Of a DNA stretch of 64,000 nt, positions 1-64,000 are shown one piece after another (position 1 is the stretch's first letter; each line of letters starts with the position of its first letter). Position numbers and translations under genes: made by a program. Below the pieces are notes generated by a model. That model saw nothing but the letters and a program-made list of their open reading frames with translations. It searched no databases and was not told where the DNA came from. This stretch comes from Bolinopsis microptera (lineage: Eukaryota; Ctenophora; Tentaculata; Lobata; Bolinopsidae), in assembly GCF_026151205.1 (NCBI RefSeq), contig NC_087077.1, forward strand, positions 16,590,983 through 16,654,982. Direction: 5' to 3'.

Positions 1-660
1 CTAAACTTTCTTAAAATATTTCTCTCTAAAACATTTATAGAAATTCACAGATATGTGTCAGAGCCTGTTGTGGCATTGTGCCAGTATTCAGCCGCAGAAC
101 CTGATCGTTTGACATCACATTGACGGCGAACCCGAAATCCTTACCAAACATGGGCATATCCAAGACAAAGCAGATCCTATCCCAGCCTAAACACTTATGA
201 GCAGGGACTAAAAGTGAATCAGTGGATAATCACTACACGACCTGTGAAGTGTTGTAATACTATGATATCACTGATATTATAGTATTGTAGTATTTCATTG
301 GTACCAAGATAGCAGCGTTGCTAATCCGTGCACTGCAGGGCTTCCTGTAGTACACAGTAGTATGTTATGTGTATTAAGTGGGCGTGTTTTGATGAGAAGA
401 CAAAGAAACTTTATGTAAGAAAACACACAAACACGCCGGATCTAGACAAACACACAGGATGTTGAAAATGTTTGGTTTTCTGGTATATTGCCAAAGGGAA
501 TGTAAACAAATAACAATTTCTATTTGCTGCAGAAAATATTGATATCTTTGGAATTGCGGCATCCGTGTGGAATTTTTGAGCGTCATATTATTTGATATGC
601 GACAATACCCTAAAATTGTACTTTGAGATTAGCGTCATCACTTCGAAATACAAAGTGGCC
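1..660. other. Unassigned AT-rich sequence
   Basis: No coding region, RNA gene or repeat unit could be supported here. Short open frames lack recognisable motifs. Confidence 0.4.
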
Positions 661-669
661 TTTACAGTA

Positions 670-1690
670 GATTCTACAGTAGGCTATAAGGTAGTCTATA
701 AAGTAGCCTATAAAGTAGCCTATAAATTAGCCTATAAAGTAGCCTATAAAGTAGCCTATAAAGTAGCCTATAAAGTAGCCTATAAAGTAGCCTATAAAAT
801 AGCATATAAAGTAGTCTATAAAGTAGCCTATAAAGTAGCCTATAAAGTAGCCTATAAAGTAACCTATAAGGTAGCCTATAAAGTAGCCTATAAAGTGGCC
901 TATAAAGTAGCCTATAAAGTAGCCTATAAAGTAACCTATAAGGTAGCCTATAAAGTAGCCTATAAAGAAGCCTATAAAGTGCCTATAAATTAGTCTATAA
1001 AATAGCTTATAAAGTAGCCTATAGAGTAGCCTATAAAGTAGCCTATAAAGTAGCCTATAAAATAGCCTATAAAGTAGCCTATAAAGTAGCCTATAAAGTA
1101 GCCTATAAAGTAGCCTATAAAGTAGCCTATAAAGTAGCCTATAAAATAGCCTATAAAGTAGTCTATAAAGTAGCCTATAAAGTAGTCTATAAAGTAGCCT
1201 ATAAAGTAGCCTATAAAGTAGCCTATAAAGTAGCCTATAAAGTAGCCTATAAAGTAGCCTATAAAGTAGCCTATAAAGTAACCTATAAGGTAGCCTATAA
1301 AGTAGCCTATAAAGTAGCCTATAAAGTAGCCTATAAAGTAGCCTATAAAATAGCTTATAAAGTAGCCTATAGAGTAGCCTATAAAGTATCCTATAAAGTA
1401 GCCTATAAAATAGCCTATAAAGTAGCCTATAAAGTAGCCTATAAAGTAGCCTATAAAGTAGCCTATAAAGTAGTCTATAAAGTAGCCTATAAAGTAGCCT
1501 ATAAAGTAGCCTATAAAGTAGCCTATAAAATAGCTTATAAAGTAGCCTATAAAGTAGCCTTTAAAGTAGCCTATAAAGTAGCATATAAAGTAGTCTATAA
1601 AGTAGTCTATAAAGTGCCTATAAATTAGTCTATAAAGTAGCCAATAGAGTATCTTATAAATTACAAAGTAGTCTATACATTAGCATATAC
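670..1690. repeat. 12-bp tandem satellite (GTAGCCTATAAA)n
   Basis: About 1 kb of head-to-tail copies of a 12-bp unit, GTAGCCTATAAA, roughly 80 copies. Variants such as AAAATAGC and GTAACC recur at intervals, which suggests blocks were amplified together. The unit is a multiple of three and lacks an in-frame stop, so it produces a spurious long open frame of repeated V-A-Y-K. Confidence 0.97.
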
Positions 1691-3563
1691 ACTGTACAGT
1701 AGTACAATTACTGACAACTTACCAAACAATCGCTGTCCGTCCATCGGTCCAGTTGAACGGATTTGATTCTCGAAATGTGAACTCCTAAATTCCTGAATAG
1801 TTCGTCTGATTAGAATGTTAGAAAATATGTCAGCAATATGTCAAAGAGTTGTAAAGTAAAGGCTGTAATCTTGTGCTAAAACTGAAATAAATACATCTTA
1901 ATGACCGAAATCTTAGAAATTATCAAGGTTTTTCTCAACTGAAGGATGGGTACTACCTAAACTCCAAAGTAAAACCATCGCTAGAGATATATTTACCAAG
2001 GTATAGTTACCAGATCTCATGAAATTAATCAGTAACTCATTTTACTAGGTACAATACTGTTTAAAAACCTCCATTCTAATCCCACACCATTCAGTCACAT
2101 ATATTCATTATGCCACCTTAATTATCTGAAATGCTAAAAACAGTACGATATGTTCAATGATTTTCAGCGAAGTATATTTCAGTGCCAGAACCCACACCTG
2201 CTTAACATTACAAAAAATATAGCAAGAATGTAGAATGATACTAGATACTCCTATTAGCGAAGAGTGTTAAGATTAGTAGTCGGTACCGGGGACACACGTG
2301 GTATTTGAGGATTGTTCTTAAAACGTCTGAGGTCAAAACATTGTCACGTGTGAGTAATTCTATATACGTTGAAATGGGTCGGGACACTGTACTAGTGATT
2401 TACTAGTGATTTACTAGTCGATAGAATAAAAATTGTTGGGCATAGATAATAATGTAATACTTATTCGCGTATGTCTCAAAGCTCATGTCACCACTCACTG
2501 CGCACCCAATCAAGAATTTATTCATTTCATGCGTGCGTTAAACTCAAGGTTAGGTATATTTAATTAAATTAATACATTAACAAAACAGGCATTGTAATGA
2601 GAGGTTAAGTTACATAGCTTACCTGTGAATCCCGCTACATCTGATGCAAACGAAGCAGCCTAGCGTGGTACTCGCCCAGGAGCAGTCTGAAGAATGTGAC
2701 CTGTCACTCAAATTAGATTTTCACACGTAACAAAGGTCGAATATTTTCACAGAAAACCGCTAAAAGTTCAAGGAGAGTTTTTCGATTAGCACTATAAAAG
2801 GGAATGTTAGATAGGCTAGATTATTTATGGGGAAGTGACTTACAATTTTTGCTAGAAATACTGAATAAATAATATAGGTTAGATCATAGTGAGCATCGGT
2901 GACATTCCTTACGAATTCCAGAAATAAACACGTGTCACCATCCACAGTTTGTTATATTGTTGGTTATTGTTGATTTAGTTAATGTCTAATATAATAGTTA
3001 TAATTTTACCAACTTACCAAGTGCACCGCAGTCCACACAACAGCTGTTCCCAGGATTCTTCAGAATATTCTCCACTATTCTCTGGCCTTTGTCCGTATTT
3101 GCTGACTGCATACTATATATATTATATAATATTTTATTTTTGGGACAATAAAGTCATTGACGTCATTTACGGTCAGATTTTTTTATCAAACAAACTTAAA
3201 GATATCTAAATTTTATAAGTCAAAACCTTATCTTTTTAAATGAATATTTTTCAAATCTCTTTATATCATAAATACCTTACTACTATATTTAATATCTGAA
3301 TGAGGTATAATAATCATTAAGTAAGTTAAAGTTATGCATATGAAATGAAATGAGGTATTTATATCCCGCTCATATGATTAACCAACAACACAAGGAAGGT
3401 GGTTAACCATGTCAGAGCGGCTGACTGTGAGTGATGTGAGCAAATGGGTAAAAGTGAACAAAAGTATAACTCATTATAAGGCAAAGACAAAATTAAAACA
3501 TCTTTTATTGTAAATCACACTAAACTAAGTAGAAGCAGAAATACATGTAGGTATAATATAGGT
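1691..3563. other. Intergenic sequence, no gene seen
   Basis: AT-rich sequence without a supportable gene. A short stretch near 3215-3260 (TTTTTAAATGA) recurs near 4145-4190 with similar flanks, indicating a small dispersed repeat. Confidence 0.35.
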
Positions 3564-3571
3564 TAGTACAG

Positions 3572-3859
3572 CAGTGGCGTAACGTTGCCTGTTGGCGCCC
3601 CCCTGCCGAAAAAAGCGCCCCCCTATTGGCGCCCCTCCCCTTTTGGTGCTCCTCCCTAAAATTGAACAAATTAGGTGATTTTAAAGAATACGCCGGTAAA
3701 ATCTCTAAAAAAGTGTGTATCTAGAGCAAAACGCGCAGTTTTGCTAGTACTTTAGTTAAGTTTTCGAAATTGTCCTACATTCAAACGACGATTTGGCGCC
3801 CCCCTATGACGGCGCCCCCCTGCACAGCGGGGTCAGCAGGGCCTTTCGTTACGCCACTG
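3572..3859. mobile_element. hAT-type MITE, copy 1 (8-bp TSD)
   Basis: This 288-bp element starts CAGTGGCGTAACG and ends CGTTACGCCACTG, a 13-bp perfect terminal inverted repeat. It is flanked by identical 8-bp direct repeats TAGTACAG at 3564-3571 and 3860-3867. An 8-bp duplication with CAG...CTG termini is characteristic of hAT transposons. The interior is non-coding, with GGCGCCCCCC blocks near both ends. A close relative lies at 4540-4829. Confidence 0.93.
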
Positions 3860-4539
3860 TAGTACAGTGACATAATCAACCATAAAAAACAGTTCCTAGA
3901 AAGGTAGAGATCAAGACATAAAATTGAGTGCGGTAAAAAATAAAAGCCTTGCAAAGTGAAGACAAATGGAAAAAAACATCAAAACATCAAAACTGACTAT
4001 ATAAATGGTTCTTTACCATTTGCTTAAAACAGTCGGTATCAGTAATACATCTTAACATCAGTGGAAGAGAGTTCATGCAACCGGTGCATGGCTTGAAAAA
4101 CGTCTGTCATCATAAAAAATATTGAAAAAAATAGGCTATAAAACCTTATCTTTTTAAATGATTCTTTTTAAAATCTATTTATATCATAAAAAGTACAAAG
4201 TATCAGCATATTTCCCACTATTTGTGGCCTTTGTCCGTATTTAATGACTACATACTATTTATATATTTATTCATTAATACAGAATGAATAGATTTATTAT
4301 TAGTATTATTATCACCTACATAAAGTAAGTAAAATACAATTTAAGTAAAATACAATTTTTATTTTCCACATAAGAATCAATACATATTGAATTATGAATT
4401 TCCGATAATTCCATGAATAATCATTAAAAGTTGCTTTGTAAAATCAAAAACGAAAAGCCGTACGCTGAACGCCCGCAGCATCTTTTCGGCAGCTGCCTAA
4501 CTTGTAGCCGCTCACATCAAAGCCGCCGCGCGCGCCAAG

Positions 4540-4829
4540 CAGTGGCGTAACGTTGCCTGTTGGCGCCCCCCTGCCGAAAAGGCGCCCCCCTGTTGGCGCC
4601 CCCTCCCCTTTTGGTGCCCCTCCCTAAAATTGAACAAATTAGGTGATTTTAGAGGATACGCCGGTAAAAATCTATAAAAAAGTGTGTATCTAGAGCAAAA
4701 CGCGCAGTTTTGCTAGTACTTTAGTTAAGTTTTCGAAATTGTCCCACATTCAAACGACGATTTGGCGCCCCCCTAAGACGGCGCCCCCCCTGCACAGCGG
4801 GGTCAGCAGGGCCCTTCGTTACGCCACTG
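4540..4829. mobile_element. hAT-type MITE, copy 2 (8-bp TSD)
   Basis: This 290-bp element is nearly identical to copy 1 along its whole length. It has the same 13-bp terminal inverted repeats and is flanked by GCGCCAAG at 4532-4539 and 4830-4837. The high identity of two copies 1 kb apart suggests recent mobilisation by a transposase encoded elsewhere. Confidence 0.93.
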
Positions 4830-5326
4830 GCGCCAAGTGCTGGGGTGCATTCTCATTGACAATTAAACTTGGTCAAAGATATTTATATACAATTCCTAAA
4901 TTAAATCAATAATCATGTTAATATGAATATTCAACACTACTCGACAAGAAATATTTGCCGGCCCATCGACGATTCAGTCGCCGAAACAATTATCAAATGT
5001 TTGGTTTTTCGTTTCGGGAACTGTTTGAACTCAGTATTATATCCGACTAATCATACTTTATAATGGTTAAAAAACAAATTAAAAGATTTTCCTAGATGGG
5101 CCGGCATTCGAAACCGCGACAAGGCCACACTTAAGACCTTCGTGATATCACTTTACGATGGCGGCTGAACTCTTCCGATCTTTTGAAGAGGATAATAACC
5201 AGTAGAGCTGATGTCCAAGGAAATGGATATCAATCAAATCAAATAATAATGACATAAACATCATCACACGTCATCATCAATATTTCCACACATTAATAGA
5301 TTAGAATAAAATGTTAGGTTTAAACA

Positions 5327-5761
5327 ATGAAGATAGTGAAGAGTCATCAGCCCATATCCATGTATTCTCTCTTTAAGAAGACTGAGCTCAGAAATGACAG
5401 ATTTGTGACACCACACTCATCTCACAATTTCGCATATAAAGGGGCAAATTTATGGAATAGGTTTCTTGAGCAGTCAAATGCACGTGGTAAAATAGGTTCA
5501 CTAGGTTCAATTAAATCCCGATTGAAGCTTTCTATCATGAAGGCTCAACACCAACCTGACAATATTAACTGGCAGGACTTAAACTTCAACACTTTCCTAA
5601 GAAAAGACCCCCATTTATATTTATATCTTTTAGATTTTACACCTGTCACTCACATCATATATGCACCACAAAAGAAAAAAGATTCATTCAATCATTACAT
5701 TATACACTCACTCCACCACACATGCACACAAAACATTAAAGCAGGTTACACGCGGGTGTAA
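5327..5761 (+). pseudogene. LINE reverse-transcriptase C-terminal fragment
   Basis: A 144-residue open frame whose residues 15-70 resemble the region after the reverse transcriptase domain of CR1/jockey-type LINE ORF2 proteins. It has a run of R-N-D-R-F, an S-H-N-F-A-Y-K-G patch, then L-W-N-R-F and a basic S-R-L-K segment. In the family this sits at the extreme C-terminus, after the catalytic domain, and no reverse transcriptase or endonuclease motif precedes it here. This is best read as a 5'-truncated retrotransposon insertion; the exact clade is not resolved. Confidence 0.5.
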
Positions 5762-8200
5762 CGTTCACTTTATCCGAAGGGAAAAATAATACTTTACGTA
5801 ACGCGCAATTTACGTCTTGGTAGCTAAATTATTCAAGCGCTATTTGTCAGAGCGACACAAATGCGCGAGCGTTTGCGCGGCTCACCTATCCAACACTCTT
5901 GTTTACATCGTATCAGGCAATGGTTCAGTTTAATTATGGTAAGGGCACAGCCTGTCAAAAAACCCTTTTCGCATGATCCGTCGACACCGCCTGAAGGTGA
6001 ATGCATAATAACGGATCATGAACGTACGGAATCAAACGTTAATAAGCTTGCAGCTTCCGATGAAAATGTATTCAACTTTGTGTCATGCTTAAATTGGTTT
6101 TGGACCTCTTCAATGCTTTTAATTTATTTATTATTGTTATTTGGTATTATGAGCTGATATGTATATATACATACGGTATCTAAAATTAAGCGTATAGCGA
6201 GCATATTTAACAATTTTTAAGCAATAATGTATTGCGAGCAGCTGTAACTTAAATATCCCATAAAAATCATATAATTATAACACAAAACTAAAATTTTATT
6301 GGAATATAGGTTAAACTAAGATAAAATTAATATCAGCCCCTTCGCCACTCTCAGCAGTCAACCAGGGCTCATAAAAGCTTAACAGCGCCTGGGTCCGTTC
6401 ACCAACTGTGCTAATGTGAGTGGTGGTGTGGTAAAACCCATTTTAATAGCGTGAATATTTATCAAATATAAGCGCGCTAGCTGCTAGCATACTTGTATCA
6501 TTTAATTTTTAATCAAATTTATTCGGATATATATTTATTGATTATGTATTGAATTGGTGATAAATAATAAAATTGTCTTTTCTCAAAAAAAAATTGTCTT
6601 TTCTTAAAAACCCGGGGAAAATCTAACTGATACGGATTAAAACATTTAAAAACTAAATTCTACTGTTTGAACTTAACCATTTTTTCTCAATATCATTATT
6701 GTGGGATTACACAAAACACCTGACAAAATAGCAAATACTACATAAAAAGATCGGTTATGTCAGCTAGCAGCTTGTAGTGGGTCACGATTAGATTTTGACC
6801 GTTATGTTGCTCTAACCAGAGCCCTCTTGCTTGCAGTACGCGTATACACATGGCTATGTGAAACCGTTATGTGTACATTTGTAAATACTCATTTCGATTT
6901 TAATGATAAGTATTTAAAGTTAAGGTGCACAACTTTGTACTTCCAATCTTTATATTATCTTCACGGTTACTTTAAAAACCAAAACTAACTCGAATCCTTA
7001 AGCATAAACTGCTTAAATATCGTTTTGCAAGCCTGTCACGTGCGCGCGTTTGACAAAAATGGTTATTTGCTCATAACTCGCTGGCATTTTGCGATCAAAA
7101 TTGACTGGGGATTCGGTTAAAATCATTTTGAGACACCTCGGCAAAAGCTACTCACGCTATTTTCGCAGTTACAGTCGAGTTTAGAGTGATTAATCATCAT
7201 CCCAGTTTCTTGTCATATGGTACTCCACACTTGGCTATCCTAAACTGCTCCAGAGATCCAAAACTCATCCAAATCTGCAGTGAATGTGTGAATAATGATG
7301 ACCTCAAGCTAAGAAGGAAGATCTGTATTTCTACAGGGCCCACCCACGCCTAGCTGGGTAGTCTAGTCCCTATATTAGACGGCCAATGCTCTATCCATTG
7401 GTATGTACGCGGCCTTACCCAGGCCTGTAATAAATGGGGAGTCCCTCTTAGGACGACCAGTGCTAGACACTGTTTACTACTGACGGAATGGAAACCTACT
7501 TAACTCTTTGGATTGGTAGAACCTGTCTGGTTACATGAACATTGGAGCTACTTTTAGATTAGCTCATGATATTATTGTGGACTTAGACTGCTTGGATGTA
7601 TCACATCTCAACCATTGTTGGGTGTGTTACTTTGTTTTGGGATTTACTTGTAAGCTTTATTGATTTTATCCATAAAATTGCATTTCCAATGATATTTATG
7701 TAACTTGAGAAACTTTTTGTACCAAAACGTTCTCGATTGGGAATCGTCTTTAACTTATTTTGGGGAATATTTTGACTTGATATAACGACGTCGTCGTAAT
7801 GACACAAGTGACTGATCAACCACCTTATTTGATATAGTGTTTTTAAAATAAAGTATTTAAATTTTTAACTTGGGATGTAAATATTTTTAGGGATTTTAAT
7901 TATTTTTAATTTTCAGATCTTTCATACTATTTGTTAATAAAATGCTCATTGTAGCCTATAATATTTAGATTTTCATCAATGTCATATGTTGTATGACCCG
8001 CCGCGCACGAGTGCGCGGCTCCCCTGTATCGTAGACACTCTACATCATAGTGAAACGACCGTGGGATCACGACGTGGTACAAAGTTTTACTGCATTTAAA
8101 GTTTGTGTAGCTTAGTGTGCGGCGCTCGTAGAAGCAAGATCAAACATAGTTATTACAATGCATACAATATTAACTATATATTTTTTGCGTTTTATAGCTT
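5762..8200. other. Non-coding, repeat-derived sequence
   Basis: No gene is supported. An open frame at 5861-6157 has a hydrophobic C-terminal end but no family motif or splice context. At 7338-7412 the minus strand holds a weakly tRNA-like stretch (GGATAGAGCATTGG). At 7987-8024 a CCCGCCGCGCACGAGTGCGCGG hairpin-like GC-rich block, broken here as CCCGCCGCGCACG and GTGCGCGG, also occurs near 56490. Confidence 0.35.
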
Positions 8201-8204
8201 TGCT

Positions 8205-8565
8205 TGTAGCGCGATGCACTACTGGGTCGCGCCGCGCATCAAATAATTCTTCTCGCAACCGATCTTCGGTAGATCGGCCATCGGCGAGATGCACATTGCA
8301 CCACTGTGCCTCACCGAGCTGCGAAGGATTGACATCGTGACATGAATCAATAGCTTTGCATATTGTCACGTCCACAGTCCAGCAAATTTAATAGTCACGT
8401 TCTGCAAATATAAAGAAAACACTGCGGAGCCATGGTGATCGTTTAAAACAAATATTAAAATTGATTCACGATGCATCAATCCTTCGCATCTCGCCGATCT
8501 GCATACGTGGTTGCGAGAAGCATTATTGGATGCGCGCGCGCGACCCAGTAGTGCATCGCGCTACA
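8205..8565. repeat. GC-rich foldback repeat (TGTAGCGCGATGCACTAC family)
   Basis: The left arm at 8205-8350 begins TGTAGCGCGATGCACTAC and runs to a TTGACATCGTGA segment. The right arm at 8461-8565 is its reverse complement, ending GTAGTGCATCGCGCTACA. The arms are about 105-145 bp with roughly 110 bp of AT-rich spacer. A third copy of the unit lies at 56329-56447 and a shortened one near 56067-56120. The GC content contrasts sharply with the surroundings. No open frame is shared among copies, so this looks like a non-coding mobile repeat. Confidence 0.8.
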
Positions 8566-8569
8566 AACA

Positions 8570-9650
8570 CGTGTGGTATCCTGTTTCAAATTCACCCATG
8601 TTATAAGTTTTTGTTTTTGTTTGCTGTCGCACCTGTAAAGTGTTACACATTACATTTACAAGGCCCTGTGTGTAATGTAATCGGTAGTTTGGAGGGATCA
8701 GCTTGAGCCGGCTCCCTAGATTATTGATAAAAACGCGGAATTTATGTAAACAAATACTTAATTACTTAAATATTGCCGTTTCCGTACTATTCCGTACTAT
8801 ACGGCGCTATACGTAATATATGTTAAAAGCGCGCCGCAGCTACTCCCTACCTCAACATTTGCGCGGGTTTCTTAAGCGCGCACGTACGTTTATTCTTGGC
8901 CGTTAATCAGACCCATGACATAACGCTTTAGGTGGCAGTGACTGTAATTTTCTTCAACAATTACTGAATTATCCATCCATAAAGTGATTTACAAAATGAC
9001 ACCTAAACCGGACCTCGTGTTTCGGTGATCACTTAAACGGTACTTGGCGGCTGAACTGTGGTGTTTGACGTTTGCAGCTAGATCGGACTCTGCATGATAT
9101 TGTATTAGCAAATGTGTATAGTGTATAATTGTTTAGTGTTTATGATACTCTGCAACCTGGTAGCACGGCTGACACAAAAACAAAATGTTGGCCTGGCTTG
9201 TCCATAACCAAGTAAATAACACGCACTCCGATAAAAGCCGTCTGGAGAAACTCCGCAAAATGTTCATTGTAGTCAACGGGCACAAAGAAGCACTACTAGC
9301 AATTGTGTCCTTTACCCTCCTACATAATTTGAACATTTTTGTGGCTAACTCATTGAACAACATCTGAATTAAAATGTGTCTAGTATTAAAAGATTCAGTA
9401 AGTAATTTTTTCATGTACGCTGTACACTGTAGTTAGTAAATCAAATCAAACTTTTTCGATCAGCCGCGCGCTGAACCAGTGTTGCACTAGGTAAAAATTG
9501 TGTATATTTTGTTCATTTTTGAGTGTAAATTAATTTATTAATTTATCACAAATTATTTTATTATAATATAACCACGTATGTGAAATGGTTATTTTGACTT
9601 TAAATATTTGAACTAAATATGAATTGATTGTGGGTATAAAATAAAATTTG
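8570..9650. other. Unassigned sequence
   Basis: No supportable gene. Open frames on both strands near 9133-9414 overlap each other and lack motifs. Confidence 0.35.
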
Positions 9651-9654
9651 TTTT

Positions 9655-9869
9655 ACTAAATTTGTTTTACTAAAGCCCCCCTCCCCCCAGTCCATCGATT
9701 GGACCCCCAACAAAACTGCCAGCCAGCTCCCACGAGCCGCCTCTGTATTTGGGGGTACCCTTTTTTGCTTCAGGGGGGCGCAAAAAGCTGTAGGGACACA
9801 AAAAATTTTAGGGGGGGGGCACTTTTCGTCACTGAGCGGGGGGCGCCAACAGGCAAAGTTACGCCACTG
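9655..9869 (-). mobile_element. hAT-type MITE-related fragment, inverted
   Basis: Read on the minus strand, this begins CAGTGGCGTAACTTTGCC and continues TGTTGGCGCCCCCC, matching the first 30 bp of the MITEs at 3572 and 4540. The interior then diverges, with its own C-runs and lettered blocks. The outer inverted repeat is not evident on the other side, so this is a diverged or truncated family member. Confidence 0.6.
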
Positions 9870-10360
9870 AAGTAAGGTAATGTTACAAGATATAAAAACT
9901 TTATAAAATGAATCAATCAAAAAGGGGTGGCTCAAGAGCTACATAAATATTTGTTCTATTTTTTATCATAGTAAAGTAAAAAGTATAGTAGTTTAATTGA
10001 ATCCCCCGTTCAGCGTGTTATTTTGAGTTAACCCCTGTTAATTTGGTTATTTGAATGTTATGCTGAAGTTTTCCCAGGATCACCTTTTATCGTTTTAGTG
10101 ATAATGAGTAACAGGGGGAGGGGTTGGGATGTGGCCACCAAATCTTCGTTTAAATCTGGAATAATTTTCCACTGAAATCACACGTTTACAAACACAATAT
10201 TTTAGGGATGTTATTGGTCAATCACCTAATTTGTTCAATTTTACATATTTTGTACTTTGTTAGTATACATATAATATACCTTAATTATAAGGGTAATAAT
10301 GCTGACCTACTAATGCGACTGTTATTAAAATTAATTCTCACTAAAATACTTAGGACAAAC

Positions 10361-13300
10361 ATGGACGCTATCATTATGATTAAGTACATCGCATTGTTGG
10401 GAGGTGTCATTCTTCTAACCATTCCTTTGATAAGCAACTACTCTTCCACATCTACATCTAATTTACCTCAAATAAGCAGATCTCATAAACATGGGACCAT
10501 CCTCTTCTTCAAGGAGTTATTTGATGAAGATCAGAAAAATCAGCTAAGAGAGTTGCGTTCAGCATTATTTGGAGTAAGTGATATTCAATTTTTCATTGAT
10601 TCTTTTTTAAATACTGCATTGTGATTTCGAGTTATCTTGAATTAAAATCGAAATGGATAACATGCTTAAATTGAATAACTTAATACATAATATCAAGATA
10701 GTTACGGGTATCGGCCTTACAAAATGACACGAAAAAGGAGATGGCTCTGACATGCACAAAAATGAGTTTTGTTCATGTTTTATTATCCAGATAGGTAGTT
10801 CAACAGGTATATTTTTCTTACCAGGGGTTGATTTGATTGAAAAACCGTAAATTTTGCGATGAAAATTGTCATCTTTGAAATCTTCCAAAAAAACATGCCT
10901 TACAAAAAGACAATTTCGTCACGGCTGTCATTTTTTAACAGCAGCCTATAGAAATTTGATTTCACCTAGGACAGTTAGATAAATATAATAGATTGAAGAT
11001 TAGAATAGCTTTTACAGGAAAAAGGATGATTAAAAAAAGTTGGGCAATTTCGCGTGAGATAGTGCCTTACAAAATGACAACCCAAAACGGCATCACTTCA
11101 AATCCGATTTGGGAAAAAGTTTCATTATTCTTTCACGTGTCTTACTGTTAGATATATATGTTGTTTATATTATACCAGTTCTGTTTTTACTAGAATATAT
11201 TAAAAAAGGAACATTTTTTATACTTTAAAAAAATTATAAAAATGTCATTTTGTGAGGCGTAAAAATCATTTTTTGTTTTCATACTTGAACACAGTATTTG
11301 GTTATATTTGATATTTTCTATGACTGGATAGATCACTTTTCAGTGTTTAGTTAACGTTTGACATGTTTTAGGAGTTGTTATTACTCTCTGCTTTCACAAA
11401 ATAGAAGCTTTATTTCGTTGAGTTTTGAAATCAGAGTTTGAAATCAAAGAGTTTGAAATCAAAGTTTTGATATCAGAACTGCACTTTTTTAATGCTACTT
11501 GATTGTTAACTGTCAGATTATGATTATTTTTAACTCCTTCTTGTATTGACTGTTTCTGATCCATTTTAGATGATGAAAGTAATTCAATCTGAAACATTGT
11601 CATTTTGTAAGGCTTTTCGGTGTCATTTTGTGAGGCATTTTGATCAAAATTGATGATCAAACAAACACATTTAGGCTCATCATAAGCTTACTGGGTTTAA
11701 GAATACCAATAATTAGGCGAGGGGCATCCAATATAAATATGCCATCTTTGTATCATAAAATAAAACTGTCATTTTGTGAGGCATAACACTGTCATTTTGT
11801 GAGGCTAGGTCATTTTTTTGTCATTTCTTCTACCAAAGTCACTAAATCAGTTTTTTTATTTGACCAGATTAGTCTTTGATTGACATAAGTCATGGTAGTA
11901 CCTGGTTTTCTGGGGTTAAATTCTAAACTTTGGTCTCCATTCTGGGTAACAGTTAGGCGGGGCAATGACTGAACAGGAAAAACGTCCATATTTATGTAAG
12001 AAATATAGATTCTATGTCATTATCATTCCTTGGGAAGTGTTAATTAATGCTTTTTCTTTCATACAGTAAAAGGAATAGGGTTCAATGTATGGGGAACCTA
12101 AGCTACAGCATGGTCTATGTGGGCTGTCATTTTGTGAGGCCTGTCATTTTGTAAGGCCGATACCCGTATTAAATTTATTATTAAAGGAATGTAAAATACA
12201 ACTTTTAGTTTAACTGAAAACCTTTTTCATTTAATACATAATATTACAGAAATGGTAGAACTAATATATAATTATAATCGAAATTGCTTTTCTATTGAAT
12301 CAACATTCAGCACTGTTCCAGGACTATATCATAGAGTAAAAGCCACTCATAACCGTTAAAAGCATGTCCATTTGATTCTTCTTGGTCGATCTTGCTTAAT
12401 ATTGTACTCCCTAATAACATTACATGTGTTGCAAACATGCAGGTTAGAATACAGTTCTTTGTTAGAATAACTATCCACAGGCTGTGTAACATGACACAGT
12501 ACACACTCCACCACACACAGCACTGGGGATCTATCTATCACGTGACTGTAAACCCGATTATGAATGTCATACTCACTTCCGTCTCTGTGTGCTTTCCCTG
12601 AGTTCACTTTGCTGTGTCGGTGTGAGATTGTGGTGAAGTAGGTGGAATCGTGAGGTATCAGACTGGTGCTGTAGTCTGTGAACTGTGTCATGGTATCTTG
12701 TTTTCCGTTAAAAAGGACTTCTCCTAACTCGATCAAAAAGGAAAAATGCTTGTTGAAATATTCAACCACCAGTATTTCACTGTCTAATCCTCCCATTTTG
12801 TTATCTAGATAGTATCTAGAGCACTCGTTTATATCAAACAATTGATCTCGTAGTATAACCTTGACTATCCGACCATCCCTCTGCACTGCCTCCATGGGTA
12901 GTGCTACTCGTGACCCCACCTGCCCTCTTAGAACCAGCTCCATTATCTGCAAATCCAGAACATTGTCCAATGTGAGGTTGTGTCTTCTCAAGAGGCAGTC
13001 AGCAAGATCTCTGCAGTCAAACACCACCTTTTTTATTAGAGAGTGCTGAAGAAAGGAGCTTAGCGATGATAGGTGCGAGGATGTGACTATGTAGATAATT
13101 CGTTCTGGAATCATTATTCCCAAACCTTGCAACTTTCCTGGAATGTTTTGGTAGATCAATTATAATGTGTGATAATTAAATTTTTGATTCGTATTTTATC
13201 ACAAAAGTACATGATCTGGAGAAAAACTTACCTAATCTATTGAGAGAAGGTACACCAAGACCAGCAATGTAGACATATTTAGCGTCTTCAGCCCACCTTT

Positions 13301-16300
13301 GACACCTAAGCTCCTCAAGCCTGACTGCTAACTGTTTCACCTCACTTAATGTGGACACCCATTTCACTGGCAGATCTGAGATCATTTCACTCGAACATTT
13401 CACTCGAACATATTATAGTGGTAGTTTTCAACAATTTCCGCCCACTTTTAGTTTTACAACGTAATTTAAGAAATCACGTCTCAAGCAATCATGATACAAT
13501 CATACTACACAATACACATGAAAGTAAAATACGGAGTACAGAAATGACAGTAGTTACTTAGTAGGTTACTCTTATAACGCTCTTTAGTTCCTAGTACTTG
13601 TTTTGATGTTGAAAGCTATTGTTTCTCAAAATAAGTTGATTATCGCCATTGTTTCCGTTATTAAAGAGGCAGGAAATTGATGAGTGGCTATATTTTGGTA
13701 TACTACTATAATAAAAGTCTGAGGTTTCGATAGGAGTTACATAATTAAATTGTTAATGCACATCATATTATCAGAAACGCATGTTTGTTAGGGCTAGAGG
13801 TAAGCACTCAGTATTCGAGGGATGAATAAATATTAATATGCGTTAAAGTAAACACTTTGAAGTTAGATTGGCTGCACGGCTTAGTGAATAACCTGTTACT
13901 CCCTACTAGCACGGTATTTTGGTGTTTTACTATGTTTTACGTATCGAACTATCCGATTATCACATCATATCACAAAACATTTAAAACAGATGATTTACTA
14001 CTTTTTTTCTGTAAAAGTTCACATATTACAGGGTTACTGGAGGTATTATGATCATGAACATACCCCGAAAGATGGTATTTCATGGCAACTACCAGTTGAC
14101 GCAGCTCTACTATCCCAATCTCCGTTCTGGAATCTTCTCAACGAAATTATTCCTGATAATGAGAGTCAGGTAAGACCGTCAATTTACCTTAATTCCCAAA
14201 AATTTGGGCGACAAAAATTTGAGCGGGCCTCTCGCCCAAATTTTTTGCAGACCAAATTAATTGCATAAATCTTTTCTGTCTGCTAAATTTTTTGCTAACC
14301 AAACTTTTGGCATTTGGCCTGTGGCCCTGAAATCTATAGAAAGATGGCTTTGTCTTCATATCCAAGTGAAATAATATTTGAAATTTTAGTTTTCTAATCT
14401 GTCATTCATGGCTTGACCAAGTAAAAAGGCTTATATTTTAAATGAACAGAAATAACTGGAATAGCTAACAGCTACTAATAAAACAAATGGCTAGAGGTAC
14501 GGATAGCTAGAGGTTTAAACAAGATCTGCAAATGGATTATCATCCACCGTAAAGTCTGATCTACAAGCATCAGTTATACCCGACTTCTCAAAGCCTTTCC
14601 TTATGTCATCTGGCCTCCCTTTTAAATATACAAAAAGTTCGTTCATCCAACGAGCGTGTACTTCACGGATCACTGTCAAGCGGGTATCAATTTTCGCATT
14701 GTCTGATGAAACTCCTCCATTGATCTGACACACTATGTTTTTCGCGTACCAATCTTCGTACTTATTGCGCATGAATTTCTTAGCCAGTCCATTGATAGAT
14801 ATGTCCAGGGGATGTAGATGATGGGTCATATTAGCTGGAACTTTCTGTAGGATGCAGTTGTTGGCTGTCATCAGATCTTTTATTGTCTTTGTGTGTTGGG
14901 CCGGAAACACATCTGATATCAGTAGCGCTTTCTGCTCAGGGTTGTTGATGGAGGCTCGAACTGATTCTATGTGGGGAAGAAGGATTTTCTCAAAGAACTG
15001 GACACTGGTCAAACCTTTCGACCATCTGGTGAGGCGTCATAATGATAATTGTATGTGAAAGGGGTATGATAAGATATGCTGAGTGTAAGTAGACTAAACT
15101 ATCTGATTGAGAGACTAAATATCACTATTGTATATCTATCATTTTGTACTGTGCCATCATCACTGTATTTTTTAGTAGTTACTGGGCAGATCGTAAAGTT
15201 CATAATGTGAAACAACTCAGACTACCACCTACATGCTTAAAATTGAAAGCAAAATGACTGGAATAATAAGGAATAATAATGTACTAAGGCAAATATCTAA
15301 CTGAAATTTTAGTGGAAAATTGTTCATTTTTCGAAGAATTTGTGCCCAAATTTTCGGTCGCCCAAATGAGTTCAAATTTTCTGCCCAAATTTTTCGGGCT
15401 CAAATAAATTGTGCTCAATATAATGGCACACAAATTTTTGGGAACTAAGGTAATTTCGAATGACCGTTAGTCTGGGGGGCGGGGGGGGGGCAACCTCATG
15501 CCCCTTGCCCATTTATTCCACAACTTTTGGTCAAATGGACATGGGCATTACTGTTTTTAAGACTTTCCCATTGGGTAAATCCTTAAAAACAGCGAAAACT
15601 TGAGTTGTGATGAAAATAAACATAACAGTGTATTATACCACCAGGGTTCCTCAGAGCACGTGGACGCGCGAGCACGTGTGCTGAGACGTGGAGATAACGT
15701 GAAGATACACTCCGTGTGCAATGAGCAGGAGTCTGGGTATACTATTGTTCTGTTTCTCTCCCAGCTTAAGGATAGGAACGATTACGGGGAGGTCCTCTTC
15801 TTTCAAGATGTGAGTAGCTGATCACTGGTCACGTGGGCGTGTTTATCATGTTACATAATATAATAGTAGATAGTTATGTACAATGTACATTGTACATTTT
15901 TAAACTTATAAGTACTGTATTTCACTATACCGCTTTTAAGTAACCATATTCATTTTTAAGTTTTTCAATACGACTGATTTCGTGAAATAACTCCAAACAC
16001 CAGAATGATGTGCACACAACCCTACAACCTAAACAGTACAGTGTACTGGTGTGGTCCTGTAGGATACCCTACCAGTTCCAATATCCGTCCATATCTACCG
16101 GCTTCGGTCAAGGTAATAACTTGGTCCATATTTAGCTCTGTTCATTTTGTAGGAAGATTAAACCAAATAAATCTTATATTATTAACTGATAATTTTAAAT
16201 CAAATTTGATTTATCCATTCTGCAACATTATATATAATATCGAAGTTATTTATTGTTTCAAATATAAATAGAAGCTGAAACCCTCATTTCAGTGCCACAC

Positions 16301-19300
16301 GTTTGTCCTTATCTTATTTTATCTCTCCCTTATGATCTCCCTGACAATAATCAATATCCCTTATCTCTATCAGTGTTACTCCAGATAACAATGTACAATA
16401 CAGTTGATGTGAAGCCCGCTTATCTTCCTCACTCAGTCAAACATTTCCCTATTTTCCAAGGAGTTGACGCTATCAACAAAACTTTCAGGTAAATTTACTA
16501 CTAAAGTAAGTAAAATTGTACACAGATATGTGTATATATCGCTTAAATTTATTTTTAACAACACATTTACATGGCAATATGTTATGCAGATCTGCCTGAA
16601 CTGGCGTCTGGGATGACCATAATATATTTGAAATTTCATTTGTCTCAGAAGCACTGCAACCATCATCTACCAACACTTTAATTTAAGATAAAGGTCACAA
16701 ACAGTGGTGTCAGAATTTATATATAAATTAATGCGATATATCGCATAACCTACCAGCAATTAGATATTTTTAATTGACTAATAGTAATACAGCTGTTGGA
16801 GAGTAAGTACGAATAGTAGGAACAGTGATAGATTACAGGACAAACGGCATCAGGTGTTCATACCTTATCAGAACAATACAAATTATTGTATAAACATGGT
16901 GCAGTTAATTGAGTTGAGATAGTTAAATGTACTGAGGGTATTTCAAAGAGGCTGTACTCACCGTGCACGTGATGTTACATCCCATTTCTCCCTTTGTTCC
17001 CTTCAAAGAGTGAAAACTTCTGTAATTTCAGGGCAGAAGATCACGTGACTACTGTGGAACACACGGCTCTAAACCGACCAATCTACGTGCTGGATAATCT
17101 GTTCAGAGAGGGTAAAACTAAATTCTAAATTCTATTTATTAGGGATTTAGTGTGGATCTATTTTATAATAATATGGACATTGTACATTAATACTTTCAAC
17201 ACTACTATATAACAAATAATTTGAGGGATGGAGCCAAAGAATGTACCCGAAGGGGCGTCGACACGAAGCAAAGTGAAGATGAGCCCCCCAAAGGAGGATT
17301 CTACTATCAATGTTCCAAAGTCTGAAGAGAAATATTGTCAGTGCGAAGATTACATTCCGGAGCAGCTTTCAGTAGAGTGTGAATCCTGTAAACTTTACTG
17401 GCATCTGAGTTGTGTCGGCTTGACAGGTTTAAAGGAGGAAATGCTTCAACTTCTTATCAACTGGAAGTGTCCGTATTGTTTCGTGGTACCCAACACCTCA
17501 CACGACTCTGTTGAAAACAGAGCAATCAGGGCTATCCTCAAAGAAGAGATCAAGCTTATTACACCAGCTCTGACAAACTCTCTCAAAGAAGCCCTCAAAG
17601 GGAGCGCAGAGAAAACAGTTGATATTAAGCTGTTCGTCTCTATTCTGAGGTAACAGCACAAACCCAGAAGAAGGTTCTCGATGACATGAGTCGTGAACAA
17701 GCTTCTAAAACTGTTATTTCGGAAGTGCAAATGAAGATGCACACTGATACATTTGAGCGAAACAAACGAAAACTCAATCTGTGTGTGCTCAAGGTTCCAG
17801 AAAGCAAAAAGACTACCTCTAAGCAACGCCAGGAGGACGACTCCAAGTTCTGCAGGGAGACCCTAAAGATTAAGAAGGACGACATGATTAGTTGCCATCG
17901 CTCTGGCAAGCTTGATGCTGACAAGCCAGATCACCGTCGCCCGCTCATCATCCAGACACGAGATGAAGAGTCAGTAAATTTCTACGCTGACCATGGTAAG
18001 GGCTGGAAAGAGTCAACTTATTGGATCAACTTGGACCTCTGCAAGGCAGACAGAGATATTCGTTTTTTAGCCAGAAAGGAGAGGAAGAAGAGGCAGGAGG
18101 AAGCGAAGAAAAGAGAGACAGAGAAGATGAAGGAGGAAGCAAAGAAAAGAGAGCCAGAGAAGACAGAGGACAAAGCGGAGGCCGCAGTGCCCAGCCGTTA
18201 AATATTTTTTATACCAATGCTAACGGCCTATTTAATAAAATTGATGAACTAAAATGTATTTTATCAATGTATAAATCTATTGAGGTAATTTGTGTAACAG
18301 AAACTCTTTTTAGTAGTGATATATTAGATGCCGAAATTTATATTGAAGGATTTAGTATGATTAGAAAAGATAGAGATTTTAGAATTGACAATTCCACTGG
18401 CAGTATAAGTGGTGGAGGAGGCTCTATAATTTATGTTAAAAACTGTTGTAATGCTTCACTAGTGAACTCTTTTTTAAAGGCACCGGATTCTTTAGCTGTT
18501 AATATCAACACATCAGGTGGACTGATTAGTATTTGTTGTATTTACAGATCCACTTCATTGAATTTAGAACAGAATAATGCGTTAATATCTTGTATCAAGA
18601 GCATCTGTAGTGAAAGGAATGATTTTGAAACACTCCTTTTAGGAGATTTTAATTTACCAAATGTTTTATGGGAAACTGGTAGCATAAATAGTAATATTGC
18701 TAGCAAGAACCAGTTTTTAGTTACTCAACAGAAATTCATGGATGTTTTCAATGACAGTGGTTTAACTTGGTATTTCACCAACGAGACAACTAGAAGACGG
18801 CTTGTGAAGGATACTCTCAAGGAGAGTCTTCTTGATCAGGTCTTGTATACAAATGATGCTCTTGTCAACGGTTGTAAGATCGTTTCTCCGCTTGGTAAGA
18901 GTGATCATGTTGGGATACTTGTCGAACTAGTTGTTTCGCCGGATACTAGCAAATGTTTAAAAGAGAAGATTATCAAACCTATATGGGGTAAGATTTCCTC
19001 TGAAGAGTTATTAAATTTTAGTTTGAAAAATATCGACTGGGATTATAGTTCTACCAATGATGTTCAAGATATGTGGGCTGAATTACATGGTAAACTGGAG
19101 ACTGTTGCTGCAGCTGTTCCGACTGCTTCGGTTTATCTCGACAACAGACCTGTCAAGTTGCCATGGAGTACATCTGCACTTAAACGAATGAGAAAGAATA
19201 AAGATAAAGCATGGGCTGAGTTTGATATTAATCCATCTGATGTTAATTTTAGTTATGCAAGTAGCAAACAACATACTTATGAAGTAGCAGAAATTAAAGC

Positions 19301-22300
19301 TAAAGTTAACTATGAAAAGAAAATTACATCTAATCTGAAGCAGAATTGTAAGTCTTTTTACTCTTATTTACGAAATAAACGGCAAATTAAATCAAGTGTG
19401 GTTTCTTTAGATAGAGGAGATGGTACACGCACAGATAGTTCGACTGAGTCAGCTGAGGTACTCGCAAGTGCCTTTAGCTCTGTTTTTGTGCGTGAACCAC
19501 CTGGCCCTCTCCCTAAAACTGAGAATTTAAGACCTGACAATGAGAGTATTGATGATATTGATGATATGGAAGTCAACAGTTCTGATATAAAAAAGCAACT
19601 TTTAAAGCTTAACATTTTTAAGAGTTCTGGTCCGGATGGTGTTCATCCGAAGTTGTTGAAATCGCTAGCTTATGACAACAATTTTGTTGAAGCATTAACT
19701 AAATTATTTCAAAAGTGTTCAGATACAGGATCTTTACCTGCAGTGTGGAAATCTGCATCTGTTGTAGCATTGTTTAAAAAGGGTATTAAATCGGACCCCT
19801 TAAATTATAGACCAGTTTCATTAACTTGTATTTTGTGCAAAGTGTATGAAAAGTTGGTGAGAGCACATGTTTTAAATTTTCTAGAACATCGAATTTCGAA
19901 GCATCAGCATGGATTTGTTAAGGGTAAATCGTGTTTATCTAATCTTTTAGAGACATTTGATGACATTCTTGACATTTTAGATGAAGGTGCCCCGGTTGAT
20001 CTTCTATACTTTGATTTTAGTAAGGCATTCGACACAGTCCCCCACTTTAGACTTCTGTCTAAATTGGAAGGCTTTGGTGTCAAAGGAAAGGTTTTAGATG
20101 TTATTAAAGATTTTCTGACAGACAGGACTATGAGGGTTTCTGTAGAAGGACAATGGTCCGAGGTTAAACATGTTTTATCTGGTGTTCCTCAGGGGTCAGT
20201 TCTAGGCCCTCTCCTATTCATTCTGTATATTAATGATTTGCCTGACCTTGTAAAAAATAAGATAAAGTTATTTGCTGATGATCTTAAATTAATTGGTAAT
20301 GCAGCTAACCACGGTAGTGTTGCTGAAGATATCGAAGAATTAGAAGTTTGGGAAAGTATTTGGCTTTTACAATTTAATCCTGCCAAGTGCAAAGTAGTGC
20401 ACATAAATTTTAACAACAATCCTAATTTAAATTATAAGGTAAATGGTATAGAACTTGAAGTATCTGCACAGGAAAAAGATTTGGGGGTTATTACCCATAA
20501 CTCCCTGCTTTGGAACGAACAGATCAAAGCATGTATCGCTAAGGCAAATCGTATGATTTGTTGGATTGTAAGGAATTTAGTTATTAGAGAAAAGGTTGTT
20601 ATGATTGCTATATATAAAGCTTTAATAAGACCTCATCTTGAGTATTGTGTCCAATTGTGGAATCCACCTGCGGCTCATGGAAGTTGGGGGACTGTTTTGG
20701 AGCTGGAGAGCGTCCAGAGGCGGTTTACCCGTCTGATTGATGAGGTGGGTACTCTTCCATACAGCCGTAGACTGGAAATCCTCAATTTGACAACGCTGGC
20801 AGAGCGGCGAATACGTGGGGATCTTATTGAAGCTTTTAAGGTTATTAATGGTATGACTGATTATGGTTCAGACTTGTTCAGACCAAGCAGATCAGGTCTT
20901 AATCTGGTTTCATCCAATAGATGTAGTAAAAGTGTGACAAAAGTCAAGAATATCCAGAAGTCTTTTCTCCCGGAGCGAGTTATTCCATATTGGAACAAAC
21001 TCCCTCCGGACGTCAAGAACTCTGTGACAGTTTTAGGTTTTAAAATTAAATTAGAAGGATATAAGATAGATATGATTTCTAAAAGTATTACAAATGATTG
21101 CTTTTTTTGGAATGTTTCTAATGAAGTTTTAATAAGAATTGAGGGAGCCAGTTATGTCAGTAATAAAGAGAAACATAACAATTATCTTTGGTTCCATCCT
21201 TATGTGGCAAAGAAGCGTTTTATAAATCTTTATTCCACTGGGAAGTTTTTAAAATAGGATAATGTTTTTGATGAAATTGTTTTTAAATATTGTATTTGAT
21301 AATTAATTAATGTTGGTGGGGAAATATTTATTATATATTTTTTCACACAGTGCGATGATAGTCTGTAGACATTTGTGATGATGTGATGTCATAAATTTTA
21401 CTTTACTTTACTTTACTTTACATGATAGTCAGCTAGTGACTGAATAGATAAACTATTTTAAAGATTCTACTTCAAGACTTACATTATTTATTATAAAACT
21501 TTATTCAAATAAATAATTGTATAAACAAATTAAAAATCTGATAAGTAACCTACTAAAACTAAAATAACTTTCTCCACTTAGGTCTGTCTTGGGCTAAAAA
21601 AAATCAAATTATAAATGTCTCTCAAGACTTACAACACACTTTAACGGAATTCCTTCACGATCTCTTCTCAGATATGCTAGTTGAGCTGCGTGAACACCTG
21701 TACATGTCGTCACAGTATTACTACGACGACAGTGACGACGAGGGGGAGACGGACAACGTGCAGTGGATCAGTGGTCACCGTACCAGCGAGTTTGTGAAGT
21801 CAGAAATGTGGGCAGTTGTCAACCAAACCCTTAATCAGATAACAGGTAACTTTAGTTGTTTAATATTTAGTTATTTGTATTGAATATTTGTATCTTTTAA
21901 ATGTATTGATAATAACCAGATAGGAGAGCGACCGAAAATGGAAACAAAATATACAATTTAATAACTAAAACTAGATTTTATTAAACAATAAACAGTAAGT
22001 TCATAAAACCACTCTTAGAATGTCGAGTAATACTAGAGCTGAATACAAATTTGCCTATAGATTATCAAATTTCACAATTATTCAGAAATGTTCAGATTAT
22101 AATTAACTGTTTAAAGGTTAAGATAAGTTATTTAATTGTGGAAAATGGCGTGTCTGATATATGAAAAACCACAAGAAATTTAAAGAATAGGCGGCTCAGT
22201 CTTGCTGATATCAATTTGTCTGACTTCTACCTCGTGTCATTAGATCCATTGTTCTCGATGGCCGTCTAACTCTTCTTTTCTCGTCATCTCTCGCTGAAAA

Positions 22301-25300
22301 GAGATATGACTAGAAACGTCGAGCACATAATACAAACCTAACAAAAACTGTGTTTAAATTAAATGGCAAGAAGGGGGAGGGGTTTGGGAGGGGACCGAGG
22401 GGTGAGTTGCCCTATTCCCTACCTGTTCTCAAAGAGACTGGAAGAAGAGACTGGAACTTTATTTGGATGAATCTCCGGAAACTTTCTATCGTCACAGTGT
22501 AAATGTAAACGTTGCACATCACGTATATCGACAGCAAGAAAATTGCTATTCTATACAGATGAAATTGGCACGTGTCCGTTTTGACGAAATGTTTCCAGAC
22601 GTAGCAAACAAACAAGGGCGAAATAGAGATCAGATAAAATATAGCGGTAAAGGAAACCGCCATGGCTCCTATAAATGAGGGAACTCTTCCTCGAACTCTT
22701 CTGGCAGATTTTCTAGCTTTAGCTAGATACATCAGAGTGGGAATTGTGGTACAAATGACAATGATGAACGGAGAAAAAATCATTATGAAGGAGAGGACTA
22801 GCGTTATCTTGCTCCATGTTTCGGTTACGTAACGACAAGAATAAATCCTGTAGTCGAACTCCACGTCATTTGTACCAATGATGTGGAGGTATGCCGGGTA
22901 CATAAGAAAGTAAATCCAAATGATGCCGCATATCATATGGGCCCTTTTCCTGGTCCAATTTCCTGCTCGGAATGGATATCTTAGTACCATCAGTTTGGAT
23001 GAAGTCAGTACTGCGATGAAGCTCGTGCCTGCATAGAAAAGGACAGGGTTGGAATAAGCTGAAAGAGGACACAAAGAATCTCCCAGTACCCATGAATTGG
23101 AAATCAATGAGATGATTCTAGGAAGAATACGAAGAATAACGACAGCTAAATCCGATACAGCTATGTGCTGCATTGTTGTGGCTACGAAGGCATGAAGTTT
23201 CAAAGCGTTCTTCTGGTGAGATGCATAGAGGATGAGAGTATCTCCGATGAGAGTTGATAGAAACACGAAGATGTGATAGGCAAGCCACAAGTATCTCTCA
23301 ACATAACTGTCCGTTCCAAATGAGGTGTGCTCGTTTGAGATTATCATCTGAGGCTCTGGTCTTCGTTATGAATCCGATTGAGCAAACAACGTTTTTAAGT
23401 AGCTGGCTTTAAAGTAAAGATTGCTGAAAAGCGTTAAATTTAAATCCCGCAGGAAACAATAACTTTTGCATTCACAGCTAAGTAAAATAATGAACTAGTG
23501 ATGTAATGATTGCCTACGTTACTGAGATATTTCGATCGAAGAAGTAGCAAGAAATACGCAAAGTGGCGGCATACAGTTTTTGTAAAATTTAACGTATCCC
23601 ACGATACTGCTGAGATATACGCTTATACTGTTAACACGAACACAAAAGTTTATCAAAAGAAATCTACAGAAATAATTGTTTCATTGAATTGGTATCTTTT
23701 CATGATATCCGACGAAACCTTTGTCTAGTAATGATGTTATGCCTTCTGAGGAAACTGTTGCTATCAGAGATGAACAGTAACCATAGTTTATCATGATCTA
23801 GACAATGCTTATTTTCATGGTGGCATCATGAATACAGCGTGATCTCGTACGATCTCAAACGTGATCTCTTACGTGATCTCGCTTAAATGGACGTTTCGTC
23901 ATCAAGTTGGATGTTTTTTTACTCTTACTTCCTCAGGGTCATCCGAAGTCTCTGAAAAGAGAAATTTTAAGCGAGGCACCATATTAAATATCATCTAAAA
24001 TTAATTGTGTGATCTACCTATCATGGTGATATTGTTTTAAACAATTTCAATTTACAGTGAACCCTCAAATCCGGGCCAAGTTCGTGCCAGCCAGCTGGTC
24101 CGGCATTAATCTACATGAATAGATTTAAATGAATAGATTGCTCACCTTGCATAACTGCCGAGTTTTACGGACTGGTTGAAATGACCGGATCTTTAGCCGA
24201 AGAAATCTCCGGAAATTTCGTATTGTGAGCGCGTATATACAAGTTGGACACAACGTTAAGCAACGACAAGAAAATACCAATTCTAAGCATATGAAAGTTA
24301 AACGGACTCTTTGGCTCATTTGCATGTTTGAAAAACTTGTTACGGATAGTGAAAACTGTCATGGTCGTAGCCGAGACAAGGTAGATAATGGCCGTGAGGG
24401 CCACAGCCAATGTTCCTTGCCATGGATCTCTTCCTCTAAGGGGTCGTTCACATATTATTACGTAATCAATATTTTGGCAATTTTTACCCCCCCCCCCTCC
24501 GTTATCAACCGTAATCAAGACCGAACCCCCCCCCCCCCCCCTATATTACGTAAATCAAGGTTTGACCCCCCCCCCCCCCCCCCCCCCCCCCCGTAATAAT
24601 TTTATTACTGATTTAATTTTATTACTGATTTAATTTTATTACTGATTTAATTTTATTACTGATTTAATTTTATTACTATCTATTACATGTTCATGTTAAG
24701 CCATTTATTTATTAAAAGCTATCACAACAGATTAATGAATGAAATAATCGCAAAGCACTTACTAAACGAAAATTGGTTTAAAACACGAAATTTTGATTAC
24801 ATAATTAACGAAAATTGTCCAATTGGTATTTCGAAAATCGGTGAAAAATTAAACTTTTGATTACGTAATCAACGACCAAACCCCTCTCTTCATCATGCTG
24901 CATCCTGAATAATGTGAAATTGTTGAAATTGCCCATCAGTCAGTCATTATCAACCAGCAAGCTAGTTTAAGTTTAGAGACTGAACGACTCCGTTATGTGG
25001 GAAACACTGTTGTAAGGATCGCCAATTACAATGAGACAATCCAAACTGTGGTAACCACCCATCGTATCACTATCAACTGGGACTACATGAGTATGGTGAC
25101 TTAATAGTAAAAATATGGTAGGAATTATTTCCATTCATCAGCTAATATCTTTGGGAATATATTAGTTGCGAAAAAGGGTTTTGAGTATACCTATCTGAGT
25201 GAAACTGAAAAGCACTAAAGCAGCTGTGGTTGTTTGAGTCAGGCCGTTGTAACCACATTTATATATAACTACATATTATAATATATACACAATAATATAT

Positions 25301-28300
25301 TTATACAATAATCTGCAGCTGGGCAGAGTAAGGACTATGGTTGTTTTCCCTCTAGATTACAGCTAGGTAGCTATAGTGACTAGTGTGAGAGTGTCTTAAA
25401 ATGACAGTATTACATTAAAACAAAGAAATATTACTATCGCCTCTTTGTACGGCTATAATACAATTATATTTACAAATAAAACATTCTACAAATAGAAAGA
25501 TAGAACCCTCGTTTTATGGCTAAGGATCCTATAGCTGGTGGCTGGTGCACTCTACTTAACGATAATTAGTGAACTATATGTCTATGGTTAGCACCTGCAA
25601 CCAATCTCAAATAGCTATTATGTTGAAATTACACACGCGTAATCATTTAGAAACCCCCCCTCTCCCCTCAATGAGTATGTTATGATATGTGAACAACCCC
25701 TAATAGCCGTTTTGAATACTATTTACAGCTATTTTGGAGCATTGGGAGCTGACTTTACTTTTAAACGCCCGTTTAAATCAAGACATAGGAGCTCTGATTA
25801 ATCCAGTGCTGCCTGTAAAGACAAAGCAGCTCACTGATTACTACTCGGAAAATAGAATTCTATCGTGGCTTGAAATCCAACTTTAACAAAGAATGTTACC
25901 TAGATAGCGTCAGTAAATACACAGACTACTAACAACTTCAACAAAGAATGTTACCTAGATAGCGTCAGTAAATACACAGACTACTGACAATCAGAATACC
26001 CGACTATAATATAGGTACAGCCTTCTGTTTTTTCTTGCAAAATTCCAAGGTCAAAAATCAATTGTTCCCACAGTCAGACAACGAATGAGTTAAAAAGTTC
26101 CAACAAAATCTTTATAACATCATTGGTATTAAAATATTTTCGGACATCTTCAGTACTTAATAAAGATAAGGGTTAATACTCCAATTATATCAGAAAATTA
26201 TTATTAAAATGTAATGTAAAGGAAATTAAAAGTCAAACGCTCAAAAAAAAATTCCTAGGTTTCGTGTTAATCTGACGTCACTCTGTCTGTTGTGACTTCA
26301 CTCTGTAGTCTGTCTGTTGTGACGTCACTCTGTCTGTTGTGACGTCACTCTGTCTTTTATGACGTCACTCTGTCTGTTGTGACGTCACTCTATCTATGTT
26401 GCGGTAGTTGCATGGAATTGCGAGTTGCTTTCTACAGCTGCTTCAGTTCCTTGAGTATCTTGGGCTGCTGAAATAATATATTCCATTAACTACAGCGATG
26501 GTGGAAGCAATGACACTCTTGGTTAACTTTGTAAAATTACTTCAAGGACTTTTCTGTGCTTTCGTCAGTATTCATTCTATAATTATCGTTTAAAAGTACT
26601 GTGTAAAATTGAGACATTCATAGTTATTTTATTCATCTAATAAATAAACTGTACACCTGGAAAACCTCTTGAAGAACGCAGAGAAACCGGAACAAATGAA
26701 AATATTTTGCATATTTTCAAATGTAGGAACGTCCGGAAACTTCTTATCGTGAGCGCGTAGATATAGAAATTAGACATAACGTTAAGCAGCGTCATAAAAA
26801 CTGCAATTCTATACAGAGTAAACTCAAACGGTCCTGTTGGATCTGGCGCAACAAATTTTCTGCTGATTAAGTAAACAATAATCGGTGTAGCCGAAACTAG
26901 GTAGACTATGGCCGTGAGGGCCACAGCCAAAATTCCTTGCCATGGATCTCTTCCTCCGACTCGTCTTGCAGATTCTCTAGCTGTAGCTAGATACATCAAA
27001 GTGGGAATTGTGGTGCCGATGATGATCGTTACTGGAACAAAAACAAACACAAAGGAAAGAAGAGATGTTATCTTAGCTGTGGAAATGTAACTGCAGGAAT
27101 AGGTTTTATACCGGAACATAACATCCCCACTGTCAATGAAATACAAGAGTACCGGATCACAAATGGCGATAATCCAGATGGCGCTGCATATCAGATGAGC
27201 TTTACTTCTGGTCCAGTTCGCTGGTCGGAGAGGGAATTTCAGCATCAACAGTTTAGAGGTAGTTAGAACTGCGATAAGATTGGCACCCACTGGAAACATT
27301 ATACGCATAATGTAACCAGTAGCATAGCACAGAGAGTCTCCTATCACCATGGAGTTGGCGATCAGAGAGATGGATCTAGGGAAGGCACGAACTAGGGAGG
27401 TTATGATGTCAGATGCGGCTATGTGCTGGATTACTGCGATTATTACTTGGTGAACTTTAAAAGCGTCCTTCTGGAAAGATGCGTAGAGGATGACAGTATC
27501 TCCAATGAGTGAAGACAGGAGAACGAAGATGTGATAAGCAGTCCATGAGTACCTCTCTGCATTATTGTGCATCCCGTATAGCGTGTAGTTACTTGTAGTG
27601 ATCATTGGAAATTCGGGTCTTTCTTGCTTTCTCGTGTCATAGCTTGCTAGGTAGCAAGAGAGTGTAAAGGGTATGCAGCAACAGAAGAGAGCTCAATAAG
27701 AGTAGAGTAGTAGTAATAGAGTTGTAGAGAGCTGAACTTTAAAAGTAAAGTCAGCTCCCAATGCTCCAAAATAGCTGTAAATAGTATTCAAAACGGCTAT
27801 TAGGGGTTGTTCACATATTATAACATACTCATTGAGGGGAGAGAGGGGGTTTCTAAATGATTACGCGTGTGTAATTGTAACACAATAGCTATTTGTAAAA
27901 CTGATTGTGGAGGAGGGAGGGGGTAACAATTAGCAAGGGATTACGCAATATAATATATATATGTGGAGTGTGGACAACCCCTTTCCATTCAAAATGGCTA
28001 CTAGCATTCAAAATGGCATTCCAAAAGAGGATTTTCTCATTAAAACGTTTCAAAAAACAAATTCCCCTGCAATCAACCCCCATATCCACAAAGTTGGCAA
28101 ACCCACCAGATATCTGGGAGGAAATTTGGGAAGAATGAGGAAATTTTTGGCATCTGAGAGGAAATTTCTTGGTTAGCGACTGACAATTGCAGTCCGCAAA
28201 GAGCAGTTCAATCATTGGGTATCGAGAGGAAATTTTTCCTCTCTAAATGACTTAAAATTCGTGCCATCTTTTATTTTAATTTGTCCAATGTTTTGAATCA

Positions 28301-31300
28301 AAAATATTACCGAGTGTCTAATCAACTACTTTGAACCTTCTCTATTGATATCCTATTGGTTTAGCATATAATGCAGTTAAAAATTTTCAGGGGCTGTGCC
28401 CCCTGCGCCCTTAAAATATTACTTATAACCACTTGTGTCTAATCAACTGTTTGAACCTTCTGTATTGATATCCTATTGGTTTAGCATATAATCCAGTTAA
28501 AATTTTCCGGGGGCTGAGCCCCCGAGCCCCTGCCGCAGTAGCCTCGGAGCCGGCGCTTCGCACCGACTCCTCGCCCACCCCTTTTAAAAATCCTGCGCAC
28601 GCCCCTGTTGGGAAAGTAACTTAGCCGCTGCGAGCGAAGCGAGCGGGCCACAGCGAGCGAAGCGAGCGGGCCACAGAAGGGTCTGAAAATGGGTTTGGGA
28701 GGAAATTTTTAATTATGTGGATACGGGAATCAACCCGACCCATGGAGAGTAAAATATTCACACCTCATGTCATTATGAAAAGTTTTGTATGTCGCTACTC
28801 GCTGCAGAGAATGCTGGAGCACTTTTATCAACACTACTCGGAAAATAGAATTCTATCGTGGCTTGAAATCCAACTTCAACAAAGAATGTTACCTAGATAC
28901 CGTCAGTAAATACACAGACTACTAACAGTCAGTATAACCGACAGCCTTCTGTTTTGTCTTGCAAAATTCCAAGGTGTCATGTTGTGACGTCACTATGTCT
29001 GTTGTGACGTCACTATGTTTGTTGTGAAGTCACTCTGTCTGTCGTGACGTCACTCTATCTATAATGTTGCAGTAGTTTCATGGAATTGCGAGTTGCTTTC
29101 TACAGCTGCTTCAGTTCCTTGAGTATCTTGGGCTGCTGAAATAATAGATTCAATTAACTACAGCGATGGTGGAAGCAATGACACCCTTGGTTAACTTTGT
29201 AATTACTTCAAGGACTTTTCTGTGCTTTTGTCAGTATTCATTCTATAATTATCGTTTTAAAAAGACGTACTGTGTAAAATTGAGACATTCATAGTTATTT
29301 TATTCATCTAATAAATAAACTGTACACCTGGAAAACCTTTTGAAGATCGCAGAGAAACCGGAACAAATGAACATATTTTGCATATTTTCAAATGTAGGAA
29401 CGTCCGGAAGCTTCTTATCGTGAGAGCGTAGATATAGAAATTAGACATAACGTTTAGCAGCGTCATGAAAACTGCAATTCTATACAGAGTAAACTCAAAC
29501 GGTCCTGTTGGATCTGGCGCAACAAATTTTCTGCTGATTAGGTAAACAATAATCGGTGTAGCCGAAACTAGGTAGACTATGGCTGTTAGGGCCACAGCCA
29601 AAATTCCCTGCCATGGATCTCTTCCTCCGACTCGTCTTGCAGATTCTCTAGCTGTAGCTAGATACATCAGAGTGGGAATTGTGGTGCCGATGATGATCGT
29701 TACTGGAACAAAAACAAACACAAAGGAAAGAAGAGATGTTATCTTAGCTGTGGAAATGTAACTGCAGGAATAGGTTTTATACCGGAACATAACATCCCCA
29801 CTGTCAATAAAATACAAGAGTACCGGATCACAAGCGGCGATGATCCAGATGGCGCTGCAAACCAGATGAGCTTTACTTCTGGTCCAGTTCGCTGGTCGGA
29901 GAGGGAATTTCAGCATCAACAGTTTGGAGGTAGTTAGAACTGCGATGAGATTGGCACCCACTGGAAACATTATACGCATAATGCAAGCAGTAGCATAGCA
30001 CAGAGAGTCTCCTATCACCATGGAGTTGGCGATCAGAGAGATGGATCTAGGGAAGGCACGAACTAGGGAGGTTATGATGTCAGATGCGGCTATGTGCTGG
30101 ATTACTGCGATTATTATTTGGTGAACTTTAAAAGCGTCCTTCTGGAAAGATGAGTAGAGGATGACAGTATCTCCAATGAGTGAAGACAGGAGAACGAAGA
30201 TGTGATAAGCAGTCCATGAGTACCTCTCTGCATTATTGTGCATCCCGTATAGCGTGTGGTTACTTGTAGTGATCATTGGAAATTCGGGTCTTTCTCGCTT
30301 TCTTGTGTCATAGCTTGCTAGGTAGCAAGAGAGTGTAAAGGGTATGCAGCAACAGTAGAGAGCTTAATAAAAGTAGAGTAATAGTAATAGAGTAGTAGAG
30401 AGCTGAACTTTAATAGTAAAGTCAGCTCCCAATGCTCCAAAATAGCTGTAAATAGTATTGAAAACGGCTATTAGGGGTTGTTCACATATTATAACATACT
30501 CAATACTCATTGAGCTGAGGGGAGAGAGGGGGTTTCTAAATGATTACGCGTGTGTAATTTTAACATTTGTAAAACTGATTGTGGAGGAGGGAGGGGGTAA
30601 CAATTAGCGAGGGATTACGCAATATATATAACTATCAAGAGTTTAAATTCCCAAATAGTCAGACTGAGCAGGTTAAACTGTAGTAAAACACAGTACGGAG
30701 GTGTTAAAACATTTTCATTACTATCTTCAGTAACATCCTGAATCAGAAACTCGGTTAATATCAGTTCCTACAAAGTGTAACATTGGAAATGAAATGACAC
30801 AACTAAAAACGATATGAATATTCAAAAAAACATAACTCTTGTGCCCCAATGCAATAGAAAACATTTAAGATAAATCCAATAATGGAATCCCAAACGGGTC
30901 CATGGCATTGAGCCCCAATGGACGTATAGTTCTTAGTTTCTGAATATAACGGTGTTCATCCACTTCTAGAGTTCTTGGGCTACTATTACTGAGAATTGAC
31001 ACTTAATAAGCCTGGTTGAAATTGTCACGTTGTTTCATGTTATGAACTTCTACAAGGTGTTTACCCATGCTGAATCCGTCGTCGTTTTCTTCAGGGACAA
31101 ACGTATTGTCCGAAATGAGTTTGTAGTAATGGGCGCGGATGTTCGTATACTCGTGCCCTGAGGGGCTGCACCGTTCTTCCTACATAACACATGTTACAAA
31201 GTTGGCAACTGAAGAGTGAAGAGGTATACAACATTGTAGCTGACACATGTACCAGACACTGCTTTGGCTCGCTGTCCATTGACTGTTATTGATGGATTTG

Positions 31301-34300
31301 GAGATATGATGTTACAGGTACCGCAGTGTCTGCCCCCACATGGTCTTGTGTGAGGTTGGGTTAAGTCATCTGCAAACTGTTTTGCTTTGACTAACTTCCT
31401 TCTAAATGATGTTCCAGTACGTCTGACAAATTTGAAGATAGGGCGTGATGTACCGGCTCTAGATGATATTGGGGAGCCTGGGGTGTTTCCACTTGTATGG
31501 GAACCAGATAATCCTGAGAAGCTCCTGGTTCTACTGAGTTCTAGTTCCAATCTTTGCACCGATTCTACTAACTCTTGATCACTGCCAAATGTTGAAATAA
31601 CGCGGACTGCTGGTTCTGGAGACTTTGGTACCAGGACATTGCTGTTTGAGTTGTCCAGTGGTTTGAGACATCTTTCGAAGCCTTTGACCTTTTCACTGAT
31701 GTTATCTACCATAGTTTTAGGGTAGTTGGATTGGAAGAAAAAGGTTTTTAATTCATCAATTTATTTTCGGAGTCTGTCGTTATCATTGATGATTCGCCGG
31801 AGTCTCAGGCATGCACTATAGACTATGCTGCTGAATGTATGGTTCGGGTGGTGGGAACCGAAGTACAGGTAGGAGCGGGCATCAGTCTCTTTAACATGGA
31901 GGTCTGTCTGAAGATCACCTGCGGTGTCGAAACAAAATTTGATGTCTAAGAACGACACATAAACATTGTTATCTTCTATGATGTTCTCATCAATGTGGAG
32001 GCCAAGTTCTGCTAGCCTTGAGTTGACAGTCGCGATGAATTTTGAAAACTGTCTTTTCGTACCATGGAATACTCCACATATATATAACTATATAATATGT
32101 GGACGACCCCTTACCATTCAAAATGGCATTCCAAAAGAGGACTTTCTCATTAAAAAGTTTAAAAAACAAATGTAAATACACTATGTCTGTTGTGACGTCA
32201 CTCTGTCTGTCGTGACGTCACTCTGTCTGTTGTGACGTCACTATGTCTGTTGTGACGTAACTCAGTCTGTTGTGACGTCGCTCTGTCTGTCGTGACGTCA
32301 CTCTGTCTGTTGTGACGTCACTCTGTCTGTCGTGACGTCACTCTATCTATATTGCAGTAGTTTCATGGAATTGCGAGTTGCTTTCTACAGCTGCTTCAGT
32401 TCCTTGAGTATCTTGGGCTGCTGAAATAATAGATTCCATTAACTACAGCGATGGTGAAAGCAATGACACCCTTGGTTAACTTTGTAATTACTTCAAGGAC
32501 TTTTCTGTGCTTTTGTCAGTTTTCATTCTATAATTATCGTTTGAAAGTACTGTGTAAAATTGAGACATTCATAGTTATTTTATTCATCTAATAAATAAAC
32601 TGTACACCTGGAAAACCTCTTGAAGATCGCAGAGAAACCGGAACAAATGAACATATTTTACATATTTTCAAATGTGGGAACGTCCGGAAACTTCTGATCG
32701 TGAGCGCGTAGATATAGAAATTAGACATAACGTTAAGCAGCGTCATGAAAACTGCAATTCTATACAGAGTAAACTCAAATGGTCCTGTTGGATCTGGCGC
32801 AACAAATTTTCTGCTGATTAAGTAAACAATAATCGGTGTAGCCGAAACTAGGTAGACTATGGCCGTGAGGGCCACAGCCAAAATTCCTTGCCATGGATCT
32901 CTTCCTCCGACTCGTCTTGCAGATTCTCTAGCTGTAGCTAGATACATCAGAGTGGGAATTGTGGTGCCGATGATGATCGTTACGGGAACAAAAACAAACA
33001 CAAAGGAAAGAAGAGATGTTATCTTAGCTGTGGAAATGTAACTGCAGGAATAGGTTTTATACCGGAACATAACATCCCCACTGTCAATAAAATACAAGAG
33101 TACCGGATCACAAGCGGCGATGATCCAGATGGCGCTGCAAACCAGATGAGCTTTACTTCTGGTCCAGTTCGCTGGTCGGAGAGGGAATTTCAGCATCAAC
33201 AGTTTGGAGGTAGTTAGAACTGCGATGAGATTGGCACCCACTGGAAACATTATACGCATAATGCAAGCAGTAGCATAGCACAGAGAGTCTCCTATCACCA
33301 TGGAGTTGGCGATCAGAGAGATGGATCTAGGGAAGGCACGAACTAGGGAGGTTATGATGTCAGATGCGGCTATGTGCTGGATTACTGCGATTATTACTTG
33401 GTGAACTTTAAAAGCGTCCTTCTGGAAAGATGAGTAGAGGATGACAGTATCTCCAATGAGTGAAGACAGGAGAACGAAGATGTGATAAGCAGTCCACGAG
33501 TACCTCTCTGCATTATTGTGCATCCCGTATAGCGTGTAGTTACTTGTAGTGATCATTGGAAATTCGGGTCTTTCTTGCTTTCTCGTGTCATAGCTTGCTA
33601 GGTAGCAAGAGAGTGTAAAGGGTGTGCAGCAACAGAGCTTAATAAGAGTAGAGTAGTAGTAATAGAGTAGTAGAGAGCTGAGTAAGTATGTTTATTCAAA
33701 CGTTCAAGAAGAGAGCTATTTTACTTCGTCCTCTATTTAAAATGACAAAAGAAGTGTCACAATATGTTGACATTGCAATTATGTTGAACATCACTTGTTA
33801 CATACTGTCATTGAACCCGTATAATTACAATCTAGAGCAATTATAACACAAAAGTGACAGCTATAGGCACATAAGGGCTAATTTGAGTACAGATGCACAT
33901 TTATATCATATGACTAGTGACATTTCACAAGTATCACCTTTTATTCTCAACAAAATGCTGAAAATGACTGTTAACTACACTAATACAACTACTACATAGC
34001 TTGACAATGTAACACTCAAATTGTAAAACTCCTCTTAAGTTACTAAAAAGGTAAATATGTGAAAATATAAGAAAACGACTACTACTATACAGTATACAGC
34101 TATAAAATGGGTATAGGACACTAGAGCGTAGGACACAAGGGCGGTAGACGCAAGAGCGGAGGACACGAGGGCGAATCACATGATTCATTTTAGAATGGAC
34201 ACGAAGGCGGAACAAAAACCGTCCTGAATGATGGTCGTTTTAACTGAGAGGATTGATGGTTTGAAATTGAGTGAACACAGTACACACCTCAGTGAAATTC

Positions 34301-37300
34301 GTCTACCCAAAGAAAATACCTGTTTTGGTACGTACTACCCCTGATCTAAACCCAGGTAACCGTAGCGTCAGCGACTGCGATATTTTGAAGGCCAAGTTTG
34401 TCACATGAACATCTCGGCAGTGTTTGATTGGTCTAAGCACGTTACCAAACGCCAAAATCTGCTGCTGAGTTGGCTGAGATATTTGAGAAAAATCTCTCAA
34501 TTTTTGGCTCGTTTAAATCTGGGGGATTATTTGTCACATCACTATGTTTTGTTTCAAATTTACACGCGAGTAGATCCAATTCTTCGAGCTAAGTTTTACC
34601 TCAACCAGACTGTTGAGAACATCAAAAAACCCATTTGTCCATGTTAATGTGATTCATTTGATTCGCCCTCGTGTCCACCCTTTAAAGAAAGTAGCGCACT
34701 TGTGTCCTACGCCCTCGTGTCCGGTTCCCCTATAAAATATCTGAAGTAATAAATTAAACCGTACTGTAACTACTATAACAAACAGTAAAAGAAACAAAGC
34801 CTCTATCGTATTCGACACTAAAGTAAATATTTTACAATTAAAACTTGAATAAAAGATAAATAGACGTCAGTTAACATTTCACCACCTTTTATTCTCAACA
34901 AAATGATGAAAACGACCCTTCTTCGTTAGTTTCCCTAAAAATAACCATTACATGCGAAAATAACCATTACATCCTCTCAAATATGTAGTATAGTACATAT
35001 CTAATATCTATTGTATATTACTAACTTACTTGAAGTAGATTGGTACATCTAACACGGTAAGTATAATTGTGGTGGCGATGATAAATGGTAAGAGACACAT
35101 ATCAAACTAACAAAAAGATAATGTGTGTCGACCGTTAAGCTTTTAAATGCATCTTAAATTGTCTCCTTTTATGTCAAAGAGTAGAGGAGTATTCAAGCAA
35201 TGATGATAAATAAATAATATATTTCATATTAGTTCTTTATATAAATATCTATACTATAATTTAAACTTGACGAAATTTCCCCGGCAACGGGGACATAGAA
35301 GAAAAAACACCGAAAATCGACCTCAAAATGACCCTCTGGTGATGCCAAACCCAGCTCGCAAATGGAGTTGAAACCTCGCCATTTTTAGCAGGGTTGTAGA
35401 AAAAGGATAGGAATAGGCTATAGCATTCTTAGAATTTTGATTTAGGCTTTAGATTTTTTATAATTAACGTCAGAAGTGAGGTAAAATAACCGTTAGAATA
35501 ATGTCGTTATTTTAGCAAAGGTTTACTGCGCTGTTGCGTAGCAACGTTAAAATGCACGTGCGCGAGCAAAAACATTTTAACTACGCGCGTTGTTATGCTG
35601 TATGCTACGTCATAATTTCAAAACTAGCTCACATTTACGCTCACGCTATGACTTATATTCATAACTTGGGTTGTGATTGGTATTTTTTGATGCGGTAAAA
35701 AGTATCGTTTTGGGAATCCGAATACTAACAACGCTGTCGCCATTGTTAGATAAATTCCATTATGTCTACAGTATAACAGAGCTATATGATGAAGAGAAAT
35801 TAAAACATAACTGATTTTTAAAATTTCCTCGAACAAAGCTTTCGACTAGCGGGTTTCTAGTATAATATATTCTAACAGTTAGAATTTTGTCTTTACTGCT
35901 ACACACCTATTCAGCCTACATAATAGTATATGGAATTGAGAAGAAACCTAAGATATTCATTATACTTCATGACTGAAAGATGATATAATACTGTATCAGA
36001 AAACTCTGGATTATCATAGTTCAGATATCCACTAACCACTTCAATCCTCAGAACTTTTACCTATGACTAATAGTAATCGTACCAAGCTGCATGTCAAACT
36101 TTTAAAAACCTTATTTAATGTAAATTTCAGGCCACGAAGGATGGTACCCTTACGACGTTTCCTGTAATCTGAACCGAGCATGGGACCACACAAGGATACA
36201 TAAAGACTGCTACGACAAGGATGAGTACACATTTCTCCTCTACCTTAACCCTGAGTTCAAACCGGGACATCTGGGTGGTACGGTCTACTATGAACGTAAG
36301 TAATTAATTAGTTAATTAGTTAATTACTATGAACGTAATTAGTTTTCTATTATGAAGCCTGAAGGTGGCGTGACAGCTGTATCTACTAGGGGCTGCAACC
36401 ACTGAGGGGTGCATGATCACTAATCATCGTATATAGTTCTTTTAATAAAATCTTTGAGCGTTTTGACTCCAGCTGCCTGTAAACAGCTGTATAATTTAAA
36501 ACACCAATGCTATTTAGTCGTCAGGTGACTACATAGACCTGACAAATAATTAATAGTTCTTATTTCTAGATTTAAGGAACTAACTTTACAATTGAAACTT
36601 TCATTTTACAGACGAAGATTTATCCAACATTGTGATGTCAGTACAGAACAGATACGGACGTGTAGCACTATTCCACTGCGAGATAAAACATGCCGGACGA
36701 CCACCACACGCTTATCTTACTAACGCACGATATTCGTTCGCTGTAAAGGTTGCTAGGACCAAGTGAGTGAATCATGAACTAGATTTTCGCTAGCTGCCAC
36801 ATTTTGACTTAAGTCGCGACATCCTACATGAAGTGGCTATTTGAGGCTAAAATTGGGCACTCTAGGCCGCATGTTTGATGGAAGGCGCACTACAAATTTT
36901 CTTGAACACAAAGCGCACAGTTGGCCGCGCGATCGATCACGGCTGTTCAGAACGTCGATTTCTGCGATTCTAATTAGACAGGATTACACTAGGATTTATC
37001 CTAGCGCGCCCGAGATCTCTCGGATTTTATCAATCCTAACGCCGATCCAGTCCCCCCAGGATACCTCCGATGAATTCCTATCGCCGAGCGGCGATAGGAT
37101 GTGTAAGTTCCGAGAGGCGATAGGATTTGCTCTCGGACCCGATAGGAAATTAAAACCCTATCGGATCCGAGCGCTAATCCTAGCGGAGATAGGATTTAAC
37201 AATTCCGAGTGCCGATAGGATTTGCTCTCGGACCCGATAGGATACTCAAATCCTATAGGATCCGAGAGCAAATCCGAGAGGCGATCAAATTTCAAATATC

Positions 37301-40300
37301 AGGACCGATATAATTGGAAGACGACGCATATCTAACTGTAGGTTGAAACTTCATGCTTTCTGTCAGTTAACTTCAGGATCATATCATCGCTTTATCTTAA
37401 GTTGATCCACGGTTGCCTGCAGGTTACAACAACATGGAGGTTGTTTAGGTTAAATTAAGTAGATAAATGATAACTTGAAGCTAACTTGTAGTTCTCTATA
37501 AGAGTTAACTCTAGGATACCTTGTAGTACTCTTCAAGTTAAGTTCAGGATACCTTGTAGTACTCTTCAAGTTAACTTCAGGATACCTTATAGTACCCTTC
37601 AAGTTAACTTCAGAATACCTTGTAGTACTCTTCAAGTTAACTTCAGGTTACCTTGTAGTACTTTTTGAGTTAACTCCAGGATACCTTGTAGTACTCTTCA
37701 AGTTAAGTTCAGGATACCTTGTAGTACTCTTCAAGTTAACTTCAGGATATAACCTTGTAGTACTTTTTGAGTTAACTCTAGGATACCTTGTAGTACTCTT
37801 CAAGTCAACTTCAGGATAACTTGTAGTACTCTTCAAGTTAACTTCAGGATACCTTGTAGTACTCTTCAAGCTAAGTTCAGGATACCTTGTAGTACTCATC
37901 AAGTTAACTTCAGGTTACCTTGTAGTACTCTTCAAGTTAAGTTCAGGATACCTTGTAGTACTCTTCAAGTTAACTTCAGGATAACTTGTAGTACTCTTCA
38001 AGTTAACTCTAGGATACCTTGTAGTACTCTTCAAGTCAACTTCAGGATAACTTGTAGTACTCTTCAAGTTAACTTCAGGATACCTTGTAGTACTCTTCAT
38101 TCTTCAAGTTAAGTTCAGGATACCTTGTAGTACTCTTCAAGTTAAGTTCAGGATACCTTGTAGTACTCTTCAAGTTAACTTCAGGATATAACCTTGTAGT
38201 ACTTTTTGAGTTAAATCCAGGATACTTTGTAGTACTCTTCAAGTTAACTTCAGGTTACCTTGTAGTACTCTTCAAGTCAACTTCAGGATATAACCTTGTA
38301 GTACTTTTTGAGTTAACTTCAGGATACCTTGTAGTACTCTTCAAGTCAACTTCAGGATATAACCTTGTAGTACTCTTCAAGTTAACTCCAGGATACCTTG
38401 TAGTACTCTTCAAGTCAACTTCAGGATATAACCTTGTAGTACTTTTTGAGTTAAATCCAGGATACTTTGGGGGGGGGGTGTAACCCAAAAAAACCCAACT
38501 CCTACCCAAGAAAAGGTAATACTGGGATTGGGTTTTTTTGGGTTTTTTTGGGTTTTTTAAACAAAATTTAAACAAAATTCTAGCCATTTCATTAATTGTA
38601 TTGAATGTGAATTATTTCCCACTGAGTCTTACCTACGTGTTGTTCTCATGTCTTAACTTAATAGATAGTTTACATAGTATATAAGTGTGTTTATATTGAT
38701 AGTATGTTATCACGATAGCAAACAGGATGTCTCGTTCATCGAGATATAATCCATATGAATGCACAAAGTGGAAATGTGCCAAACGTGGCAAATGTTTTCT
38801 CCTGTCATGAAAGGAGGCTATGACGAAGGTCAAGGGCAAGTCAAAGCACATGACTTAAATTACTTGACTTAAGGCGGCTTCAGAGTCCGAGTCTCGATGA
38901 TGTGTCTCCAAAGCTTTCTGTCCGCCATAAGCTCCTTAATCTCCCCAGTGTTCTTGAGTCCAGTGTCACTTATTAGGTTATAGACGAAGGTTAGCGGTGG
39001 TCTACCCCTCCCTAGGTTCCCAAAGGAGAAGTTGGTGTGCTGCCAGGTCATCATGTCGCTGGATGTGCCCAGCCAACCTCATTCCTCTGGCCTGTATCTT
39101 CGAAATAACTCTTGGGAGTGATCCAAAGACCTCCTTGTTGGTGCGATGTCCTCTCCAGTCCACGTTTAGGGCCATCCGAAGCATTCTACTGTAACATCCG
39201 TCTATTCTTTTCTTCAAAGATTCTGTTATTGTCCACGTTTTCGTTCCATACAGGAAGATTGATTCAACCGTAGCTTGAACAAACGGATCTTTAAATCTCG
39301 GCGCAAATTGGACCTCCATATAGCCTACATTTTGTGGTAGGCAGCCCATGCCTTGGCATTGCGTAACCTAAAGTCGTGCTCCGTTGTACTAAAATCCTCA
39401 ACTTCTTCTAAGGCATGTCCGTCCTTAGAAATTATTGTGTGTGGCTCCTCTCCTACTAAATTAACTGTAAGATGCTTGGTTTTAGACAAAAAAGATTTCA
39501 TGTCTCCTCATCAGATGAGGCTTCTGTAGGACTGTAGCATGTGATGACAGTGAGCATGGGCTTTCCATTAAGAGACATGGTGAGGATCCTTGCGCTGTAA
39601 GATTTTATAACTTTATAAGACTTATAGCCTCATATGCGCTGCTGTCCTCGTCAAGATGATTCCTACTCTCCCATTAGAAGCGCCAGCTGCGTTTCTCCAC
39701 GCAGATGATATCACTGGATGAATCCCTTTGTTCATCTTTTCTATTCTGGTATTCTCAGCAATCAGCATGCACTACCCGATGTTCGATTCTTGCAGGCCAA
39801 GGATGTGCAGCTTGCTTCGAGAAAATAGTTCTGCAAGTTCGATGCGTTTGTGCTGTTCTCTGGCTGTTCTTATGTTAAATGTGCTAACCTTAGCAGTCCT
39901 TTTACATGATACAATACAATTGATGTTCATATTTTTTTGATGTTTTCTTGTTTGACTTTCTGTAGAAATAGGTTGTCGTGATGTGGAGACCGAGTCATCA
40001 GCTTCTGTAATAGCAGCGTAATTACCCCGGCAACCACTTCCACTAGAAAAATAAAGGGCTTTAACCCTTAAGCTGTTGATAAACTTCATCTTGACTTTTC
40101 AGTTGGCTCACAATCCTGTGCAGTCCCTTGTAGTACTTTTTGAGTTAAATCCAGGATACTTTGTAGTACTCTTCAAGCTAAATTCAGGATACCTTGTAGT
40201 ACTCTTCAAGTTAACTTCAGGTTACCTTGTAGTACTCTTCAAGTTAAGTTCAGGATACCTTGTAGTACTCTTCAAGTTAACTTCAGGATAACTTGTAGTA

Positions 40301-42333
40301 CTCTTCAAGTTAACTCTAGGATACCTTGTAGTACTCTTCAAGTCAACTTCAGGATAACTTGTAGTACTCTTCAAGTTAACTTCAGGATACCTTGTAGTAC
40401 TCTTCATTCTTCAAGTTAAGTTCAGGATACCTTGTAGTACTCTTCAAGTTAACTTCAGGATACCTTGTAGTACTCTTCAAGTTAACTTCAGGATACCTTG
40501 TAGTACTCTTCAAGTTAACTTCAGGATACCTTATAGTACCCTTCAAGTTAACTTCAGGATACCTTGTAGTACTCTTCAAGTTAACTTCAGGATAACTTGT
40601 AGTAATTTTTGAGTTAACTCTAGGATACCTTGTAGTACCCTTCAAGTTAACTTCAGGATACCTTGTAGTACTCTTCAAGTTAACTTAAGAATATATTCTA
40701 ATCAATTTTGAGCAGATAAGAATGTTTCAGATAGATCTTAGAATGAAACAACAAAGCCCTTTCAGACAAAACTTTGTAGCTATTCTAAGCCATGTTATTC
40801 TGACATTTGGAAACATTTCCTTGCGTTTGAACATAGACTATATTGCTAAGGATAAAATGCTATTCTTAATAACCACTGCAATTCTGAAAAAGCCATTCAC
40901 AATTTCTTCTGTTCAGTAAAACAATTCTTCGGAAATATAACAAAAGGATACGGCACCGAGAATTCCCAGGCGGTCACCCATCCAGGTACTAACCCGGCCT
41001 GCAGTTGCTTAACTTCCCAGATCGAACGAGATGGGGTGTATTCAACCGAGTATGGCCGTATCTAATGATGATGAATTTTGCTTCTCTATATTTTCTCATT
41101 AATTTTACGGAAGAATGAAAACATACTAAAAGTTAATATTTTAAATTTTTTTTTCATGTTTTCGATCTCGATGGAATTTTATTTGAGTTCGGAAACGCGC
41201 AACACGCATTTTATCTCCCGGAAATGATAAATCCGAGAGCACACCTCTCGGAAACGTAAAATCCTAGAGCTAGGCTCTCGGATTTTTTTATCCTATCGCC
41301 TCTCAAAAATAAAATCCGAGCGCCTAGCGATCAGGAGCGATCGGACGACGATCTGAAATGCGATCGGATCGCCCTAGGACAGCGAACGTCGTCCAACCAG
41401 GAATGGCGTAATCCTATCGGATTAGAATCCACGCTAGAACAGCCGTGCGATCGATGTGCGCATGCTGAATGGTATATATATATAGCGTTCATATATACTG
41501 CATTTAAATCTGATATTTAACTTTTCAACTAGCTATATATCTCCCTAGTAATTGAACATGCAGTATGACTAAGCACATACAATTATCAAGCTAGGTTGTC
41601 TACTTTCTTCAAACTCAGATGACATGACAATGTATCCAATTAATATCGTATAAATTTCAGTGTCGTTCCGCCAAAAATTAGCCCTTCAAATCAAAATAAA
41701 TCGGTCTGCAGCAGGTTTCCTCGAGGGGCCATGAGCCATCTACTTAGGACGTCCGGCAAATAGGGAGGGGGTGGTTTTGGAATTTCGGACAAATCCGGGC
41801 AGGGGGAGGGGGGTGGTTTCTGAAAATCCGGACGTCTGGAAATTTTGGCAGAATTTACGAAAACGTCCCATTTATTTCAACTCTTTGATGGCCCCGGCCC
41901 CAACCATTTGATACGGAAATTGCTAGATACTATCTATGATATTCCATTATTTAGGCTAGAAGCTGTTCAACGTGAGATGCAACAGAGTCTGTGGAATGAT
42001 TTAGATGACGAGTGAGTGATTAGTTTTACATCATTTTAACATGAGGTTAACGAATTTCTCTTTTAGAGGCAATTTCAAACTTGATCAATAGTAATGTCAT
42101 ATGTGATCAATAATAGATGATAATAAGCAGCGATCGGATCTTATTAATTATGAACACACCACGTGACTGACTAATATTGCAGGGATAAGCCGGAGGAGAT
42201 GACTAAATTGACTGAGGAAGTGGGATCCGATCCGGATCTACTCGAGAATAAGTTTGTAGATTATTTTGAAGAAGAATTGGACAATAGGTTAAATGATTTA
42301 GAAACAGCTTTGAAAACGGCTGGTGGCAGCTAA
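10361..42333 (+). CDS. Tandem 2-oxoglutarate/Fe(II) oxygenase-like protein, ER-targeted (11 exons)
   Basis: Exons: 10361-10573, 14032-14169, 15645-15809, 16004-16112, 16293-16488, 17032-17111, 21582-21845, 36131-36295, 36612-36762, 41955-42011, 42183-42333. All introns are GT-AG, phases join without a break, and the 1689 bases give 562 residues. A hydrophobic segment at residues 8-24 suggests a signal anchor. The C-terminal module (about 275-500) has the double-stranded beta-helix pattern with H412-K-D414 as the HxD motif, H470 as distal histidine and R483 as a likely 2-oxoglutarate anchor. The N-terminal module (about 40-240) aligns with it, for example ELRSALFGGYWRYYD against ELREHLYMSSQYYYD. 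It has H139-S-V141, no distal histidine and Q229, so it is probably inactive. The tail is acidic and helical. The prolyl-hydroxylase-like superfamily is the nearest known fold; the substrate is unknown. ATG 10361 has a good AAACATGG context. Confidence 0.8.
10705..12166. mobile_element. TIR transposon in oxygenase intron 1, with subterminal repeat clusters
   Basis: The ends are 25-bp perfect inverted repeats beginning CGGGTATCGGCCTTACAAAA, flanked by TA on both sides, which fits a Tc1/mariner-style target duplication. The 16-bp core GCCTTACAAAATGACA recurs inside. Copies near the left end (about 10895 and 11063) are in the same sense as the left terminus. Copies at about 11241, 11600, 11622, 11768, 11790 and 12125 are in the sense of the right terminus, mostly as TGTCATTTTGTGAGGC. 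The only open frame (minus, 11394-11660, 88 residues) has no recognisable transposase motif, so the copy is probably non-autonomous. Confidence 0.8.
12356..13385 (-). CDS. EXD1/Egalitarian-type 3'-5' exonuclease-like protein (2 exons)
   Basis: Exon 1 is 13232-13385 and exon 2 is 12356-13137, joined through a GT-AG intron of 94 bp; together they encode 311 residues. An in-frame stop just upstream makes the ATG at 13385 the first available start. Residues near 85-110 read VVFDCRDLADCLL followed by NVLDLQI, the ExoII region of the DEDD exonuclease fold as seen in EXD1 and Egalitarian. The first catalytic motif, normally D-x-E, is replaced by YVYIAGLG, so catalysis is unlikely. EXD1 is itself a catalytically dead RNA-binding adaptor of the piRNA pathway, and a related role is inference. 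The C-terminal third contains paired cysteines (CVVECVLCHV and CNTCNV) that could bind metal. The gene lies antisense within intron 1 of the oxygenase gene. Confidence 0.6.
14183..15455 (-). mobile_element. pogo/Tigger-like DNA transposon remnant
   Basis: Imperfect terminal inverted repeats, TTTACCTTAATTCCCAAAAA on the left and its relative at 15430-15455 on the right, bound a 1.27-kb insertion in intron 2 of the oxygenase gene. Several further CCCAAATTTT-rich subterminal words lie inside each end. The left terminus begins only about 13 bp after the splice donor at 14170. The element carries the 3' half of a transposase gene (see 14515-15012). Confidence 0.75.
14515..15012 (-). pseudogene. 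DDE transposase C-terminal fragment (pogo/Jerky type)
   Basis: A 165-residue frame. Residues 30-42 read LLISDVFPAQHT, corresponding to the second catalytic aspartate region (typically L-x-D-N-x-x-A-H). Residues 58-70 read VPANMTHHLHPLD, matching the V-P-P-N-T-T-x-x-x-Q-P-L-D signature of pogo, Tigger and Jerky proteins. The DNA-binding N-terminus and first aspartate region are missing upstream, and the second motif has D-V-F in place of D-N. It is therefore a truncated and probably inactive transposase inside the TIR element at 14183-15455. Confidence 0.75.
17228..18201 (+). pseudogene. LINE ORF1 with PHD finger, frameshifted
   Basis: The first segment, 17228-17653, has a PHD-type zinc finger at residues 36-81. 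Its cysteines follow CQCEDYIP, CESCKLYWHLSC and WKCPYC, a Cys4-His-Cys3 pattern found in ORF1 of several CR1-group LINEs. The frame closes at 17653, but the following frame continues with a basic, coiled-coil-rich protein to 18201. A one-base shift between about 17630 and 17652 would join the two. The C-terminal end is a lysine/glutamate-rich helix (repeats of E-E-A-K-K-R-E). In CR1-like elements ORF1 is a nucleic-acid-binding chaperone of the ribonucleoprotein. Confidence 0.75.
18200..21257 (+). CDS. LINE ORF2: endonuclease and reverse transcriptase
   Basis: A long, uninterrupted frame. The apurinic-type endonuclease starts immediately at the ORF1 stop codon (NIFYTNANGLFNK) and includes VTETL, LLGDFNLP and a terminal SDH motif (GKSDHVGI). 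The reverse transcriptase contains YRPVSLTCILCKVYE, a D-x-S-K-A-F-D motif A (YFDFSKAFDTV), GVPQGSVLGPLLF and the catalytic box LFADDLKL. A typical C-terminal LEYCVQLWNP region follows. The frame is open further upstream to 18021, but that part overlaps ORF1 and is basic coiled-coil sequence out of frame. The endonuclease nicks target DNA and the reverse transcriptase primes from it. No inactivating change was seen in ORF2. Confidence 0.9.
22412..23347 (-). CDS. Divergent class A-like GPCR, single exon (copy D)
   Basis: A 311-residue intronless frame with seven hydrophobic segments. Like its neighbours it has G-D instead of G-N in TM1 (LIGDTLILYAS), an A-V-S-D in TM2 matching the L-A-x-x-D site, and cysteines before TM3 and in the second extracellular loop (DSLC and YSCRY). 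It has S-S-K-L-M in place of D-R-Y after TM3, and NVYIYTV where the N-P-x-x-Y of TM7 normally sits. Loss of the D-R-Y arginine suggests altered G-protein coupling or an orphan role; this is inference. It is about half identical to the three tandem copies further right and lies in the same intron and orientation. The ligand is unknown. Confidence 0.85.
   Translation of the reverse strand: MIISNEHTSFGTDSYVERYLWLAYHIFVFLSTLIGDTLILYASHQKNALKLHAFVATTMQHIAVSDLAVVILRILPRIISLISNSWVLGDSLCPLSAYSNPVLFYAGTSFIAVLTSSKLMVLRYPFRAGNWTRKRAHMICGIIWIYFLMYPAYLHIIGTNDVEFDYRIYSCRYVTETWSKITLVLSFIMIFSPFIIVICTTIPTLMYLAKARKSARRVRGRVPSFIGAMAVSFTAIFYLISISPLFVCYVWKHFVKTDTCQFHLYRIAIFLLSIYVMCNVYIYTVTIESFRRFIQIKFQSLLPVSLRTGRE
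24150..24438 (-). pseudogene. Truncated GPCR pseudogene (TM6-TM7)
   Basis: The minus strand encodes GRDPWQGTLAVALTAI, then a TM7-like LLNVVSNLYI, and after a frame change YALTIRNFRRFLRL. This corresponds to the last third of the neighbouring receptors. A small deletion near 24232 shifts the frame in TM7. The 5' part (TM1-TM5) is absent because a MITE (24439-24885) abuts the gene at exactly this point. It is closer to the tandem copies than to the 22412 receptor, judging by GRDPWQG. Confidence 0.85.
24439..24885. mobile_element. MITE of the AGGGGTCGTTCACATATTA family
   Basis: The left end reads AGGGGTCGTTCACATATTAT then TACGTAATC. The right end reads GATTACGTAATCAACGACC then AAACCCCT, an inverted match. 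Inside are long C-runs (24488-24592) and a 17-bp tandem unit TTTTATTACTGATTTAA repeated about five times at 24598-24680. It truncates the GPCR pseudogene on its left. Related elements end each GPCR duplication unit at 27802-27982 and around 30474-32110. Confidence 0.75.
25600..25760 (-). repeat. Inverted copy of the GPCR-unit upstream flank
   Basis: This block is the reverse complement of about 150 bp at 27735-27890 and 30420-30560, including AGCTATTTTGGAGCATTGGG and the AACCCCTAATAG MITE end. Receptor copy A is therefore bracketed by inverted repeats, which may have promoted local rearrangement. Confidence 0.75.
25884..25985. repeat. 53-bp tandem duplication
   Basis: Two adjacent copies of a segment containing AACAAAGAATGTTACCTAG and GTCAGTAAATACACAGACTA. 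The equivalent place in the next duplication unit (28870-28925) has a single copy. Confidence 0.85.
26273..26390. promoter_or_regulatory. CRE-octamer array A (TGACGTCA x5)
   Basis: Five perfect TGACGTCA palindromes (26273, 26320, 26340, 26360, 26380) and one variant. The last four are spaced exactly 20 bp apart, in a repeat of GTGACGTCACTCTGTCTGTT. TGACGTCA is the classic cAMP-response element bound by CREB/ATF bZIP factors. The array ends about 245 bp beyond the stop codon of GPCR copy A. Regulatory function is inference; a neutral minisatellite is the alternative. Confidence 0.6.
26637..27605 (-). CDS. Class A-like GPCR, tandem copy A
   Basis: A 322-residue intronless receptor with seven hydrophobic segments. 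It has an N-glycosylation site at N6-Y-T, G35-D36 in TM1, D66 in TM2, and the C93/C171 pair expected to bridge TM3 and the second extracellular loop. S117-K-L occupies the position of D-R-Y, followed by a basic stretch, and N279-F-Y-I-Y283 stands for N-P-x-x-Y. TM6 keeps a proline (S-A-T-P). Copies B and C differ from it at only a few positions. It differs from them at A42 rather than serine, G-Y rather than A-C near residue 97, and I149 rather than alanine. All copies are antisense to the oxygenase gene whose intron contains them. The ligand and coupling are unknown. Confidence 0.9.
   Translation of the reverse strand: MITTSNYTLYGMHNNAERYSWTAYHIFVLLSSLIGDTVILYASFQKDAFKVHQVIIAVIQHIAASDIITSLVRAFPRSISLIANSMVIGDSLCYATGYIMRIMFPVGANLIAVLTTSKLLMLKFPLRPANWTRSKAHLICSAIWIIAICDPVLLYFIDSGDVMFRYKTYSCSYISTAKITSLLSFVFVFVPVTIIIGTTIPTLMYLATARESARRVGGRDPWQGILAVALTAIVYLVSATPIIVYLISRKFVAPDPTGPFEFTLYRIAVFMTLLNVMSNFYIYALTIRSFRTFLHLKICKIFSFVPVSLRSSRGFPGVQFIY
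27802..27982. mobile_element. MITE closing GPCR unit A
   Basis: A 180-bp element from AGGGGTTGTTCACATATTAT to a right end GTGTGGACAACCCCT, an imperfect inverted repeat. The interior carries GATTACGCGTGTGTAAT and GATTACGCAATATA. It is the same family as 24439-24885. Confidence 0.7.
28310..28520. repeat. Two-copy ~125-bp tandem repeat
   Basis: The segment GTGTCTAATCAACT...CCTATTGGTTTAGCATATAA occurs at 28313-28400 and again at 28434-28520 with a few differences. Each copy is followed by a small GGGGCTG-AGCCCC hairpin. A further short duplication of GCGAGCGAAGCGAGCGGGCC lies at 28630-28675. The sequence sits between receptor units A and B and is absent between B and C. Confidence 0.75.
28985..29052. 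promoter_or_regulatory. CRE-octamer array B (TGACGTCA x3)
   Basis: Perfect octamers at 28985, 29005 and 29045, with a TGAAGTCA variant at 29025, all at 20-bp spacing. The array lies about 255 bp 3' of the stop of GPCR copy B, the equivalent position to arrays A and C. Confidence 0.6.
29308..30276 (-). CDS. Class A-like GPCR, tandem copy B
   Basis: A 322-residue intact receptor nearly identical to copies A and C over coding and flanking sequence. Distinguishing residues are H7 in the N-terminal glycosylation site (N-H-T), I54 in place of valine in TM2, S42 instead of alanine (shared with C), A-C near residue 97 (shared with C), and K rather than R in the C-terminal S-S-K-G. The S-K-L replacement of D-R-Y and the N-x-x-I-Y end of TM7 are unchanged. 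The maintained frame in all three copies argues that they are expressed or very young. Confidence 0.9.
   Translation of the reverse strand: MITTSNHTLYGMHNNAERYSWTAYHIFVLLSSLIGDTVILYSSFQKDAFKVHQIIIAVIQHIAASDIITSLVRAFPRSISLIANSMVIGDSLCYATACIMRIMFPVGANLIAVLTTSKLLMLKFPLRPANWTRSKAHLVCSAIWIIAACDPVLLYFIDSGDVMFRYKTYSCSYISTAKITSLLSFVFVFVPVTIIIGTTIPTLMYLATARESARRVGGRDPWQGILAVALTAIVYLVSATPIIVYLISRKFVAPDPTGPFEFTLYRIAVFMTLLNVMSNFYIYALTIRSFRTFLHLKICKICSFVPVSLRSSKGFPGVQFIY
30636..32077 (-). mobile_element. Penelope-like element, 5'-truncated, 14-bp TSD
   Basis: The insertion is bracketed by the identical 14-bp sequence ATATATATAACTAT at 30622-30635 and 32078-32091. On the minus strand it encodes the end of a Penelope-type reverse transcriptase (VSFLDIKF, then HPNHTFSSIVYSACLRLRRI). 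A linker follows, then a GIY-YIG endonuclease with CGGRHCGTC and CNMCYVGRT, and a PLGLNAMDPFG ending. At least one frame disruption and an internal stop separate the segments, so it is defective. It landed inside the MITE that closes GPCR unit B, after that unit was duplicated. Confidence 0.85.
31194..31958 (-). pseudogene. Penelope reverse transcriptase/GIY-YIG remnant
   Basis: Frames 31761-31958 and 31194-31712, plus 31091-31279 in another frame, encode successive parts of one Penelope-like protein. These are the thumb region after the catalytic domain (SFLDIKFCFDTAG), a serine-rich linker, a cysteine motif CGGRHCGTCNII, and the GIY-YIG part with VVYLFT and YVGRTVQPLRAR. No catalytic Y-x-D-D box is included because the 5' end is lost at 32077. 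Confidence 0.8.
32193..32340. promoter_or_regulatory. CRE-octamer array C (TGACGTCA x6)
   Basis: Eight units at exact 20-bp spacing from 32193 to 32340. Octamers at 32193, 32213, 32233, 32293, 32313 and 32333 are perfect; those at 32253 (TGACGTAA) and 32273 (TGACGTCG) have one change. The array ends about 245 bp 3' of GPCR copy C. Confidence 0.6.
32588..33556 (-). CDS. Class A-like GPCR, tandem copy C
   Basis: A 322-residue intact receptor closest to copy B: both have S42, A-C near residue 97 and A149. It differs from B by N-Y-T in the N-terminal glycosylation site, V54, and F-P instead of F-L at the start of the cytoplasmic tail. The S-K-L in place of D-R-Y, the paired cysteines and the TM7 N-F-Y-I-Y are retained. 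The upstream flank (33557-33640) with TAGCTTGCTAGGTAGCAAG is shared with A and B and is the most likely promoter region; no clear TATA box was recognised. Confidence 0.9.
   Translation of the reverse strand: MITTSNYTLYGMHNNAERYSWTAYHIFVLLSSLIGDTVILYSSFQKDAFKVHQVIIAVIQHIAASDIITSLVRAFPRSISLIANSMVIGDSLCYATACIMRIMFPVGANLIAVLTTSKLLMLKFPLRPANWTRSKAHLVCSAIWIIAACDPVLLYFIDSGDVMFRYKTYSCSYISTAKITSLLSFVFVFVPVTIIIGTTIPTLMYLATARESARRVGGRDPWQGILAVALTAIVYLVSATPIIVYLISRKFVAPDPTGPFEFTLYRIAVFMTLLNVMSNFYIYALTIRSFRTFPHLKICKICSFVPVSLRSSRGFPGVQFIY
33690..34100. other. Intron sequence, no feature seen
   Basis: AT-rich intron 7 sequence of the oxygenase gene with no supportable gene or repeat. Confidence 0.35.
34109..34730. 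mobile_element. 622-bp foldback MITE with GGACACGAGGGCG motifs
   Basis: The element is flanked by identical 8-bp TATAAAAT repeats (34101-34108 and 34731-34738). Its left end reads GGGTATAGGACACTAGAGCG. The right end, read on the other strand, is GGGGAACCGGACACGAGGGC. The inverted repeats extend about 100 bp and include GGACACGAGGGCGAATCA, with the short word GGACACRAGGGCG recurring several times. The interior has no coding capacity. The 8-bp target duplication fits the hAT group. Confidence 0.8.
34740..36130. other. Intron sequence before oxygenase exon 8
   Basis: No gene seen. A short segment containing CACCTTTTATTCTCAACAAAATGATGAAAA at 34878-34910 (here shortened: TTTATTCTCAACAAAATG) also occurs at 33943-33962, showing a dispersed duplicate. 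Confidence 0.4.
36880..37300 (+). repeat. Hairpin-rich GATAGGATTT repeat, left copy
   Basis: The block contains GATCGATCACGGCTGTTC and many alternating words of the type GGATTTGCTCTCGG and CCGAGAGCAAATCC. At 37217-37274 these form a near-perfect hairpin of about 25 bp per arm with a short loop. A related block lies in inverted orientation at 41160-41460. It sits in intron 9 of the oxygenase gene. Confidence 0.7.
37470..38465. repeat. 33-bp satellite array 1
   Basis: About 30 copies of a 33-bp unit containing TTCAAGTTAACTTCAGGATA and CCTTGTAGTACTC. Several 36-bp variants carry an extra ATA (GGATATAACC), and some units have TTTTTGAG in place of CTTCAAG. Because the unit length is divisible by three, the minus strand shows a spurious 11-residue repeat frame. 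Confidence 0.95.
38870..40115 (-). mobile_element. LINE remnant (endonuclease plus RT tail) inside the satellite
   Basis: On the minus strand, 39772-40089 encodes the start of an apurinic-type endonuclease (STFNIRTAREQHKRIEL, ILGLQESN). Near 39480-39570 is another endonuclease piece (VITCYSPTEASSDEE). Then come a late reverse-transcriptase segment (DGHALEEVEDF, near 39400) and the C-terminal region at 38877-39349 (YGTKTWTITESLKKRIDGCY, RMLRMALNVDW, GHIQRHDDL). The catalytic reverse-transcriptase core is deleted and the frames are broken. The satellite unit continues on both sides. Confidence 0.75.
40122..40690. repeat. 33-bp satellite array 2
   Basis: The same 33-bp unit as array 1, about 17 copies. 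The block from about 40211 to 40430 matches 37905-38110 almost base for base. That match includes rare variants such as the expanded junction CTCTTCATTCTTCAAG and the GGATAACTTG units. Confidence 0.95.
40947..41062 (-). rRNA. 5S ribosomal RNA
   Basis: The minus strand from 41062 reads GATACGGCCATACTCGG and ends TCTCGGTGCCGTATC. The first and last 8 bases pair perfectly as helix I. Internal landmarks are CCATCTCGTTCGATC, the A-box region AAGTTAAGCAACTGC, GGGTTAGTACCTGGAT and the C-box GGATGGGTGACCGCCTGG. A CCTTTTG run follows and can terminate RNA polymerase III. The length is 116 bases against about 119-120 for typical animal 5S RNA. It is a solitary copy in intron 9 of the oxygenase gene, antisense to it. 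It may be a functional gene or a young pseudogene. Confidence 0.9.
41160..41460 (-). repeat. Hairpin-rich GATAGGATTT repeat, right copy (inverted)
   Basis: Read on the minus strand, this contains ATCGATCGCACGGCTGTTC, CCGATAGGATTA, GCTCTAGGATTTTACG and CTCTCGGATTTATC. It corresponds to the block at 36880-37300 in opposite orientation. Together they enclose the satellite arrays, the LINE remnant and the 5S gene. Confidence 0.65.
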
Positions 42334-42542
42334 TTTTTTAATCCAAGACTCAGGTTAATATTGTTTCTTATTTTCAGAAATTAATTGATTTTTATTTTGC
42401 AATACTGAAGAATTTTGTGTTTGTTGGTTTTCCTGTATTGATTAAGACCGTCCAGGAAAGGGTTTGTTGGTTAATTTCCTGGACAGTGAACGGTATCTTA
42501 TGTAAATTATTGAATTTTAATCCAATTTGCAAGTCTTTAATA

Positions 42543-42548
42543 TTTATT
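42543..42548 (-). terminator. Candidate polyadenylation signal of eIF4A
   Basis: AATAAA on the minus strand, about 200 bases after the eIF4A stop codon. The oxygenase gene ends on the other strand at 42333, so the two genes are tail to tail with about 400 bp between stop codons. Confidence 0.4.
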
Positions 42549-42746
42549 CACAATATGACTTCGTTTAAAAGGTTGGTTTAAATGAATAACAAGCAAAAAA
42601 ATGTATTAGGATCGAATATAATCAAATAGATCAAAACAGTAGGTCTGGGTAAAATACAAGAAGTAAAGAAAACGACGTCCCCGTCCCCGGCTTGTCACGC
42701 GGCCCAGCCAAACGGCACGTGACCTCAATTTGCTGACCAATGTCAT

Positions 42747-45193
42747 TTAAATTAAGTCGGCGATGTTCATGGGCATCTCCTCAATCTGCGTATTGTAGTA
42801 GTTCTCGATGTCTTTCATAATACGCTCAGTATCAGTGGTCACAAAGTTGATCGCAACTCCCTTACGACCAAAACGACCAGATCGTCCGATTCTGAGATGG
42901 AAATATGTTACACTTCCTTAATCCTTTTATTCCCAAATTTCCTCCATCAATGAGAATTTGAAGTCATGTGGCTCACTGAGTTTAAATCTAACAGTAGCTC
43001 CAAGGATCGAACACCAAAGTGATGCTATACCAAAATTATTTTTAATAAGGGATGAATTTAGTCTTTAAAATCTCACCTGTGGATGTAGTTTTCTCTGTTT
43101 TTGGGAAGATCAAAGTTAATTACGAGGGAGACTTGCTGTACGTCAATACCTCGAGCCTGAAATTATGATTGTGTGAATGTACTTGTTATATCTTTGTAAG
43201 TGTTGCTTTTCAGCTATAGTACTTACTTTTGAGTAAATCCGGCTGGAATAGCATTCAGAGAAAGGTATCATGCAGGTTCTTCATCATATCGTCGACTACA
43301 GTTCTATAGTGTATAGATGATGTCGGGTGGGATATACCCCCTCGGAATCATTTTAAAGAAGCATCCGAGAAAAATTTTGAGACTGTAGCGTTGGTTGTTG
43401 GTGAACTTCTGTTGGCAAAAGATTCAGTAACTTTGTGGTATTTAAACCAAATGAGTTCTCACAATGAGTTGAAATGAACTTCTGAGCTTCGTTATTTATC
43501 ACTGCTTCTCAGGCAGATATGAATAGCTGAGATTAAATACAAAAACTTAAACGAGAGAAGAAAAAAGGCCTATGACAGGCTGATGATCTAAGACACAAAT
43601 GCCACACTCCAGGTATGTACATACCAGCAGATCTGTGGTGATGAGAACACGAGAGGAGCCAGTCCTGAATTCTCTCATGATACAATCACGAGTCTTCTGG
43701 TCCATATCACCGTGCATGGCAGACACAGTGAAAGTTTTCTCTCGCAAATGTCTTGTCAGGTCGTCCACACGTCGCCGAGTATTACAGAAGATGACAGCTT
43801 GGGTGATTGAGATGGCTTCGTACAGATCAGCACAGGGTCTCGTACTTCCAGGCCTGAAAATGAAGAAATGTTATTAGGGTATTAAATATTATTATGGGAT
43901 TGTTGTAGGGCGGGCGTTTTAAATCCGATGACAAGTATTAGTGTCTATCAACCACACGTTTAAAGTGGTTCAACATGTACATTCCGATATACACGTAAAA
44001 TGTACATATGTGCGCGGCGCCCTCTGGCGCGTCGTAAAATAGCAAGTCAAATGCTTAAATGTTGTGCTTGCCGCGAAATCGTACCCAAATATTGCTAGTT
44101 GTTCAAGATGTTTCGCGCTCTATTGCATAACCGACCGGGGCATCAACCCATAAAAATCCAGTCTTCAACGATTTGACTATTTTCTAGAACAGGAAACAAT
44201 TCTACCGGTTATTATACACCGATACATCCACTAGAATACATCCGCGATTGTCAAGAACATTGGTTCACCGAAATTCATTCCCAAAAGAACGCGGATGTGT
44301 AGCGGCTTATCGTAATGATGACGTTATTATACACTTGATTTGTTTCTAAGGTCATGTCATGTTGGAGTATCTCATAATATTAGGTCATAGAATTAGATTA
44401 ACTTCGAAATCCTCGAGAACTATAGTAGAGTTTATTACGTCATTGATGCATCGAAAATAAAGCATAATTATGCAGACAAACTATTTCATGAGCTTGATAT
44501 GAAGATGAAATAGGAAGATTGCCAGCAATAACAGTGCGATATATTTGCTTGTGTACTCTTAACCGCGTTTAACAAATTTTCCGTGTGAGTGTGTCGTGTG
44601 AGACATTTTAAGAGATGAAATACAAGATAAGGTGGTGCGTCTCGAATTTCAGCGGCGTGTGTGGGTTTAAGTACAATTATCATACCTCAACATTTAACAT
44701 AATTACTTCTCAAACACTCTCTTACACTCACATCATCATAGGCAATTGCTCTTTATTAAAACCATTAAACACAAGAAGAAATAAGGGAGAACAAAAGGAT
44801 AGCTATAAAGGTTGTTGTCATTTCACTATATTTAGAAAGTTGAACAATGTAACTTGGTAATATTTTATGTAAAGCACATCTGTTGAACTAAACTGTCGGG
44901 TCGCTTTACTGACACGAATGTAGTGCCATGCCACACCTAAGTACAGTAACTGTTACAGGGGAGGGTTTACACATTGAGACTGTAAATTGTTGAGCGAGTT
45001 CAAAATTGGTAGGATCAGATATACCATCGTATCTGGCAGGGAAAGGAACGGGTTTTTTGTCAGATAGAGATTTAGGTTCATAATCTCATTGATCACCAAA
45101 GATCGTCTATTTTCTTCCTCTCGATCTTTCAGTAACTTCGCCCTTAGGCAAAACGAAATCAGATGACTTAACAGTGGCGTAACGTTGCCTGTT

Positions 45194-45231
<38 letters not shown>

Positions 45232-48200
45232 CTGAAAAAGCGCCCCCTCCCTTTTTGGCGGCCCTTGCTAAAATTGATATGCCGGTAAAATCTCTAAATA
45301 ATTATGTTTCTAGAAACGCTCAGTTTTTCTAGTATCGTTTTTCTAGTATCCCCCCCCCCCCCCCCTCCCTAGCGGGGTCGGCGGGGCCCTTGGCCTTCGT
45401 TACGCCGCCACTGTGACTTAATTGTATTGTAAGTTGAATAAAATTTGCCGCTTCTTGGAGAGGTTGTGAAGTTTGCTTGTTGCAGTTTGAAAGGTGTAAG
45501 ACTAGATTACCAAAGAAATGTTCACTTTTCATCAATACGAACTGTTTTATACACCTGTTTATCTAGAAAACGAAGTCTTTATCTTCAAAACTTTCATTGA
45601 ATTGTGTCACGCGCCTGGCATTGTATCACGCCTGGCACTGTCATAACGAAAGCAAATAAATATACCTTATAAATCTACTCTGATCTTACATTTTAAGTGT
45701 GTAGTGGGTAGTTACAGTACGTGCTTACAGTACATCTAGGCTAATGAACCGAAAAGTTTAAATATGCAAAGTAGCCTTATTGTACAACCTGGTACATGGT
45801 GTTTTCAGTCCAACACCTCTCGGAGATGCCCCAGCTTAAATCAGTCTTAAAGGAGTTGGAACCGGACATTGAAGCACTATTAGGCCCAACACAAATCACG
45901 GTGGCATCGAAGAAAGGCTGCTCGATTGGTAACAGAGTACTGAGAAACAGTGCTATCTGCAGAACACCGGCAGAAAATAATTCAGAGTGGACTCAGAAAT
46001 GCAATGCACCAAGATGCCGAACATGCAGGCATATGTGTAGGGCAGGGGAAGAATTTGTAGTTAATGGACAGAAGATAGTAGTTCCTATCAGATATAATTG
46101 TAAATCTAAAAATGTTATTTATGTGGCCCAATGTAAGCTTTGTAATCTTATAAAGGAAGAAGGTTATGAGATAGTTGTAGAAGACACTTATTTCGGGCAA
46201 ACAATGCAAAACTTTCATAAACGTGTCAATGGACACAGAGCCTGTTTTAAAGTAGAGGATCGTAATAAATCAGCCCTTTCGATTCATGCCTATGAACATC
46301 ACAGAGACATTTTTACTATTGACAACTATAAATTTGCCATTTTGAAAGAATGTAACCCCAGGGGATTAAATAGGGAGGAATTTAGGTATATTGAGAAGTA
46401 TAGAACTAATTGCTTGGGTTTAAATAGATGCAAAGTTGAAAGATAAGGTTCTTAGTTTTTATTTCTTCTTTTTTGAAGCTTCATTTTTGAAGCTATATTT
46501 TTGTGTAGTTCATCTCCATTTACCTTGTGTATTTTATTTAGGTTATTTGATTCTCGATTGTTTGAGGCATTTTAGATCTTCGTATATATAGTACTAATAA
46601 ATCTAACCAACTTAATCCCTTTGTAGCTAATGATGTAATTTAACGAAGTATACACTACATTTGCGTGTTTCACTGTCTAGCCCACCAACCATAAGCTGGT
46701 ACTGGATTAGCTCACTTGTCAGTTCAGTGTGGATACTACAACAGCTGTAATCAGCGAACACTACTGCACAACATACATTACTGATTTGGCCTTCTTCAAG
46801 GCTGAAGTAGATATGAAAGTGTAAGTGGAGTAATGTTCGATGCCTGGTGCACCCTCTTCTCTTGTATTGTGTTGAAATGTCATCCTCTACTGACGAAATA
46901 TTATACTCTGAACGTCCTTTTCTTGCTTAACGTCATTATTAGACTAATTTCGAGTACATGTCAGCCTTCAAAATCCATTTATCTTGTTTGTGAATATTGA
47001 GCATGAACTATAACTGGATAAGCAGGTCCAGAGGCTTTTTGTCCTCTTCCAGATATTATCTTGACTGAAGAATGTCAATATTTCAGAATGTCCCCTCTAC
47101 AGTGTACGGACGAGGGGGGGAAGGAGGCATTAGAATAGTTCACTGTTCACATTACTGATTACTCTCTGGCATGGTGAACAGGGTGGTAAATTAGGAACAA
47201 AGATCTGGTGGACAGGTGTTTTCTAAGAGAAGGAGAAAGCTCCGTTATCGGGTAATAACTTAATTGAAGTTAATTAGGCAATTATGTTAAAATCGGAAAT
47301 ATCACATTCAAAGCAGTATTTGTGACTAGTAAGATATTTCCGCCGACATTTCTCTATGTATAGTATTACAATGTTTCTTGAAGAGATCGGAGTCATGAGT
47401 GAAGAATGTTCCAGAACGTAGCCGGGTCCTGACTATTTATGCCTTCTTGATCTTTCTAGCCTTCAACAAAATGATGGTGCACCATAATAATGAATGAAAA
47501 TTGTTTCTTTACATTTCATTTGGGTACATATGTCTTGAATATTTTTGCTAAATTAAGCGATGAATCCAAAATGAATGCTAAAGTTTAAGCATCTATTAGC
47601 TTGGTACTTTAAGTTTTTCAAGGAATTCCCCGAATAACGATTAGAGTTGGCATGCTTTACGTCAAAATGTACACTACATCCCATATAATGGAAGTAATAA
47701 GAATGGATCGCATGTTTAACATTTAATCAAGTTTGTGAAAGTTCGTGACGTGAGAATAGAGTGAACTGCATAAACTTCCGCTTGGAAGACATAGTGACGT
47801 CATAACGTCATAAACAGGAGCCACTGTTTAGCGTGGTAAACATAATGCTGAGTGGTGCGCAGTTACAGGTTTAAGAGGCTAAAGAGGTTACAGGTTAACA
47901 TAGAGAGGTTAAGTATGTGTTTCGGGGAATTTAAATCACTACTATTATAGTGGGAGGTCGAATAAAACATAAAAAACATAAAAAATGAGCTTTGCCCAGA
48001 GGTTTGGATCGACCACTGCACCGTAACTCTTTATTCGACCGCGACCTATATTATTAAAGCAGTTTATTACTGATCAGAGTTACAAACAACACTACTTAAG
48101 ATCTAATTTACATATTCCTTGATTTGAACTTGATTGAGAACTACTCATTGTCGACTAGTGATGATATGAGTGTATACATATTCGATCGGGCTAGGTCGAT

Positions 48201-51200
48201 CAAGGATGTGTATTTTATGATGTAGGTTATCAAATTGACCAGCTTCTAAGATGTATGATTACATTCTAATTCCACCGATCACTGTTTACATGCAGTGCTT
48301 AGACAAACCCACAGAAAATCAAAGATGTGGTCATGCCTTATTTTAAACCCATTTATAAGGTATTGGGGTATTAGACGATGAAGATGATGTTATGTCAAAC
48401 GTGTATCGATTATCGAATGATGCGAAACATGGGTCAGTAAATCAAGTTCCAAAAAAAAAGTTAAAAAAAGAAAATATTTGAGGCCAGTGTTCAGCAGAAT
48501 CCAGCGATGATAATATAAGGGCATCAGGCATCAAACACTGACATTTTTCGTACCTACTGGAAGGCCAAACTTGTAGACCAAAACTTGTAGACCAAAACTT
48601 GAAAGCCAAAACTTGAAAGGCCAAACTTGAGGGCCAAAACTTGTACTGTAGAGTGTAGTGTATGCTGAATGTTTACTACAGAATTAGCAGTTAACTACAC
48701 TGCGTATTGACCACCATGACCATTTCGTGTCTTTAAGTTTGTCTACCTATAAACATTAATCATGTTAATGCATTACTGGAATGACCGGAAAACCGTTCTT
48801 AGGATACCCCTTCTGTAAATATACATAGTCATTAGTCCTGTACTGTAAACTATAAACTTAGTACTACTATACAGTATATACATATTTATCCCTTCGAACG
48901 TGAGACCAGGGAAGACTCAATCTTTAATATCATTATTTATTTATTTACATTTCAATATTTTTATCGATATCAACGTACGTCACGATCATCTGCATCCTCC
49001 AATATAATGAAAGTTTTCAGAATGTTACCTCACATAAACACTGGACAGTCAAAAGCACATTTTAACAACTTTTTAAGCTTGACACTGAGCTCAGGAATAA
49101 AAAAAGAGAGATAAAAGCTAGTAACATTTTCCCAACCAATAAGATCGACAAAATCTCAATTCTCAATGTGGTGTCACCTAAACGCTAGTTTAAGCAGTTG
49201 ATTTACTGACTGTCACAATAGGAAGCGATCTCTTAGAAACCGTTGCTTATGTGAAAGAGGGGGTAATTCTTATAGAATATATATTCTTCTTCCCTTATAT
49301 TAACAGGAAATTTTAAAGGTTAAACAATAAAGAGGGGGGTATTTTAACCGTTTAGTGTTGAGGAGTCTAGTTAGAAGAAGATAGGTGAAACTTCAGGAAA
49401 ATTTTGGTCATTCCGTTTTGAAATTGAAAACTGAACGCAACAAAACAAAAAAGCGATTTAATGACATCTGTGTGTTGCACAATTTGTTCGGTATCTGTAT
49501 TTCAGAATGGTGACTATAATCTAGAGTTCTTGGAGTTATTTGCATAATGACCAATAATTGCCGCCTTTTCGTATATTCACAAAAAGAGATTCCTTGTTAT
49601 TTGGTGAATGGTGACTGTAGTTTTCAAGCAATAATGTAGCAGATTTTAAGGTATCTTTATGGGTATTGGGTATATAATATATATTTTTCCATGATTTCTC
49701 TGAAATAGCAAAGAACACCAAAAGCATCTCATTAGTGTGCTGATACATCATTGAAGTTAGGGAGCTTTTGCTGATCGATCCCATCGTCATTAATAACACG
49801 TTATTGCCGGGCGGGGCATTTGTTGGTTTTCTAAAGAAACGCCCCAACGTGTCCCAGCGTCATTACCATTGTGGACACCTTACCTTTATTAGGGGCAAGG
49901 AGAATATTTCAGCGAGTAATGGATTGCAACACAGTGCAATGCACTCTGGAGTTTCTGATGCTGCTTTTAAACTTTGACACAACACGATCTAGCACGGATA
50001 ATATACTGGGCACGATTGCAAAATCCTAATCGGCGATACTGAAGGTAAATAGAGCATAAGTTAATATATGATAATAAAATACAAACCTCTTTCTCGACGT
50101 TGACGAAGAACTGTTTAATACCCTCAAGAGTCAGCTCATCTTTCTTAACGAGAATTTCTACGGGATCCCTCATGAACTTCTTGGTGACCTCCAACACATC
50201 GCTGGGCATGGTAGCGGACAGTAGGATAGCCTGGGGGAGAAAGTGGTGAGGTCTCGGCAGCAAAAACAGGGTTTTACTTCTCGGTTGGATAAATTTGGGA
50301 GATTCTTGAGGCGGTTGTGTAGGACGTTCGACACTGATGATTCCTCAAACACATTGGTCGAAGGTAGAATAAGGGATACTTCTTGCCACCCCCCCCCCCC
50401 CCCCCCCCCCACTTCTGCATTAAAACAGAGACATGCTTTATATGACAAACCTGTGTGTCGCTGTTCATGTTCCTGAAGATCTCGTAGATCTGGTCCTTGA
50501 ACCCTCGGTTCAACATCTCATCAGCCTCGTCCAGTACAAACATCTTGATACTCTTCGTCTTCAAGTTCTGAAGAGGAAGTTGTTTAAATGCCACAACATA
50601 CAATAACATTGGAAATGAGAATTAGTGTAGTAGACGAAAACTAAGTGAAATTTATAACCAAATCGGTATCTTCAAATGTACGAGAGGAACTATCACAAAT
50701 GTTCAATGAAGGAATGCATTGTTACCTTTCGCTCGATCATGTCTTTTACTCGGCCGGGGGTACCGACGACGATGTGAGGCCTGTTATCCAACCTCTTCAT
50801 GTCGACAGCAATGGCAGTGCCACCAATACACGCGTGACAGTCAACCTTAAATGATTAATTGAATGTTACACCGTATACATATTACATAGGTAATAGAAGT
50901 AAACAATGTTGGAAGTGCACAGTGGGCTACCATGCTAGCATAGGCCTAAAATCGACTTTCTTAAATTTCTTTGAAAATAAGCTTTCCTTATTGTAAAACG
51001 CTAGCCCGATTTCATGCAAAAAACCGTAATTAAAAACTTTGCAAGATGCCAAAATGGCGTCGCGTGAAAAAATAGCATTTTTCACTGTCAAGAAATTTTG
51101 CCTTTTTTAGCCAAAAATTGCCTAATATTTATTATTTTGGGCTAAAATACTTGATCAAGGCAGTTTTTAATAATTGAAATACAGTATAGTACTTAAGAAT

Positions 51201-54200
51201 ACTCAGCCATCTAAAAAAACTGTGTGACTTTAACATTTTCACCTGATTTTTGACCGCGCCTTTTTTATGGCGTGTATTTTAGACAATTTTTGGGGTATTT
51301 AACGACAGAAATCGTTGTTGGTTTGCAATAGTTCGGTATAATGCATGGTATCATCAGAAAGCTTAGACAATTCCCTATCAGATGCAATAAGAATCACTTT
51401 GGGCAGTTTTGGGCAACTCTGTTTACAAAATTAAGAAACTCAAAAATTGGGTAAAATTTGCTGCATTTTTAGATAATTTATGAGCTCAATTTTGCTATTA
51501 AATTGACAAAGTTACCGACCACTTATCCTCAGGTAGTTACACCCTCTTAACGAAAGACCCCACTCAATCCGTTACCACTAAACTACAGAAAGTCCTCAAG
51601 AAACTACACACCGACAAGAAGATCACGACCGACCTATACCACAAGATGCGCAACCTACATCCTAGATGGCCTCAACTTTACGGACAACCTAAGATACACA
51701 AACCCGGCGCACCTATCCGTCCCGTAGTCAGCTTCTACAACACCCCCCTCCAAGCCCTCCACAAAGTCCTCGCATCTTTCCTCAAACCCCTAGCCCAGAA
51801 CCCCTTACGCCTCAAAGACTCTTCCGACTTCAAACATCGCTTCGACTCCTCTCTCAATCCCTCCTTCCACTACCACGCCTCCTTAGACGTCCAATCCTTG
51901 TACACCTCCTGTGACATGCGCCTAGCCCTCAAAACTGTCATCTCCTCCTTTGAACAGAACCCCTCTCGTCTTCCCTCCAATGTCACCACAACCACCATAG
52001 GCTCCCTCATCAACTTTTGCCTTGACAACTCATACCTTGAATTCAACGGCTCCTTCTACTCCCAAGACGAAGGTGGTACAATGGGATCCCCCCTCATTGT
52101 TGAACTAGCTGAAATCCGCCTTGCTGAAATCGAGACCTTAGCTTTATCCTCATGTCCTGACCCTCCGGACACTTACTCCCATTTCGTTGACGACGGCCTT
52201 GGATCTTTCAGAGACAGAAACCACGCAGAATCCTTCCTTACATTCCTTAACTCCCTTACTGAAGACCTCAACTTTACCCAAGAACATCCCTCTACAGACG
52301 GAACTATACCCTTCCTTGACGTTCTCATCCACCCTGACAAATCCACATCAGTCTACAGAAAACCCACCCACACCAACCTCTACACCAAGTACTCCTCCTG
52401 CACCACCAACTCATCTAAGAACGCAGTTATCCGATCACTGACCAGAAGAGCCCACAACATCTGCTCACCCCAACACCTTGACGACGAACTCCAGACAGTA
52501 CGACACGTTTGCCTCCAGAACGGCTTCCCTCCTCACCGCATCACCACCATCATGGACGAAGTACAACGGAAATTCACCAACCCCTCTCGCCACCAATCCC
52601 TAGCCTCATTCAACCGACAGACCCGTGAACATGCCCTTAGTGTTTCTCTTCCTTTCCATCCCTCCCTATCCAAACCCATCTCCAAGATACTCGGACAACA
52701 CGACATCAAAGTCACCCACTCCTCTGCTACCTCCCTCCGCAACCTCCTCACCAAAACGAAGACCACACCCCCTACTCACCTCACTCCCAACACCATCTAC
52801 GAAATTTCCTGCTCACAGTGCCCCTCCAAATACGCCGGACAGACCTACAGACCCTTGGTCCACCGCATGAAAGAACACGAACGATGTTACAGACTCAACA
52901 ACGCCATCGACGAATCCACAGACAGAATCAAATCAGCCCCTGCACATCATGCCCTGACCACCGGCCACACCATCTCCTGGAACAACATCGAAGTCCTCAA
53001 ATCCCTCACCTCACGCTCCCAACTTGACCTCACAGAACACGCAGCTATACAAATACGACAACCAGCTATGAACAGAACAGACCGCGCACCCAAATGTAGT
53101 TCCCTCTGGGACCCCATTCTTCCTAAAATTGCCAAATCCTTAAAGTCCAGACCATCTGGCATTTCCTTCTCAACCTCAACAGAAGACTAAATTTTTATTG
53201 ACATTGTACTGTAATTTTCACTTTCCCACCCACACCTCCCCCACCCTCCATCCCTGACACCACTCAATCACATATAAGCATTGTCCACCACATCACATTC
53301 AGCTGACGACGATTAACACATGTTTATTGAAAGCTTCTACAAGTTAAATCATCGTATCTCTTATATGTTTTTAACCCAACTCCACTCAGTGACATATTTT
53401 AGTTATTCTCCATGTTTGTGGCATTTTTTGCACCCTAGACCAGATGCATATGGATGAAAAATCAAAATATCACAATTATTATAGTTAAAATTGATAAAAA
53501 TCCAAAAAATCGTGATTTTAAACGAAATTTTTGAAAATAACAGGAACAATTTTGGTGTTTCAGAAAATTTTGGTCATATAAATGGGCAAAACTTTTGTTC
53601 TGATCAATATTTTTTCATAATTCAAAAAGATTTGAGTTCCTAAGATAGCTGTCCTTCGTTTACAGTTCATAAAAGAGCTTTAAAATTGATTAAACCTCTA
53701 AAAAACAACTTTTCCTGGGATCAGCCTCCTATTTTTGTACTACAAGATTGCTCAAAATCGGCCCAAAATTTTTTTTCTGAGACATTTTCGGCCCTGTAAA
53801 TGATTGGAATCGTATTTTTGTACCCAAATTACCTTAGAAACAAAGTTAGGGGCATGTGTGATGGTCTAAAATACCCTATGCTAGCATGACCCCCACTCAC
53901 AGCCCACTGTGAAGTGATGGAGAGTGGACCACTTCTTCTAATTGTTTTACTGAAGATAGCACGGAAGAGGTTTTGATCTATGTGGTTTCACATAATTCAA
54001 TCAAGTAATGACTCAATAATCACGAGTTAAAGATTGAGAGGATACATAATTTGTGGTACCAATACTGCAGTTGTTCAATTTCGGGCACAAACCAGGTTAG
54101 CAACCAAAATCAGCTGTAAAACTTACCTCAAGGTAGTCTCCAAGAGCGATAACAACCTTCTGGATCTGTTGAGCCAATTCTCTTGTGGGAGCCAAGACCA

Positions 54201-55560
54201 AACCTTGAGTTTCCTTCACCTCAAAGTTGATCCTTTGCATAAGAGCAATTGCAAATGTTGCTGTCTTACCAGTACCTGGGAAGAAATTTATGAGGTTCAA
54301 TGTTCAATTTTGCTACCTCTTCAAAATTGAATCAAACATTGATTGAAATAAATTTTCGTGCACATACAGAATGAATGGTTAATAATTTAATATATATGTA
54401 GACCAAGCTCTGTGCACGGGATGCTTCCTGGAAGAATCCAGTTCTTTTAGCGGGGCACCCTACCTTGAATAAGGTGAACTGAATAGTGAATAGATATGGC
54501 CCATTCAACTACACAAGTTTAACCGTTTATACGGTAAGCAATGTAGTACTTACAGTAATTATATAGGTTAATTGTATTTATATAAAATATAATTGTTATC
54601 TCACCAGACTGGGCTTGAGCAATAACATCGTGTCCTTGCACACAAGGAATAATAGCACGGGACTGGATTGCGGAGGGTCGTTCAAAACTGAAATTATAGT
54701 TCTATTAGGAACAGAAGTTTGGTTATATAAATATATGTAGTAAATATTTGGATAAAATTTAGTCGAAATTAAGAATAGCGACTACTAGCACTATAAATTG
54801 AACCAGAACATCGCTTTTTGTACATACACTTTAGATTGTGTTGTGAACAATTCTAATTCTAGTCAGGTTAGGCGATATTCGGTTAATGTGACATCTACGA
54901 AGAGCATTCTTTAGCAAAGTGAAGATTACTTACCCGTAGGCATAGATGCCTCGGAGGAGCATTTCGCGAAGTTTCATCGCATCGAAGTCATCAACAACCT
55001 CATCCCAGTTTCCCTGAAATAGTTGTAGGTTAGATGGGGTTACGTGATTAGAATATTTGGACCCCGTATTTGTTGTTATCGAAATCATTACCATTCAACA
55101 TTCTATACACTGTTTAACTTTCACAATCTCATCTAGGTCCAAGGGAAGCTATAAGAACCCGTTTGGTAACCCATTAAAAAGTAAATAGATGACAATCGGA
55201 AATTAAGTTAGAATCAACTAGATCTAAGACACCCGGGATAGCGCATCGGCAACAAACATGCCACAAATATTTGTGTGTTCAAAGATAGAAAAACTTAAAA
55301 CAGTAATATTAAGCTAATACTTACTGAGATGACTCCTTCCGGGTCCATCCCGTCGGAGTTACTGAAATGATAAGGAGTGAGGGTTTTGAGATATTGCAAG
55401 TACGAAAACTAATCGAAAGACTAAATCCATCCGGTTTTGAGCAAACTACTGGCGAACTAGGTAATGCAGACGAAGTGGGGAATGTAGGCAAAGTTTCAAG
55501 CATTCAAAAACAACGATAAACTTACGGCTGTTGGATATCTTGTTCTTCGTTATCTCCCAT
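42747..55560 (-). CDS. EIF4A: Eukaryotic initiation factor 4A, DEAD-box RNA helicase (11 exons)
   Basis: Exons, in transcript order: 55526-55560, 55325-55361, 54934-55013, 54605-54687, 54127-54275, 50726-50846, 50451-50567, 50087-50230, 43625-43853, 43077-43156, 42747-42891. Motifs in order are the Q-motif region (FERPSAIQ), [62 protein letters not shown] and [13 protein letters not shown]. The end is [29 protein letters not shown] and [14 protein letters not shown] match eIF4A1/2 rather than eIF4AIII. It unwinds mRNA 5' leaders as part of eIF4F in the cytoplasm. Exon 6 has an extra base in the CCC run at 50820-50822, and exon 9 has one at about 43829; without these the reading is 405 residues. 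All splice sites are intact, so an assembly error is more likely than a pseudogene. Confidence 0.95.
44000..45160. other. Intron 8 of eIF4A, left part
   Basis: No gene or clear repeat seen; short open frames lack motifs. Confidence 0.4.
45172..45413. mobile_element. hAT-type MITE, copy 4 (8-bp TSD)
   Basis: It begins CAGTGGCGTAACGTTGCC and ends CGTTACGCCGCCACTG, flanked by TGACTTAA at 45164-45171 and 45414-45421. It belongs to the family at 3572 and 4540 but is more diverged, with long C-runs at about 45198-45229 and 45351-45365 whose lengths are likely to be uncertain in any assembly. Confidence 0.9.
45796..46446 (+). pseudogene. GIY-YIG endonuclease domain of a Penelope-like element
   Basis: A 216-residue frame antisense to eIF4A in its intron 8. 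It has a cysteine motif, [13 protein letters not shown], then [11 protein letters not shown], a [16 protein letters not shown] segment (the GIY-YIG core with tyrosine, glycine and arginine in place), and [16 protein letters not shown] at the end. This order is typical of the C-terminal endonuclease of Penelope-like retroelements. No reverse transcriptase precedes it. The frame is open and the catalytic-like residues are kept, so domestication cannot be excluded, but a 5'-truncated insertion is simpler. Confidence 0.7.
46450..49500. other. Intron 8 of eIF4A, right part
   Basis: No gene seen. A 16-17-bp minisatellite, GGCCAAAACTTGTAGAC and variants, occupies about 48562-48645. Confidence 0.45.
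51502..53190 (+). CDS. Penelope-like retroelement protein (reverse transcriptase + GIY-YIG)
   Basis: Open from 51502; the true start is missing, so the 5' end is truncated. The order is [10 protein letters not shown], then [19 protein letters not shown], motif [20 protein letters not shown], the catalytic box HFVDDGLG, and the C-terminal RT part IPFLDVLIH with [13 protein letters not shown]. The GIY-YIG endonuclease is [20 protein letters not shown] with RMKEHERC, ending CSSLWDP. These are hallmarks of the Penelope order, whose RT is related to telomerase. The codon use is strongly C-ending (ACC, CTC, TCC), unlike the AT-rich host exons. No stop interrupts 560 residues, suggesting a recent insertion. 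It is antisense to eIF4A. Confidence 0.9.
   Translation: MDKVTDHLSSGSYTLLTKDPTQSVTTKLQKVLKKLHTDKKITTDLYHKMRNLHPRWPQLYGQPKIHKPGAPIRPVVSFYNTPLQALHKVLASFLKPLAQNPLRLKDSSDFKHRFDSSLNPSFHYHASLDVQSLYTSCDMRLALKTVISSFEQNPSRLPSNVTTTTIGSLINFCLDNSYLEFNGSFYSQDEGGTMGSPLIVELAEIRLAEIETLALSSCPDPPDTYSHFVDDGLGSFRDRNHAESFLTFLNSLTEDLNFTQEHPSTDGTIPFLDVLIHPDKSTSVYRKPTHTNLYTKYSSCTTNSSKNAVIRSLTRRAHNICSPQHLDDELQTVRHVCLQNGFPPHRITTIMDEVQRKFTNPSRHQSLASFNRQTREHALSVSLPFHPSLSKPISKILGQHDIKVTHSSATSLRNLLTKTKTTPPTHLTPNTIYEISCSQCPSKYAGQTYRPLVHRMKEHERCYRLNNAIDESTDRIKSAPAHHALTTGHTISWNNIEVLKSLTSRSQLDLTEHAAIQIRQPAMNRTDRAPKCSSLWDPILPKIAKSLKSRPSGISFSTSTED
53303..53355 (+). other. Stem-loop with hammerhead-like core 3' of the Penelope ORF
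   Basis: CTGACGA at 53303-53309 is followed by a possible stem (GATTAAC with GTTTATT) and then TTGAAAGC. An outer pairing joins ACGACGATTAAC (53306-53317) with GTTAAATCATCGT (53343-53355). Penelope-like elements are known to carry hammerhead ribozymes with CUGANGA and GAAA core segments. Here stem II does not close perfectly next to the GAAA, so an active ribozyme is doubtful. Confidence 0.25.
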
Positions 55561-56060
55561 AGTTAGAGCAAATTCAAATTGTAAAGTTGTAAAGGTATGC
55601 CAATGACGTCAAACGATGAAATGCGTGCGGAGAGAAATTTGTGCCATAGCGCGGAAGTGCGCGGCGCCAGATAAATTATATAAACGAAATTAATCAAATT
55701 CATAAAATATAATATAGAAATTTATTTGGATTGAATTTAAGAAATTCAAAATTATTAGAGCGTTTAATCATTTATATCATCGAATCTAATAGTTAACTAT
55801 CCTGATATCTTGAAACATATTTTAACAAGAAAAAGCATCATTGATCATATCCATTGCAATAATTAATAACAAATAATAAATGTAAAATGATGTGCGCAGC
55901 ATATTTAATTCGCAAATTAATGTAAAAATAAAAATTGGTTCTAAGGAGTTATTATATGCCTAGACTTTTAGTAAATTAAATTGTGCTTAAGGCAGTTATT
56001 ATATGATTAACAGTAAATTGGTAATATTATGTTGAAATTAAAGTTTATGTAAGATGGCCT
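55561..56060. other. Region upstream of eIF4A
   Basis: Contains the presumptive eIF4A promoter; the first 120 bp upstream of the ATG are relatively GC-rich (GCGCGGAAGTGCGCGGCGCC). No TATA box was recognised. The rest is AT-rich and featureless. Confidence 0.4.
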
Positions 56061-56066
56061 GGGTTT

Positions 56067-56760
56067 GTAGCGCGATGCGTTACTGTGCCGCGCCGAGCTG
56101 CCATGAATTGACATCGTCAATTAAGCCTGGGTATAAAACAGTAGCAGTATTTTGTAATTTTAATTTTCCTGTTTGGCACCAATTGGTTCAGGTCTGGCAA
56201 ACGCAAATACAAATAAAAATCCAATCGTTCCCGGGCCAGCAGCCAACTGTCTTGACGAATGATACTCGTCTAAATTTCTTCGAAGTTGCTTGCGCGCGCC
56301 GCTCTCTTCCCAAAATTTACTGGGCTGTTGTAGCGCGATGCACTACTGGGTCGCGCGCGCATCAAATAATGCTTCTCGCAACCGGTAGATCGGCGAGATG
56401 CACCACTGTGCCTCACCGAGCTGCGAAGGATTGACATCGTGAATCAAACTGGGCTGCAGTGGGCGGCTTGGAGGACTTTTGTCATACGTTGTATGACCCG
56501 CCGCGCACGAAGTGCGCGGCTCCCCCTGTAGCGTCGAAGACGCTACAGGGGTAGTAGTAGTAAAACGACCGTGGGGGTCGCAACGTGATACAAGAGGACT
56601 TCGCCGCTTCGACGCGCCGCGCAAACTATAATTCTTGCTTCGCGCATTCATTCGCGCATTCTTGCGTCGTCGATCGTTACTCTGCTTCGCAGAGCATGAG
56701 CAACGATCTCGATGGATTGACATCGTCAATCAATGGGCGGCACTCAGCTTAGCGCTGTCA
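56067..56760. repeat. Cluster of TGTAGCGCGATGCACTAC-family repeats
   Basis: A shortened unit at 56067-56120 (GTAGCGCGATGCGTTACTG, ending TTGACATCGTCAATTAA), a full unit at 56329-56447, and companion blocks follow. The companions are GTATGACCCGCCGCGCACG at 56492-56510, a hairpin CTGTAGCGTCGAAGACGCTACAG at about 56525-56547 (here GTAGCGTC, GAA, GACGCTAC), and a TTGACATCGTCAATCAA end at 56715-56732. The same pieces in a different order occur at 7987-8565. Confidence 0.75.
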
Positions 56761-57540
56761 TTCTTAAAATTAAGGTGCACAAATCTGTACTAAGCACCAA
56801 CTTTTAATGATACATATCATTTGCATTGATCTCAGCTCAATTAGCTTTAATTGTCCATTGATCATGCAATTGTTAATGGACTAGCCTGACGCGCGTTACT
56901 TCGTAGAACTTGCCTCGAGATAACATTTGCCTCGGGCTAACATCAATTGCCTCGGGCTAACATTTCGAGAAGAAAGCGGCGCGCGCTACTTCGAAGAAAT
57001 TTATACGAGTAACATGACATCCGTTCAAATCAGCTTATTCATTGTAAACATACCAAATAGAGATCAGGCGAAATGACAGGCTGCGAGCGCCGCCCAGTAA
57101 TTAATTATTTCATGAGATGTTGGTTGAAGTAAATTTTTTCAATCGGAGCGCTGATCGTTAATAATAATATTTGTAGGTTTACAACCTACCAGGACGCGCG
57201 CTGAGTTGGACTCGTCGACGGTCCAATATATGGAACAGATATTTTACGAGTATCACCCGTTAATAATAATATCTGTTCATAATTCATATAAAGTATATTA
57301 CATCATTGATCATTATGTTTGACGGATGTTACTCGTCTAAATTTCTTCAAAGTTTATATAGCGCGCGCTGCTTTCTTCTCGCGCCGGGCCAGATCATTAA
57401 CAACAGTCAATCATTATGTATGAGTATCATCAGTTGAGTAATTTGAATAAACTATTATCAAGGCGTGCAAAGGTCATATATGAAATTATATAATGTATAA
57501 GGTAATAACTTGTGTTGAGCAGCTAATAATGGCTAAAGTG
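56760..57540. other. Repeat-like sequence without a gene
   Basis: Imperfect inverted similarity between AATTTCTTCGAAGT-type words (for example 56271, 56985 and 57338) and GCGCGC blocks suggests old foldback elements; borders could not be set. Confidence 0.35.
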
Positions 57541-57544
57541 ATTT

Positions 57545-57708
57545 ACTTTATGCTTTACTTAATAAATGATTTACTTTACTTAATAAATGATTTACTTTAC
57601 TTAATAAATGATTTACTTTACTTAATAAATGATTTACTTTACTTAATAAATGATTTACTTTACTTAATAAATGATTTACTTTACTTAATAAATGATTTAC
57701 TTTACTTA
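57545..57708. repeat. 21-bp tandem repeat
   Basis: About eight copies of TTTACTTAATAAATGATTTAC. The unit is divisible by three and stop-free, giving a spurious L-I-N-D-L-L-Y repeat frame. Confidence 0.95.
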
Positions 57709-57719
57709 TAAAGGCTGTT

Positions 57720-59870
57720 TGGGAGCTTTAAATAGTAATCTATCAGTCAGTTTGAGCTACATTAAAATTATCGAATTATTATAATATTATTTATTATTAT
57801 GTATGCCCTATAAGTATATAAATTGATTTTTTGAAAAATTGAGGTTAACATATTTTCTTTCGTCTCACGTCGTGACCCTCAGGCTCATGACCCTGAACCG
57901 TGGCGAAAGCCACGATTCGGCCACACACGTTGTATACCTCTTTTCTAAGAAAAGATAAAATTAAAAGGTATTATACTTATAGTGTAATGTGTATTATACA
58001 TGAACATTACAACATAGTATCAGCTAGAATTAGTACGGTTATAAAATTTATCGAGGCAACCAATAGACTACTAAAGGAGGATCTTTTCGAGGATCCCATT
58101 AACCACTAACACATATAGGACATCTTACTATACAGTTTTTCTAGGCACTGACCGTCCCTGGAAGTCCCTGTCTCCCCATCGTTAACCCGTAAGGGGTTGC
58201 ACCAGGGGCGGTGGTAACAGCACTTCAAGACTCTCGGAGTCTGTTGTCGATATCTATGTATAATATGTTTATGGTATATAATTTGGGAGTCTCTCTCTCC
58301 AGCAGCAGGAGTTGGAGAATGGGGACGCGTTGTGAAAGCCACCGCAAGGAAGGCTTACAGTCGACGCCGACCAATCAAAAGAAGACATTACAACATGTAG
58401 CAAACTAGTGCGCGGCGGGTCTTACCTACAACGTGAGGCGAATGTGAGTCATGTCGTAAACTCTATAGTAAAGAAGATTTCAATTACAAGAGAAGTACAG
58501 CCGACGGGGCTGAAATACTTGCAAATTAGAGAACGGTGAACACGTTTGGTAAATGCTCCCCCCTCACCCCCGCCCCCCCCCCCCTTACCACATCAAGTTA
58601 TTCAGTTTACACATATGATGATATGTAAGCTTTTATTTCTCGGTCCAAAAGCGACCATAGCAATAAAAATTGCTGGAAAGTTGCTAATTCCGAGAATTCG
58701 TCCTTTTACAGCGAACAAACTAACCTGATCAGCTGATCGGAATTGATTATCAGAATATCAGTGTAAATGTTGTTGATAGAATAATAGTGATTGGTACTTT
58801 CTATTCGTTTTCTATTCGCTTGTTTGCTTTAAAATGAATTTTCTGTTAATTGTTCACATGATCGAGAGACATCAGTTACCGCACTTTAGCTTTATGGTTG
58901 GAACTTACACTATGATGACATATAATTTGCTTATTTTAGCGGAAATTCCAGCTTTTCTGTTGAAATTATCCGTAGGAATTTACAAACTTATATTCTTATC
59001 GAGGGCCCGGCCCCCTCGCTTATAATTGAGCTTCGGTAAGGCTTTACCGCTTAACCCCGGCTCTTAGGTTAGTTTGCAAGAAGTCTCTAACATCTTTCTA
59101 TCATAATTACCAAATTGCGTGTAAAAAATCAGTATTTGGCCAATAATTCCGAAATTTTAAATTAGGCATTTTACATTTCAAACCTCAAAATTTTACGCGC
59201 GATCCGAAACGTTTTGTCGATGAGGACAAAAGCATTCCAAAATGTATACCGAGCTGTACAACATATCAAAATATCCCACAACTTTTAGGTACTCTCAGTT
59301 TAGATTATTCAATAGGGTAATAGTATTTAAGCTTAACACATCAAATAACTTAAAATGTTAATGTTTATGTACTACACCGAGTTCCCTGAAAATTAAAGAT
59401 GTAAATTCTAAAACCACCCTCATGGAAGCTTTTACAGTTGGGTTGGTGATGAACGTAATTGAGGCAGGGTATTCGACACGGGATGTTGTGATTCCAATTG
59501 TGCAATTGTGTAATTGTGTGTAATAATAATAAGAGGCAAGTGTGGAATCACACTATTGAATATTGGCAAATAAGTAACTTCTCGAGCTGGATCAACAGAT
59601 TGAAATTGAGTCACTTAATTGTTACGTTTCGATAATATAATTTGCAGGCATTTTAGCTTATTATAGTCCACGCGAGATGATTACAATTAGAATGGCTCTC
59701 TTGGGTATATATCGCAAAGCAATAAAAATTAAGGTTTAGCACTAGTGGGCTTACTTATTTGTACTTGAAAAAGGCTCCTAGTGGTTGGAGTGGCTTGCAC
59801 CACACAGTATTTTTTTACCGATGTATGAGACCTCTCCAATGTACCCTATCTGTTGCTTCTATTGTGATAT
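57720..59870. other. Unassigned sequence
   Basis: No gene supported. CCGTGGCGAAAGCCACGG-like hairpin (GTGGC GAAA GCCAC) lies at 57899-57914, and AACCCGTAAGGGGTT forms a small hairpin near 58184. A C-run lies at 58559-58583. Confidence 0.35.
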
Positions 59871-59884
59871 TAGAGACCTTTTGC

Positions 59885-60154
59885 TGTGCTTCAGGACATA
59901 AAATAGTTGGGTATTCTCTCTTCTAAATCAAACATCCTCACCGCATAACTAAACCATCTGAGCGTACAAATATCAACAGTGGCGATGTTGGCCCGCTTGA
60001 GTACGTCAAAGTTAGATACATGATAGTTCCATTTGATTTTCAGAATTCTTCTCAAGCATCTTTGATGGAACACCTCTTTAGAATACGACCTCTGTGATGA
60101 ACTTTTACCGACAGCCATGGTCTGTATTTTGCCAGCATTAATCTTTAGACCCAC
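59885..60154 (-). pseudogene. LINE reverse-transcriptase C-terminal fragment
   Basis: The minus-strand frame reads GLKINAGKIQTMAVG (the post-catalytic G-L-x-I-N-x-x-K motif). It then jumps directly to FHQRCLRRILKIKWN, VLKRANI, LRWFSYAVRM and ERIPNY, the C-terminal block of RTE/L1-like LINE proteins. The intervening 60-80 residues are deleted. It is a degenerate, internally deleted retrotransposon copy. Confidence 0.7.
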
Positions 60155-60159
60155 CTAGG

Positions 60160-62500
60160 CACTGTATTTGCAGATAAGGTCTGGCATGTAGCTTTTTTAC
60201 CCGGCATCAGATCTCGAGATCAGACCGGTACCTAGACTGGTACTCAGTTACTAGTCGTATGTGATTATATCAAATGTGGTCTGTGGTCAATATCTATATA
60301 GCGTACTCTACAATCTAGATCTATACCACGGGGCACGTGTTACATAGGGCACCATCATAGTCTATTAAGATGATGTGAGTATAGACACATATAATTAGTG
60401 GAAGTGAAGCAGCATGAGATAAGTGGAACTGTAAAGCAATTAACGAACGAATAGACTTCAACTAACTACGTGTACATTTTATTTCTCCTCTGTAGTTGCG
60501 ATCTTATCAATTGAAACGACTACTTTAATTTTAACATTTTCCCTAAAAGTTTTGAAATCTCCGATCTCAAGCGACGATCATTTACGAACTTTAAGTGTAT
60601 TCGTCCGCTTGTTCTCCACTTATCTCTTGCTGTTCAGTTATGCTTATGTTTGAATGTTATCTTAATGAGAGCTGATCGGAACGATCGATCACTACAAGTT
60701 GACTTTTAAATTCTCTGTAAGTCTATTGTAAGTTAGCACGATTGGAGACTATGCGGAGAAACAAGAGGCTTTCATGGAGCATCGATAAATCGTACTCCGT
60801 TTTATAGATCTAGATTATACAGTACGCTATGTATTGACCACATAACACATTTAATATAATCACATACGACTAGGATGTACCGTAGCCGTGCTTTTACCAA
60901 ATGGTGATCCGACCCGATGTCAGCAAACCCCTGCAAACTTGCAGAATCGCGATTTTCCCATTCTCCGCGACAAATCGCGATTTTCTCAGATCCTCGCGAC
61001 AAATCGCGATTATTCCAGTTCTCTGATAATCAAATTTGCGCATTCTCCTTTAAATCCGAAGGCCAAATATCACGTTCTTTATAATTATATGGAACTAATC
61101 ACATCCACAGCCTTCCGAATGTAGGCACGGACCGAACAAGTATTTTCGGCTCATAATAATCAGGGTAGCATGAAACATGAACAAAGGTAGTTTCCAGAAA
61201 AACTTTGAAAATAATTTCGATTTAGAAAATTTTCGGTCCGAGTCATTCTCGATGGTACAAGGAAATTGCCTCAATATGTAAGTTACTCTCCTTGTTTCTA
61301 TATAAACATAACTTTTATAATAATTCTTACGTAATAATTATAATAATTTTCTATTATCACTAGAAGCCGCACAGACCTAGTATCTACACACAAACCAAAC
61401 TAGCAATTGTCATTACTCTAATAGTAATCCTATGAACCAGTGTATCCCTAATTCATAATTCGTGTAACGATTAAAAAACTTAGACTCTTGGGCTTCTTCA
61501 GAGTTTTGTGGGCACCTTACCGAAAAAAAAACCAGCCACGTACCTCTTACCGTTTTCTAACTTGACAATATTCACCGCGATTTTGCCTAGTTTGACTTGT
61601 CGAGGCGCCGCAATTTTTGGCCTAAATTATCGCGATTTTCTTTTGTCCTTGATGGTAAGTCTGTGATGCAAAAGTTCAACAATCGGAAACAAATGTCATC
61701 CGATGATGGATGAGCTGTGGAGCGACTGTCCACCATTGACACCTGACAGTAAGCTGCAATCCGATGTAACCTGAGCATTCAGGTCACTAAGCACTATTTT
61801 CAAATCGTGTCAGGGTTATTTAACAAATACACTTGAAAACTGCCTGGTAAAATTCATCCTTATCATTATCTGAAGCCCCTCAGTTAGCTCATAGACTCCT
61901 GAGATTATAAAATCTCTTGCCGCAATAGTGGACTACTCTTACATCATTTATCAAAATGAATGTAAGCTTAAGGATGAGACCAAAAAAATAATACATACAT
62001 GTATTCGATCTCATTCATATATTCCTTTCGGTGCTTGATCAGTTTTATTATGGCATAATATTGAATACAATGAGTTCAGCATCTGATGGTTATGTATTAT
62101 GTAGTCGCATAGTCATACTCATAACTTTGTTGATATTTATTTTCTCTGATCGACTGCCAAGAAGCAGTAAATATTAAAACTTAACCACTCTATTTTGTTT
62201 TGCTCTTTTGGTATTTTAACCCCCAGTATAACGTCACAGTGATAGATCCCGAATAAAAGTAATACAAATCTGTGATTATTTTTAGGCTGGTAATTCTCCG
62301 GCCTCTTGATAACCTTAGGTAATTCAAAGTGGATCTGATAATTTCTATACATGATACAATATCATTATGATTATATAAAGACATTTAAACAGAAACTTTC
62401 CGAGACTTACAATTTAGTATTGACATGATGAATGATAATTTCCCCCGACTATTCAATGTTTTATAATGAAAGATCTTAACGCATAATTTATAACCTTCTC
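60160..62500. other. Unassigned sequence upstream of the KCNMB-like gene
   Basis: No supportable gene. Repeated words AATCGCGATTTT near 60945-61010 and 61575-61635 give a patch of short dispersed repeats. Confidence 0.35.
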
Positions 62501-62510
62501 TAGACCCCCG

Positions 62511-63077
62511 ATGAACACATGTCGTATGCACGCTCTCTTCTGGACCATGGTTGTTACCTTAATCCCAGTGATCGTGTCCATAGCCTTGCTGAAACTAACA
62601 GTAATACCCAATTACCATGGAGCCCAATTCGAAGTAGGAACATGTCTTCTAAAGAACTCTTCCGATTTCAACGTGGAACAATACGTTTGGAAGGACTGTT
62701 TTTGTGGGATTAGCTGCACTGCTAAGTTCCCGTGTATCCCTCTTGTCGGATATTTCACCCCGCTTGAAGGAGGTTCTAAGCGTGAAGGCTTGTTTTACAC
62801 CGACTACAGTGCTCTCCAGAAAGACTGCTTCGTGGAACCTGATAAATGTGAAAAAGATAGTTTTGATAACTCTAAAACCGTCGCGTCAGTCATATCACAT
62901 ACCTTTCATTTACATTGGGATCAGAGAGCTAGCTTTCACTGTTGGGGTTTCGGGAGAACTTTTTATTTGGAGAATAACTACTCTATAGAAAAGGCGATTG
63001 TGGCATTCTTCACGCCTCTTTTCTTCGTCATTGCAGTCCCCTCGCTGGCATTTATGATTTGGTGTATATATTCTTGA
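62511..63077 (+). CDS. KCNMB-like BK-channel beta subunit homologue (putative)
   Basis: A 188-residue single-exon frame with short cytoplasmic ends and membrane segments at about residues 9-32 and 161-186. The extracellular loop of about 128 residues has eight cysteines (45, 63, 65, 69, 75, 106, 113, 144). This is the layout of slo-channel beta subunits (KCNMB), which also share a C-x-C-G...C...P-C-I stretch after TM1 (DCFCGISC and FPCI here). They also share a CxxxPxxC-like pair (CFVEPDKC), a long helix, and F-H/T-C-W/Y before TM2. In that family the protein modulates calcium and voltage gating of BK channels at the plasma membrane. CTCTAG at 62499-62504 could be a splice acceptor, so an upstream exon is possible. 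The family call rests on pattern only. Confidence 0.55.
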   Translation: MNTCRMHALFWTMVVTLIPVIVSIALLKLTVIPNYHGAQFEVGTCLLKNSSDFNVEQYVWKDCFCGISCTAKFPCIPLVGYFTPLEGGSKREGLFYTDYSALQKDCFVEPDKCEKDSFDNSKTVASVISHTFHLHWDQRASFHCWGFGRTFYLENNYSIEKAIVAFFTPLFFVIAVPSLAFMIWCIYS

Positions 63078-63365
63078 AGCTGCTCAGAAATGCTGGCTGG
63101 TGTCACAATGCCTGCCAAATACTAACCTTTTTAACGAAAAGAAAAAAATTGATTTTTTTGATGTTTCATGGGTAAAGTTTCGTCGATTAAATTACATTTA
63201 TGGTTATTTTTCCTAAGTCAGGAAGTTTGGTGTCAGGACGTCTTTTGGCTTGACGACTGACGTCCTCGAACTTACAGCCAATGGCGCTAAAAATCTGTTA
63301 CTCAAAACGCTTGTGTGATTTAAGATGTTTATTACTCATAACTATAGATGTGGATACTGGCGGGG

Positions 63366-63480
63366 AGGTGATAATTGTTTGTTTACATTAATAGTGAGCA
63401 CATGTTAAGCAGGCTGAGGAGGTGATAATTGTTTGTTTACATTTTAGGTCGAGCACATGTTAAGCAGGCTGATGAGGTGA
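63366..63480. repeat. ~60-bp direct duplication
   Basis: GAGGTGATAATTGTTTGTTTACATT and GAGCACATGTTAAGCAGGCTGA (each given here as GTGATAATTGTTTG and GCACATGTTAAGCAGG) occur twice in tandem with small differences. Confidence 0.85.
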
Positions 63481-63499
63481 TACATATTTTGTGTTATAG

Positions 63500-64000
63500 A
63501 AGGTTTGTAACACTTGTAACGCCTTCTTGTTACCCCCCTTTGAGGACCCCGAATTATTTTCTGAACGAAAGCTCAAAAATAACCGAGAAATCGACCTTCT
63601 TATTAACTCATTTTGATGACTGTTTCTGACCTAAAATTGCACGAAAAATCGATTTAGCTAGGTTTCAGAACCTATAAACACTTCCTGAACCCTCAAAATT
63701 GATGTTTTATAGTTAATACGACCAACAAGCAACATATATTTTGATCCTTCGGTTCTACTCATGACCTAGACAGTTAAGCTGAACCCGACAGATTGAGGCA
63801 ATCCTCACCTTAACTGATCAAACTGGTACTAACACAATTTTCAGATATAAATGTTCTTTGCGATACGTTTATTGCAGCTTTGCAACTTGAGTGAAGACCA
63901 GGTAAGCAACACACAGCAGGTAAGCAACTCACTTTTGGTGACTGTTCCTCACGAACATTCTGATCCTGTAACATATGAACAGGGAGATCGTCTCCTCAAC
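63500..64000. other. Unassigned sequence at window end
   Basis: A possible small exon ending GAAGACCAG with donor GTAAGC lies at 63840-63902, but it has no coding support. Confidence 0.25.

Follow-up and report, generated by a model that had tools for sequence, protein, structure and literature searches.

The excerpts of the literature at hand describe OGFOD1 and Tpa1p as 2OG oxygenases with tandem DSBH domains, the second of which is without a metal site (PMC4396695). According to the same excerpts, the second domain serves as the dimer interface in Tpa1p but not in OGFOD1, and as of 2015 the OGFOD1/Tpa1p group contained the only 2OG oxygenases then identified with a tandem DSBH (PMC4396695). 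LH3 (PLOD3), a collagen 2OG hydroxylase, is described in the excerpted text as carrying a non-catalytic domain ahead of its catalytic DSBH, and this non-catalytic domain has a glycosyltransferase fold (PMC6082870). Collagen prolyl 4-hydroxylase alpha, again in excerpt, has one catalytic domain that follows dimerization and peptide-binding domains (PMC9676403). Among the matches listed in our literature search, which covered mostly open-licence PMC full text, partly as excerpts, there was no animal tandem 2OG oxygenase besides OGFOD1/Tpa1p; as most subscription papers and all animal protein databases lay outside that search, the two-half protein described below may already be annotated somewhere.

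The gene of interest lies in a 64,000-nucleotide stretch of the genome of the ctenophore Bolinopsis microptera (hereafter, the window). Its exon structure was derived by frame reading of the window and by comparison with a 501-aa paralog from the same genome. The resulting model, on the plus strand, opens with an ATG at 10361 and closes with a stop codon ending at 42333, a span of ~32 kb; it consists of 11 exons joined in phase; all ten introns are of the GT-AG type, and neither a stop nor a frame break occurs across the exons. These would be spliced to give a predicted product of 495 residues. The first-pass annotation had placed the start and the end correctly and had likewise given eleven in-phase exons, while the product length of 562 residues that it gave is replaced here by the 495 residues of the model that fits the paralog.

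The paralog came from genome searches in which the main part of one or the other half of the protein was the query (E up to 10); apart from the window itself, the single match lay on contig C3. There, a single intronless open frame of 501 aa carries both halves. A search of the genome with the viral family phrog_274 (E up to 1), in which weak matches can be missed, returned the same two places only. The genome contains further intronless hydroxylase genes: two genes that we take, by sequence, to be P4HA-like (L001, L003) and a separate frame that we likewise take to be OGFOD1-like (L002) are each a single open frame, of 491–598 aa.

Alignment with the paralog runs along the whole length of the spliced window protein. 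Exon 1 (10361..10573; ATG frame, donor gtaagt; 18 of 49 residues identical to the paralog) encodes a hydrophobic N-terminus, presumably a signal peptide or anchor, and the start of the first half, henceforth the dead half. The dead half continues through exon 2 (14032..14169; GT-AG, phase 0; 15/40 identical), exon 3 (15645..15809; 25/53), which contains a degenerate HxD site and C142, and exon 4 (16004..16112; 19/36), which contains C191. The end of the dead half and part of the linker fall in exon 5 (16404..16488; in phase, GT-AG; 6/28), and further linker, together with the first strand of the second or live half, in exon 6 (17032..17111; 10/27). The N-terminal part of the live half is encoded by exon 7 (21672..21845; 23/57), which is also a match in the genome search. 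Two exons that match PF13640 follow: exon 8 (36131..36295; 39/55), containing C348, and exon 9 (36612..36762; 26/50), containing C399. An acidic tail begins in exon 10 (41955..42011; in phase, GT-AG; 6/19) and is completed in exon 11 (42183..42333; 16/50), which ends in the stop codon without a KDEL-type ending. All 11 exons are on the plus strand.

Per-exon identity to the paralog is thus lowest in exon 5 and highest in exon 8, and the least supported exons are 5 and 10. In the paralog alignment, gap columns within four residues of an exon junction number two to three at junctions 1–3 and zero at junctions 4–10. An alternative start of exon 5 at 16437 is also in frame and would shorten the exon by 11 residues, giving a product of 484 residues; a start at 16384 was rejected on the grounds that it brings in-frame stops.

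Two of the introns contain other coding sequence. Intron 6 holds a LINE-like element (17225-21254, plus strand) with an open 1085-aa endonuclease/reverse-transcriptase frame (PF00078, PF14529) and a first ORF that, from its motif, is presumably PHD-finger-like. Nested antisense in intron 7 (22415-33691, minus strand) are intronless GPCR-like ORFs. One of these matches 7tm_1 (E 1.4e-12), and three tandem copies, 95–97% identical at the DNA level, appear by eye to be relatives of it; in Pfam scans, the first and third copies stayed without a match (E up to 1), as did the second (E up to 0.001). Repeat arrays at 37502-38480 and 40055-40609 and at 580-1679 have frames made of VVLFKLTSGYL-like and KVAYKVAY-like units. 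Downstream of the gene, a 562-aa open frame (51502-53187, plus strand) shows a weak reverse-transcriptase match (E 0.015) and looks to us Penelope-like, with a GIY-YIG-like end. A 196-aa open frame (62487-63074, plus strand) is, by eye, Cys-rich between two hydrophobic segments, and we take it to resemble BK-channel beta subunits; searches with it found no PDB sequence at E up to 1 and a single weak, unrelated match in Pfam.

A gene of ~32 kb whose introns harbour a LINE-like element and GPCR-like ORFs raises the question of whether the two halves truly belong together, or whether two adjacent genes or a decayed copy have been artificially joined. We regard such an artefact as very improbable: in the paralog, one open frame covers both halves, the 11 exons read through uninterrupted, and pN/pS is below 1 in both halves. 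Between the two paralogs, the 95% bootstrap range of pN/pS is 0.40–0.62 for the dead half, 0.30–0.49 for the live half and 0.47–0.79 for the tail, while that of the linker (0.70–1.39) is indistinguishable from neutral; because synonymous sites are saturated, these values are a rough guide only. The predicted eleven-exon gene, with its dead-live architecture, is well supported.

The first-pass annotation had proposed that the two halves of the protein are homologous, and this is borne out. Two-sequence profiles of the halves align by hhalign over 148 columns (92.6%, E 4.5e-7), where the best of 200 column shuffles reaches 3.9%. The dead half of the window protein also aligns with its own live half at a Smith-Waterman score of 98 (maximum of 1000 shuffles: 63), and with the live half of the paralog at 83 (shuffles: 48). 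The dead half of the paralog gives lower scores: 29 against its own live half, a value reached by 458/1000 shuffles, and 39 against the live half of the window protein, reached by 46/1000. By hhalign, its probability is 0.3% with the live halves and 1.1% with a profile of viral relatives, and it has no PHROGs match and no Pfam match at E up to 1. Judged by these alignments, the halves of the window protein are homologous, while the paralog's dead half appears to be joined to the oxygenase family solely via the dead half of the window protein, with which it shares 43% identity.

Alignment to the live half and to the phage profile identifies what the dead half has lost. Where an active enzyme has HxD, exon 3 encodes H139-S-V141 (codons 15708-15716); where the distal His is expected, exon 4 encodes Y195 (16070-16072); and where the 2OG-binding Arg is expected, it encodes Q208 (16109-16111), 13 places after Y195 and opposite R416 of the live half. 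The paralog has N-R-F, Y174 and L187 at the same sites. Since neither copy retains the Asp or the distal His, the facial triad is lost, a feature that presumably separates the dead half from halogenase-type HxG/A sites. The live half, by comparison, keeps H345 and D347 in exon 8 (36199-36201 and 36205-36207) and the distal H403 and R416 in exon 9 (36689-36691 and 36728-36730). The motif pattern reported in the earlier annotation (an HxD, distal His and Arg kept in the C-terminal half; the Asp, distal His and Arg missing from the N-terminal half) holds accordingly, but most of its numbering does not: H139 keeps its number, whereas H412, D414, H470 and R483 are the right residues under numbers shifted by a constant 67, which is the difference in length between 562 and 495, and the residue given as Q229 is most probably Q208.

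Some comparisons link the dead half to the same family as the live one. The best PHROGs family for it is, as for the live half, phrog_274 (E 0.014), and hhalign gives it 87.1% (E 4e-6) against the viral profile; in a rerun beside a shuffle control the values were 72.2% and E 3.4e-5, with 5.8% for the best of 200 shuffles. It scores below the PF13640 cut-off (15.0 bits against 27; E 0.049), and a dead-half profile run against the PDB returned three unrelated chains, at E 0.72 or worse. Taken together, homology, motif and paralog evidence support the predicted fusion of a degenerate 2OG-Fe(II) module with an intact one, and the dead half probably shares the DSBH fold.

Blocks of the dead half that are strongly conserved between the paralogs are RRGD[ND]V, DRNDYGE[VL]LFF and SCRxPYQ[FW]QYP. 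One way to explain them would be an allosteric role: the first half would act as a sensor whose former active site, now closed, takes up a small ligand or a peptide rich in proline, gating the second half. Y195, together with the SCRxPYQ[FW]QYP and DRNDYGE blocks around the former metal site, does fall among the most conserved stretches, but this conservation (in a comparison of two sequences) may merely maintain the fold or a Cys pair, and we consider a sensor unlikely.

The live half could be assigned to a family, and to this extent the statement in the first-pass annotation that the sequence matches no named family does not stand. It passes the PF13640 cut-off that the dead half fails (37.3 bits against 27; E 5.4e-9; best stretch 341-419), as does the paralog, at 28.0 bits. 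The best match in Pfam, PHROGs and PDB sequences is phrog_274 (E 7.7e-17, residues 3-171 of 176; the PHROGs library has no curated cut-off), which the live half of the paralog also matches (E 3.3e-10). For the two-half protein as a whole the earlier statement is right, in that no named enzyme family was found in Pfam, PHROGs or PDB sequences.

An initial viral search with the live half returned no relative. When the live-half core was aligned with two cyanophage proteins and this alignment used as the query, 25 relatives came up in viral contigs. In genome contigs, a search with one viral protein gave no relative, and one with an alignment of five of the viral relatives gave three. Among 198 genomes of one bacterial phylum, the live half (E 1e-5) matched one, a genome previously found. 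The four active-site columns (H, D, H, R) of the viral alignment coincide with H345, D347, H403 and R416; both His and the Arg are invariant across its 13 rows, and the Asp is present in 11 of them.

The fold of the live half was approached through a viral relative, L019, which was modelled from 13 aligned rows, the phage rows L017 and L018 being left out. The model has a mean pLDDT of 71.7 (residues 34-75 are poor), and its best structural match is PHD2 (Z 12.7, rmsd 3.4, 166 residues), with Trichoplax PHD at Z 12.0; the best Foldseek E value is 3.1e-6. Given these matches, the live half is, by homology, a DSBH of the prolyl-hydroxylase type. As the relatives mostly keep H, D, H and R, and L019 models as a prolyl-hydroxylase fold, phrog_274 itself looks like a 2OG-Fe(II) oxygenase family, and its label, 'DNA endonuclease V', is probably wrong; the proteins scanned against the family were L017 and L018, which match it at L017:219-935 and L018:120-773, and L019 is not among them.

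Whether a prolyl-hydroxylase fold implies a prolyl substrate is a separate matter. The second half might modify another residue or a small molecule, with the match to prolyl hydroxylases reflecting fold only; this we hold to be a real possibility, if not the one we favour. In its favour, the best family has a doubtful label and, to our knowledge, no tested function; similarity to PDB sequences, including a weak match to Trichoplax PHD, is low (E 0.043 and 0.019); and PolD, which is not titled a prolyl hydroxylase, is among the first Foldseek rows for L019. Against this, the structural matches listed for L019 are mostly prolyl hydroxylases, and a protein substrate in the ER is the simplest setting.

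The ER setting itself had been proposed in the earlier annotation. The N-terminus of the window protein is very hydrophobic (KD19 maximum 2.38, at residue 3), and an ER location is plausible by way of the paralog, the N-terminus of which is signal-like by eye and the C-terminus of which reads VRDEL, both pointing to the ER. The window protein, for its part, ends in GGS-stop, and a KDEL-type ending ([KHRQND][DENQ]EL-stop) is absent from the three plus-strand frames of the window. Such an ending, combined with so hydrophobic an N-terminal segment, would also fit a hydroxylase that acts on matrix proteins, is secreted or anchored in the membrane and has lost its retention signal, rather than a resident ER enzyme. 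We think this improbable in view of the VRDEL of the paralog; furthermore, an alternative last exon may have been missed, and ER enzymes can be held in the ER by partner proteins.

The cysteines are compatible with residence in the secretory pathway. In four of four animal halves, a Cys stands at the position after the HxD or its equivalent and another four places before the distal-His position: C142/C191 and C348/C399 in the window protein, C118/C170 and C337/C388 in the paralog. Counted by alignment columns in the 13 of 27 viral and phage proteins that were entered, the first Cys is present in 3/13 viral rows, the second in 0/13 and both in 0/13. The presence of the pair in all four of these animal halves suggests a disulphide in each, compatible with an oxidising lumen.

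The reading that we prefer, and consider somewhat more probable than its converse, is that of a tandem-duplicated ER 2OG-Fe(II) oxygenase with a live second module and a dead first module as its partner. Tandem duplication of one DSBH module would have produced the 495-residue enzyme of the secretory pathway. In the second module, Fe(II) would be held by H345, D347 and H403 and 2OG anchored by R416, and the module would hydroxylate a protein substrate of the ER lumen, most likely at a prolyl residue. The first module would have retained its fold while losing its metal and 2OG sites (H139-S-V141, Y195, Q208), and could serve as a rigid, non-catalytic partner that either (i) binds or positions the substrate, or (ii) provides an interface for a dimer or complex, as does the dead second domain of Tpa1p. 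Activity, prolyl specificity and the scaffolding role of the dead half are predictions from the encoded protein.

A broader proposal, to which we give even chances, is that the protein represents an independently evolved second class of tandem 2OG oxygenases: dead module first, live module second, located in the ER lumen, with a live module whose nearest relatives in our searches are marine-phage oxygenases and a dead module that is substrate-binding or allosteric and under constraint of its own. If true, this would matter in three respects. Firstly, a second case in reversed order would allow the contribution of a dead oxygenase domain to its active twin to be tested independently. Secondly, it would add a hydroxylase, as yet unassigned, to the animal secretory pathway. 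Thirdly, it would provide a handle on a phage family that probably carries a wrong label.

How does the window protein compare with known systems? The nearest rows of phrog_274, a family of marine phage 2OG oxygenases, have the same HxD ... IPHSxRxP ... R layout as the live half; the phrog_274 proteins at the loci examined differ in being 131–264 aa long with one such domain, and are without the Cys pair in 13 of 13 viral rows. EGLN/PHD2 and Trichoplax PHD have the fold of the modelled viral relative. These enzymes, however, have a single catalytic domain, act on HIF in the cytosol and nucleus, and differ from the live half in their His-to-Arg spacing. Collagen prolyl 4-hydroxylase alpha likewise has a 2OG-Fe(II) domain and hydroxylates prolines in the secretory pathway, as the window protein may do; the best match of the genome's own P4HA-like protein (one copy scanned) is phrog_61, not phrog_274. 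The collagen lysyl hydroxylases, which have two domains of glycosyltransferase fold ahead of the DSBH and which the first-pass annotation had offered as a pattern, are a poor analogy because the dead domain of LH3/PLOD3 has, in the excerpted description, a glycosyltransferase fold (PMC6082870), whereas the dead half of the window protein aligns to a DSBH half; among the three Pfam families that the 495-aa protein matches at E up to 10 there is no glycosyltransferase.

A better parallel, in our view, is OGFOD1/Tpa1p, which the first-pass annotation had not mentioned. As far as the excerpts describe them, the uS12 prolyl 3-hydroxylases OGFOD1, Tpa1p and Ofd1 share with the window protein the combination of one catalytic domain and one domain without a metal site. 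Their substrate is a ribosomal protein, whereas that of the window protein is probably found in the secretory pathway. The genome's OGFOD1-like protein does not match phrog_274, and the window protein does not follow the domain order of the OGFOD1 family, in which the catalytic domain comes first: OGFOD1, Tpa1p and Ofd1 run from live to dead, while the window protein runs, behind a hydrophobic N-terminus, from dead to live, and would thus be an OGFOD1/Tpa1p-like pairing with its order reversed.
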